Positions 1 through 64,000 of a stretch of 64,000 nucleotides of DNA are shown here, piece after piece. The translations under genes were made by a program, and so were the position numbers. The notes beneath the pieces are model-generated. The model was not told where the DNA came from. It worked only from the letters and a program-made list of their open reading frames with translations, and did no database searches. Numbering within the stretch: position 1 is the stretch's first letter; each line of letters begins with the position of its first letter. Source of the DNA: Bryopsis sp. KO-2023 (Eukaryota; Chlorophyta; Ulvophyceae; Bryopsidales; Bryopsidaceae); contig BSYQ01000008.1 in assembly GCA_030272585.1 (NCBI GenBank), positions 1,364,001 through 1,428,000 on the forward strand. The letters run 5' to 3'.

Positions 1-97
1 GCCAGATTCGGACTGAGTAGAAATAGTCCAACCATTCACTGTAAACTGTCTTCTGTCTGGAAACATTCCGATCGATCCTAGTTGCTCACTCCCCACA
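1..97 (+). repeat. Left LTR (first base missing)
   Basis: Direct repeat identical to 1804-1900. It ends in CCCCACA and is followed by a possible primer binding site starting TGG at 99. Confidence 0.8.
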
Positions 98-383
98 GTG
101 GTGCTCCTCCTGAGAGAAAGGGATTAGCGTGCACTTGACCGGACGAGCCTGAGCTTGTTTCAGCGCTCCAGAACGACCCCCGTGAAATCGCTGAGAAACG
201 GGTTACCAAAGCGAGTGGATTGAATTGGCGCGAGTGGACCTTATCGGCACTCACGGAGCATTTGGATTGGTGACGACGACATCCGGGAAGTCGTCAGGAA
301 GTACTCGCATTCACTAGCAGCATTCATTCGGCTGACGTCCAAACTTTAGTGGGTGACGACTTTAACCGTGGTTTGACTCGTGG

Positions 384-1472
384 GTGTCGAGACTGATGTT
401 TGTCGAGAGAGTTCCCTATTCTGAATCAGAGTCGTCTGATGACGAGGAAGAATACTTTGAAGCGTTTTGGGGTGAGGCAGGAGAGGACCCTGTCGAGTGG
501 CTCCAAGACTTTGAGCACTCATGTTTGCAGGACGACACCTTACCGGATTTGCACTGTATCCTTCTGGCTTATACGAGCATGAGAGGACAAGCGAAATCGT
601 GGGGTTACTCTCTATTGTGCCGCATTTCGTGGAAGGAGTTCTGCAAAAGTTTTATAGAGCGATTTTGGCTTGACGACCAGTGGGGTACATTTTCGCTCAG
701 TAAACTGGAAGAACGGATGTCTTGTCTTAAGGAGAGAAAGGGGGAATATGATGAGGTCAAGAGCGTATCGGCCGTTTCCACCCAAGCACAACAGAGTGCA
801 GAAACGTCGCAAGAACAAGCGTTGGAATATGACCAAGGGAGTAAAAGTGTACGGTCAGAAGCTCAGTTTACGGCTTCCTTGGGCACAGCAACAACGGACG
901 ACAAATCAACAGAACGCGTGGTGCATGTTGGGATGTTGACGAACTCCATCATCGACGCGTGTGACTCGGGTTCAGCGTTGGGAAATGATGAGGAAAAGAG
1001 CGAGGCTACCCCAGAGGCCAGGAGCGTGAAGGAAAGTAAGGAGTGCGAAACGGATGGTCGATTCGATAACATTGAAAAGGCGAATCTGGACGATTGCGGA
1101 CATCAGCAGAAGACGTCCCATATGAAGCTGAGTACGCAGGAAGTAAAGAAGGATTTTGTCCTGAGACAGAGGAGTTATGGGGACCAAGAAGTCGTGGCTG
1201 ATAAGTCGCTAGCCTGGGGTCTCCAAACGCGGCTGACGCTTGGTGTGGAGGGGACAAATTCGACGAAGTTGATGGGGACAGACGTTTGGAGTCGGGAAAC
1301 GCAGCGAACAGTCCAGGAGATGCAAAAAGTTGATTGCTCGAAGTCGTGGCCAGACGGAGAAACTTGTGTAGTGCAATACTTCAAAGCCCGACAAGATTCG
1401 AGAAATTCGTGCACACTATTGGGGGATTCAGCGAAAATGTCGGGATTACAAGGACGAGGGGTTGTGAAGTAG
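384..1472 (+). CDS. gag: Gag-like protein of the LTR element, 362 aa
   Basis: Residues about 30-125 resemble the retrotransposon gag (capsid) domain of Ty3-type elements: an acidic start, DPVEWLQDFE, an A..W segment (AKSWGYSLL), the ISWKEFCKSFIERF helix, and an LSKLEERMSCLKERKGEYDE stretch. The C-terminal two thirds is polar, rich in Ser, Glu and Thr, and has no visible zinc knuckle or protease motif. It would form the particle shell for the element's RNA. The frame is open from the start codon to the stop and sits centrally between the two LTRs. The family assignment is by motif pattern only. Confidence 0.65.
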   Translation: MSRLMFVERVPYSESESSDDEEEYFEAFWGEAGEDPVEWLQDFEHSCLQDDTLPDLHCILLAYTSMRGQAKSWGYSLLCRISWKEFCKSFIERFWLDDQWGTFSLSKLEERMSCLKERKGEYDEVKSVSAVSTQAQQSAETSQEQALEYDQGSKSVRSEAQFTASLGTATTDDKSTERVVHVGMLTNSIIDACDSGSALGNDEEKSEATPEARSVKESKECETDGRFDNIEKANLDDCGHQQKTSHMKLSTQEVKKDFVLRQRSYGDQEVVADKSLAWGLQTRLTLGVEGTNSTKLMGTDVWSRETQRTVQEMQKVDCSKSWPDGETCVVQYFKARQDSRNSCTLLGDSAKMSGLQGRGVVK

Positions 1473-1802
1473 GGCAAATGGTCACAGTTGCCTAGGAATG
1501 ATCTTTGAGTGGTGATTGGTAGCAACTGTAGAGACAAGGGGTCCAGAATCAGTATCGTATTTTCATTGGGTGAAGGTGATTCAGGATAGCGAGGGCAAGA
1601 GAATATTTTGGATGACCTTGTCACCCTTGGTGTTTATGCATGAGAGGACTTTTTCTGACAGAAGGTCATTGGGAAGGTTATGGAGAGGGCTGGTAGTGTG
1701 GTGGTTATTCTGCTGTTTCGTCCGGGAAACATCAGACCTGCGGGGGAGGCGTGTGGTGACGCATCTTATGATGGTCAACCTTAGCTGATTGAATGGGTTA
1801 GG

Positions 1803-1900
1803 TGCCAGATTCGGACTGAGTAGAAATAGTCCAACCATTCACTGTAAACTGTCTTCTGTCTGGAAACATTCCGATCGATCCTAGTTGCTCACTCCCCACA
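1803..1900 (+). repeat. Right LTR
   Basis: 98-bp TG...CA repeat identical to the left LTR over all shared bases. The sequence just before it (GGGTTAG) is only weakly purine-rich as a polypurine tract. Confidence 0.8.
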
Positions 1901-2850
1901 GCAGAAGCAAAAAACGCAAATCTGGGATTTGAAGATGTCTGACAGGGGGTTGCGCAATGTCGGACTGACATGCATGTCGGCCTGGGAAGTGTTCTTTTTT
2001 GTGTAAATGAGTATTGCACCTGGTTTACCCAGGATTCACTCAGGTTTTGTTGTGTGCCCCTTGATGGCATCAATACCTGAGCGGTTGGTGCCAGGTTGAC
2101 ACAAACCTGTTATTTTTCCATGTGTTGGGACCTTAAAATCGGTTGGATCACGACATGCGAATACGTCAGTCTGAAGTAGGGTTTCTTCTATTGTTCCTGA
2201 ACGATTTTTAAGAAAGCTGAATTCAATATCAAATTCCATTAATGTCCGCAACATTAAACGAGTTTTCATATTTCACATTCTGTGCTACAGCGACCAACAC
2301 TTCTTATTGACAAGTTTTTGGTTTGAAAAAAGAAAAAAACACCCCCCAAAAAAAACTGCCAGTAAAAATCTTTCTTTGCGCCTTTTTTGGGGGGCGCTGC
2401 GTTTTTTTCTGTTTTTCTGCTTGTACCTGTCAACCCAATTAACTTTTTCCCCTTTCCCTTTTTTATGAATATCTGATATTCCTCAGGAAAGTCAATAAAA
2501 AGAAGAATATAAGCGAAATAAAAGCCAACCATTTTTGGTACGGGTGTGTATGTCCCACTCCTTCTGTTCTGATTTCTCGTCTTTACTTTTCCTTTTCCCC
2601 CTTTTTCCTTTTTATGGATGTTGACCCATATCGACCCAATATACAGCCCCCCCCCTTCCCCCATTCCACCCAATTTTTTACAGAAACCCCCAAAAAGAAA
2701 AAAAAACAACAAACTTATCACCATTCTAAAAATAGCGAAATATCCTCCTCCTCCTCCTGCCACCCCATGGACCCCTTCCCTACAAAACTAAAACTGTTGT
2801 ATTCGAGAGTGCATTTTTCCCGGGGAGGGGAGGGGGCGCAATTTCTTCAC
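1901..2850. other. Intergenic, with simple-sequence tracts
   Basis: No gene is supported. From about 2320 to 2760 the sequence is made of A-rich, T-rich and C-rich runs. The minus-strand frame through it is low complexity (Gly, Phe, Lys) and looks non-coding. The last 90 bases are the likely 3' untranslated region of the minus-strand methyltransferase gene. Confidence 0.6.
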
Positions 2851-3825
2851 TTACAAAGGCTTGGACACCCACCATTTGTTCTTGTACTGGAAAATTTCCA
2901 GGCCTTCTGCCCTCGCATGTTCAGAAACAGCTTTTTTCACCCCAGGCCATGCTTCGGACCAATCGTCCCCCAACATCACCCCCCCTGGCCTCAAAATCCT
3001 CCACCAGAGCGCCAAATCCTCTTGAACATCCACATACTCATGTGCTGCATCCACATGGATCAACTCGGCCTGGGTGCCCCTGTCGAACAGAAAATCCGAA
3101 GCCGTCCGAGAAGTTGCTGGAAAAGGGATGGCGTACTCCTGCAGGCCTAGCTGCTTGATATTCCCCAAGAAAGTGTAGAAAATTGTCGGCCATCCATTCA
3201 CAAAATGCAGGTCTTTCATTCGATTGTGCGCTTTCTGGTTTTCCCAGAAGTTCTTGACGGGCAGCCAGGTATCCACCCCGATGAACAAGCCGCCACCTTG
3301 CTCCTTCAGAGCTGCGGAGAGTTTGCTTGCGGAAGAACCTTTCCAAACCCCCACTTCGATCACTAAGTTGGGTTTCGTGGCCTCCACCAGCCCAGCATAC
3401 AGCTTACCCCCCTTATCCCACCCAGAAACATCCACGTTTCTGAGGGTCGTGCCAGCATACAGGTCATGATCTGCATATAGCACTTCCCTATGCAATGAGC
3501 AGTCGGTGTCCCCATGGCCAGGAGAACACCTGCATCGATTCTCTTCCTGGTTGCATTTCCCCCAGCCTTTCTCGGAGTTGCAATCGTTTTTGCAAGTGGT
3601 GTTTTTGACGGCTCGCAGTTTCAGGACGCTTTGCAGCATGTCGATTTCGGTGTCAAAATAAGTGGTTTTCATGATGGCCTCCTCTTTCGTTTTCAGGGGG
3701 ACCGTGATTTCGCTCCCCTCCTCTTGGCGGGATGGGAAGCTTATGATGATCAACCCCATGACAGCCACTCCAGCCAGAATCAAAAACACCGGGCGGCTCC
3801 GCCCTTTCATCTTCTTAGCAATCAT
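2851..3825 (-). CDS. Type II membrane protein with EGF-like motif and class I methyltransferase domain, 324 aa
   Basis: Single-exon gene. Residues 1-11 are basic and 12-30 form one hydrophobic segment, so it is probably a signal-anchored protein facing the secretory lumen or cell surface. Six cysteines at about 78, 82, 91, 98, 100 and 109 have EGF-like spacing. From about 150 on it resembles the Methyltransf_24 family of SAM-dependent methyltransferases: NLVIEVGVWKGSSA is the SAM-binding loop, GVDTW the following strand, and HVDAAHEY plus LRPGGVMLGDDW the later motifs. Related enzymes methylate sugars or small molecules, and the substrate here cannot be told. The start gives a complete signal anchor, and no intron is needed. 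Confidence 0.8.
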   Translation of the reverse strand: MIAKKMKGRSRPVFLILAGVAVMGLIIISFPSRQEEGSEITVPLKTKEEAIMKTTYFDTEIDMLQSVLKLRAVKNTTCKNDCNSEKGWGKCNQEENRCRCSPGHGDTDCSLHREVLYADHDLYAGTTLRNVDVSGWDKGGKLYAGLVEATKPNLVIEVGVWKGSSASKLSAALKEQGGGLFIGVDTWLPVKNFWENQKAHNRMKDLHFVNGWPTIFYTFLGNIKQLGLQEYAIPFPATSRTASDFLFDRGTQAELIHVDAAHEYVDVQEDLALWWRILRPGGVMLGDDWSEAWPGVKKAVSEHARAEGLEIFQYKNKWWVSKPL

Positions 3826-5920
3826 TCCTGTTGTGTGCTGTGCAATATATGTTTGTAAATGTCGGTATATGTCGGTGATTGGGCCTCAGCGTTTGTTTAG
3901 TATGTTTTCTGGACAGCGCACTTAGGTTGGAATTGATGGACCTCCTGCCAATCATTAAGAAAAGAAAAACAGAAAAAAAAAAAAAAAAAATCACTCGCAA
4001 AACAACAGAATCCTGTTTTTGTTTCTCAGTTCTTATTTTCCTGTTGTTTTCGATCTTTGTTTTCAAATGCTTATTGGGAAAGTCAGTCATTTGGGGTCTT
4101 CAAATGATTGACGAACTCCAACGAGTAAAAAATCGTTGAAGTGCAGAAAATCCACTTGCATTTCGCAGGAGAAGTTTAAACGATAGATGATCGAGCGATC
4201 GCCAGCGCGTTTCGACGACGGGAGAAAGATTCTCTGAACCAAAAACTGTTTTTTTTCTTTCTCTATTCTCGACTCCAATACCAGCCGTCATTACCTACCG
4301 AAAGATTGCAACAGAAAGCTAGCTATCGCCGTAATCCTTCGCTCCAGCTCCTTAGGCCGGGGGCAAACTCCACTTGAATGCGGGGGGTACCTTTCGATTC
4401 AGGGGCTGTCGCCAAAGAAACAGCGCGCGAGAAGACGAGAATCCGAGCGATTTGCAACGATTTCGCTTGGCACAGCACAAGTGGGGGCGCGCCGACTGCT
4501 GTCTCCCAGAAAGAGACATGACCTTTTTGCTCATCGGGCATCTATCAAGTCACCAAGTCTCATGTCAAGTTCGTTGCGACTTTCCCCGTTTCCGAGGGGG
4601 TCCTGCTCCTCAGAAATCTGTGCGTACGAAGCAGCCGTTCTTCGCACTCGAGCGGACTCGATCGAGCGCCGCAAGAGTTGCCTTGCCCTCATCTGGGTGG
4701 TTTTGATTCTTTTCCGCACACTTTTCCGCGATCGATATGTCGAGTATATCCTTGGTTGAGAATATAGAAAAGATGTGAGGCGCGAGTCCTTCTCTTAAGA
4801 AGCTTCAATGTGTGGAAACTCTAACGTTAAACGCGGAGGTTCTCTTAAGAGAAGCTTCATATGAGATTTCCACACTGGGAGATGAAGGAGTGTTTGGATT
4901 GTTGAGAAAGCAGTTGTTTTTTGGCAGTTGCTGAAGCCAGATTGCTCGACAGCGTGCGTTGCGTTTTGTGCTTTATTCGTGCGCCGAGAGCAGGTGTATC
5001 CCTGAAAAATCTACTCATGGTTACACACGAAGCAGCCCTGAGAAAGGGGGGCTGAGGGGAGAGGGGATATTGCGAGACATATTCTCACTGAGTTGCGTTT
5101 TCAGGCGCAATTTGTCCCGTTCATCGCTTTTTGTCGTGGTGGCGTGCATTTTTGATTGAATGATACTGCGCGTGGTTGTGATACTTGCAGATAGACCTGT
5201 CGTCCTTCGCTCAAAGAAGCTACAACTAACTTCGAATTACCCATAGGAAAAAGCTAGCTTGCGTCCAACCTCCCCTTGCCTCTCTCAACCTCCACCAACA
5301 ATCTCTGGATATTTTCCATGTTTGGTTTGAATTCATGCATCCCTAATCAAAAAAACTATTCGCAACAATCAATTTTGACCTTCAAAATAAAGTGGAGCTA
5401 AAAAACTCCTAGGTGTTAAGTTCTTTGTAGAGTTGCATTCAACCACATCTTAAAAAAACGCGACCATCAGTATGCATACAGACATATATGTCTGTAAACT
5501 ACCACTGAAAACGGTTTGAAGATGTTGTTTTTCTGGAGTAGTGTTTTCTTTACGTTGTGCTCATTTGGATTCACAACTATCGGGAGGGTTTCTTTCGATC
5601 GTATATTCCACCACCACCAGCATGAGGGGTCTTTTTTTTTTTCCTGGGGGCAGCATTTACATGATTGATTGTCAAAAAACAAGAGCCTCACTCCCCTTTC
5701 CCCCTGGAAAAGATACCACATTTCCACACTGCTGAGGAGTTCCTTTGTCAAAACATCGTTGCACGGAGCTCTGCCCTGCGCCACTGAGGTAAGTCATCAC
5801 TTTGGTCCATCGATCCCCACCAAAACCAATCACAGCAGCCAATTGGCCACTTTCCTTTCCAAATAATACCTCTCCTGTGCTGCATCCTCGTCATAAATCA
5901 CTGGTATTAAAGGTGTTTTC
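3826..5920. other. Intergenic region between two minus-strand genes
   Basis: No coding region is supported in about 2.1 kb. It should contain the promoter of the methyltransferase gene (right after 3825) and the 3' region of the malectin-domain gene (before 5921). There is an A-run at about 3975-3990. A partly repeated motif, TTCTCTTAAGA followed by AGCTTCA, occurs at about 4792 and 4841. Confidence 0.5.
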
Positions 5921-8900
5921 TTATTGGGGCGGCTCGTAGTTGGGAAACTTCAAATATCTGAAGGCTTTCTCCAGAGTGAAAAGTTCTTGGCGGCCGTCAA
6001 GGGTGCCTCGAATGGAGACGTCGATCAGGTTTTCGGGTGCCCCTTCGTATTCAGGAACAGTCCCTTTGATACGTTTTCGAGTTACGCTCATGTCCAGATC
6101 CGCCACACGTTCCCCACCGAACACGACTTCGACGTCTTTTATCATGTTGAAGTTGTAGCCCCCAATGATAAACGTCGAACCTCCATCCTCAAAGTCTCGC
6201 CAAGGAGTGATATCCAGCGCTACAGGGCGATTCCTGTGCTCCCTGGGGTCTTGCGGGATGTTTGCCCACACTTGCACATGCCCAATTGAAGAGGAAAGCA
6301 GAACCCCCCCTGGAGCAAAATCCACGTCCAAGCCAGGAGTCGTTACACCGTCGCCGTTTGGGATCCCTTCCCCGTTTTCGTCCCTGTACCATTTCCCATT
6401 GTCGCCTTCGATGTAGTGATTTAAATCAGTATTAAACCGCTGGATCATCAAATCCCCTTTCCAAATGCCCCCGAAAGCTTCCGAACGATATTCAACCAGC
6501 CCGTTGGAGGAGGAATCAAGAATAGCCACTGGCAGAGTGGCAGCAGCATCTCCAGGTCCCCTGTATACAACTTGGCGAGGATCATCGTACCCTCGACTGG
6601 GGTTTGCTGAGCCATAGTAGTTACCCTCTTCTATTAAGTTCAGTTCATCTGGAGCTCCAACCTCCTCTCCATCACCGAGGTCTTGATTCTCAAACAGGGA
6701 TGCTTCGCCCAATCCAGCGTTTGGCCCGTTTTCTGTTGTATAAATCTTGTCTTTGGTCGTGTATACGACTCCCAAAGGATTCCTCAGACCAGGGCCCAAC
6801 ACCCTGACATCCCCAGAATCGATTTCCAAGTATCGGCAAAATCTCTGATCCTCCACAGCCTCCTCTTTTGACATTTCGTATTTCTCAAGCTTTTTGTTTA
6901 TTATATCATTCACACGTTCATCGTTTCGGAGCTTATACACCATTTCCCCATCAAAGCCAGGTTTATCAATTTCAGCTATAAGTATCGCAGCCGACAAGGG
7001 GCATTCGTCCAAGCCTCCCAACCCATCCCCTCTGATACCAGCATTGGTGACGCTACCGGAAAGAATCAGCAAATTGCCTTCGTTGTCAAACTCCAAGCCG
7101 TTTATCACATGATCAAAATTCGACACTCCCAGATTCCCTATGAGGGGATGGAGCACTTCGAAATTGGGCCCGTTCAAATAAGACACCGCCCCAGAGAATG
7201 GGGCTGGTCGATCCAGCCCTTCTGATTTCCCACCATTCATGAACATTTCGCTGTGGGAGACATACAGCTTGAAATCGCTTTCCGTGCCCTTTATTCCGCA
7301 AGCGAGTCCTAGAATACCTTTCATCGGGGTATAATCGACGAGGGTTTGTATTGTTCTGTGTGCGGTAACTTCATAGTTTTCGTCGAAAGTGAGTTCGACG
7401 ATTTCACCGAAGAGGGTCCCAAGATACAGCTTCCCAAAGCACCAAGCGTTAACTGTTGGAACCTTGATAGGATTTATAGCTTTTTGAACAAATTCGGGCG
7501 TAAAGACGCCGTCTTTGTACTCGTATGGTTTTGCATTGCTGGTTCTTTCACCACCAGATTCCACCCTGACTGTTACCACCTTTTCACTCATACTTGGTGG
7601 AGCGGAGAAATATATCTCCGTGGCGGTTGTCTGGCCGCGAAGCAGCCTGGACTGGGATATTGCTTCACCATCCATTATGATATCTAAATCATCTGGATTC
7701 CACCCAAGCCCCCTGATCGTAATAGTATTTTCGCCTTCAGGGGAGCCTATGGGGGTCATAAAGTTGATAACAGGGTCGACTTTTGTTTGGTCGTGGGTGA
7801 TGATCTCGGGTGGAATGGGCTTGAATTCCTCACCGTTCACGCTGAATTCCAATTCAATAGGAAGTTGGGTTTCAACGTCGGTCAGAAACACAAGGATTTC
7901 TATCTTAACCGGCCCTTCACTTTCCTTGTCGCCATCGACTCTCAAGTGCACTGGCACACCTTCCGTTTTCTTGAGTCGGAATGCAGCAGGGATGTGTTCC
8001 GACTCCAGGTGCACAGTTGCATAAATGTGTGCCAGCACATTGTCTGTGTTGGGGACATCCAAATGCAGCCTCAGGCGGTCGATGACCTCAGCGGAATGAA
8101 TATCTGCTTCGGGTAACTCATCGAGAGGCACAATTGATGCGTGCTCATAGAAGCGAACCAGAGCTCCAGGTACATTTTGTGGGCTGACCACGCTGAAAGA
8201 ATGAAATTCAGACACGCTCTTTTTTGGCACATCATTGTCCGAGATGGTTAGAACAATGTGATGGTCGCCAAGCGAAAACGCTTCCACGAGCGTTCCTTCG
8301 TCAGATATGGTGGATCCGTCCTTAGACCATTCGAAGCGAGAGAGAACCCTTCCTGGCTCGTGCGTGTGGGAGAGCTCTCCATCGAAGGAGCCAGCCTCAA
8401 CCTCATCGCCGTCCCAATCAATGGCGAAGTGAGGCCCTGCGATAACTGCATGCAAAAACGGACTGTCCGAGGTGCCGCCAGCTCCCTTGACTTCAAAAAT
8501 CCCCAGTGTACCACCGTCCTCATCGAACAGTGTGACTGTGATTGAATACTCCCCTCTCTCGGTAGGAGCCAGTGTTGCGATAATTTCCAGACCCTCCCCT
8601 TTATTGACGCGCTGGTTCACAACTTGTATACTCCTTTCCATTGCGGAAAATGAATCACCATCCCCAAACTGCAACGTGAAAGCCTCGCCTGCTCTTTGGA
8701 GCCCGTTATCCTCGATCAAGACGCCAGAAATGCGATATGTCGTGCTGGGTGAGAAAAAATCGATCACCTTGCTATTGTGGCACAGCTTATTTATATTAAG
8801 ATGTCTGAAGTCGTGGTGGGAAGGACTCACTAGTGGTATAACTTCAAACCCACTCAGCAATGCGTTGTCCTCTATAGCTTCCAGCTCGATGTGGAGGTCT

Positions 8901-10618
8901 GAGGCTCCAGCCAAAACAAGATACTTTTTCACCAGAGCCGTGAACGATTCCCTGCTTTCTGAAACTATGTTGAACCCCCTCTCCTCGATCAGTGGCCCGG
9001 TGCCGCTTGTGTAAATTCGTATATCGAAGGTTCGTATTCTTGCCGTGGGAGGGTAAGTCTCTGCGAAATGTAAATTGACCTCATACACCTGGCCGGGGTT
9101 CACTGGAATATCGACTATGAGAAGTCGACCAAAGCAGTTGCTTTGATACAACGACTCGGGGTATAACTCTCCATAAGAATCGATAGCTGTTGGTGTGGTC
9201 GATGGATTACACATTTCAATAAGATCCCTTCTGCTCTCCCACTTGTACCATCCATCATTGAAGTTGCTGGATTCTTCCCCTGTGTGAACATGATACTCAT
9301 ACGGCTCCATCTCTTTGCCACTGGAATACGTTGGATCACAGTCACTTTCATCTTCAGTGCTTTCTTCAGGTGGCTCCATTTCTGATTCGCTGGGACCGTT
9401 TGTGAATGTTTCCTCTTCTGTATTTTCATCAAATAGATCTGAATCGCTGAACTCCGAGTCCTCTTTCGTGTTTTCGTCAGCTGGCTCCATTTCTGATTCA
9501 CTGGGACCGGTTGTGTGTATTTCCTCTTCAGGATTTTCATCAGATGGCTCTGTGCTTTCTTCTGATGGTCCCGTTTCTGATTCACTGGGACCGTTCATGT
9601 CTGTTCCCTCTTCTGTATTTTCATCAAATAGATCTGAATCGCTGAACTCCGAGCCCTCTTCCGTGTTTTCGTCAGTTGGCTCCATTTCTGAGTCGCTGGG
9701 ACCGGTTGTGTCCGTTCCCTCTTCTGTATTCTCATCGAATAGCTCTGAATCGCTTAACTCTCTCGTATCAATTTCCTCTTCCGTGCTTTCGTCAGATGGC
9801 CCCACGTCAGATTCACTTGGACCTATCTCCTCTGTTGTTTCGTTAGATGGCTCACTGGACTCTTTTGTATCCGTTTCCTCTTCCATGTTTTCGTCAGACG
9901 GCTCTATTTCTGAGTCGCTGGGCCCTTGTGCATTTGTATTCTCATCCTTGCTGTTATTTTTGCTGTCATCAGCTCCTGATGATGTTAACTTCTCGTCCGC
10001 TGTGAACAGAAACTTTGTTCAGGGCTCTTGGTTTTCGTCGTTTCAACACAACTGCAGACGACAACTGGCAAATACAAGGGATACCTTTTCGCAAGCACAG
10101 GCTGTCATGGTTGAAGGCGATGTAAAGCGTCGAAGGAAAGTCAAAGGCCGAGTTCATCACACAGAAGCTGAGCGATATCGCTTCTTGGGGAGCCACCAAT
10201 GACCCGTTGTTCGGGCTAATATTGAAAATCCCTATTAAGGAAAACATGCTTTTCACCTTCAGCATAAAAAGGCAAAAGATACAGTCCAACTCTGCGTGCT
10301 GCAGTCGAGCAGATTGTGTTTTTCAAGACCTTTCTGAGAGTCCTGCTCGGATATTGATCCATCTCCTGCATCGAGTATGGTATTTAGGCCGTGTATGGAG
10401 GCTCCTTCCTCCAGAAATAATCTACCACCCCACGCGGCTGGCGACTGAATGGGGTTCACAACAGAAAGCCGAAAACACCGAGGATCCGTGCAAGGCTCCC
10501 CTGGCGCGCAACGGCCAGAGAAAGATACGACACGGACAATCGAATTGCCCAGAACTGCAGGCAGCGATACGACGGCGCAAAAGAGAATCCATGCCATGCA
10601 CACTGCCGTGTTCTTCAT
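5921..10618 (-). CDS. Secreted mosaic protein: acidic repeats, malectin, PKD, IPT/TIG and sugar-dehydrogenase-type propeller, ~1504 aa
   Basis: Three exons: 10618-10330, 10231-10085 and 9999-5921, joined by phase-1 GT-AG introns of 98 and 85 bp (1505 codons with stop). Exon 1 encodes a signal peptide (MKNTAVCMAWILFCAVVSLP...). Residues about 145-375 are Ser/Glu/Asp/Thr repeats (DENTEEGTD, GPSESE). Then come a malectin-like carbohydrate-binding region (~380-535; FNDGWYKW, VNLHFAETYP), a PKD-like fold (~665-755; EAGSFDGELSHTHEPG), an IPT/TIG domain (~875-960), and a region resembling glucose/sorbosone-dehydrogenase propellers (~980-1395; LRNPLGVVY, TTENGPNAG, YYGSANP). A second IPT/TIG domain ends the protein. 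It is probably an extracellular or ER-lumen protein acting on or binding glycans. Catalysis is unproven because I cannot confirm the quinone-binding residues. Confidence 0.8.
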
Positions 10619-11642
10619 TTTTATTCGCGCCGCCGTTTACAAAGACAGCAGCACCAAATCGAAAAGAGGTCTTCTTAAACCAACTACAAGGACCATCACG
10701 TCTGATTTTCTTTTCGACTCGCTACGCATCCATCTCTTGCAACAATATGTACGTTTCTGACCCACAGAGTGCCAAATTTCCAAGGCATAGGAGCAACAGA
10801 CAGGTTTAAATATGGACAAGATCTGCGACGCAGTCCAGCGTCCGCGCAATTCAATATTTTGACGTCGTTTGTATGCGTGGGTTCTCTGTGAATAGTGTGC
10901 GGATTGTAAGCCAAAAAAAAAAAACCATAGCTGACCCATGGGGGCATTGATTTCAGAAGACAATATCTCAGACACAATGCAACATTTAAATAGGTTTGTG
11001 ACTGAATCATAATAAACTTAAGATTGATGAAAAGGACTTTGAGGGAGAGGAACACTCCCTCAAGCTGTTCAGCGGCTGCGTGAGGACGGCACATCCTGAT
11101 TTCGTGTAGTTGGAGAGTCGGCTGGGTCAACAGCGAGTGACTCTACGGCGACTTTCACGCTGTGGAGCTTTCCTTGGCCCCATGTGCACAAAAAAAAAGC
11201 GCCCACACTCGCCATCGTGATGTGGATTGTAAATTTGATCGTATTTTATTTAGCTCAGTTGGACGTTTTGAAGGCGTTTTGAATTTGTTTTTTGAATTTA
11301 TTATTTTTTGTTAATACAGAATGCTGTCATTTTGGGGCAAGACTACATGACCTCTGAAAAAATCAGAGGTTCGAATAGAGAGGAACGCCATTGTATACAA
11401 GTGTTCACAGGCCCTTTTTGCTCATTGTGGCCCCGAAAAAGAAGTCGAAACAGGCAAATTGAAATGAAATTGAAACAGGCCACTTTTGGGCCAGAAAAAT
11501 TGAAACACCCTGTGGTTCTTGTTCGATGGAATAAGATTTTCGTTTTTCGCATTCGAAGTGTTGTAGAGCAAGCGAAATGAGGTGCCAACAACAAAGCAAA
11601 CCACTTCGATGATGAGAAAGTCTACAATACAAAAGCAGTACA
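10619..11642. other. Intergenic: upstream region of the malectin-domain gene
   Basis: No coding region is supported. It holds the promoter side of the minus-strand gene starting at 10618. A short hairpin-capable sequence lies near 11349-11371 (CCTCTGA ... TCAGAGG). Confidence 0.45.
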
Positions 11643-13172
11643 AAAAGGGGTACAATAACATAACATAACATAATTACACGCGAAGAAGCCACCCAGCTTC
11701 TAAAAGCTTCTAAAAGCTTCTATATTGTCACGTTCGTTTGGTACTTGTTGGGGGGCGGATGTGTTGGGGGCCCCGTTTGGGTCTGATGAGTGGGTTACAC
11801 CGTTTTTGGATCGTCGATATGAGCAAGTTAAGTCGTTGGTTGAGTGTATTTCTGAGGTTGCTGATTCTCAGCTACAATTTCTTTTTTTGCGCTCCTGTTT
11901 AGGGGCATGTCGAGTGGTGCATCTTTTTCGCACTACTCCTCCTTGTTTGTATAGCAGTGTCCAACACTTCTTGGACCGCTTTGATGGTTTGTTACGGGAT
12001 TCTATGGAACAGTTTTTTTGTTTATCTTTATCTTCGATGGCTTGGTTGCAAACCAGCCTGCCGGTTCGTAGTGGGGGACTTGGGATTTCGGCTGGAAGTT
12101 GGTTTCATGCAGTAGCCTATTTTTCTTCTCTACATTTTGTTCGTCATGATTTGTCGATTCTTTCGGGGGTTTCTTTTTCTTCAAACCATCCTTCGTGGAG
12201 CTTTGCCGCTGTGCAACTTGATGATATTTTGCCGCCAGCAGCACTCAGTTCCCCCGAGGAGTGGTTCGCGAAGGAGCAGGTTACCCAGAAAGCGTTGACG
12301 TTGCTGGTTGGGGAGCGGCGGTTTGATGCTCTTTTGCGTCAAGGGTTCCGGCGGGATGAGGCGCGTTTGCGAAGTCTCTCTCTTCCTTATTCTGGGGCTT
12401 ACCTTTCTGCTTTGCCTAATCAGGCGTTGGGGACGGAGCTTTCTTCGGCGGCGTTCAATATTTTATTACGATGGCGGTTGGGTCTCCCCATGTATGAGGA
12501 TGGCGCTGTTTGTCCCATGTGTCATTCGTCCATGGATGTTTTTGGTGATCATGCTATCATGTGCCAAGTGGGGGGCAGTGTTTTGGCTCGTCATAATAGT
12601 ATCCGGAACTTTTTGTTCCATTTTTCTCGGTCGGCGGGTGTGCGTCCTCGCATGGAGTTGCACGTAGATTCTTCTTTTGAGCGTCCGGCCGACGTATTTT
12701 TTCCGTCTTGGCGGCATGGTAAGGCGTGTGTTATTGATGTCACTGTTTCGCATCCTTTACAGCAAGCCACTTTGGCTCGGGCTACTCGCGAAGCGGGGGC
12801 GGGCATTTTACGTTGTGTGGATCGCAAGGCTCAAGTGGCTGAGAAATGTCATCGTTTGGGGTTTGATTTTATCTGTTTTGCGGCCGAGTCTTTTGGCGGG
12901 TTTTCTTCGGACAGTGGTCATTTGATTCGTTCTTTATCCCGCGCAGTTGCGACTTGTCAAGATCTCCCGGTTTCAGTTGTTGTTGAAAGAGCGTGGCAGC
13001 AGCTCTCTCTTTCTTTACATCGGCCTCAGGGTAACGCTTTTTTGGAGCGATCTTCTTTGTCGTTTGATTCTTTTGCTTTTGATCGAGGGTAGACACAGTA
13101 TTGGGTTTGAGGTTGATGGATTGTGGACATAAATACGGACTTGTGTAATTAGCTTCTAAAAGGGGTACAATA
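11643..13172 (+). mobile_element. 5'-truncated non-LTR retrotransposon (LINE) with probable target-site duplication
   Basis: A reading frame for the 3' part of a LINE lies between two identical 15-base direct repeats (AAAAGGGGTACAATA at 11643-11657 and 13158-13172), which look like a target-site duplication. The motif AGCTTCTAAAA occurs in tandem near the 5' boundary (11695-11722) and once at the 3' boundary (13151-13161). The exact insertion edges are therefore ambiguous by about 40 bp on the left and a few bp on the right. Most of the reverse transcriptase is missing, as is usual for 5'-truncated LINE copies. Confidence 0.65.
11722..13092 (+). CDS. C-terminal fragment of a LINE polyprotein: RT thumb, zinc-binding motif, PD-(D/E)XK-like endonuclease, ~455 aa
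   Basis: The frame opens without a proper start codon and is a fragment. Near the N-terminus VLGAPFGSDEW and SLPVRSGGLGISAGSW resemble the end of a LINE reverse transcriptase. Further on CPMC ... GDHAIMC ... RHN forms a CxxC/H/C metal-binding site. It is followed by ERPADVFFPSW and ACVIDVTVSHP, the pattern of a restriction-enzyme-like nuclease core (D, then DxT/V) seen in some LINE C-termini. The frame is unbroken to its stop, so this copy is not very old. Assignment to a named clade would need a tree. Confidence 0.65.
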   Translation: MLSRSFGTCWGADVLGAPFGSDEWVTPFLDRRYEQVKSLVECISEVADSQLQFLFLRSCLGACRVVHLFRTTPPCLYSSVQHFLDRFDGLLRDSMEQFFCLSLSSMAWLQTSLPVRSGGLGISAGSWFHAVAYFSSLHFVRHDLSILSGVSFSSNHPSWSFAAVQLDDILPPAALSSPEEWFAKEQVTQKALTLLVGERRFDALLRQGFRRDEARLRSLSLPYSGAYLSALPNQALGTELSSAAFNILLRWRLGLPMYEDGAVCPMCHSSMDVFGDHAIMCQVGGSVLARHNSIRNFLFHFSRSAGVRPRMELHVDSSFERPADVFFPSWRHGKACVIDVTVSHPLQQATLARATREAGAGILRCVDRKAQVAEKCHRLGFDFICFAAESFGGFSSDSGHLIRSLSRAVATCQDLPVSVVVERAWQQLSLSLHRPQGNAFLERSSLSFDSFAFDRG

Positions 13173-13380
13173 CAATGCACAAATTCATCCCTACTGGAAT
13201 ACAAAAGAATCATTCTGAATGATGGTCTCCTCAATATTGAAAATTGACTGAATATCTCAATACTGAAAGGTGACTAATCTGCTTGAATTTGAGGGTCGCT
13301 GTGGCCAAATTAGACGACAGGAATTAACCCAGAAAATTCCTGGGATGGCGAGTGCTCATGGTGCAGTTTACCAAAACCAT
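13173..13380. other. Short intergenic stretch
   Basis: Contains the 3' flank of the cysteine-rich minus-strand gene; nothing else is seen. Confidence 0.4.
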
Positions 13381-14543
13381 TTAACTGCAGAAAAAGAAGC
13401 GGCACATTCCCGACTTGCACTCCCGTCTGCTCATGCACGGGTGGCCTCGTCCAAATTTCCCCACACAGTTGTTGAACGCGTCGCAAAATTCCCCGCTGCT
13501 GCGGGCCGCGCTGCACTTTCTGTTGCGAAAGCCGCCGCAGCACCGATATCGCTCCTGGGACGTGAATGATTCCAGACAAAGCGATCCTCTCCCAACTCTG
13601 TCGTCGCAATTCCGGAAAGTGCGGTCGCAGTATTTCCCCTTTCCGCACGCAGCGTCGTTCTTGAGCCGTTGTTGCAGAACCCGGTTTTGCACACCAAATC
13701 CCCGCTGCAGACCTTATCTTCGAGGCAAGGCGTTCCTTTCCCCACCTTCGGGGCGCAGACCTTGAAAGTTGTGTCACAGTACTCGCCGTCGTTGCATCCC
13801 TCGGAGCACCTTCTGTTGCAGAAGCCCCGAACGCACGCCAAACTCCCACTGCAAACCTTGTCCTCCACACAAGGCGTTCCTTTCCCCACCTTCGGGGCGC
13901 AGACCTTAAAAGTGGTGTCACAATACTCGAAGTCGTTGCATCCCTCGGTGCACCTCCTGTTGCAGAAGCCTCTGACGCAAGTGAATCGCTTCTTGCACAC
14001 TTTGTCCACCAGGCAAATGGAACCCCTTCCCACTTTCTCGGTGCATGCACCGAACGTCAGGTCGCAATACTCGTCCTCCTTGCAGTGCGCCTCGGAGCGA
14101 CACAGCGCAATGGAGACGACCGCCTCGTTCTTGCTGTTCCAGAGCGCAATCACGATCTTCGAGTTGCTGCCGCCGCCGATCGAAATAGCGTTGACCTTGG
14201 ATTCCTTCACACCCGTGGTCCTCTCGCTCGACTTCACCTGCGCCTCACCCTCCAGCCGCAAACCCCACGTGGTGCTTTTGTTGGCGCGGTCCACGTGAGT
14301 GACAAAGAATTTCAGGGCCCCCTTGATTCGGGTATCATCCACGAGTTCCTGAATCACCTTGGTCGTCATACCGTCCCCGCCGCCTAACGCTCCCAGCACC
14401 GCAAATGGCTTCACTTCAGCGACGAAAGACACCGCCACCTGCATTGCAATCCACCACACAACAATCTCGATCTCGATCTGAGAGCACTCCAGCATGCATA
14501 GACCACAAAAGGGTCCGAGATCGCTTGGGAAAGCTATGGGCAC
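13381..14543 (-). pseudogene. Cysteine-rich repeat protein with an apparent frameshift
   Basis: The first frame (from 14543, or more plausibly the Met at 14495, which begins a hydrophobic N-terminus MLECSQIEIEIVVWWIAMQV) has an extracellular-looking region and then repeated modules of about 45 residues. Each holds a YCD-type motif, KVGKG or RVGRG, and a closing C..GFC (for example EYCDTTFKVCAPKVGKG). These recall Dickkopf-N/EB-type cysteine modules. Near 13655-13690 the frame must change for modules four and five to continue (CGKGKYCDRTFRNC ... FCDAFNNCVGKFGRG), ending at 13381. The change equals a net one-base loss or two-base gain and there is no room for an intron. So this is either a recent pseudogene or an assembly error. 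The product would be secreted; its function is unknown. Confidence 0.65.
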
Positions 14544-14879
14544 CCCGGTGTCGACTCACTTCGAAGGAGGTCCCTGGGCCCAGCGTGGACACCTACACCG
14601 ATGCTTGGGCGCTTCCGAATGGCGTTCAGCACTTCGATGCTAGGGGCCACGCCCACACTGAGTAGAGCCTCCATGTAACAACGAACCCAGTCCTGCGAAG
14701 CTCGGAACCACGAGTGGCGCGGTTTTGGTGGGCTGTAGATTCAAAATAAGGGACGAGTCCGCCCTCAAGTTCAACACAAGGATGCCGGGCGCCCCGACAC
14801 TCCATTGAAAAAATCCTGAGAAAAAGCGTAAAACACACGGAAACACACGGAAACACACGGAAAGTTGATTGCTACCCAA
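14544..14879. other. Upstream region of the cysteine-rich gene with a small tandem repeat
   Basis: Contains about three copies of a 9-base unit (GGAAACACAC) at roughly 14835-14862; no gene seen. Confidence 0.45.
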
Positions 14880-15330
14880 CCCTCCACAACAATCATGTTG
14901 CATGTATCCTAAATGTGCATGTTAGGGGAGGGGGGGTTCAGCACGTTTCCACGTTGCAGCATCAATGCGAAAAAGAGACGTTGTTTGAAATCAAAGTTTT
15001 GGCAGATGGATTGCGTGTCGATTTTGAAAGTCATGATGGGAGTGATGGGAAAAATTGTGGCAGTGAAGGCCTGGTGGATATTTTCAAGATCTTGAATTAT
15101 TTTTTCCCCCTCTTCAATGTGCTTCCTTTGTTGAAAGAACCATGTTGATTGCAGGAGAATGGGTCTAACTCAACATCCTTTTTTGATTTGAAATTTGTGA
15201 GTGGCTGCCTGTAAGAGGAGGTAGAAAGAAACACCATAGGTTGGGTTGCTACAATCAGCGAACAACAATATAGCAAAAGTGTGGAAAATGGGTGCGAGCT
15301 GCATTTGCCTGAGTTTATCACAACAGAAAA
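14880..15330 (-). repeat. Outer repeat, copy 1 (inverted relative to 46600-47108)
   Basis: The reverse complement of this stretch matches 46600-47108 along its length. Shared blocks include CCCAACCTATGG, the run CTACCTCCTCTTACAGGCAG, and CATGCAACAT. A shorter, more diverged copy lies at 20865-21125. It sits just downstream, in the minus sense, of an LTR-element pol fragment (15642-15965), so it might be LTR or 3'-end sequence of that element, but I cannot show matching ends. Confidence 0.6.
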
Positions 15331-15641
15331 GCTTGTGCCAGCATGTGTTGTGTAAAGTTTGAACTGTACACGATAATAGAACAAAACGTTCGCAGACGAA
15401 GTTACTCCGTAAACTCAAAACAAATAAGGCATCTCTTACAACAACAACAGCCCCTATAAGTATCGCCCCTTTCACTTTCCGACCACAAACGTTCAACACA
15501 CCACAACCACAAGTTCCTCCCGTCACCACAACTCGGCCATCCAGCCGCAAACACCCACGCGTCTCATTTCGTCCCATTTCCCCTTCTCATCTAACTATCG
15601 ACTCTCCTTTTTCACCACACGCTTCCCTGCGCTTTCTTTCT

Positions 15642-15965
15642 CTAACCGTTCACAGGAAAAACAAAATCAGAGTGAACTCTAATCACTTGGTGTGGCATTG
15701 ACACCTTCAAAATAGTTCTAGATTCCCTTCCTACAATAAGTCCTGGTCCAATCCAATAAGGATCGAATTTATGCTGTTTACGAGTTTCCCTTTTGAAATC
15801 GTACACATAAACTCTCTGCCCGTTCTTCCATTCACGTTCATGCAAGCCCTTGCGATATTTCGCATTCACCTTTTGTCTGTGAGCCATCATACGTTGAACT
15901 GCGACCTTCCACTCCTTGAAAACTTGCCTCTGCGAAACGGAGGCAGCAGCCGCGAAGGGGCCCAT
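15642..15965 (-). mobile_element. Fragment of a Ty3-type LTR retrotransposon: integrase C-terminal region
   Basis: A 107-residue frame resembles the tail of a Ty3-type integrase. It has AHRQKVNAKYRKGLHEREW followed by KNGQRVYVYDFKRE, then FDPYWIGPGLIVGRES and a terminal short beta region. This is the GPF/chromo-adjacent fold that closes many Ty3 pol proteins. It is a broken remnant: only the pol tail is recognisable, and no reverse transcriptase is seen around it. It lies between the outer repeat and arm A of the inverted duplication. Confidence 0.6.
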
Positions 15966-16089
15966 CCGCAGTACAAGTACCGGTCCATGGCAGCGCTCGA
16001 TCGTCCCATCGGTAGCGCTGCCTGCCTCGCCGCGGATTTAGTCCCAATTCGCCGCGTACCATTTCGGCGCAATCCAAAACTCACTACTC

Positions 16090-19000
16090 CCCAACACGCG
16101 TTACGACTCGTCCCCAGCGCTGGACGAGCGCACACTTGGCAATTCCAGTTTGCTGTTGCTCAGTGGTTTGTGCAGCAGGGCTCTGGCTCTGTGGGTTCTC
16201 CGTTGGTGTTCTTGTAAGGCTTGAACTACGAATTTCTGTGAACCAATGAGCAGATGCTCAATCATGGGCATGCTCCAAGAGGCTTTCAGCTTGGACAGAT
16301 CTTTGAGGGGGGTGATAAACGACTATTAAAAAGAAAAGATAATCAAGAAAGTTTGGACATTCGGACAGGGAGTTGTGTCTGGTCATAATTCATTGGAGCA
16401 TTTATTTCATGGTCAAGCCAGATTGGGCTTCCATGGTTAGCCAGCGCTCGATTTTTTAGGACATGCGAAATTCAAACTGCCCTGCAGACTGCTTTTGTAA
16501 GCAGAACTGTACAAATCAAATGAGTTTTGAAAAGAGTGGAGATATTTTTGATCGAAGGCTTTGCCTAAATAACAAACAATTCGTTGACATTCGAAGACTC
16601 AGAGCAAAAAGGGTTCAATCAAAATTAAAGAGAATGAGGAGAAATTTCCTTGAAAGAGTCCATCAACTTCACACTTCATACCCAACAAAAAATTTTGTCT
16701 GAAAAAAACCAATCAAAGTTGGAGCGAAGCTCACTTCCTGGATCCATTCTGCAGGCGGCTGGCCAACATCGCCATGTCCCTGGCAACTTGCTGCAATTCG
16801 CTGCTGCTGGATCTTTTTCTCCCTGATTGCCTGTTCTCTTCGTGAATTCTTCGAGGAATCTTTCCGTTGCGACTTGCGGCATATCGAGACCTACCACTCC
16901 TGGATGGTTGCCCAGAAGAGCCACTATTGGCATGCCTGATTTTGTTCATCAGGTGCTCTTGATGGACTCTCCACCTCTCCTCGACCTCGTGGACCGATCG
17001 GTCGACCACAGCCGGCGAAAAGATGCTTGGCAAGCTGTTGAGGTCGCTCTCAAACGATTCTGTGTACTGTCCGTGGTGATCGGCAGGTTGGAAGTGCTGC
17101 TCCCAGGCCGTGTGTCGTGGATATCGACTTTGCTCAGCTCCTCTCGGTGGATACACATTCATACCTCGTTGGTTCGAAGCGAAGCGCTCCATTGTCGCAC
17201 CAGAAAAGCCATTGTGATATCGGCGATCAAATTCTTCGACAAAATGAGTGCTGTCATGGAAATCCCTGGACCTGGAGTCTCTTGGAGACATGTTCCTTCT
17301 TGATTTGCCATTGTGTCCATTCTGTTGACGTTTGAGTTGGCTTCGTTCTCTTTCTCTGATGTAGTGTGCTTCGTTGTGGAATCCTTCATGGGAATCTACT
17401 CGATTGTAGTACCCGTCCCTTTGGTAACTGTCTTGAAATCCTGGAGCTTCGGTTCTCACATACCGACTGCTCTGGTTATAGTCATCCTGCGCTCTCCTTG
17501 GACGAAACCCGTGGCTCATAATGGGTCGCCTCGGTGTCTCAGTGCTTTGGTCTGTATCTGTGGTGGGTTCAGACTCAGACATTTTCTGACATGCCTCCTG
17601 AACAGTCTCCCCCATTGTTTTGCACAACGACCGAAGTACATCCCATGACGCCTCTCCATTCTCAACTCGCTCGCCACCTCCGTCTGAATCAGGATTAGGC
17701 GGCCACGCGTGTGCAACTCCACTGGAGGACTCCTTCAAAATGCTAGGTTGTCTATCTTCTTCTTGGTGAAAATTTTGAATTGATGTCTGCAAGGGTTGCT
17801 TGACATCCCTTGCTACCTCTGCACCCCTGTTTTCAGCCTTCGTTTCGACTTTCGCATCCCTTAAAAGGGTTTCTTTCTCAGCGAAATGTAGATGCAGGTG
17901 AAACTGATCAGGCACAACCTTTGTGGTTGTGCTCTTGATTCCCCCCAGAGCAAATCGGTCAAGAAGCTCTTTTGGGATGATTTCAGATAGCCACTCCGCC
18001 CCTGGCTGTTGATCCTTGAGGTCAAACTCGGTGCCATCCAGCAGTTTTTCCTTGGGGGGAGCTTGTGGAATGGGTTCTTTGCTTGACGTTTGTGTGGACG
18101 TGTCAAGTCTAACCTTCTCCTGTTTTTTCGCGGTTTCTGTCTTTCTAAAAATCAAGGATTCTCCAGTCTGAATCCCGACTGTGCATGCGTTGGTAATCTC
18201 TGTTTCTTCTCGAGGCTTATCGGTGCTTGTCTGGGAACCCGTCAAGGACTCTTTGATTTCAGCCTGAATTTCTGCCGTCCTGGCCTTCACTACCTCCTTT
18301 TCGTTCTCAAGGTCCCTCGAGTCCCTCAACACCGACAAGGCTCTGACGCTGGGGTGAGTCGTGGTATCGCTGTCTTTTTGAATCGCCTCAGTCGCTTGGG
18401 GCTTTTCTCCATCCGAAAAAGCCTTGTTTTCCTGATCAGAAACGGGGAGAGATGATTCCTCATGTGATATCCTCCCGTGGGGTTTGATTTCCCCTGAGCT
18501 ATCAATCGACATGGACTTCAAGCACTCTCTCTTGTTGCTGGCCTTCTTACATCCCTCACTGGAGCTCGATTCCAGCACGTTGCGATTGCCCCCAGCCGTT
18601 ACCGAATTCACATTTTCTTGTGACTCGCCAAGATGCCCTCCAAGCTTTGGCTGGGTGCTTCTCGATGCAGAAAATGTAGATGGAACTGGTATAGCTGTGA
18701 ACTTTTTCCTTTGGCCCCCGTCACTCGCCCAACAGTTCTCACGATTGAACTGGGTTCTTAGGTCGTTGTCATTGCTGGTTTGGGATTTGTAGACCTCTTT
18801 CGCCCCACAACTGTTCCCCATGCTTCCGTCCAAATTGGGGTTCGAGGGCACCTCCTTCCCTTCGTTCTGGTCGTCGGATGGGCCATCGTCGAAACTCGAA
18901 TAATACCCCTGTCAGAACAAAGGTTGATGGCTCAGCGTGTCCAAAACATGGTAGTCGAATTAAGACTTGGATCGGTATCTGTTTGTTTAGTGTTCGTCGC

Positions 19001-20732
19001 TGTTTGTGCTGGTCGAAATACAGAAGCTATCTTTCAGCCCTGCTCATTGTCTGCTTTCTAGTTCCGTCCTGTGGGGACACCGTACCTTCTCATCGAACTC
19101 GTCGGTCTTGAAATCCTCATCGCCACTTTCGAGCCACTGCATAGACGACTCGTCTCCCCTCGACTCGTCGCTTCCAAACTCATCGTAGTGGGCGTAGCGA
19201 TAGATGTGCCGGACGACCTGGAGATCCAAACGTGGCGCGAGTTTCTTTCATGTGGACGGAGCAGAATCCAAATGATAACAAGGCGACTTTTCCAAAACGA
19301 CATACCTGGGGTTCAGCTGGACGAAGCGGCTCCGTGAGATCGCTAACCTGACGTTGTGGCCACTCCTCTTGCCCGTCCTCCGACACATCGCCTGTGTGGG
19401 TGGTTGCCAAGGACGCAGCAAGGGCAACCTGCAGATGCAAATGAAATTTGTGACGTCGCTCGAAAACACCAAAGGAAAAGCACCAGAATCGCTACACACC
19501 TCGACATTGCGTGGGAGGGAGCAATGGTCAGACCCATCAGATGCCTCGTATTCATCCATCGACTCGGGTTTGTCCCCGCACTGAACTGAGCCAGTCCTCG
19601 CCGAACCAGAATCGCACTCTCGTGATGCACCATCCAATTCGACCCCCTTTGCGATATGGACATGGCGCTTCGAGGATACAGACCCCTCTCCGCAGCTCTT
19701 TTGAACCTGTGGCTGTGTGTGATGCGGAGGCTGGGCGCTGAAGTCGGACACACCCAACAGATTCCTGCACTTCGACAAGAAGTTCGACTCTCGAAGCTCT
19801 TCAAGCTGCTTTTTGACGACTTTGGTTTGCTCCAGCAACGCGCCGTTCGAGGTGGTGGGTCCCTTTGGGCTTCTGGAGGATTCCCCGCTGGAATGCCCTT
19901 GGGGTAACTGACGTCTCTCGCTGGGTTCATTCGCTCGAGGACTTGTGGGTTTGCCGTTTGCACCCTGCAGGAGCGCTCTGGCTCTTGCTGCACTGGAACT
20001 GGTGTTCCACGCTGCGCCCAAGTTCGGATACGGTTGGTAGTCGACGGACGAGTCCTGCGAAGGCCGATCCCACAGAGCACAGTAGAAACGACTATACCCT
20101 GCTGGTCTGGTGCGCTCTTGTTCGCGCCCAAAAAAGCTGCCAAGATCTGACCCAGTACCCAGCCACTCAGAGACCTTGATGGACGCGTCTGACGTTGTAT
20201 TGCTCCCTGCTGTTGCAGCAAAAGCAAGAGAACAGTGAACGTCAGGACAAAGTGTGGTCCAGTCGACCAGACCAGACGTCGAAACCTTTTGACGGTAATC
20301 ACAACAGTTGAGCTTGGCCGTCAAAAGTTCCACACCTCCACCGTAGCGCTCCGTGCTTTCGCGAACCCTCTGCATGACCGCGTGGGGTCCTTGCAGCCCA
20401 AGCAGATCGCTGATGGTTTGTCTGCTCATTCGGATAGGCTATCCTGGAGGTGAAAGGTTCAGGTGCTGACGGCCTGGTGGGTCAATGCTTAAAGCCAAGC
20501 GCGGGAAGAATTGGCGGGGGCGAATGATGGAACTTGATTCTGTCATTGCAAACATTTGGTTTGAGCGGTTGTGGTTGCTTGCAAGGAAATTGTGTTGCAA
20601 ATGGAACAATGATATCCACGGAATCTGTAAAACCAGCAGTTGGGAGGGTAGCCATTTGAGGTCCGTGCAGCAATTGACGATTTCTTTGAAAAAGCTAACG
20701 CAACAAGGCGAAAATGGAGACACTTATTTTCG
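16090..20732 (-). repeat. Arm A of a large inverted duplication (pairs with 37971-43437)
   Basis: The reverse complement matches arm B from the sequence just upstream of the gene start (20732 pairs with 37971) through all four exons and introns to a point about 0.6 kb past the stop codon (16090 pairs with 43437). The protein-coding parts differ by roughly 5-20 percent by eye, so the duplication is not brand new. Arm A lacks a segment of about 0.84 kb that arm B has at 42440-43280. Confidence 0.85.
16731..20429 (-). CDS. Unknown four-exon protein, copy A, 1120 aa
   Basis: Exons 20429-19500, 19428-19306, 19217-19086 and 18908-16731, all joined by phase-0 GT-AG introns, total 1121 codons with stop. 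I do not recognise the family. The N-terminus (MSRQTISDLLGLQGPHAVMQ) is the most ordered-looking part. A short segment TKVVKKQLEELRE could be a coiled coil. The middle is acidic and Ser/Lys/Glu-rich. The C-terminal 300 residues are Arg/Ser/Tyr/His-rich (RERERSQLKRQQNGH, SRSGRSRY), suggesting an RNA- or cytoskeleton-associated disordered protein. A Val-Glu-rich helix (DRSVHEVEERWRVHQEHL) lies near the end. No signal peptide or membrane segment is seen. Both copies keep the whole frame and the same splice sites, which argues that both are functional. Confidence 0.75.
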
Positions 20733-21697
20733 CTCAAGTCCAAAAATGGGAACCAAAAAAAACAAAGTGCTCAGGCAAAAATGGAAACGGTGAACATCAC
20801 AGATTTGAAAATTTTGATGGTGGGAGAATCAGTATAGATGAAACGAGCTTCAGATTCAAGAAATTCAACCAGGCCTTTCACTAGCACAATTTTTGTCACT
20901 CCCATCAGTGATGGGCCATCAGCACTTCCACAATCACCGAAAGCCACTGCTGATCTTTGTTTCTCTGCAAATGACTCCAGGCAACCTCATGACCCCCTCC
21001 TCCTGGTCGAGTTCTCATCTTTCCAATTTGATTGGATTGCAACCCTGCAACAAGTAAAAAACAGACCCCCCCTGCCCTTTCGGAAAAACAAACATGCTCA
21101 CATAGGAAACATGCAACGTGAAATCTGAATTTGCAGAAATGAGTGAGTAAGTTGTTGAAGATATCTGCTGTGAGTTGTGGTTTTTCCATCATTTTTTTCT
21201 TTTTACGAAAGCCGCTCCCCTAAGGTCCGCTTTTTTGGTGCTGGGATGTGATGCATTTCATGGTAGCAATGGAGTTCTTTTCGTGTATGGAAAAGAAACC
21301 AAAACCAAAAAACACAGCACAGGGATGTTGAAATTTCCCCACTCTACAGAACTAGAGAATGCCGACAATGCTCAAAAACCAAGATCAACAAATTATCAAC
21401 TTTGTATAATCACCTTCAGCAGACTGGGTTCAGGCGACCTGGTTTTTTTGCAACTAGAGATGAACACTTTTCCAGAAATATAATCTTAAACAATAGACCC
21501 CCCTTGCATCCACCCAACCCTTTGACACCACACCCCTCAGCTTTATTATGACATCGAAATCCCTCAGATTTATTGACAAACAAAACACCCACCGAATCGC
21601 CTTTTTAACAACGAAAAACACATTAAAAAAGAGAACTGGTTGAGAAACCCCCTTCGGCCAGTCTTGGGCTGGCATTATTACGTGTGACCGTAATTTG
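20733..21697. other. Intergenic, containing a diverged outer-repeat copy
   Basis: 20865-21125 is a partial, same-strand relative of 46850-47075 (listed separately). The rest is AT-rich with no gene. 21490-21697 is the likely 3' region of the small minus-strand gene. Confidence 0.5.
20865..21125 (+). repeat. Outer repeat, copy 3 (partial, diverged)
   Basis: Matches 46850-47075 in order: CCAGGCC(T)TTCACT, CACAATTTTT, CACTCCCATCA, then AAAAACAAACATGC and GGA(A/T)ACATGCAAC. Shorter and less conserved than the other two copies. Confidence 0.5.
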
Positions 21698-21925
21698 TCA
21701 CACTTTCCGCTTGAGGCGGTCAGACTTTGATAAGATTCTCCGACACCCGGCTCCGGAGCAGCTGCTGCTTTCTGAGTAGCCAGTTCCGAAACTGGTGTCA
21801 AAATCTTCATCATAATCATATCCTAAGAAGTCCTGTTTGGGGCTTCGGAACAGCAATGCTCCGGAGCCAGCTTGAAATGTCAAAAAGATCACTCCAAACA
21901 GAAGCAACAAGCGATGGGCTGCCAT
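21698..21925 (-). CDS. Small secreted peptide, 75 aa
   Basis: The chosen start (Met at 21925) gives a typical signal peptide: MAAHRLLLLFGVIFLTFQAG followed by SGA, a likely cleavage site. The mature part of about 50 residues is acidic in the middle (YDYDEDFD), then Ser/Gly-rich with two cysteines (SSSCSGAGC), and ends in a basic cluster (RLKRKV). The frame continues upstream to 22030, but those residues would spoil the signal peptide. A TATATATGG stretch lies about 110 bases upstream on the coding strand. I know no family for it. It could be a hormone-like or cell-wall peptide, or a chance frame. Confidence 0.45.
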   Translation of the reverse strand: MAAHRLLLLFGVIFLTFQAGSGALLFRSPKQDFLGYDYDEDFDTSFGTGYSESSSCSGAGCRRILSKSDRLKRKV

Positions 21926-22176
21926 TTTGATATAGTGGAAGCGTACTGAAACACCACAGAAGTTCCAGAGAAATCTGGTCAGGCACTTCATGATTCTTGG
22001 TGAAACGATCTGGACTGACCACAACCTCACAAAAAAAGATATATATGGTTGCCATATTTTGCTTCTCAGTTATTCCACAAAATCATCGTTCTTGTTTTGA
22101 TGTCAGACGCAACACGAGCATCTACTTTCGAACTGGAGCAATGGAAAAAGTGTTCCGCCGTTTCGGGGGTGGCGAA

Positions 22177-22194
22177 CACCTCTAGCTAGAGGTG
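22177..22194. repeat. Perfect 18-bp palindrome
   Basis: CACCTCTAG followed by its exact reverse complement, in otherwise gene-free sequence. Could be a protein-binding site or chance. Confidence 0.4.
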
Positions 22195-22407
22195 AATCGA
22201 AACGTTAACGTGAATCCTCGCAAGCTCCCAAATAAGGCTGCGAGACGAAATATATAGATGCGCCGCCAGCTGGCAGAGAGCGTATTGCACAAAGCCAATT
22301 ACCTGTGTCGTTGAAAAGCACCCCCAAATCTATCCACGCCCGTGAACAGCAGACAGAAATCGAAGTGGAGCTTTTTGAAGCCGTTGCACCTGACAATCAA
22401 GGGCAGG

Positions 22408-22722
22408 TCACATCGCTGGGAATATTGGCTCCATTGATTGATTGCGAAGTTGAGGCTGAAGATTTTTTTTGGGGGAGGGGGGGGGGAAGGGGGGAGAATT
22501 GCAGAATATATACCACATATATGTATACCATTGCAAGCAGAAGTGAGGGATGGACTCTTTTTTCAAGTTACTGTCTGTGTCTTGGCAAGCATTGTTGGAG
22601 GCTTGTCCAACACCGGATTGTGTGCTGCAAGCTCCAGTTCTAAATAATTGGTTGATGAAACATACCAACAGCAACAGCATCAGCAGAAGACCCTGTTTAA
22701 ATGAGATGGACTCCACTGCCAT
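22408..22722 (-). CDS. Possible first exon of a small secreted protein
   Basis: The frame starting at 22722 begins with a convincing signal peptide (MAVESISFKQGLLLMLLLLV), then a Cys/Ser/Thr-rich stretch (GACSTQSGVGQASNNACQDT). After that it runs into low-complexity, intron-like sequence. A donor-like GTAACT occurs just after that stretch. I could not find a downstream exon with matching phase, so only the N-terminal part is supported and the true end is unknown. It may be non-coding. Confidence 0.3.
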   Translation of the reverse strand: MAVESISFKQGLLLMLLLLVCFINQLFRTGACSTQSGVGQASNNACQDTDSNLKKESIPHFCLQWYTYMWYIFCNSPPFPPPSPKKNLQPQLRNQSMEPIFPAM

Positions 22723-22950
22723 TCATGCTAAGCGCTCAGCGTCACTACCAGCTCCCTCTTTTTTGGGGGGTGGGGTGTCAGAATCGTTTCTGTATAAATC
22801 GAGCTAGAATATGCTTTTTGAAACAATGCCCCAACACTCATCCATGCAAAAAGAAATAGACACGCCCGATTGGGGAACCTGGCTTTGAAAAAACACCAAA
22901 AAATAACCGGTCGACTCTTTCACGCTGCGTTGTTTTCCCTTTGGTTTGCT

Positions 22951-24969
22951 TCATGAGGTTTTCGGTTCGAATCCCAGCCTCTTGCTGATTTCAGCTTTCG
23001 CCATTTGGAAGGTCATGTCAAGGAAACTGGACCCATCTGTGACCAGTCTTTGGAGGTCGAACAAGTTCTGGCAACACCACATAATGTCGTGAAAAAAAGA
23101 AGCAAAAAGTTTAGCGGTAGTCACAAAACATGCATATATCTACATGAACACTTGAAATATCTGAATCAGCCCATAACACATTTCTCAGCAAAATCTTCAT
23201 CTTGCATGAAAATTTTGATATCAAAGTACAGTCTTTTTCAGAAAAAAATAATGAAACTGCATAAATACATATTTGTGTGTGTGCATGAAGGTTATTCTTC
23301 ACCATATGTAGTTTTTGTTTCTGGGGTGCCTGGCCCTTTCACAAGGGATTTCTATTCAGTTTACTATAAAGCGAAGATAAATTTAATATCTTAGGTGCAA
23401 CAGTGGAGAGTTTCTAGAACTGACTACATTGAGCTGGAATTTTTCCCAAGGGCTTGGGCTAAATCACCTCATTGTGGAGTGCCTTCGCTGGGCAAGTTTG
23501 CCTTAATTTTAAAATTTTATTCGTTCAATTAAAAATGACAACATGTGCACACCTTCACTCGAGCATCGATCATTTCCCAGGTGTCCCCGTATCCAGGCGA
23601 AAAGTCAGTCAACATGTGAATTTCGGCGGCTGCGTATATGCCACACAAGGCGGTGCGTTTCAAATACCAAGTCATGTCCATGGATCGATCTCCATTGATG
23701 TGCCACACTTCGTCGATGTATTCATGCAAAAGCTGGCCAGCCTTCGGAGTCCGGGAGGGGTTGGCTAATATTTTCATGGCTTGAGGCGTTCTTTCTGTTT
23801 ATGAGAAAACAAAACGAAAGCGATTTTTCTTTGTGGTGGAAGAAATTCAAAATTGTTATGATTCCATAGATAATGTCTGAAATGTTTGGGTTCATCTCTG
23901 CATTCACCACAGATGTTTTTTGGGGAGGGGGCAAAAAATATACCCTGTGCATATTCACACAAATATGAGAAAAAAAACATGAAAAACAACAACACGATGT
24001 AGGAGCATGCCAAAACAACATAACAAATAAGCACCTTTTTCTTTTTCAACTCGGCTTCGTTTTTTTTCCTCCCTTCTGTCTTTTGGTGAGAAGTTGGTTT
24101 TCTTACCGATGAATGGCACGTTCAATTCCAGTCTGACTCTGAGGGACCTCGACAACCGCTCCGCGAGGTTCAATTTTTTCATTTCAGTCGATTGCACCTC
24201 CAAAATTCGCAAAGCTTTGGCATTTGATTTCGAAATGAATCTCTGTGCTGACCGATCGCACCACACATCCAAAGCCAACCATCCATCACCGTTCTTTCAA
24301 CCAAAAAACCCTCCATGTCTTGCTCAGATAGAAATATCACCTTGCCAACTCATGAAAAGGTTGCCTCTCTGTACGTACATGCGGACATTAAAGAAAAGAA
24401 GAGGTGATACCCACCAGAATGAGGCTGGCTGGACCTTCCGAAACAATGCTGCTGGCAGCTCTCGATAAACCCATGTCTTTCGCTGCCAAATGGAGAGCCT
24501 CATGGGACCACCCCACAGATTTCTGGATTGAAGCCCAATGACTAATCAGTTTTTTAATGCATCAAATCAGCTGTGCATGTTTCAATGCATGGAGTGCAAC
24601 AGCAGAAAACTCAGCTTTTTTAAAATTTTACTTAGTTATCGTTATTTTTATTTTTTTTTGCCCGCTAGGTTTTTGCCAACGGCAGAGCACCCGGAGCCAT
24701 ACCACGTGCTCCAGGCCTCGTTCAATCAACGCCTCTTCCAGACTCGTCGAAGCCCCAGGAGATTCCTGCTTGGGTGCTCCGCTGGCGTTGGGTGCGAGGG
24801 CCTCTGAAGTAATACTCGAAGCTCTGCTCTGCGCTGGAACGCCGCCCGAGGGGATCCCCGACGCAGCACCATTCTCGGGGTGTCCACAGAGCACCAGGGA
24901 GGCGATCGCTTGCTTTCCGCATGCACTGCTGGATACCCTCGTCGCTAAACGGCGGGCGAGGCTCTGCAT
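22951..24969 (-). CDS. COQ9: COQ9, ubiquinone biosynthesis protein, mitochondrial, 306 aa
   Basis: Five exons: 24969-24703, 24522-24415, 24293-24107, 23794-23553 and 23067-22951. Phases are 0, 0, 1, 0 and the total is 307 codons with stop. The Arg/Ser-rich N-terminus (MQSLARRLATRVSSSACGKQ) is a likely mitochondrial presequence. Family features follow in order: LEEALIERGLEHVKSVGWSH, NLAERLSRSLRVRLELNVPF, the lipid-pocket helices DEVWHINGDRSMDMTWYLKR, then AAAEIHMLTDFSP. COQ9 binds isoprene lipids and helps COQ7 reach its substrate in the CoQ synthome at the inner membrane. Length and domain order are normal. It is divergent from EAF6 with 337 bp between the start codons. Confidence 0.92.
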
Positions 24970-25306
24970 GACGATTTTGGAGGCGAGATGCAGAAAAAGC
25001 CGTCAGACGAAGTGAACGTTTGGGAAGTTTGAAGATTCGTGGTGATTTACTCTATGTCTTCCCAGGGTTCATTATTGTCCGTCAAGGAGCGAAATTACTG
25101 AAAGACGGTGTCGTTGACAGCAACCCCGTCTCCCGAAAACCCGAAAAAGAAAAATAGAAAACCTTCTCCCAGCGTCCGGACACGCAGCGTATCGCGTAGA
25201 GATCGTCTCGCCTTGATTTTTAGGAAACTCGGGAGGTTGTCGCTTGCACGCCTGAGCGCTTTCGCGACGGTCGCTGTCTGAATCCGAATTCACTTGGACG
25301 GAGGAG
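24970..25306. promoter_or_regulatory. Shared upstream region of COQ9 and EAF6
   Basis: 337 bp separate two divergent start codons, so it must hold both promoters and 5' leaders. No TATA box stands out. Confidence 0.5.
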
Positions 25307-25795
25307 GTGGTGGGGGTGATGGGCAGGAAAGGAAAACGTACAACGAAGAGAGGCAGCGGAGGCTCGAACACCACTCGGGGGTCGGGCAGGCGGTTGGGTC
25401 GACCCCCCAACAGGCATTCCACCCCAGCGACGCAACCGTCGAAACAGTCTCCCCCCGGTTCGAACCCCGACTCCACCCCGCAAAGCGCGCAGCAGAATTC
25501 CCAGCTGAGGACGGATGCGAAGCTGTCGCCGGAGGATAAGGTCGTGCAATTGCTCGAACAAGAGCGGGAAGCGGCCCAGCAGCTGGAGATCCTGGAACAG
25601 CGTATATACGCATACGAAGAGTCGTATTTGAGTTCGAGCGTGAGGGGGAATGCCGTGAGGGGTTACGCGAACTGGTTGGGCACCGGACAACCGACGCCTG
25701 TGGGTTTGAGGGAAGAAGATAGAATTTTCTCAGGGTCGTCAATAACTGGGAATAGGCATGTTCATGGGGGGGTGTCGGGGATTGCGGAGGCCTAG
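25307..25795 (+). CDS. EAF6: EAF6-like subunit of NuA4/MYST histone acetyltransferase complexes, 162 aa
   Basis: Single exon. Residues about 1-85 are basic and low complexity (Arg, Gly, Pro, Ser, Gln). Residues about 87-145 carry the EAF6/MEAF6 signature: a coiled-coil LLEQEREAAQQLEILEQRIY, then AYEESYLSSS, GNAVRGYANWL, and the closing REEDRIFSGSSITGN. EAF6 is a small structural subunit that stabilises nuclear acetyltransferase modules on chromatin. The start could be the Met at 25307 or the one at 25319; both keep the domain. The family usually has 110-200 residues, so length fits. Confidence 0.88.
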   Translation: MVGVMGRKGKRTTKRGSGGSNTTRGSGRRLGRPPNRHSTPATQPSKQSPPGSNPDSTPQSAQQNSQLRTDAKLSPEDKVVQLLEQEREAAQQLEILEQRIYAYEESYLSSSVRGNAVRGYANWLGTGQPTPVGLREEDRIFSGSSITGNRHVHGGVSGIAEA

Positions 25796-26375
25796 GCAGC
25801 CCGTTTTTCGATTTCGTTGGGTGGTAAGGAGGGACACTTTTGGGGTTCGTTTCGAGCGATGGCGCGATATTTATATGACTGTTCGATCGCAGTGATAATC
25901 TAAGGGGAAAAAAATTCAAAGAAACTCAAGCACAAATGGGGGGAGGCTTGCATCTCATTCGTGGGTTAATCTGGGCTGGCCGTTTTTTGTTTTTTTTGGG
26001 GGGGTGTTAAAGCACACCATTAGAGCAACAGTTGTTTTTTTCTTCTCCAGTTGTTTTTTTTACACCAAAAATTGTGTTAGTTTTTGCAAAGAAGTTTTGG
26101 GAGGAGGGGGATGGGGAAAAAAAAAAGAAACGAGAGGGTCGGTGAATCAGCTTCGACTCGATTCTGTATTTTGACAATTTATTTTTTCAAATCATGAGTT
26201 GACCATTTGTCGAATTTCATTCCAAGGAGTGAATCAGGACGAGATTTCGGTGCTTTCTTTTCTCTTATTTTTGAAGGGGGGTTTGGGGGGTGGATTTTTT
26301 TCCCCCGTTTTTCGAGGTCGATCCAGAATCGGCGCTGGTGTTCGCGAGTGTTTCGTTTTCTCGGAGGTTTTTGGG
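25796..26375. other. Intergenic between EAF6 and the CTD-phosphatase gene
   Basis: AT-rich, with long T, G and A runs (25980-26130). The last 200 bases should contain the promoter of the next gene. No coding region seen. Confidence 0.5.
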
Positions 26376-28203
26376 ATGAGTGCGGTCGTGAGTAGCCACA
26401 GCGACACCTCGGGCTATTCCAGCGCCGAGTCGTTAATATCCATCAAGGACGAGGATTTCGAAGGTTTGCTGGACAGTTTTTCATCCGCTTCGCAACGAAG
26501 CGATGGAGGCGACGAGCGCCAGGAAGGCAATTCGTCGTCGTCGGTGTCTGCTGATGAAGCCGGCGGTGTTGGGGATTTCAGCTTCGAGGCGTTGTTGGAC
26601 GCTGATGAGGGGCGCGCGGAGTTTGGAGCGGTGAAGGCCGACGAGGGTGGGGTTTCCACTGGAGAGGTTTTTCTTTTTCTATTTTTTTTCCCGTAGTGGC
26701 TTTTGCCCATGTGGGTGTTTTATTGAAAGGGAAAGGAGTTCTTAGCTGCGCAACCTTCAACCTTCGGTTGTGGTTGTGGACGAAGGTTTGAGCTCGGTGG
26801 AAGACTGCGGTCGAGGGGAGAGTCCCGCAGGGGAGGCGTCCAGGAAAAGGAAAAGCGATGAATTCGGGACTGCCAGTAATGTTGCGCTAGCTACGGACAC
26901 CAAAAAAATACGGTGTTCTGCGCCGGACGAGGTCGAAGGGGTGGAATGCGTCGCAGACTCGGTGCGAGTCAACGAGGGCGACCAGAAGACGTCAAAGAAA
27001 CATCCTTTGGCGGAGAGCGAGCGCGATGGAGACGACGAGGTCAAACGGCGAAAGGCGTCCAAACTCGAGGGCTCCAGCACCTCGTGTCCGCCGCATCCCG
27101 GTTACATGTACGGGCTGTGCGTTCGTTGCGGTGCCGAAAAGGGCGAGGATGGGGAAGACGCAGTGCCCTTGTCGTACGTGCACCGGGGGCTTGAATTCTC
27201 GAAGGAAGAGGCGGAGCGGGTGGCGGAGCAGCATGCGACAAGTTTGGTTAACCAAGGGAGACTGAATTTGGTTCTCGACCTCGACTTGACGCTTTTGAAC
27301 ACGTGCGGGATTATGATGGTGTCGGACGAGCACCGGGAGTTGTGCGATTCGTGGCTGAAAAAAGAATCGACAAAGAATCGACGCCAGTCTCTTTTCTGTT
27401 TGCCCCACGCGGGAATCTACACGAAACTGAGGCCATTTGTTTTCGAGTTTCTGGACAAGCTGAAGGACAAATTCCATCTGCACATTTACACGATGGGGGA
27501 GCGACCCTACGCTCTGGACATGGCGAAGCTCCTGGACCCTTCAGGCAAACTGTTCGATAACCGAATCGTGTCCAGGGACGACAGCGCAAAGGACTCCGTG
27601 AAGAATTTGGATGTGGTTCTGGGGAGCTGCGAATCGACGTTGATTGTGGACGACACGGAGGCAGTCTGGCCGAAACATAGGGAAAACTTGCTGAAAATCG
27701 AGAGGTACCTTTTCTTCTCCTCCACCGCGCGAATGTACGGCAAGAGCTCGGGGTTGATCGAGACTGGGAGCGACGAGTGTCCAGAAGGGGGTCAATTGGA
27801 GGTGCTTCTGAAGGTATTGCTGGCGGTGCACGAGAAGCACTTTCCGAATGATGAGGGGAACAGCTCCAGCTCGCAGCCCCTGGTCAAGGATGTGAGGGGG
27901 GCTTTGAAGCAAGTCAGAAGGGGCATTTTGAAGGATGTGAATGTGGTGTTCAGCGGGGTGATTCCGATGGACCATCGAGCACCCAACACCACCAAGATTT
28001 GGAGGCTGGCGGAGGAAATGGGGGCTACGATCAGTCAGAAAGTCACCAGGGAGGTGACGCATGTGGTTACAGCCAGGGGGACGACCGAAAAGGCGCTGGA
28101 GGGCAAAGCGCTGGGCTGCTGCATGGTTGCACCCAGTTGGCTGGAGCATTGCGCCGTGGTTTGGGAAAAGGTGGACCCTGCGGAGCATCCCGTTCGAAAG
28201 TAG
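26376..28203 (+). CDS. FCP1/CPL-type RNA polymerase II CTD phosphatase with BRCT domain, ~582 aa
   Basis: Two exons, 26376-26666 and 26746-28203, joined in phase 0 (intron 79 bp; the donor GTTTTT is unusual but the acceptor TTCTTAG is good). The acidic, Ser-rich N-terminus (~1-235) precedes an FCP1 homology domain. LVLDLDLTLLNT at ~273-284 carries the DxDxT catalytic aspartates of HAD-type phosphatases. The Lys/Arg-rich LRPFVFEFLDKL and LIVDDTEAVWPKH follow, the latter with the metal-binding Asp pair. A BRCT domain ends the protein (~490-575; MVAPSWLEHC). Such enzymes dephosphorylate the polymerase CTD in the nucleus. Domain order matches plant CPL3/CPL4 and FCP1. An internal alternative start at 26770 would drop the acidic region. 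Confidence 0.85.
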
Positions 28204-28994
28204 TGAGATCGATGTGTTGCGAGGCTGAGTCGGTCGAGAGAGGTCTTTTTAGAAAAGGAGGGAAGATTTGGGCTGTTCACAGGGGTGGCCTTTGGGGGAT
28301 TCTTCTTTGAACCCGAAATTAATCCACTGAATGAGTGGAAAAGACGAGGGGCGATTTGGGAGGCCCCAGTAGAATTGGCGTTCGATAAGAGGTGACAGGG
28401 GAGAATTGCTTCCAACTTCGCTTTCAGGGGTTGGGGTAGTGCGTCGCTTCGCTGCAGAACTTTTTTTTTCATTAAATGAGCAAAGAAGCAAGGAAATCAA
28501 GTGTGAGGGGGGTTTACGGTAGGTAACGGATTCTGGTATTTTTTTGTTGGGGGGGCGTGTTGGGAAATGATAGATGGTCTTTTTTCGTTGATAGCTTGTC
28601 TCTGGGCGGTGTTCGAGGAAAGTGGACCTGTGCTCTTTTTTTTGGGGGGGGTAGAAGTGGGGGCATTGTAATCGTTTTTTTTCTGCTTCTTGTGCTGCTG
28701 CTTGAGTTGGTGTTGGGTTTTGGAATCGCTGTGAACAATCCCGACACGAGGGATTTATGCACTCTTCGCTCAATTGAGATAGAATTTTTTTTTCCCTTTG
28801 CTGAGAAAGACCGTCCACCACTCCCCCAAAAAACAAGAAAGAAAAAAAATTCGTCCTTGAGCAAATGGATGATGACTCATTTCACACCACTTTGAGAAAC
28901 TCAGAAGCTTCGGCTCGTTTCCGGATTCTGGATTTTGCTTCGCCCGTGTCGATATTTGTTTTCTTTGGGGTGCGGTTTTCTCGCGAAAGGAAAG
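28204..28994. other. 3' region of the CTD-phosphatase gene and promoter side of SGT1
   Basis: No coding region. Contains several G-runs and T-runs (28540-28660). The last 100 bases are the likely SGT1 leader. Confidence 0.5.
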
Positions 28995-31900
28995 ATGGAA
29001 AAGGTCAACCAAGGAAACAGTTCGTTTGTCGACGAAGAGTACGAAGACGCTGTTGCTCATTACACAAAGGTTGGTCTCTACACCGGATGCACCAATCCCT
29101 CGCCATCTCTCTCTGTGTTGGAATTTTTCCCAGTTCGACCGCTCAACGAGTTTATTTTTTCTTCCATCTTTTCGAGCTTTTTGTATCAATCCTGTTCATG
29201 CTACCCTTCCTCGCCTACATTTCTAAAATATTGGACCTCCTGGGAAGACGTCCATATCTGGTCGTGTTCGAAACTGCAATTCTCGAAGGGTTGCCGAGGA
29301 GAGAGGGGCTTCGCGCATGTGTGTGTATTGTTGAATTCGTGATTTCGATTGAGGAGGTTTGGGTGCATGGCGGTTTTCGTGTGGAGGTAGGCACTCGAGA
29401 CGCTTTCGGGGAACGCGGACGTCTATGCGCGTCGCGCCCAAGCGCACCTTCAGCTCGACAACCACCTCGACGCGGCGGAAGACGCCGGGAAAGCCATCGA
29501 ACTCGACCCGACGCTCGCCAAAGCCTATCTACGAAAAGGGTGAGCACTGTTGGTTGGCTTGCTGGGAAAATTGAGACGACATTTTGTGATGGGTGACGAA
29601 CACGAAATGTAGGGGATTGTTCTTGGGACCACCCCTGCAGGTGAACTCGCAGGGATCCCAATATGGGGATGGGGATTCTCTTTACTTTCAAAACAGTAGA
29701 GTTTCTGTAGCCCAGCAGATTCTGGGGTTAATAGTTATGAAGTTTTTTTGGGGTGTTTGGGATGTTTGCAGGGTTGCATGCTTCCATTTAGATGAGTTCG
29801 AAACGGCGAGGTCTTATTTCACGCGAGGTGCTGCTTTGGAGCCCAAGAAATCGATTTTCAAAACATGGGCAAGGAAATGTGATGCTGAAATTGCAGGTGA
29901 GCAATTTCCAGTCAATTTTCCTAAATCGTATTTTTCCAAGAATGGTTAACCAGAGGGGGGGGGAGGAACAGGGCCCAGGCCATAACCTCGTATGAAGGGT
30001 AAAGAAAAAAACAACAAAAGAAGCAAATTTCATGTGGTGCAGATGAAATGTCTGATGATGATGAAATTCTGGAGGCTGAGGCTGAAACTAAACCTTCACC
30101 CCCTCCAGTCACGACTCCACCTACTGCATCTCCACCAAAAGAACAAGAAAAGCCATCCCCCTCTCCCAAACCAGAGGCACCTACATCCTCAGATCAGCCC
30201 ATTGCCAGTGCAGTGCCTCCCCGCCACGATGGAAAATACAGGTGAATAAAAAATGAAACAGAGAGCCAGCTGACCTGGGCAGTTGAAATATGTAGACCAC
30301 TGAACAGCAGCTTGCTTTTTTTAAAAAAAAGGGAAGATGATTATCACCTTTCGCTGTGTCACCTTCCATTTTCATTATCTCACTCTTTTTTTGCCACGAA
30401 GGAAAGTGTGAGGGTTTGGGTCGATAATTGATTCAACCCCCTTCTCCTTGTACAGCTGAGATTCTCAGAACAGAAAAACAAATCGTTGTATTTTTTAAAA
30501 ATTATTTTCCAAAAGTGCTCTGCAAACTTAGTTTAAAAAAAATGTTCTTTGTGTTAAATGAAATATTTGTGCATCAGGCATCAGTGGTACGAGAATCAGA
30601 CCCACGTCTACATTCAAGTTTTTGCCAAAAAAATGACTGATGAGAGGGTCGAGGTTTCAATGGGGGACGAAACCTGCATTGTCAAAACGAAATCCGAACA
30701 AGGGGACCAAGACTACGAACTCAACCTCGATCTCAAATCACAGGTGAGTCTGTCGATTTACTGTTTTAAAATTCTATTCGATTGATATATTTATATATTT
30801 GATTAAAAGCTACATTTTTTGTACATGATTTTAATGTAATTTCCAAGAAAAAAAAAAAAAAATGAAAAAGGAAGAAAATATCCTCTAGGCAGAAATGACA
30901 GAAAAATATATCTGGAGCTTTAGATACTCAAAACATTCGTCCAATGGGGTATATTATACGTGGGTTCTTTTCAAGCCAAGGAACGAGAATTGAGAATTGA
31001 AAAAAAGGAAAGTTGTTTTCGGGAGGGGTGAGGTTTTTGTAATTTTAGCATGCCATTTTCAAATGTGCAGATCGTTCCTGCTGAGAGTCGATATGAAGTG
31101 ATGAGCACCAAGATTGAGGTCAAATTGAAGAAGGCAAACGGCCGGACTTGGGTAAGAGAGCTTTCCTTTCTTTTAAAATTTTTTTTGAATATAGTTTTTC
31201 TTTGTTTTTTTTAAATACATATTTTTTCTTAATTGGAAAAAAAAATTCGAAATGCCATTCTGGGATCCGCTTGCAAAATTTGGATGTCAGCGTTTGGTCG
31301 AGTGGTTGGTAATTTGAGAGTGTGGATTTCACCTCTGTTGGAAAAAAAAGCATCAGTCAATGATTATTTTTGTGTTGGGGGTTGGGAAGGCTTCCCTTGA
31401 AAAAGACGAGATCGCTCCAAAGGCCGATTCTGAGAAACCGGCGGCCTATCCATCGTCTTACAAAAAGAAAGTCATTGACTGGAACAAATTGGAGCAAGAT
31501 GTAAAGGTAATATCATCGTGAAGCGAAACGATTTCGAACGAACCATCTGAAGCTTTCACTCAACGCTGAAAATAAAAGAATATTAAAAAAATGAATAAAT
31601 AAGAATAGAGAGTGATAAATGGGCGATGCCCAAGGTTTCAGTTTTTGGATCGTGTTTCTGGAACACTCTTCAAATTTTTTGTGGTTTTTAGATTTTTTTT
31701 CCTAAATGCTTGCCATTTTTGGTCATTACTTTTTGTAATAGAAACTTGACTTTCTATTGGATTTTATTTTGTATTAATATTTTTTCCTTTGTTCCGATAA
31801 CTCAGTCGGAGGAGGAAAACGACAAGCTGGAAGGAGATGCTGCTGTTCAAAAGCTCTTCAGACAAATTTATGCGGGGGCTGATGAAGACACCCGAAGGGC

Positions 31901-32312
31901 CATGAACAAGTCATTTGTGGTCAGCCTACCCACCATTATTCAATGAAAATAAAAGATGGATTTTTTGAGAAAATCAGTTTTCTTTTTTTGTTCCTTTCTT
32001 TTATAGAGAATATTCACATTAGCCCCCACCCACCCACCTGTTCTTTTTCCGAATGCATGAAATCGGGGCCGAAATCCTCATGACAGACATGGACTCCAAT
32101 ACCATCAACGCATTCAATTAAAAATGTTCTAATAATAATATTCCTGGCGCTGGCTTCGCTGCTATTTCTTTTCGGTAACGCTTTTTTTTTTCATTCCGTT
32201 TCTGTTTTTCCAGGAATCCAACGGAACGGTTCTTTCGACCAACTGGTCAGAAGTGGGGAGCAAGGAAGTCGAATGCACTCCTCCGTCCGGGATGGAACCC
32301 AAAAAGATGTAG
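28995..32312 (+). CDS. SGT1: SGT1, HSP90 co-chaperone and ubiquitin-ligase adaptor, 374 aa
   Basis: Nine exons: 28995-29069, 29391-29539, 29772-29896, 30043-30241, 30578-30743, 31071-31151, 31390-31506, 31806-31919 and 32214-32312 (375 codons with stop; phases 0,2,1,2,0,0,0,0). Residues 1-116 form three TPR-like helical pairs ([38 protein letters not shown]). 117-180 is an acidic/Pro-rich linker. ~181-265 is the CS (p23-like) domain that binds HSP90 ([18 protein letters not shown]). ~288-374 is the SGS domain ([37 protein letters not shown]). The TPR-CS-SGS order and length match plant and fungal SGT1, which acts in SCF assembly, kinetochores and immune-receptor folding. Confidence 0.93.
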
Positions 32313-33844
32313 CAAATTGCATAAGAGGGAAAAATGACCTCCTCTTCAAACCACATCTCCAGAAGGGGTGGTCCCAGCTGGTCCAAGAACCATCGTTTTT
32401 TGCATGTGTGTGTGTTTTGCTTCTTTTGGGGAAAAGGGGGGTAGGGTAAGCTAGCACCTTAGATCCATGAGTGATGTTCCATGTTCGAAATGTGTTCAGC
32501 GAGGGACCACGTCCAGTAATTAAAAAAAGTTTGACAGATTCTGTGGGAGGGGGGGATTTTATGGTTTTGTATTGTTTGTGGTTATGGTGGTTTGGGTTGC
32601 CTTTTCAGGCACAAAAAAAAGGGGGTTCGCGGCACGGACAATTCCTGCTTAGTTTCAGAGATGTTTTCAGGTGTAATGACTATGGTAGAATTTGATCTCC
32701 TTGGAAGGGGTGAACATGCATCCACGGATTGAATGGAATTGAAATCGAGATCTTTTAAAACTCATCTCCATCTGCCTTGCTTGGTTTCTTGAACCGCCGC
32801 CGCCATTACCACGACCCCAGTATCGTTTTCAAACTCGCACTTTCAACATCCAGGAAATCGCCCTGTCCCATCTCAGCAAAGACGTCTTTCTTTCAAGTAC
32901 AAGAAAGACGTCACATTTCCGGCGGCATCGTCGCACCGCGTTTGCACGTCGGAGTGCCACAAACGCTTTCAGCGCACGTGACTACACCCCTGTTTTGTGT
33001 GTTTTGATCATTACTCAACCCCCTTTCTCCCCGTTTAGGGCGCTGCTACCATTCCGACCCCAAATATGGCTGGCTTCGCGGTGGGGTTCTCGTCGAATTT
33101 CAAACACGCCGGCTCAATTTCTGGAGCGCGTGTACTTCAGGCAGAAATTGAAAAGCGATTTTCACACTTAGTGGTCAACGTAACAGGAGTATTCGTAACA
33201 GAACATGAAATAAAGGACAGCTGTGGTGTCAGACGCGTATGGATCGCAGCGGCGAGTGTGTGTGGGACGGCGAGTAGTTGGCAAGGTCGAGAAGAGGAAC
33301 CCCTTAGCGAGAAAACTGGTGGTCGTATCCAAAAGCGAGTTGAACTGCGCGTTGCAGTGCAGAGAGGTGGAAAGGAGGGTGCTCCAAGCACAGCTGTGGA
33401 AGAAAGGAGGCATACGCCAAGAACCTGTTGAGATCCTGTTGGGGTCGTGGTAAGTGAAACAAAGGCCACAAGGATCCCACTTCGTCGGATCCCCGAGCTG
33501 CGGTATGCCTCGCGTTCTGGATCATATCTCGAGGCTCTACCGTGTTGGATTGTCGCTTCGGGGAATCCCAGTACAGGACCCTTAGAAAGCCGATCCGGTC
33601 TGTGGAGGCGCTTCTCGTTGGCGCGTTTAGTAGTGTTCTTCTTAGTGGAGTACTGCCTATGTTTTGCTGTTGTGTGGCGCCGCTTGCGTCCATTCCACCC
33701 CTTCGAAACCTGACCGCGTTTTCCTATCTTTCAAAGAAGGATGTTCTTCGTTGCTTTTTCGCACCCCCCCTCAGCTGTGACGGTTTTTTTCACAGGTGTG
33801 CGTTTCTTTGGTTCAAGAAGAGGAGGTCCGTTTACTGCATATCG
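32313..33844. other. Intergenic, ~1.5 kb, with a strong hairpin and a G+C-richer block
   Basis: 32881-32912 is a perfect 12-bp inverted repeat with 8-base loop. 33060-33720 is less AT-rich than its surroundings and has long frames on both strands, none with recognisable domains. It may be promoter/5' leader of the next gene, or an unrecognised element. Confidence 0.45.
32881..32912. repeat. Perfect hairpin, 12-bp stem
   Basis: GACGTCTTTCTT, an 8-base loop, then AAGAAAGACGTC. Each arm carries GACGTC, a CRE-like palindrome. Confidence 0.55.
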
Positions 33845-36574
33845 ATGGGTAAATCCAGCGATCGCAGGAAGAGCGCCGCGATGTTCTCGCGCGAATTCTA
33901 CCCCAGCGCCGGCTTGAAGGACGGAGACGCCATCAGTCTGTGGCAGGAGGTGAGCCGTGACAACCAAAAAAACCTGGCATGCGTAATATTACTTACCAAA
34001 ACTAAACCAGCACCACGTAAAAGCACCGATTCGAATCCTCGCTGCGTTTCGAGTTCCATGTCTTCTTTTTACACGCTGTGTGGCGTTGGATTTTTTGGGG
34101 GGTGATACGTTTTTCGCAGTCAAAGTACTGGGCTGATCGAAACGCAATGACGACCACGACAAGAACACCACACATCCGTTTCGATCGTTTAGTCAGTCGA
34201 TCAACCCTGCCGATTTTCCACACAAACGCTGGGATGGTGCCACCCCAGCAGCAACCGTTTCATTTCAGCTCCTAGATTTCTTCCTGCTTCTCCTCCTGGC
34301 CACTCGGTTTACCTTTTTCTTCTTTTTTTTTTTTTAATGCATGCATGGCCGCAGGATATGGATGGTCCTTTGGGCGTCAGGCAAAGGGAAGATGAGATGG
34401 GTCAAATTATCTACAGCGTGGTCAAGCTGCCGATTGCTGCGGAGCCGGCGGTTGTGGAGGAGTGCCTTTTCCATGTCATGCAGAAATTTGTGAGTCCAAG
34501 GACATGCTGTTGTATCATTCAGCAGCAGCCAATGGATATATATTATGGATATATATTATGGATATATATTATGGAGCAGCATTTCCCCTGCTGCAGAGTT
34601 TTTTTTCTTGCAGAACATATTTTGAAAATTATGTCCTTTCCTTCATTCTTAAAAAAAGAAAAAGGGGCAAATTGAAATGACCATAATTAGGAAAGGATAC
34701 GCTGATCCCTCAGTCAGATGCTACCTGGCAGATGTTAATTGAAATCGATTTTCTGGATGACAGACTTCCATGCATATTTCGGGATTTTACCTCCACAACT
34801 GTATGAATATTGCTGTTCTTGGTTGCAGGAAGAGGGTGAATTTGCGTTGAGGTCGGAAGCATGCGGTGGGTGTTTCTTGGGGGTGCAGAACGGGAAATTG
34901 AGGCTGGTGAGAAAATACTACCCCTGGCGGATAGAGGAGATTCCAGAAGAGCCTTGGGAGCAGGCGATGATGATCATGGTGGCGGCTTGTGGAAAGGTAT
35001 GATTGTTGCTATGTAAAGACAAATTTCAGTGTCAAATTTGTTGTGGGGTCCCTCTTTTTCAGTTTTCTGACGAGGACTCCTGTTTAGGAAATCTTCTTCG
35101 TGTTGTCTGGTTTTTTGCCAACAAAAAAGTCCAGCTGTTTTTCTATTTTTTTTTTGGAGGGGGGGAAGCATAACTTATGCAATTTGTTGGGACCCAGAAA
35201 GGGGTCTTGCTGGAGGTGGCAAATTCACTGGGGGTGATCAATGTGGCCAAATTATTCGCTCCACCCCCACAGATGGCTTCAGATTGAGAAAGGAAATTGA
35301 TGGTTTCTGTTTTTTGATTTTTTTTTTGAGAAAATGGACTAGATGTGATTGTTTAGTATTGTTTTGGGTTTTTTCCTGATGGTCACCAGAGAGGACTGGA
35401 GCTGACGCTGAGAAGAGAAGGATTTTACACCGGAGGGAGGCTCAGCACCACGATGTCTGACACAAGCCGGAGTCAGAGCATCCGGAAGGTAACCCTGACT
35501 ACTTCCATCCTTTCTATCAGAAAAAAAAAAACCAGAAAGGAAAAGCATCATGCCAACTTCAACACTTTTTTTTTTTTGTCAAAACACTGTCGTCTGAGTT
35601 TCTTGATGTGAATCAATCCAGATCGATGAGGGGGTGAACGCTCTCCTCGAAAGCCACGGCAGCAACATGGCCGAGGCATTCACGAAGGACCCAAATGCCG
35701 ACGATTTCAACAGCTCGAAGGGGGATCCTGCTGGTGAAGGCACCGGAGATGACCCCCATAGACACCACCAGTCGATGAGTCTCAGCCCTTTTGCTTCCGG
35801 CTTCAGAAAAGGCTCATCGCTGGATTCTGGGGCACCCGGAGCAGGCGATCGGAGGAGCCGGGGATGGATGCCATCGTACGATGCATTCGTTGATCATGTC
35901 CCCAACGGCAAGAGGCGTAACAGTCGAAAATTCAAGTCGAGCAGTCAAGGGGAGGTTCGCAGAGAAGATGATAATGGGGAAATTTCTTCAGCGAGGGAGT
36001 CCAGATCTCAGCAGGTATGGTGTGGGGTTTTCAACAGGGGTGAATCTGACCAGGTTTCTTTTGTTTTCTGGGCGATAGCTCCATTTGCCCGCCAACAATG
36101 CTTTTCTCTTGAAATGTCTGTCATTGAAGCTGGTCACTTTATTGTTTTCTTGAATTTTGCTCCAAAAATTTCCTGGAGGAACTGAAGTAGGTCAGATTTT
36201 TCCGGGGAAAAGATGGGATTGGATTGGTGTTCAATTTTTTTATTCTAGCTTAGAGAACGAAAGGAGTGGGTTGGAGCAGAAGGGAAGGTGGTGGTGCGTG
36301 GAAATCATAAATTCATGTGTGTGTGTGTTGATGTGAAAAGGCTGGAGGAGTCGATGGCGAAAGTCGTCATCAGCTGGAAGGAATGGGGCTGGCGGCAGAA
36401 AATAAGATGCTGGAGGCGGAAAACAGGCTTTTGAGGGATAAGATAGGAAGCATCGAGGAGGAGGTGTGTCGATTGAAGGTGGCGATGGAGGGGCAAAAAG
36501 GAGGGGTCAAGCGCCTAGTTTTCGGATTTATGATCGGGCTTTCTGCAACCATTACAATGCTCAAGATGCGATGA
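33845..36574 (+). CDS. Unknown tail-anchored protein with C-terminal coiled coil, ~390 aa
   Basis: Seven exons: 33845-33949, 34355-34489, 34829-34996, 35390-35488, 35622-36014, 36249-36287 and 36341-36574. All six introns are phase 0 and the total is 391 codons with stop. I recognise no family. The N-terminal ~165 residues look folded (EFYPSAGLKDGDAISLWQE; GCFLGVQNGKLRLVRKYYPW). A long disordered Ser/Gly/Asp/Arg segment follows (~200-310). The end has a leucine-zipper-like coiled coil (ENKMLEAENRLLRDKIGSIE) and then one hydrophobic segment with basic flanks (KRLVFGFMIGLSATITMLKM), typical of tail anchors to ER, mitochondria or peroxisomes. The 39-bp exon 6 is the least certain. Confidence 0.7.
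34531..34575 (+). repeat. Short tandem repeat in an intron
   Basis: About three copies of a 13-base unit (GGATATATATTAT) inside intron 2 of the tail-anchored-protein gene. Confidence 0.6.
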
Positions 36575-37970
36575 ACAAAAAAAAACAAAAAACAAAGGGG
36601 GGGGGGGGAGGGGAAAAAAAGAAAAAACAGAACTGTTTTTTTAACTTGGTTTTCTTTTATGCGTGCTTTCTTTTTGGGTTTTTTTTTTCTCTTTTTTGCT
36701 TGGTTTTTTTGTCTGGAGGATTGTTTTAGGGTATAACTTTCGTTGATCGATTTTGGTTTGGTTTGAAAACACACGTTGTGTGTAATTGAGAGAAATATTT
36801 CTTCATGGGAAAAAAAAAAGAAAAAAAAATTCAAGGAAAAAAAAATGGTGGTTTGTATAGTTAGTTATGCATGCAGGTGCGTGCCTATTTAAAAATCCAC
36901 AGGGAGCCACGTTCAGAAAATTAGGTGGAGAATTCCCTTGGAATATAAGGAAAAAAAAACTTACAGGAATTAATTAGTCACCTTTTAGAAGAATTTGAAA
37001 TCTAGGATGCAGGTTCTGCTTTTTTTGAAAAACAATTCATTGATTAGTTTTTTTTCTCAAATGTGCTTAGCTCTTGAGCAACAATTGAAAAGCTTAAGAA
37101 AAATGGGAGTAAATCCCAATCTAGATTGCAATCATCATTGTGGAACGTTTTTTGTGTTTTTAATTTTGTTAGTTTCGTGCAAATGTTTTTTGTTCTCAAC
37201 TTAGTTTAAAAAAAAAAAAAGAATCCCCCCAAAATTGAGTATTATTAAGAAGGAAAGATAGAAAAAAAGAATCTTGCACACTAAGAGAGCAAGAAAACTT
37301 GAAAAAAAAGAAAAAGAAAAAAAGAAAAAACAACACATGAAAGAGAAAAAGAGAAAAAGAAAAAGAGAGCAACAAAACTTCATAACCTAGCGACTTTTTG
37401 GATTTATTGTAAACGAAAAAAAAAATTAAAAAAACAGGACATAGTATTACACGAGGGAAAAGAGAAAAAAAAAGCTGTAGGAAGCAAGTTTGGTTTAAAA
37501 AAAGAACACGAGGGGTTGCTTGTAAACAAGGATGTAGTGGGTTTTTGAGGTTAAAATAGGTAATGGAGATGGAAAGCCCATCCCAACTCATGATTCAAAT
37601 ATTGAATGCAAGATTCCCTACAGCATAGTGTAGGTTTCTGTTAGGTCCGCTGGACACACACATAGATTTTCATTGTCATGGAGATGACTGTTTTCTTACT
37701 TGAAACAAAAAAGGTGGGAGGGGATTCTTGGGTGTAGAAAAATATTGTTGCATCAGGGAGGAATATTGTAAAGATGGTGCTGGTGTGTAAAAAGTTGCAG
37801 AAAGAAAAAAGATTGGAAGAAAAGGTGGTTTGTTAGAAAAAGAACCAAAAAAAGAGTTCCAATGAAAACTCCTGTTTTATTCACAAATCAAAGACGGAAT
37901 GGCCAGCTGGAGGATTTTCGATTTGTTGTATTCATTGCTGATAGGAGTTGTGCAGAAAAAAAAACAATCG
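36575..37970. other. Intergenic, strongly low-complexity
   Basis: A-rich and T-rich runs with GAAAAAG-type microsatellite (about 37200-37440). No coding region. It separates the tail-anchored-protein gene from arm B. Confidence 0.55.
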
Positions 37971-38261
37971 TCTCCATTTTCGCCTTGTTGTCTTAGTCTT
38001 TCAAAGAAATCGTCAATTGCTGCACGGACCTCAAATGGCTACCCCCCAAAACTGCCAATTCTGCAGATTGCGTGGATATCATTGTTCAATTTGCCACACA
38101 ATTTCCTTGCAAGCAACCACAACCGCTCAAACCAAATGTTTGCAATGATAGAATCAAGTTCCATCATTCGCCCCCGCCAATTCTTCCCGCGCTTGGCTTT
38201 AAGCATTGACCCACCAGGCCATCAGCACCTGAACCTTTCACCTACAGGATAGCCTATCCGA

Positions 38262-41200
38262 ATGAGCAGACAAACCATCAGCGATCTGCTTGGGCTGCAA
38301 GGACCTCACGCGGTCATGCAGAGGGTTCGCGAAAGCACGGAGCGCTACGGTGGAGGTGTGGAACTTTTGACGGCCAAGCTCAACTGTTGTGATTACCGTC
38401 AAAAGGTTTCGACGTCTGGTCTGGTCGACTGGACCACACTTTGTCTTTCCGTTCACTGTTCTCTTGCTTTTGCTGCAACAGCAGGGAGCAATACTACGTC
38501 AGACTCCTCCATGAAGGTCTCCGAGTGGCTGGCTAGAGGGTCAGATCTTGGGAGCTTCTTTGGGCGCGACCGAAGGGAGTACCCAAACCACACCAGATCA
38601 CCAGGGTACAGTCGTCACTACTGCGCTATGTGGGATCGCCAAGGCCCTTCGTCCGTCGACTACCAACCGTATGCGAACTTGGGCGCAGCGTGGAACACCA
38701 GTTCCAATGCGGCAAGAGCCAGAGCGCTCCTGCAGGGTGCAAAAGGCAGGCCCCAAAGTCCTCGAGCAGGAAGGGATGAACCCAGCGAGGGACGTCAGTC
38801 ACTCCAAGGCGATTCCAGCGGGGGATCCTCCGAAACCACCAGAAGCCCAAAGATACCAGCCCCCTCGAACGGCGCGTTGCTGGAGCAAACCAAAGTCGTC
38901 AAGAAGCAGCTTGAAGAGCTTCGAGAGTCTCATTTCTTGTCGAAGTGCAGGAATCTGTTGGGCGTGTCGGACTTCAGCGCCCAGCCTCCGCATCACACAC
39001 AGCCACAGGTTCAAGAGAGCTGCGGAGAGGGGGCTGCATCCTCGAAGCGCCCTGTCCATATCGCAAAGGGGGTCGAATTGGATGGTGCATCACGAGAGTG
39101 CGATTCTGGTTCGGCGAGGACTGGCTCAGTTCAGTGCGGGGACAAACTCGAGTCGATGGATGAATTCGAGGCATCTGATGGGTCTGACCATTGCTCCCTC
39201 CCACGCAATGTCGAGGTGTGTAGCGATTCTGGTGCTTTTCCTTTGGTGTTTTCCAGCGACGTCAAAAGTTTCATTTGTATCTGCAGGTTGCCCTTGCTGC
39301 GTCCTTGGATTCCACCCGCACTAGCAATGTGTCGGAGGACGGGCAAGAGGAGTGGCCACAACGTCAGGCTAGCGATCTCACGGAGCCGCTTCGTCCACCT
39401 GAACCCCAGGTATGTCGTTTGGAAAAGTCGCCTTGTTATCATTTGGATTCTGCTCCGTCCACATGAAAGAAACTCGCGCCACGTTTGGATTTCCAGGTCG
39501 TCCGGCACATCTATCGCTACGCCCACTACGATGAGTTTGGAAGCGACGAGTCGAGGGGAGACGAGTCGTCTATGCATTGGCTCGAAAGTGGCGATGAGGA
39601 TTACAAAACCGACGAGTTCGATGAGAAGGTACGGCGATTCCCAACGGAACCAGAAAGCAGACAATGAACAGGGCTGAAAGATGGCTTCTGTATTTCGACC
39701 AGCACAAACAGCAACGAACATAAAACAAACAAATACCTATCCGAGGCTGAATTCGACTACCATGTCTTGGACACGCTGAGCCATCGATCTTTGTTCTGAC
39801 AGGGGCATTATTCGAGTTTCGACGATGGTCCATCCGACGACCAGAACGAAGGGAGAACGCCTCATGTGGACGGACGCATGGGGAACAGTTGTGAGGCGAA
39901 AGAGCTCTACAAATCCAAAACCAGCACTGACAACGACCTACGAGCCCAGTTCAACCGTGAGAACTGTTGGGCGAGTGACGGGGGCCACAGGAAAAAGTTC
40001 ACAGCTATACCAGTTCCATCTACATTTTCTGCATCGAGAAGCGCCCAGACAAAGCTAAGAGGGGATCTTGGCGAATCACAAGACAATGTGAATTCGGTAA
40101 CCGCTGGGGGCAATCGCAACGTGCTGGAATCGAGCTCCAGTGAGGGATGTAAGAAGGCCAGCGACAAGAGAGAGTGCTTGAAGTCCATGTCGATTGACAC
40201 CAAAGAGAAAATTGGATCCGAGAGAAAATCACATGAGGAAGCATCTCTCCCCGTTTCTGATCAGGAAAACAAGGCTTTTTCGGATGGAGAAAAGCCCCAA
40301 GCGACTGAGGCGATTCAAAAAGACAGCGATACCACGACTCACCCCAGCGTCAGAGCTTTTTCGGTGTTGAGGGACTCAAGAAACCTCGAGAACGAAAAGG
40401 AGGTGGTGAAGGCCAGAACGGCAGAGATTCAGGCTGAAATTAGAGAGTCCTTGAGGGATTCCAAAACAAGCACCGATAAGCTTCGAAAAGAAACAGAGAT
40501 TACCAACGCATGCACAGTCGGGATTCAGACTGAAAGAGAATCTTTGATTTTTAGAAAGACGGAAACCGCGAACAAACAGGAGAAGGTTAGGCTTGACACG
40601 TCCACACAAACGTCAAGCAAAGAACCCATTCCACCATCCCCCAAGGAAAAACGACTGGATGGCACTGAGTTTGACCTCAAGGATCAACAGTCAGGGGCGG
40701 AGTGGTTATCGGAAATCATCCCAAAAGAGATTCTTGACCGATTTGCTCTGGAGGGAATCAAGAGCACAACCACAAATGTTGTGCCAGATCAATTTCACCT
40801 GCATCTACATTTCGCTGAGAAAGAAACCCTTAGGGATGCGAAAGTCGAAACTAAAAACAGGGGTGCAGAGGTAGAAAGGGATGCCAAGCAACCCTTGCAG
40901 ACATCAATTCAAAATTTTCACCAAGAAGAAGATAGACAACCTAGCATTTTGAAGGAGTCCTCCAGTGGAGTTCCACCAGCGTGGCCGCCTAATCCTGATT
41001 CAGACGGAGGTGGCGAGCAAGTTGAGAATGGAGAGGCGTCATGGGATGTACTTCGGTCGTTGTGCAAAACAATGGGGGATACTGTTCAGGAGGCATGTCA
41101 GAAAATGTCTGAGTCTGAACCCACCACAGATACAGACCAGAGCACTGAGACACCGAGGCGACCCATTATGGGCCACGACTTTCGTCCAAGGAGAGCACAG

Positions 41201-41950
41201 GAGGATCGTAACCAGAGCAGTCGGTATATGAGGACCGAAGCTCCAGGACTTCAAGACAGTTACCAAAGGGACGGGTACTACAATCGAGTAGATTCCCATG
41301 AAGGATTCCACAACGAAGCACACTACATCAGAGAAAGAGAACGAAGCCAACTCAAACGTCAACAGAATGGACACAATGGCAAATCAAGAAGGAACATGTC
41401 TCCAAGAGACTCCAGGTCCAGGGATTTCCATGACAGCACTCATTTTGTCGAAGAATTCGATCGCCGATATCACAATGGCTTTTCCGGTCAGGCAATGGAG
41501 CGCTTCGCTTCGAACCAACGAGGTATGAATGTGTATCCACCGAGAGGAGCTGAACGATATCCACGATACACGCCCCAGGAGCATTACTTCCAACCCGCCG
41601 ATCACCACGGACAGTACCCAGAATCGTTTGAGAGTGACCTCAACAGCTTACCAAGTATCTTTTCGCCGGCCGTAGTCGACCGATCGGTCCACGAGGTCGA
41701 GGAGAGGTGGAGAGTCCATCAAGAGCACCTGATGAACAAAATCAGGCAGGCCAATAGTGGCTCTTCTGGGCAACCATCCAGGAGTGGTAGGTCTCGATAT
41801 GCCGCAAGTCGCAACGGAAAGATTCCTCGAAGAATTCACGAAGAGAAAAGTCAATCAGGGAGAGAAAGATCCAGCAGCAGCGAATTGCAGCGAGTTGCCA
41901 GGGACATGGCGATGCTGGCCAGCCGACTGCAGAATGGATCCAGGAAGTGA
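38262..41950 (+). CDS. Unknown four-exon protein, copy B, 1118 aa
   Basis: Exons 38262-39215, 39287-39409, 39497-39628 and 39803-41950, all phase 0, 1119 codons with stop. It has the same architecture and splice positions as copy A (start 20429, minus strand). Exon 1 is 24 bp longer and exon 4 is 30 bp shorter; exons 2 and 3 have exactly the same length (123 and 132 bp). Most differences are substitutions and in-frame length changes in the disordered middle. The last 250 residues (e.g. VDRSVHEVEERWRVHQEHLM) are nearly identical. The ordered N-terminus MSRQTISDLLGLQ and the small acidic exon 3 (RHIYRYAHYDEFGSDESRGD) are also kept. I infer purifying selection on both copies; the function is unknown. 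Confidence 0.78.
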
Positions 41951-42439
41951 GCTTGGCTTGGCTACAACTTTGAATGGGTTTTTCAGACAAATTTATTGTT
42001 GGGTATGACGTGTGAAGTTGATGAACTTTTCTAGAGGAATTTTTTCTAACTCTCTTTAATTTTGATTGAACCCCTTTGCTCTGAGTCTTCGAATGTCAAC
42101 AAATTGTTTGTTATTTAGGAAAAGTCCTAGATCAAGAATATCTCCACTCTTTTTAAAATCCATTTGATTTGTACATTTCTGTTTACAAAAGTAGTCTGCA
42201 TGGCAATTTCAATTTCGTATGTCCTAAGAAATCGAGCGCTGGCTAACCATGGAAGCCCAACCTGGCTTGACCATGAAATAGATGCTCCAATGATTCATGA
42301 ATTTTGAGCAGACACAACTCCCTGTCCGAATGTCCAAACTTTTTTGATTATCTTTTCTTTTTAAAAGTCTTCTATCCCCCCCCCTCAAAGATCTATTCCA
42401 GCTGAAAGCCTCTTGGAGCATGCTCATGATTGAGCATCT

Positions 42440-43280
42440 TCCCATTGCTTTCGGCAGCAATGATTTTAAACCTATATGATTGAAGCTATAATTTTCAACG
42501 GGGAAAAAAGAAGCGAAAACCCACAAAAAAACTGGACTGTATTTTTGTCACAGGCGTAGCTAGGATGATGCACTTTGGGTGGCCAGAAAAGTTTTTTAAT
42601 ACACCTATCTTTCCCCCCAGGCCCCCCTGATTACTCCCATGATTTATGCAATACCATTAGGAGTCCCGCTTTGAGCAGGAGCAGCTGCAGAAGTGATTCT
42701 GCAGTTTTTCTGAATGGAGCTGCACGTGGTCTTCATAATTGAGCATGAATAATCATGAATATTCCTGTGGCCAGAACATACAGCAGAGCCACACATTATC
42801 CCAATCTTTGCAATATTGAAAATATATTTAAGATACGTTAATGTGAGATCTGTGACTGTGACTGCACCCACTCCCACAGTCACCACAGAGCACAGCACCA
42901 GAGGGGAAAAAAAAAGATCGAGAAAACCATAGGTGCTCCAGCAGACACACCAACAGTATAACCAACCAGTAGCTTTGCCATCTAGAACCAAAAACATAAA
43001 ATTCATGACAGATGACTTTATTCAATTTCAGGGCCAACATAGACAGAGAGAATCTGGCATGATGTTGATTGTGGTGCTCTGGGTACAAGGAAGAGTTGTT
43101 TTTGTTTGGTGAAACAAATTGCTTGGATTCATTTGAGAACGTCATGGAGCATGATCACGTTTCGAATCTCTTGAGCGTAGTGGATTTTGCTGCAACCTTG
43201 AATAAAGAATCGATCACAGTTTCTGAATAAAATACAGGGATGGAATCTACAGTGATGGGCATTGCCTCTGATGATAACTG
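42440..43280. other. Segment present in arm B but absent from arm A
   Basis: Arm A passes directly from the sequence matching 42439 to that matching 43281, so ~0.84 kb was inserted in B or lost from A. Near its left part lies CACAGGCGTAGCTAGGATG, followed by a G/C-run-containing stretch, a combination known at the ends of some DNA transposons. I could not find the partner terminus. Confidence 0.55.
42644..43006 (-). CDS. Possible small hydrophobic, Cys-rich protein, 120 aa
   Basis: A minus-strand frame inside the arm-B-only segment encodes a hydrophobic stretch (GWLYCWCVCWSTYGFLDLFF; LVLCSVVTVGVGAVTV) and a Cys/Ser-rich tail. There is no known family and no copy in arm A. It could equally be a chance frame in transposon-like DNA. 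Confidence 0.22.
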   Translation of the reverse strand: MNFMFLVLDGKATGWLYCWCVCWSTYGFLDLFFSPLVLCSVVTVGVGAVTVTDLTLTYLKYIFNIAKIGIMCGSAVCSGHRNIHDYSCSIMKTTCSSIQKNCRITSAAAPAQSGTPNGIA

Positions 43281-43583
43281 GGTTCACCGAAATTCGTAGT
43301 TCAAGACTTACAAGAACACCAACGGAGATACCCACAGAGCCAGACCCCTCCTGCACAAAGCACTGAGCAACAGCAAAACTGAACTTGCCAAGTGGGCGCT
43401 CGTCCAGTGCTGCGGACGAGTCGTCACGCGTGTTGGAGAGTACACTTTTGTGTGAAAGCTCTTTGTCATAGCCCCCACTCTTTCTTATTAATATCCGTGA
43501 AACGAGTTCGCGCCTTTTCCTTGCAGGCGCTCGACTGTTCGTCTCGCTTTGCTGCCTTCTGCTACTCTTGTTCTGCACTCCAG

Positions 43584-43663
43584 GTAGGCCTCAGAGCGCC
43601 GCCGTTTCGCACCTGTCCTGTTATCTACGACTCGCGGAGTTGAACGAACTTTGTTTTATCCAG
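43584..43663 (+). other. Probable 5' UTR intron of the kinase gene
   Basis: CTCCAG|GTAGGC at 43583/43584 and TTTTATCCAG at 43663, one base before the ATG, form a plausible 80-bp leader intron. Confidence 0.45.
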
Positions 43664-43664
43664 G

Positions 43665-45221
43665 ATGTCGAAATCGAAAGTGGCGGACTTGATCAGAATC
43701 TTTGAGTCGCAAAAAGTGTGGAAGATACCGCAGCCGAGGACACGGGTATTTTATGAGGCGCTCCGGGTGAGGAAGATTCCGCTGGTGGTTGCTCCACCCC
43801 CAGTCGAGCTGGCCACAGGATTGAAACCGGAGCTGGCAATCGCGGACGTAGTGGTAGACACACCGTTCTGGACTCGCTTCGTGGTCGAAGAGGTGCTCGG
43901 GGAAGGTTCCTTCGGAACCGTGTACCGAGCGAGAGATACTGCGACTGGGAGCATGGTCGCCGTGAAGGAAATCAGGGCTGAAACCAAATCACGGGAGGCA
44001 AAGAATGAGGCGGCCATGCTCCGGAGGTTGCAGGGCACGACGTCGGTTGTCCGGCTGCAGGGCTTGTATGACGACTGCGGGGAGGACGACACGCCCGGGC
44101 AAAAGACGTCGTGTCTCGTCATGGAGCTTTGTGGAGGAGGCGACATGGAGGAGTTCGTCCAGGTGCTCTATCCTGGACCACACTGTACCCTCCATCGATA
44201 ATCAGAACCAGTAATTTTTTTGCATTTCACATTCCCATGTGTGGAACACCTGAATGGGCAAATCTGGATGAGACATCAGAAAAATAAATCAACAATGTGT
44301 TTGCATTTTTTGCTGCAGGAGAACGGCCCTCTCAACGACCAGCAGTTGAGGGTCGTGGCGGTGGAGGTCTTGAGGCTAGTGCAGGGTTGCCACATGGCAG
44401 GCATCCTGCACTCAGACCTCAAGGCCTCCAATTTAATGCTCTCGTCGCCAGCCAGCCGGGAGACCCTGAGGACTTCCCCCGAGCTGCTGCAGCCAGGCTG
44501 GCTGGTGGCGACTGACCTGGGCACCGCCAGGGTCGCTGGTGAGCATCGCTTCATTTTATTTCAAACCCCGTCTCTTGTGGTTTTTCTGTCCATCGAAAGT
44601 GACCTGATTTGGTCTGAATCTGGAAATATTTTGGTGCACTGCAGAATTTTCTTGTGCATCAGTGTTGTTTTTGTGTTGGATCGATGGTCCAACGTTCAGA
44701 AATGCCTAGGGGACCCAGATTGTCAAGCTAGATGAACTGGAAATTTATGCCCGTGTTTTCCTTGTGTTTTGGTTCCTTCCACAAAAAGACCCCAACGGTT
44801 TGTTAACCCCACTGGAGTGAGCAACAGCACCTGCAGAATCCAGCTGGCTGATGGTGTTTGTGTGTGTGTTTTTTGGATCGCAGGGCTGGGATTTTCTTCC
44901 AGACCCTTGGGAACCCCAACTCACTGGGCTCCCGAGGTGTTTGGAAGAAAATTTACCTACCCAGCAGATCTGTGGAGCGCAGGAACACTGTTGTTCCGGC
45001 TCCGCTTCGGGCGGATGCCCTTCTGGGATGCCACCCAGGAGGGCAAGTTCAGATCCTCATCTGAACTCGTCCGCCAGATCATGCTGGGTAGGGTGGATTC
45101 GAGTGGCGAGCCCAGCGACCCTCTCCTGGACGACCTCCTCCAGGGTCTTTTGACGAAGGATCCGGGGCGAAGGTTGACTGCGGACCAGGCGCTCGACCAT
45201 CCTTGGCTCAGGATGGAATGA
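43665..45221 (+). CDS. Atypical Ser/Thr protein kinase, 351 aa
   Basis: Three exons, 43665-44162, 44319-44538 and 44884-45221 (phases 0 and 1; 352 codons with stop). The N-terminal ~70 residues precede a kinase domain. The glycine loop GEGSFGTVY is at 79-87, the ATP-anchoring Lys in VAVKEI at 101, and a helix-C Glu near 115. The catalytic loop reads HSDLKASN (197-204) in place of HRDLKxxN, keeping the Asp, Lys and Asn. The metal motif is DLG (232-234) in place of DFG. HWAPEV and DLWSAGTLLFRL follow. The essential residues remain, so activity is likely. Lack of the HRD arginine suggests regulation that does not need activation-loop phosphorylation. The family within the kinome is unclear. It lies just beyond the main block of arm B. 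Confidence 0.85.
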
Positions 45222-45589
45222 GCCCCCCCCCCCAGGAAATCTGCTGCAAACACTCGGGGGCGCAGCTCACATTTTTTGTGTATCATATGTTGTATTCTTA
45301 TCTGTACACTATGGCATTTTTGTTTTTTTCGTGAAGGAATGGGGGTGGGAAGACTTTATTTTTTTTTTTGGGGGGGGAAGGAAAAATTCATGGCTCAGTT
45401 TTGAATGAGCTGGGTGGGAATTAAAAAAAAAAAGTTTTTGTTTTTGGGAAAAACAGTGCTTGGGAAAAAAGTCTGGGGAGACTTCTATTGAATAACTGAA
45501 AACTGGGCAAATTTGTCCAAGGGGTGAAAAAAAAGGGGAGGGAATATTATTTCAAAATATTTGGGGTTCTGGGGATTGACAGAAAAAAA

Positions 45590-46220
45590 AAGAAAAACAG
45601 AAAAATCGGAAGAAATCCGGAAGCATTAAAATTCAGTTTAGCAAAAAATTGGGGCTTCAGTCCAAATTGGGGCATGGGAAAAAAAAAATCCTGATTTCTT
45701 CAGTGATGAAAAAAAAAAAAGACTGTCGGAAGATATCCGAAGAATTCAAAATTCTAGTTTTGCAAAAGTTGGGGGTTCAGTCCAAATGGGATTACAGGGG
45801 AAGAAAAACATGGAGGAAAAGCAAGATAAAAAAAAAACAGATGAAGGAAATGGGGGAATTATTTAGTTTCAAAAAATTATGAGGTTTTGGGGGTTTTCTC
45901 AGAACTGGGGAAGAAAAAAAAGAGGACATTATCGGAAAAATCCGAAAATATTTAAATCAGGGGATTCAGTCCAAATCGGAATCTGAAGAAAAGCGGGGAT
46001 TAAAAAAAAAAAGCAAAGAAAAACAGATGATGAAAACCCCCTGAAAATTCTGGGTTTTTGCAAAAATTGGGGGTTCTGTCCAATTTATTTCTTTTTTTGG
46101 GAGAATTAGAATTAGAGGAAAAAAAAATCTGAGGGAATCTGAAAAAAAAACACTAATGGATGGAAAAATGAAACGAGTGAACATTCGAAAATTTGGGGTT
46201 CTGGGATTCATTCAGTGTTG
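45590..46220 (+). repeat. Degenerate minisatellite-like array
   Basis: A composite motif recurs: TCGGAAGA(A/T)ATCCG(A/G)A, then AAAATTC(A/T), then TTGCAAAAATTGGGGGTTC(A/T)G, then TCCAAAT. Successive CAGTCCAAAT-type anchors fall near 45658, 45778, 45967 and 46077, so the unit is irregular (about 110-190 bp), separated by A-runs of varying length. Confidence 0.6.
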
Positions 46221-46369
46221 GAAAAATCGATGATGATAGAAAGAAAGTCAGAATCGAAACATTTAGGGTTGTATCAGAATTAAAAAAAGAAAAAATAGGG
46301 AGCCTTGGTACAGGTTTTAGAGGAGTTTTTTTTTACCTAGATGGGTTTTTTCTCCTGAACAAAAAAAAA

Positions 46370-46420
46370 GAGGCATTGTCTTGATGGGACATCGCTGGGG
46401 TTCGAATCCCCTGTGCCTCA
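46370..46420 (+). other. tRNA-like sequence without a D-arm
   Basis: A 7-bp acceptor stem (GAGGCAT with GTGCCTC, one G-T pair) encloses a 4-bp stem with 7-base loop (TGTC-TTGATGG-GACA; GAT in the anticodon position, isoleucine) and a T-arm-like hairpin GGGG-TTCGAAT-CCCC containing a B-box. At about 50 bases it is too short for a normal nuclear tRNA, and no D-arm fits. It may be a tRNA remnant, a mitochondrial-type tRNA copy, or the head of a SINE. Confidence 0.35.
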
Positions 46421-46599
46421 ATCTCCTAGGCTTCTTATTTTCCATATGATTGGGGCTGCCATCCTTTCTTTTTCTAGTTTACAGTGATGATTTGTAGGAT
46501 TGCTTTCTGACTGTGTTGATGGACTAATAATATTCCATGCACTCTTTTATGATATTCTTCTGATTTGATTGTTTTCCCATGTGATGATGGCATAGGTTT

Positions 46600-47108
46600 T
46601 CTGTTGTGATGAACTCAGGCAAGTGCAGCTCCCCCGCCCATTTTCCACACTTTTGCTATACTGTTATTCGCTAATTGCAGCAACCCAACCTATGGTTTTT
46701 TTTTCTACCTCCTCTTACAGGCAGCCACTCACAAATTTCAAATCAAAAAAGTATGTTGAGTTAGACCCATTCTCCTGAAATCGGCATGGTTCTTTCAACA
46801 AAGGAAGCACATTGAAGAGGGGAAAGAAATAATTCAAGATCTTAAAAATAACCACCAGGCCTTCACTGCCACAATTTTTCCACCCCTCCCATCATGACGT
46901 TCCAAACCGACTCACAATCCATCTGTCAAAACTCTGATTTCAAACAACTTCAGACCATCTCATGTCCTCCTCCTCCAAATTATCTACTTCGCATTGATGC
47001 TGCAACATGGAAAAGTGCTGACCCCCCCCTCCCCTTCCGAAAAAACAAACATGCACTTTTAGGATACATGCAACATTATTGCTGTGGACGGTTGGGTAGT
47101 AATCGACT
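46600..47108 (+). repeat. Outer repeat, copy 2 (inverted relative to 14880-15330)
   Basis: Begins around TTCTGTTGTGATGAACTCAG and ends around GGTTGGGTAGTAATCGAC, matching the reverse complement of 14880-15330 throughout. Going outward from the centre, order and orientation are the same on both sides as for arms A and B. Confidence 0.65.
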
Positions 47109-48143
47109 TTCTTCAATTCTTCCCATGATTGTTGTAGGAAGCAAGTTGATGAATCCTTTGATTTTTCTTGCTATTTTTTTCACGTTTGCGTTTGAGCGCC
47201 GCCGCATCTGGGAATGGAGATTCCAGTTCTGGCTCTTGAGGCGAACTCGAAGAATCAACTTGACGAATCTTCCCAGTGGGTAGATTGGGTGAGTCATTCG
47301 GCAGAATTTTGGACATTTGTTGATGGGTCGTCCAGTCGCCGTTCTGGCTGCGCGACTCAAAACGGCTGGCGCTTTATTAGTTGCTGGCCGGGGACGGCGA
47401 AACGACAAAGAATGACTGTACATCCCCACCCTATGTTCCTCCCAATTGTTAAGTTTTGCAGCAAAGCTTCATATCAAGCAAGAGTTTCACTCTCCCCTAC
47501 ACACAGTTTCCGCCATCCCCAATTCAGGAGCGACTCGCCGCTCCCTAGGTAAGAGTGACACCAGATCCCTTTGCATACCCTCGCACGACAGAGTGGCCCG
47601 TCGATGCTCAGGGCAGCAGAAGGTCTTCCACACTTTAAGCTAAAAAAATGCGACAACAAATCTTCTCAGGGGGCGCTCCACAGCGATTATTCACAATGGC
47701 GGCGGAACACAGTCACAACCGTGTGGAACACGGGATGCGACAACGTCGATATATGTGTTCTCGGCGAATTGGCACTTTGACAGGTAGGCTGTGCTGGACA
47801 CGGCCGAGCAAACGCACCTCTTGTTTCGTTTTCGTGACGTGCCAATCGCTGTGTTCACTCGTTTCGGGCGCAAACTGCGGTTTGGCGATTTCGGCGAAGT
47901 TTCAGAGCGAGAGTGTCAAAGCCAAGGGTACCACTTTTCTTTTTACTGTGTTTTATCAATCCGACGGGTTTCTTCCAAAACCTCCCAATTCCGACATCGA
48001 ATGTCGACGTGCATCAATGAATTTCAATGCGCTGGATCGCAAGCTTTTGTTTTTTTGTTTCACACACACACTCTCTTTTTTTTTTATTTCTTGAAATGCT
48101 GTCCTTGGTTTTTTGCTCTTTTTCCTCCAGGGGAAATGCAAAG
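47109..48143. other. Intergenic / upstream region of the helicase gene
   Basis: A splice-acceptor-like TTTTTCCTCCAG ends at 48130, just before the chosen start codon, so a 5' UTR exon may lie upstream. A donor-like ACAG|GTAGGC occurs at 47786. A minus-strand frame (47113-47316) is listed separately at low confidence. Confidence 0.45.
47113..47316 (-). CDS. Possible small basic protein, 67 aa
   Basis: Frame starting MSKILPNDSPNLPTGKIRQV, with a Ser/Pro/Glu-rich middle and a strongly basic stretch (ALKRKREKNSKKNQR) that could be nuclear. No family is known to me. It may be a chance frame, because the region has no other gene signal. Confidence 0.25.
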   Translation of the reverse strand: MSKILPNDSPNLPTGKIRQVDSSSSPQEPELESPFPDAAALKRKREKNSKKNQRIHQLASYNNHGKN

Positions 48144-51100
48144 ATGGATGGTAGACTCGACATTTTGCGCTATGTGATCTATGGCGAATCGGAGGAGCTC
48201 CTCCAAATACTTGAGAAGTGCGTTCGTGTGACGGCGCTGGTTCTTTGAAAAAAGAAACGCATTTTCCTCCTCGAGTTTTTCTCATCTGTTCAAATTCTTG
48301 GGATCTGAACGATCAACGAAATTTAAAATTTAAAAATTTTCAGCTGAAAAAGTCGGCGGAAATTGTTTATGAGGGAGAAGGCAATGCTAAACCTAGCTTT
48401 CACTATCATACTGTTTTCATTGCCATCCAGTGAGCCAAAAAAGAAAAGTCAATTAATAAGTAAATTAATTAATTTGATAAATAAATAGAATTGCTGTCAA
48501 TATTATCCCCCCCCCTCCTTCCAAACCAAAAATTACATGTGCAGAAGCCCGGGCCTCTATTGCAAGTAGAGACAAAAAACAGTCCAAGGAGAATTTAACC
48601 AAGGATAGCATCCCCAAAAAAAACAAATGAACTCATATAGAAAGAAGGTACCGACGATGTCGCTGCAATTCAAAAAAAAAACGAGCTACCTCCTTCCGAT
48701 TTCTTTTTTCCTTCTCGCTGTACCTTGATTGAACACATCAAATGAAATACATGTTTTTGAGTATAATGATTGTGAGTCTTAGGGAGTGGGTTCTTGCCTT
48801 CAGAAGGGGAGATGTGGATGTTTGGATGTCACTGAGCGAAGAAATGATATGGAAACTTGCGCTGCATGGTGATCACCACTCATGAGTTAGAGATAAAAAT
48901 CGTCAAGAAAATAATTAAAATTAGGAAAGAAAAACTCATGAGAGCTAACTAATTTTTTCCTGATTTTAATAATTTCTCGATGATTTTTATCCCTGAGGGA
49001 AAAAAAAGGAACTTGTAACAAACTTGGAGGGTTTCTTAAATTAAAACCTTTTTCATGTCACTGGATGCACCAATGTCAGATAAATTTAGACATCATATTT
49101 TATGAACGATTTTTTGCCTCCATTTTGTTGCTCGCTCGAATGTGGACGGCTAATTTGGTGGAAATCTCTTTGCAGATGCTTCTTTGTGATCACCAGTAAA
49201 TTTCTTTTGTTAAACTGGTGAAGAATCATTTTTTCGGCAATTTTTTTGGAAATTAATATATTTGAAATACAATTAATATAGATATTTACAAAAATACTTA
49301 AAATTTCTCTTCAAAACTCAGGATTGACCCCCTACTTTTTTTTTGTAGGACAAACAGAGTCCAAATTCCTGAAGGACAATCTTGCCAAGTTTGAAATTCT
49401 CTCAAAAAATGCAGGCAGCCACTGGTTTTGCCTTGCCCGCAATGGTTACACCATTCTGGAACTCATGATTGTGTAAGGGGAAAAAAAAAGCAAAAATTAA
49501 CTATTAATGACAGATATTTTCGATGCATCAATTATATTTTCATATATGTGTTATCCCCAAAGCCCCCCAAAAAAAGAGAAGGTACCATCACCCCAAATTT
49601 GGGAGAAAAAAAAATGTGAAGCAGCATGGTCGAAGGTATCAAATTTTGAAATAGATGTACAATTATTAAAAAAAAAACAGAGAAGCAAAAATATTTTTCG
49701 CTCTGGTTGTTCAATCTGCATATATATATACACATATTCTTCCCCCCCCCCCTAAAAAAATTCACGATAAGGAAACCCAACTTTTATATACCGTAAATAA
49801 GGTAATGTTTGCGCGCATGAACTTTCGCGTGTTTTATTTTTGCGACACTAATTTTTGCGATTCAATCAGGTCGCAAAGGGCCCAGGGTTTAGGAACCCAA
49901 TTGTTGCGACACTAATTTTTGCGATTTTTCCTACTCGCAAAAATTAATCCAACGCAGAAATTACCCTATCTACGGTATGTATATTAATGTTATATAACAT
50001 CAACATATTTCTAATGGTCGTCTTGAATGTAGGATCAAAAACTTCAATTTGGTCGAAGCAATCCTGGAAAAATGTGATCAGGTGAAAAAAAATAAAAATG
50101 TGCCGAACGCTCCCCAGCATCCTTTGCAACTGAGAAACAATAACCCGCTGATGGTGGCGATTGAGCACCCAGTCCCCTTTCATATTTTCAGACGAATGGT
50201 GAAAATCATGGGGAAATTCATCGACGAGGTGGATAGAAAAAGTGGGGTCACACCTTTGATGTTTTTAATGCAATCCAAAGAAGTGGTGCTTCAAGATGGG
50301 GTGAGTCAAAAAATTGACACCTCTGTATTTCAAAAAAACAATAAAAAAAAAGATATTGGCGTGTGTGATTGTATGTAGCGGTTTCCTCGCTTGACCCTCT
50401 AATTTCTTGAATTATTCATTATTTGATTCGTTGATTGATTAATAATAGATCGAAGGGCTGAAAGGTCCAAGTAGCTCATTCTAATGAAAAATGTGCTCCA
50501 ATGAACTAATTAAACACTTCTTTTATTTATTATTATTTTTTTTGAAAGTGGAGATTCCTTCTATGGATTCTCGTTTGGTTGATTGAAAAAGTTTTTGAAT
50601 TCGTCCTGGGAAAGAGACTAGATCAAAAAATCTGGCACGACTTTTTCCGATGCTTTTCCTTTTTTTCTGTTTTTCTTCTGGTACTTTAGCAGTTTTCCCT
50701 TTTTCTCTCTGATGCAGACGGTAACCAGAAACTCCGATTGCTTGTGCGAAATGTTGGTGATATTTGGAGCAAACCCCTTGAAAAAATGCAAAAAGAGAGT
50801 CACTCCGTTTCACTGTGCAGCACAAAAGCAAAACCTCCCAATGGCAAGGCTCTTTTTGAAAGCACTCACTGAGCGTCCCCCTTCGAAAGCCCAGCTCAAC
50901 GTCAAAGACTCCACAGGTACGAATTTACCACATTGCATGTGCACGATTGTCGGAATGAAACAATATTGTTTCATTAGTTTGATTAATTAAACTTTCTCCC
51001 CCCGTCCCCCCTTTTTTTCCCCCCACCATGTTTGTTTTTCAATCCTGCTTAACTTTATTTGAGTTTTGTTTTTGTTTGATTTTTGAAGGAGCTACCGTCC

Positions 51101-54100
51101 TTCATCTGGTGGCGAGGAATGGATGGTTTGAAATTGCCGAAGCTTTCCTCCAATGGGGGGCCTCCGTTTTGACGGTGGACAAAAACAAACAGTGCCCTTT
51201 GGTGGATCTCATACACTTCAGCGAGGAAAAACAGGAAGGCCTAATGAATACGATTGTCGCTCAGTGGAAACCACAGGTCTGAATTTTGCACATATATATA
51301 TATATGTATGTATATATTTAACTAAGTTTTCCAAAAAATCCACATTTTTGACATGAGGATGCCACATGAGGTTTCCACATCAACTTTTGAAAGCAATTTT
51401 TTTTTTCACAGTTTTTTTCCCTTTTTTCCCAGGATATGATGATGGCTTTGTCGTTGGACTTGGAGGGGGATGATCAGATGGTTGTGGATTCTTTCGTGAA
51501 AAAGTGCGCTCATAAGATTCTGATCAAGGAGCAACAGTCGCAAAGGGAGCTCGAAATTTTGTATCAATCGGCCGTCGATTCTCAGTCTCTCCTGGCTGTT
51601 GAAATTTTGAATAAGCACTGCAAAGGTAAACAAGATAAAGATTAAAAAAATAGCTTAGGTGTGTTTTTTTTTCTCCCTGAAATGTTGTGATCCTGATTGA
51701 AAGTGGGGTTATTCGCTCAGGGCTGGATTCGTTCCAGTGCGAATTGCATGCGATCATCGGGGACGCCCGGAGCAATTTCGATTTCATTAAAGAGGTGGTC
51801 CGCCTGGGGGCTAAGGTCAATTCTCAAGACAAAACCATCACCAACAGAGGAGCTCATGTAATCCATCAGGCCATTGCCACCGGCTCCGTCGAGGCTGTGG
51901 AATTCCTGCTGGAAAACGGTGCCCGTCTCGATGTGGTGGATTGGCAAGGCAACACCCCCCTGCATTTTGCATGCAATGTCAAGAATTCGACCATAAAGAG
52001 GGAATTGGCCCGTTTGGTAGCCTCACAGGCACCAGAGTTGATCGATGTGGCGAACAAGGATGGGCACTGTCCAGGGCAATGGAACAAATCGATGAAAAAG
52101 CTGCTGGCGGCAATCAGATCTGAATGCCAGCGGAAGAAAGCGGGGCCAGTTGTGAATCAGGAGGTGGAAAAAGTCGATCAAGAAGATCAACCAGGTTTGA
52201 TGAGCACAACATCACTTTCTGTTTTTTGTGTTCGAAAACAGAAATGCTTGTTTCTGAGCATCACATCCAAATCTGATCGACTGTTTTGTTTTTGCCTTTG
52301 TGTGCTTTTTCTTTTCACCTTTTGCCAGCTGAGAAAAAGGATGCTCCTGACACTCCACCGGAGGGGGAGTCAACCTCCGGCTCTCCATCCGAAACACCAA
52401 TCGAGCCGAAGCAAGAGGAAGTGGTTGACCCCTTACCCGAGCCTGTGTCTGTCATGGAGGCCATCGAGCCGGAGCAAGAGGAAGTGGTGGAGCCCTTGCC
52501 CAAGCCTGTGTCTGTCATGGAGGAGCTCGTTCCTGCTTTAGAAACCAAAAAAGATCGGGACGGAAAATTGCAAAGAGCGATTGAAGGTGCCAAATCGCTG
52601 ATCTCGAATGCCAAAGAGCTTGCTGAAGAGAGGCAAAAAATGATTGAAAACGAGAAAAAAAACTCGGATTCAGAGGAGGTCAGGGCCGAAATCGAAGAGG
52701 TGGTGGGGGGGATATCCGAAGGGGCCCTGGAGGATAATGGAAGCGATATGAACAAGGGGGGTGTTGGAATGGACAAGCATCAAACAGATAAGATCGAGGA
52801 GGAGGGGGAGGGAGGGGATGATTTTGATTACACTATGCCGGAAAGTCTGCCATGGGGGATGGATATCACCAAGGAGGCGGGGGACAGCTGGGCTGAGATG
52901 AATGAGTAAGTTTGAAAATCATAGTTTGTTTTGTTTGCTGGTTGTTTGTTTTGCGAGGACATTTTCTGAAAAGCATGAAGTGTGTTGGAAAGCTTCGAAA
53001 ACAATATTCCTAATGCTAATATCTGAGTTATTACTTGTTTGTTCTCTATACATTTGTGTGGGTTTTTCTTTTTTTTCTTTTTTAAATAATGGGTTGCAGG
53101 ACACTGCGTTTTTCTTTCCACATGCTTTCTATATTTTTTATTTTATTCATCGGTGCTCCAAACCGTTTTTTTTTTTTTTTTGCTTTCAAAAGGCATGTTA
53201 CATTTTTTAGAGGATGGAAACCCCATCCACTGTGCAAAAAATGAGCATTAAAGATTTCAAACAATTATTTTTTTTCTTTTTTTTAATCGAATTCATTTGC
53301 TTTTTCTTGTGTTCCCTAGATATTATAGAAGAAATGTATGGACGCTCCTATGTCAGATTGGGCAAGGGAAATGGCACCTTCTGGGCGAGGGAATTGCGAA
53401 ACGACTTCAGCAGTTCAAACCCAAGGAAGTGTGGAAAATGAATATCAATCGATCCGGCAGAATCGTGTTTGAAATTTGCGTCGATTCTGACGAACATAAA
53501 GGCATGGATATTGTTCGTGTCTGGGTAAGTTGGATTGGAGGGGGGGGGGTTCTCTCAAAAACTGAAAAGATAAGGGGAAAATAGTCAAATGATCAATTCT
53601 TTTCCTCAGAAAAAAAAAGAAAGAATCAAATGCAGGTGAAAAATATATGTATATTTATTGTGCTTAAAATTTTGTCTGCAGGAGGTAACCTTGCAGCACA
53701 AACGCTACGAAAAGGCACTGGAAAGGATCAAAAACAGTTACAAACACAGCGGGTGCGTTTTGTCGAAACAAAAAATGGTGGCCGTCAGCCCAGAGCTCCC
53801 CTATGCCGACGGAATCCTCGGACCCAGGATCCCCAGGCAATACAAACTCATCGACAGTGAAAATGGCAGAATCGATAACCCTGGAAATGAGATGGAGCAG
53901 GGAGTGCCATGCACGGAGGAAGCTGTGGAACTGATAGTCCCCATCAATGCTGGGGAGGACGCTTACAATTTGCTGAAGTTTCGCACCATTGGCAGCGCAA
54001 TGGTGAGCTAGCTACCAGTTTGTTTAAAAAATTAAAGATTGTTCAGCAGGAGGATTTCTAAGGATTCAATAAATGTATGTATCTTACTGTTTTTTGTTTT

Positions 54101-57100
54101 TTTTTATAAGTTGCGATTTACCCTAGGCCCTATATTTTAAGCAGAGTTGTGTGTGTGTGTTTTCTGTATGGAAACAGGTGAAGTGCATTCTGGATGGGTT
54201 GGGCGGCCGCAACGTCGATTTCCCTTTCAAACTATTTCCTGCTGAAAAGAAGATCATCGAAATGTCCCCTTCTTCGCCAAAATCTATTATTTTGGTGGGC
54301 CGAAGCGGAACCGGGAAAACCACCTGTGCCGTTTACAGAATGTGGGCCCAATGGCTGGCATCTCGAAAGCACAGGGAGGACCCCTACCATCAAGTCTTTC
54401 TGACAGCCAGTGCAACTCTCAAAGAACAAGTAGGTTTCAGTGTTCCTTCAAACAATCATCTCTTATTTTCTTTCCCAAGTTTTCCATCCGTCCCCGAATT
54501 CAATACTTATTTTCTTATTTTCATTGGTTAGATCATCACTGTGTTCCTTTTTTTTTTTTTTTCTTTAACCTTTTTCCCCCCTCTTTGGAAAACAAGGTGG
54601 AGAAAACATTTCGCAAGCTCCAGGCCGCCGTTCTTTCGAAGGATCAGCTGCAGCATGTGATTGATCTCGGGAAAAACGTCTATCCGTTCCGGCCATTTCG
54701 AGACATCCCTTCGGAAGCTTTTCCTCTGTTTCTCACCACCCGTCAATTCCTCCGAATGCTGGATGGCACCCTGCAAGAACCTTTTTTCCCCAGAAAAGAA
54801 GATGGGACCCTGTTGCACGAGGATAGGGACGAGATTCTTGACGATCTGGATGGAATGGGGTTGTTGGTTTCCCTGGACGAGTGCGATTCTGATGATGAGT
54901 TTGCTGGGGAGGCTGAGATGGAGGAGGGGGAAGCTGGGGAGAAGCTGCACAATTCCGTTAAGAAATCCAGGCAGAGGGTTCTTTTGACTTACGATGTGAG
55001 TGATGCGATAAAAAATGATACAATTAGAACAGCAAGTGCTTTTTTAGTTGAAAACTTTGTCCATGTTTTGTACTTTGCAGAGCACGTGGCAAAAAGAAAC
55101 GTGATCGATCTTGAAATTCTTGAAATCAAAATTGAGCTCATTGAGTGTGCGTTTTTTATGGGTTTCCTTGGCTTGCAGATTTTCAAGCAAAAAATTTGGC
55201 CGAGAATCTCGAACAAGGGTCATTTCAAAGATCTGACGCCATCCTTGGTGGTTCAAGAAATCTGGTCGTACATCAAAGGCAGCTCCGAAGCTCTCCAATG
55301 CAAGGAGGGACACCTCTCCAAGGAAGGATATCTCGAGGTAAAATTCAATTGGCTCTCCTTCTTTTTTTCTTTTTTAATCTACAAAAAAAGATATACGTCG
55401 ATCTGATGTTTCGCTTTCATTTTTCCATCTATTTGTCGATAAAAAGAAGAAGAAAAAAAACTTCTGCATGATTTTAAAATATTTTTTTTCCCTTTTTTGC
55501 AGGTTGGCAAGAAAAGGGCTCCCAACTATTCTCAAGATCTGAGGGAGAAAGTTTACGAGGTTTTCCAAGAGTACAAAAAACTGATGAAGCAAAAGTGGCT
55601 GTACCACACAACCGATCTGGTCGGACACATATATCGCCAGATTGAAAAAGTCGGCTACAACGGAACCGAAATACACAACATTTTCAGAGACGAGGTCCAG
55701 GATTTCACCCAAGCAGAGCTCCTGCTTGATTTGAGGTATATCTACATGACAAAAAATAAAAAAAATTGATATGAGAAAGCAATAAACATGTGATTTTTTT
55801 TCCCTCCAGACGATTACCCCCCCCCCACCCAACCCCCCCAAAAAAACAAAAAATAATTAAAAAATATATATATAAATCGTAAAAGCTGAGTGTGTCAAAA
55901 TGGGATGTGTAGGGTTGTGAGTGATCCCAATGGTCTGTTCTATTGTGGCGACACCTGTCAGACCATTTCCAGAGGCGTGGGTTTTCGGTTCGACGATATC
56001 AAAACGCTTCTTTACAAGGAAGCTCGACGGCACAAACAGAAAGTGGGAGAGCCCACGATCCAGAATCTCCTCGTCAATTGCAGAACTCACTCAGGTTGAC
56101 ATGGTTTTGCTTTCAAATATCTTTTTTTTCCCTTTTCTTAAAGAGATTTTTACACTGTGGTGGTGCGTTTGGGTAGCTGATCTCAAAGAGATTGCTTTTG
56201 TTTTTTTACAAATTCATTCATTTGGCAATGGGACCTTTTTTTTGGAGTTTACTTTTTGTGTATTTTCTTTTCAGTTTTCTTTTCTTCTTCTTCTTCTATG
56301 AAGCGTGAATTGACCCATTACTAAAAAACATTCTAAGCGCTCCCCCCCCCCCCTATTTTTTTGGCTCCTGTTTGATATTTTAGTGCGTGTTAGGCATATT
56401 GAACGTCGCATGCAGCATCGTGGATCTGCTTGGAAACTATTTCCCACAGTTCATGGACAAGCTGCGCCGAGAAAAATCTTTTTTCAAAGGGCCTGAGCCA
56501 TATCTCATGGAGAGCAAAAATCCGGAAGACATTCTCAATCTACTGATCGCCTCCGGCAGCGCAAGCGATTCCGAGGTCTGCAATCCAAAAAAAAAATAGT
56601 TAAGAGACAAAAAAAAGGAGAACGTTTTTTTTTTCTCTCTTTCTTTTTTCTTCTGATTTTTTTCTTAGAGACATCTTGTGAATATGTTGTGAAGATTTAC
56701 TGTCGTTGGTTTTTCCCCAGGTTCAATTTGGAGCCCACCAAGCCATTCTTGTGCGTGACAAAAACAGTTTCGAAAACTTGCCAGAGATCATTCAAGAGAG
56801 CGCATTGATCCTCACCATTCCTCAAGCCAAGGGTTTGGAGTTCGATGATGTTTTCATAGTGGACTTTTTCAAAGATTCCCCGGCGCTCGGCCGTGAATGG
56901 CGTGTGCTGATGAGCTATCTGAAAGACAAAGAAAAACAAAAAAAAGCTGAAGGAGATGCTCTGACTGACTTCGACGCCAGTAAGGTGAGTCTTAATTTTC
57001 CGCTCCCAAAGGTTTATTAAATCGATTAGAAAAAGCATGATGGTTTTTTTTTTCTTTTCTTATGATGATCTCTATCAATGTGAAAAAGAAAATGTTTGAT

Positions 57101-60100
57101 TTATTCACCTGAACATCTGGGGTGTTTTTTCTTATCTTATCTTTTTTCCCCACCTCTATTTTCCATCAGCTGGACAAAGAATCGCAAGGCTACCTACGAT
57201 GCGAGAAATTTGACAGCAATCGTCATATCCTGCTGTGCGAGGAGCTGAAGCATCTGTACACAGCCGTCACCCGTGCCAAGAGCAATCTGGTGTTTTTCGA
57301 TTCTGATCCAGAAAAACGGGCTCCGTTTTTTCATTTTTTGCAAAGGCTGGGGCAGGCCAAGCTCATGACAAAAGCAGGCTCCGAGGATTCCACTTTGGTG
57401 CTGTCAAATCGCATGAGCAAACCTAAGGACTGGGTGTCCAGGGGAAAAAACTTCATGGGAAATCGAAGCTTCGAGCTTGCTTTGAGATGTTTCGAGAGTG
57501 CCAAGGATCCTGTGTGGAGTCTGGTAGCCCATGCTCAGGTTAGCCACTTTCTTTCCTTTTTTAAGGGAAAAAAAACAATTGTCGAAAATAAAAGAAAAAA
57601 AAAAGGATTTCTTTTTACTTCAACAATTGTTTTTTCATTTTTGTTTTGGCTAAGATATGAAGTGAAAGCTTCATGAGGAGTGTGAGATGGGTTTGACCTC
57701 CGGCTAATTTTTTCGAGGTTTTGTGTTTGGTATATTTTATTATTATTCTGAAGTTTTCAAAAGTGCATGAAAGTGTCAGATTTTCGCACCTGTTTTATAT
57801 CTTTCATAAAAATCCAGGAGTTGTTTTTTCAAACTTTTTCTCTTTACAGAAGTGTTTTTTATTGAAAGGAAAAGGATCAAGTGAACTGAGATGATGACAT
57901 GGGTTGCAGCTACAGTGTAATGGCTGTAATTGTTTTTTTTTCTTTGCATTTTTAGGTTTTGATTCAGAAAGCAGCCCATGAAAAGTCTGACAAAGAACGG
58001 AAGAGGGTGTACAGTGAGGTGAGAAAGGACAAAAAAATAAAATAAAATAATAAATGGGGGGGGAAGACAACAAAAAAAGTGCATCAGGAATTCAAAAATG
58101 TAGAATCTTTCAATTCTGTTTTTCAAAAATGGTGTTAAAAAATCCTAAGCTGAAACAGCGTTTTGGCGCTCACAGAATATCCTGATTTGCAACCAAAATT
58201 TAACCGAGTTAAGGAGAAAAAAAAAGACTTCATTTTTTTTTGGGATTAAACTATTTATGCAATTAGGGCAATTATTTGTTATTTTTTTCCGGAGTCAGGC
58301 TTTTTTTAAAAAATCTGCTATTGACTGCTTTCATGTGTACTTTTCATACCGTCATACAAAAATACAGGCTGGATACGAGCTGATGATGGCTTGCTGGAAT
58401 TATGAGCGAGCGATCGAGGTCGATGGAAGCACGGTCAAAAAGTGGATTTTGCAGGCAAGCGCTGCTTTTTCGAAAGCCTCTGAGCCTCTCCGCTCAGCAG
58501 CTATTTTAATGCAACTCGATCTGCCGGAGAAAGCCAAAGATATGTACATTAGAGGAAAAGAATATGGTGAGCTTGAAAAAAAGAAAGAGGAGAGAATTGC
58601 TGCTCAAAATAGAGCTTAGTCTGTTGATTAGCTGACTAACAACAGTCTGTCAGTCTGTTGTCTGTTTTCTTTTCCTTTCGTTTGTGTTTTTAATAATTGT
58701 TTTTACCAAGCGAGAAAAAAAAAGGATTAATGCAAGATTCAACCAAGCATACGGACATGTGCTCTATTCAATTCAATTCAATTCATTCATTTTTTTATTT
58801 TTTTTTGCTTTTTCGACAAGTTTGATCCATGGCAGCGTAGACAACATTATTTTCTATGTGCATGGACTGTATGGGTTCCATTTATCTTTTTCCATGCTAT
58901 TTGTTCTTTTTTTTTATTTTGTTTTTTTTACCCAGGGATTGCCGCCGATATTTGTGAAAAGCTGGATTTTCTGGCAGAAGCTTGCGAGCTTCATGCTCGC
59001 AAAAACAACAAGAACAAAAATTACGAAGAAGCATTTCGCATACTGGATGGGCTCCGCCACGTGAGACTGGATGCCAACACAAAGCAAAGAATTGCTGTCC
59101 ACATTTTTGATGCTTCTCGGGAAAGAAGTGAGCTAAATTAGTACATGTACATGAAAAAAATACGATAACTTTTGAAATTTTTTTTATTTTTTTTATTTAT
59201 TTTTTGGGGGGGGTGAAAACAATTGAGGTGCTTTTGAAGAAGTTTTTTTCCCCTTATATTTTCTCTTTTGCCTGAATCCATTCAGTATTATTCTGAAAAA
59301 AAAACAAAAAAACAAGACACAACAAAAAAAAGAGAAAAAAAAACTCAGAAAAGAAGCGAATTGAGGTTGTTTCTTTTCTTGTTTTTTTTGGTTTGACTGT
59401 GTGTGTATGTGTTTTTTGGAATATTACATTTTAGAGAACCAAGACATGATGCGCTCTGCTTGCCACCATATGATTCCGGAAAAAATGCGGACTTTGCTGT
59501 CTGAGGTCGGGGAATGGGAAATCCTTATGGAACACCTGAATGAACTCGAGGGTGCCCAACTGCTGGTTGCTTTGGGAAGGCATCAAGAAGCTATGGAAAA
59601 ACTGGGCAACGAAAACGATTTCACGGAGGGGGAGCTTGACTGTCTTCTCCAGGTGAACAAAAGAATAAATTCCGTAAAAAAAAGAAAAGAAAAACATCAG
59701 AAGCCAAAAAAATGAGAGAAGAATGGATGACGTCAAATCGACCAATGCGGATTTTTTGCCTTTGTGATGCATTTTGGGATGTGTTGGTTTTTTTCTCGTT
59801 TTTTTCTTTTTTCCTGCTCTATCTGTTTGTGAACCGTAGAATAGACTGGAGGCTGAGAAGCAATTTTTTCTGTACTTCAATGAATTCGCTGAAAGACACC
59901 ATCGATGCCATTATATTAGTTGGCACATCCACCCCTGCCATCAATTTCCAGTGAATTATGCTTTCTCACACCTGCCCCCCCCCCCCAAAAAAAAAAAAAA
60001 GATAATAATTTTAAAAAAAATAAAATATACTAAGTATATATATATATATATGTCTTTACAGTGTATGTTTTTTCTTATCATAGATTGGAACACCGGAGGC

Positions 60101-63100
60101 GTTTTCTCGGGCCTATGCATTGTGCAGTCGAGGGGTTCCCTGCCCATTGCGGTTCGCTTCGAAAATGAAAACGATTCTTGCTGAAGCCACAGTGTTTTGT
60201 CAAAATGGCTTCAAGGGCAACGTCCAGCGAATGCAAGACAATCTCAGGAAAGCCTACAGTTTTTTTTCGCGTAGGAGAAGCGCTATTGGCCAAATAGAGT
60301 GTCTGTCCAGGCTGCTCACCATCAGAGCCATGGTGGGTAATAGTTTCTTGCAAGGCTTTTTTTAATTATATAAAAAAACCAGCTGAAACCAAAAAAACAA
60401 AAAGAAACTTCACATGTTCTCTGCGATTCCCCCACCATCGAATTTCCCCGTTCGTTTTTTGCATCATCTTTTTTTTTTGGAGTTTGCTTGCCACACATGC
60501 GTCTATTTCCCCTTCACGTAAACACGGGATTTCTTGCATTTTTTCTTAATTTTTATAAAGTCCCTAAATAAATTCTTTCTGATTTTTTGCGGGTTATTGT
60601 AGCTGGGGCGTTCCAGAGGTGAATCAGAGAACGAATTGGAAAGACTCAATGTAAAAGTTACACCGCTTTGCTCAGCAATGGAGGAAATTATGACTGCCCT
60701 GCTCAAATACTCAAATGGTGAAAGACAAGCATTGTACGACATTGAGCGCCACTTCAACATCTCCGGACTATCGGAGCGAGAAACCAGAGTTTCTTACAGG
60801 TGCAGGCTTAGTCTTATATCGATAATGCATGCATTGATTGAAATTTGATGAAAATTGGGCTGACAAAAGAAAGGAAAGAAAATAGGCCCCTAGGGGTTAC
60901 TCCACAAATGACAGGTACCCCCCCCAACACACACACACCCTTGTTTCTCTTTCAAAATAAATCCAGAAAAGAGATGCAAACAATAACTGTTCTAGGTGTA
61001 TCCCTTCTTTGTAACATATGGAAGGAAACAAAAATCTGGTGGTTTTTCTGTTCTTTTCCGATTTTGCTGTAATGAGCCCATTACTTGTTTTTCCAGGATC
61101 ACCAATGTACGATTTCTGGAAGCGCTGCGCCAAGGCTGTTTCACCCCAGATTCTCTACCACAGAAACAAATACTCAATATGGATCGACACGAAAATCTGA
61201 AAGTGTGCAGTGCTGCCATTGCTGTGGATCTCTACAGCCATGTTCGGGTGGTTTTCTTCAATTTCCTGCAATTGATGCACAGGAGGGTCGCCCAGAGGAC
61301 CATACACATGAATTCGAAGGAAATGCTGAACATGGCAGACAGGAGGAGTGGGACGCTGGCTCGCATAGAAAAAGATAGAGTTGGGTGTCTGGCAAAGGTG
61401 CGATTCCAAGCAAAAATATCTCTCAGTTCCCACAAATGAAAAAACGAAACACGAAAACGCATATCCCTACAGAACTTGCTGGAAAAACAAGTAAAAGTAG
61501 TGTATGGCAAAAATGTGGTTCCTGTATGATTGCTGGGGAAAGCCAACATATCTGTTCGCTGTCGAATCCAGTGGGTGCACAGTGTTTGGCAAAAAAGAAT
61601 GTCCAGGGCCCTGTGAATTAGCAGTGTTTTTCTTTCGATTTTTTAGGGTTTTTTTTTTTACCTCCATGTACGTCCAAACCTTGCAAACTACTGAAAATGA
61701 TTTGTTTGGTGCCATGTTTTGCAGGGTGTTCTCATTTGCAGTACATTAAGGTCCATTTTACAGTCCACAAAGGGGCTCCCCAAGGAGTGTTCCAGGTCAG
61801 ACTGGCATATGGATGCCAACTACAAGGCATCCAACATCTTACGCATGGAAAGACAGTGGCGGGGATTACTCGGGGCAAAATGGTCCGGCTACAGCACGAC
61901 TTGCAGCATCAAGTTTTCTGAGCACCGGGTTTTAAATGCACAGGTGAGGAGAGTGTCACTCTTTCTTTGTGTGGTGTTTTTTTTTTTCCCGAATGTATTA
62001 CATCAAGGTCTGACAACAGCCGGATGTCACGCATCCACCATGACTAATCTGGGCTCGCCGCTCTAGCGATAATAAACCTAGATCTCCACACCTCAAATAT
62101 ACAAATAGTTTCACACACTTATATATATACGTTCAAATCCATGTTCAAATATTCCGCCTGCATGTTCTACGATTGAAATTTTCGGGCATATGGGGCATCA
62201 CCGCACAAGGTTATTGCAATCAGTTGCTTCGATATTGATTTGCGTTTCTGTTGGGTGGATTGGAACAGAAAGTGTGTAAAGAGGTCTGGAAAGACTCGAG
62301 GGACCTTCGCAACAGCAGCGAAATCATCAGGTCCTTTCAACATGACATCCCTTCTGTTCAGCGGGTGGTGGATCCCAATCTTGCCCTGTGGCACATGAGG
62401 TGGCATTTGAACTTGGGGGATGCAGAATTTCTATCGGTTTTTAAAACCATGGATTCTCTGGGGGGGGAATTCCAGAAACAGGGCCAAAGAAAGAAGTTGG
62501 ACCCTGTTCCAGGCAGCAACCTCAAGGTTGACGTTCGCAAGCAGATGTGGCAATCTCCGAATGCAAGCCATGACAAACTCAAAGTGGATGGGCATTTGCT
62601 TGCACATGCGCTCGAGAATTTATTGCAGGACGGTGGGACCGCACACAAGGCTTTCCAGAATTTGAACATGTTTACGGGCAGGTGTGCCTATTTTGAGTCC
62701 AACATGTCGCCAGCTGAAAGACCTCGGCTCTGTGTGGAGGTGAGTCAGAGGGGGGGCCTGACATTGGAACATAACAAGGGACAAAAATTTGCACCAAATC
62801 AAATATAGTTTCAATTTTCTGGGGTGGCTCCAGAGTAAGGCTCTCACACTTCAATTTATATTTTCTTTTTGTAGGGGTTTTTGGAGCTTTTGGAGTGGCA
62901 AACTGTGCTGCTGTTGCCTGGGTTTTCCGAGGAGTGCTTGCTCCCCACCCACATTATCACTTCAATGAGGGAGGCACACAATGGACGTGAGTTAATGGCA
63001 AAAAGAAGAATTGGTACTTCCGTATTCTTCCCAAAATATGGACTCTTTCGTCAGGTTCTTGTACCTTTGGTGATTAGGTACAAACAGCACAGGACCCGCA

Positions 63101-64000
63101 GCAATGCTCTCCTCCCCCTCCCCCCCCTCCCCCGAAAAAAAAAAGGAAAGCACTGAAAGGAATAACAGACATTTTTATTGGATAAGTAGAGCTCCTCTCT
63201 GTATTTTTCCAGCAGGATCCATCAGCGACTACGTTTTCAATCATTGGCAGTCCATGGTGCCCGAATGTGAAGAACTGCACGAATTGGAAAAACGGGACCA
63301 ATTGGAAAAACGGGTCGAATTGGAAAAACGGCACGAATTGGAAAAACGGAGTCTTGCAAAGAGAGAGCTGACCAAACTCGTCCAAATGATGTGGTACTTT
63401 GTCACCCAAGTTTTGCCCCAGAGCTCTAGCGTGACGCACAGGGTAACTCAGAAATGTGCATATATCGGTCACCGGAAATCCACCGAAATTGTTCTTGGGT
63501 TGCACCATGTTACATGCCGTCTGACTGAAGGAGCCCACGCATCTCTTCCTTGTTCAATGAATCAATCGCAGGCAATCATACTTCAAAAGTCAAAGTTTGT
63601 TCAAAAAAAATGCTGATGAATACATGTAAAATTTGCAGGCGATCTCCATGGAGCAACACTTCAGCCGCTTTCTGGTCAGGAGGTTTCCCCTTTATGTGCG
63701 TGACATTCATTTCCCAGAGATCCCCGAGGTTTCTGATTGGACCCTGCCCCACGTCCAGAATTGCAAGAGGGCCGTGGTATTGATTGCATGCACGCTTTTG
63801 GCAGTGGCCACAGAGGCCGCCAAAATGAATGATGACTCCATGATGCAACTCCTCCCCCCCCTGGTGACTTGCGTGAAAAAGATCGACGTCCCGGGGAAAA
63901 ATGTGAAGGTGTCAAAAATGCTACAGAATGCGGCCTGGACGCCAGCGATGCTGATAAAATCCTTGAAGGACACTTGCGCGGATTTGAAAATCGGTGAGAC
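48144..64000 (+). CDS. Giant ankyrin-repeat / UvrD-type helicase protein (TRANK1-like), 5' part, at least 2585 aa
   Basis: 33 exons fit by phase. They start at 48144, 48344, 48783, 49349, 50033, 50718, 51089, 51433, 51721, 52329, 53320, 53682, 54178, 54597, 55179, 55503, 55913, 56394, 56721, 57170, 57956, 58368, 58936, 59435, 59840, 60084, 60603, 61097, 61725, 62269, 62875, 63213 and 63639. The last ends at a GTGAGA donor after 63993, and the gene runs past the window. Exon 1's donor (48217-48227) is uncertain. The N-terminal ~560 residues hold ankyrin-like repeats (GNTPLHFACNVKN; GATVLHLVARNGWFEIAEAF). An acidic segment follows, then superfamily 1 helicase motifs: GRSGTGKT (~974-981), DEVQDF (~1266), GLFYCGDTCQTISRG, QAKGLEFDDV and EELKHLYTAVTRAKS (~1514). 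Helical repeats fill the remainder. Its role is unknown; homologues are proposed to be DNA- or RNA-remodelling ATPases. Confidence 0.85.
49789..49977. mobile_element. MITE-like DNA transposon remnant in an intron
   Basis: 189 bp bounded by inverted repeats of 18 bp with 2 mismatches (TACCGTAAATAAGGTAAT at 49789; ATTACCCTATCTACGGTA at 49960). Inside, GCGACACTAATTTTTGCGAT occurs twice. It is non-coding, so it would be mobilised by a transposase elsewhere. The flanks are TA-rich and I cannot decide the target duplication. It lies in intron 4 of the helicase gene. Confidence 0.65.
52403..52528 (+). repeat. Two tandem 63-bp coding repeats in helicase exon 10
   Basis: The 21-residue unit EP(K/E)QEEVV(D/E)PLP(E/K)PVSVMEA-like occurs twice in a row in frame, in an acidic linker between the ankyrin and helicase parts. 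Confidence 0.7.
63276..63350 (+). repeat. Four tandem 18-bp coding repeats in helicase exon 32
   Basis: ATTGGAAAAACGG recurs every 18 bases, coding for LEKR(D/V/H)(Q/E) hexapeptides that should form a charged helix. Confidence 0.75.

What the first reader, a model, noticed from the sequence alone, without database searches (positions are those of the whole stretch)
16090..43437. Inverted segmental duplication with two intact copies of an unknown four-exon gene
Arms of about 4.6 and 5.5 kb in opposite orientation flank 17 kb of housekeeping genes. Both copies keep all splice sites, phases and a full frame (1120 and 1118 aa), although their sequences have diverged by several percent. Intact frames after that much divergence suggest both are used. 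Such a structure also predisposes the 17-kb spacer to inversion.
Basis: seen in the sequence. Interest (0 to 1): 0.7.

Follow-up and report, generated by a model that had tools for sequence, protein, structure and literature searches.

The report
Repeatedly duplicated unknown algal gene family
Two mirror-image copies of an unknown gene, probably from an alga, turn out to be two of six intact close copies on one chromosome that appear to swap sequence and to be kept working by selection; what the gene does is unknown, and the way it multiplied is ordinary.

Summary
The inverted duplication is real: 16241-20730 and 37961-42450 match at 91.8% in opposite orientation.

(1) The gene has five exons, not four. 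A 126-base phase-1 intron was read as coding. In the relatives C, D and E its indels or stop codons break that frame, while in A, B and F it happens to stay open. Without it the proteins are 1078 and 1076 aa.

(2) A and B are not a special pair. They belong to six close copies within 390 kb of one contig, in both orientations, plus five more distant members on three other contigs. B's nearest relative is copy F, 263 kb away, not A.

(3) A, B and F are mosaics of each other, as expected from gene conversion.

All six close copies have full frames, and A-B dN/dS is 0.47 (0.36-0.63). Exon 5, two thirds of the protein, has no Pfam, NCBIfam or PDB relative above cut-off. Most likely this is a scaffold-type gene family amplified by ordinary local segmental duplication. 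Expression, inversion of the spacer and relatives in other eukaryotes could not be tested.

The parts
20336..20429 (-). Copy A exon 1 (start codon begins at 20429)
   Evidence: Five-exon model from the six-copy alignment
20210..20335 (-).
   Evidence: 4 distinct indels among six copies, 0 of 4 multiples of three; an in-frame TAG of copies D and E lies inside it
19500..20209 (-). Copy A exon 2
19306..19428 (-). Copy A exon 3
19086..19217 (-). Copy A exon 4
16731..18908 (-). Copy A exon 5 with stop codon; whole protein 1078 aa
38262..38355 (+). Copy B exon 1
38356..38481 (+).
38482..39215 (+). Copy B exon 2
39287..39409 (+). Copy B exon 3
39497..39628 (+). Copy B exon 4
39803..41950 (+). Copy B exon 5 with stop codon; whole protein 1076 aa
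16241..20730 (-). Main arm of the duplication, copy A
37961..42450 (+). Main arm of the duplication, copy B
16085..16244 (-). Outer homologous block 1, A side; adjoins the main arm (4-base overlap) because about 0.8 kb present in B is absent here
43281..43442 (+). Outer homologous block 1, B side
14860..15344 (-). Outer homologous block 2, A side
46584..47111 (+). Outer homologous block 2, B side
43644..45221 (+). Protein kinase gene (domain spread over three ORFs) duplicated together with the unknown gene in copies B, C and F; not found beside A or E
   Evidence: PF00069 in three consecutive ORFs; copies
15345..15912 (.). Dispersed repeat, apparently an LTR plus adjoining internal sequence, lying in A where B has the kinase gene
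   Evidence: 40 other places match part of 15345-16084 (40 of 86 candidates scored); bases 1-275 recur alone 5.4-5.7 kb from a 1-568 match in at least four cases

Best explanation
The window holds two members of a gene family that encodes a protein of about 1,070 aa, rich in disorder-promoting residues and without recognised relatives. The family multiplied on this contig by local segmental duplication in both orientations; in the ancestry of A, B, C and F the duplicated block was about 9 kb and also carried a protein kinase gene. The six close copies all keep full frames under moderate purifying selection, and A, B and F have exchanged tracts, most simply by ectopic gene conversion. A later lost the kinase, and an LTR-type repeat now lies there. 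Shown: copy number, full frames under a five-exon model, dN/dS, mosaic tracts, the kinase with B, C and F. Inferred: the five-exon model itself (no transcripts), conversion as the cause of the mosaic, loss of the kinase in A. Guessed, at about one chance in four: the protein is a scaffold or linker that acts through short conserved islands and helices, and several copies are kept for dosage. The confidence given is for the architecture and history, not for the function.
For: Six close and five more distant members. The five-exon model gives full frames in 6 of 6 close copies (start codons of E and F seen). Distinct exon indels are multiples of three in 24 of 26, intron indels in 4 of 18 (Fisher p = 2.4e-6, treating them as independent). 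dN/dS is 0.41-0.56 in 15 of 15 pairs, highest upper bootstrap limit 0.77. 46 informative sites of A, B and F fall in 12 runs; shuffles average 29.2 and 0 of 100,000 are as low. Kinase copies lie with B, F and C. 63.8% of residues of A are of a disorder-promoting set that I chose.
Against: No transcript or protein data. The intron 1 stretch also reads open in copy F and in the C10 member, so openness alone does not decide. dN/dS of the sister pairs (B-F 0.53, limit 0.71; D-E 0.56, limit 0.77) does not exclude partial relaxation of one copy. One of the 11 members has an in-frame TGA in exon 5. The kinase is not beside A, D or E. Disorder rests on composition and on a model from two rows, mean pLDDT 36.9, which can be low for lack of depth alone. 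Assembly chimeras could in principle mimic mosaic tracts.
Confidence: 0.8

Rival explanations
1. A single inverted duplication of a four-exon gene, A and B being each other's closest relatives.
For: The two arms are real and inverted; the four-exon frame is open in A, B and F, and the C10 member is open through the same stretch.
Against: Six close copies. B-F is closer (dS 0.088, 94.0% DNA) than A-B (dS 0.110, 91.8%), and B and F share the kinase side. The four-exon frame is broken in C, D and E inside intron 1.
Confidence: 0.04
2. The gene is cargo of a mobile element that inserts in both orientations.
For: Copies lie in both orientations at six places on the contig; A, B and C share nearly the same 5' limit of homology, about 300-310 bases upstream of the start.
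Against: No terminal repeat or target-site duplication was apparent by eye in the upstream alignment, and the limits differ in D, E and F. No dedicated end-repeat search was run and the downstream listing was cut. The close copies are confined to 390 kb of one contig, unlike the LTR-type repeat, which lies on many contigs. B, C and F carry the neighbouring kinase and flank too.
Confidence: 0.08
3. The gene and the kinase form a functional two-gene module (for example kinase and substrate, or a selfish pair) that spreads as a unit.
For: Kinase and gene are duplicated together in B, C and F.
Against: No kinase match lies near any of the five members on C4, C6 and C10. None lies beside A or E, which keep full frames. 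In D the nearest kinase is about 16-18 kb away in the other relative orientation.
Confidence: 0.06

Closest known systems
Gene families amplified by local segmental duplication with concerted evolution (general class, recalled)
   Same: Several intact copies clustered on one contig, both orientations, mosaic tracts, moderate purifying selection.
   Different: Exon 5 of the protein matches no Pfam or NCBIfam family above its cut-off, and that of copy A no solved structure.
Palindromic gene pairs homogenised by arm-to-arm conversion, as on sex chromosomes (recalled)
   Same: Inverted arms carrying intact gene copies that show exchange of sequence.
   Different: The arms differ by about 8%, and one arm's closest relative lies elsewhere on the contig.

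Membership tests
Segmental duplication | Long, similar blocks of ordinary genomic DNA, flanks included, at more than one place | tested here: met
   4.5 kb at 91.8% plus two outer blocks; B and F also share the kinase side, 93.7% over 1701 columns
Segmental duplication | Not an assembly duplicate of one locus | tested here: met
   Arms differ by about 8% and carry different inserts; of the 17.2 kb spacer the 4 kb tested (21000-25000) occur once, apart from a short dispersed repeat. No reads were available
High-identity palindrome (sex-chromosome type) | Arms nearly identical through mutual conversion | tested here: not met
   91.8% overall; B is closer to F than to A
Transposable element cargo | Terminal repeats and target-site duplications at fixed ends | tested here: inconclusive
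   None apparent by eye in the upstream alignment; upstream limits differ in D, E and F; the downstream listing was cut and no dedicated search was run
Two-gene kinase module | Both genes linked in all members | tested here: not met
   No kinase match near the C4, C6 and C10 members, nor beside A and E
LC8-binding scaffold (motif recalled) | More [TVI]Q[TV] motifs than chance | tested here: inconclusive
   2-3 per protein against means of 0.53-0.78 in shuffles; each count is reached by 10-89 of 500 shuffles. An IQT site recurs in 10 of 10 proteins looked at

The most novel reading that the evidence does not exclude
A protein family not recognised in Pfam, NCBIfam or the PDB, probably disordered, whose gene repeatedly duplicates as inverted neighbours (A/B on C8 with a 17 kb spacer; a second inverted pair on C4 about 24.6 kb apart, 92.5% over 3.6 kb) and is kept in about ten copies by selection on dosage, with conversion between copies keeping them alike.
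Probability: 0.3. Interest if true: 0.45.

Novelty: new member of a known kind. Interest (0 to 1): 0.27.

Why it matters
It is a clean case, probably in a green-type alga, of an intact multi-copy family of unknown function in which dosage selection and gene conversion between inverted copies could be studied. It also shows how an intron without stop codons can be read as coding when only two copies are compared. The duplication process itself is well known.

Tried and rejected
Viral origin: one scan of viral contigs with the exon 5 protein; 5 stretches matched a pattern, none encodes a relative. Known domains: no Pfam match for exon 5 of A or B at E up to 1; a 116-aa stretch of B read across exon 1, intron 1 and part of exon 2 gave one weak hit below its cut-off (Crp, E 0.17). 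NCBIfam gave nothing for exon 5 of A and one hit far below its cut-off for B. Exon 5 of A has no PDB sequence match at E up to 1. The spliced whole protein was not run against any library. Structure: exon 5 of A with B as the only second row gave mean pLDDT 36.9 and pTM 0.19, with 8 of 726 residues at 70 or more, so no fold search was run. LC8-motif idea: inconclusive.

Species: the 18S family search gave no answer twice and one exact 18S pattern found nothing. Chlorophyll-binding matches are numerous, and the best one looks of green type to me from recall. Of the papers I saw search listings, and of PMC12509668 four passages, which say nothing on the alga's nuclear genome. I made no search for earlier descriptions of this gene family in print, and no collection of other eukaryote genomes was available, so how widely the family occurs is unknown.

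Full report
Observation. Self-comparison of the window finds the inverted pair 16241-20730 / 42450-37961 at 91.8% over 4538 columns, and two outer inverted blocks, 16085-16244 / 43442-43281 (91.4%) and 14860-15344 / 47111-46584 (83.2%). The window is C8:1364001-1428000 of a 91 Mb, 28-contig genome.

Gene structure. In all three the damage lies in one stretch. That stretch begins GTGTGG, ends CTGCAACAG, has phase 1 at both ends and is 119-129 bases long. Removing it gives full frames in 6 of 6: A 1078, B 1076, C 1084, D 1054 aa, and E 1068 and F 1069 aa read from loci cut just inside the start; their start codons are in the adjoining stretches. Within this intron 0 of 4 distinct indels are multiples of three. 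Over all introns it is 4 of 18, over all exons 24 of 26 (Fisher p = 2.4e-6). These indels were collected from pairwise rows, so they are not fully independent events. The two exceptions lie in exon 2, whose total lengths differ by multiples of three in all six copies (coordinates), so they are probably alignment splits. Among the distant members, C6 has a stop shortly after the same point, which fits an intron; C10 reads open through it, which does not decide; the 5' ends on C4 are too diverged for me to judge. No transcript was available.

Family. A search of the own genome with exon 5 of A gives 14 matches, a lower bound by the tool's own note: six on C8 (82-100% identity), one on C6, three on C4 (one with an in-frame TGA), two that are parts of one 771-aa open frame on C10, and two short weak ones (C12 with a TGA, and C8 at 316 kb) that I do not count as members. 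The C8 members start at 1283.8 (-, C), 1380.7 (-, A), 1403.8 (+, B), 1471.2 (-, D), 1618.8 (+, E) and 1666.7 kb (+, F). On C4 two members lie inverted about 24.6 kb apart, 92.5% alike over 3.6 kb and 82.3% over a further 0.6 kb. For the five distant members only exon 5 was read, and 4 of 5 are open there.

Selection. Nei-Gojobori dN/dS over 15 of 15 pairs of the six close copies is 0.41-0.56. A-B is 0.471 with bootstrap 0.36-0.63 from 200 resamples; the highest upper limit is 0.77 (D-E) (E and F without their first 3 and 15 codons). If A and B had each drifted freely for half of their 196 differences, about 4.1 stops per copy would be expected and none is seen (Poisson chance about 0.017 per copy, transitions weighted 2 to 1). 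These figures support constraint but allow partial relaxation of single copies.

Relationships and exchange. Over the coding region B is closest to F (dS 0.088), not A (0.110). B and F also share the kinase side, 93.7% over 1701 columns. Sites at which two of A, B and F share a base that differs from C, D and E (these three agreeing, no gaps) number 24 BF, 12 AB and 10 AF. They fall in 12 runs; 100,000 shuffles average 29.2 and never fall below 14. Restricted to 38 sites inside the gene region it is 12 runs against 25.8, minimum 13. This is what tract-wise exchange between copies leaves behind. Gene conversion is the inferred cause. Crossing-over between the inverted arms, which would invert the spacer, is possible but untested.

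The duplicated block. In B the gene is followed by a kinase gene (PF00069 in three consecutive ORFs). The DNA 43237-47111 recurs after F (90%) and, reversed, at 1226.4-1229.8 kb (90%). The latter fits copy C, now about 53 kb away; the sequence between holds inverted repeats of 98.9 and 99.6% and ORFs with Ty3-type reverse transcriptase, integrase, chromodomain and gag matches. More distant kinase matches include those at 1453 and 1503 kb of C8 and others on C1, C4, C5 and C9. A keeps the outer blocks but has 740 bases where B has 3.1 kb with the kinase. Of these 740 bases 568 belong to a dispersed repeat of LTR type. A also lacks about 0.8 kb downstream of the gene that B has. Since C has part of that stretch too, a deletion in A is the simpler reading. 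No kinase match lies near the C4, C6 and C10 members or beside E, so the association looks like that of a passenger.

Protein. In A 63.8% of residues belong to a disorder-promoting set that I chose. Exon 5 of both copies has no Pfam match at E up to 1, that of A no PDB sequence match, and that of B one NCBIfam hit far below its cut-off. The best conserved 20-column islands across ten members, the broken C4 one left out, include DLNSLPSIFSPAVVDRSVHE, ENGEASWDVLRSLCKTMGET and EWLSEIIPKELLDRFALGGI (A's letters); 147 of 807 columns are invariant. An AlphaFold model of exon 5 from two rows shows only separate helices (mean pLDDT 36.9). This depth cannot prove disorder.

Verdict. The pair is part of a larger, ordinary process: local segmental amplification with exchange between copies, of a gene family whose function is unknown. 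My functional guess, a scaffold or linker protein kept for dosage, has perhaps one chance in four.

Noticed in passing
G000:C8:1230000-1283300 (L024-L029): About 53 kb between copy C and its kinase holds long inverted repeats of 98.9 and 99.6% identity (arms about 4.8 and 4.5 kb) with Ty3-type retroelement ORFs of up to 1375 aa; recent activity is likely.
   Followed up: partly
window 1-98 and 1804-1901: Identical direct repeats; in the longer region a 151-base pair (C8:1363948-1364098 and 1365751-1365901) with a third copy at 1230012-1230160 (94%). Looks like the ends of a short LTR-type element about 2 kb long.
   Followed up: no
window 5921-10018: Long open frame with TIG, malectin and glucose/sorbosone dehydrogenase matches and an internal repeat at about 9348-9930.
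   Followed up: partly
window 13431-14555: Open frame with a Dickkopf_N (cysteine-rich) match and a direct repeat offset by 144 bases at 13670-14084.
   Followed up: partly
window 23312-23538: Short dispersed repeat with 40 other places scored out of 219 candidates, on many contigs; SINE-like in its spread.
   Followed up: no
G000:C4:218353-220500 (+) and C4:245068-247203 (-): A second inverted pair of the same gene family, 92.5% over 3.6 kb, about 24.6 kb apart.
   Followed up: partly
G000 whole genome: 107 matches of the chlorophyll-binding domain PF00504, many as separate exons, with some equal-scoring pairs and one equal-scoring triple on the same contig.
   Followed up: no
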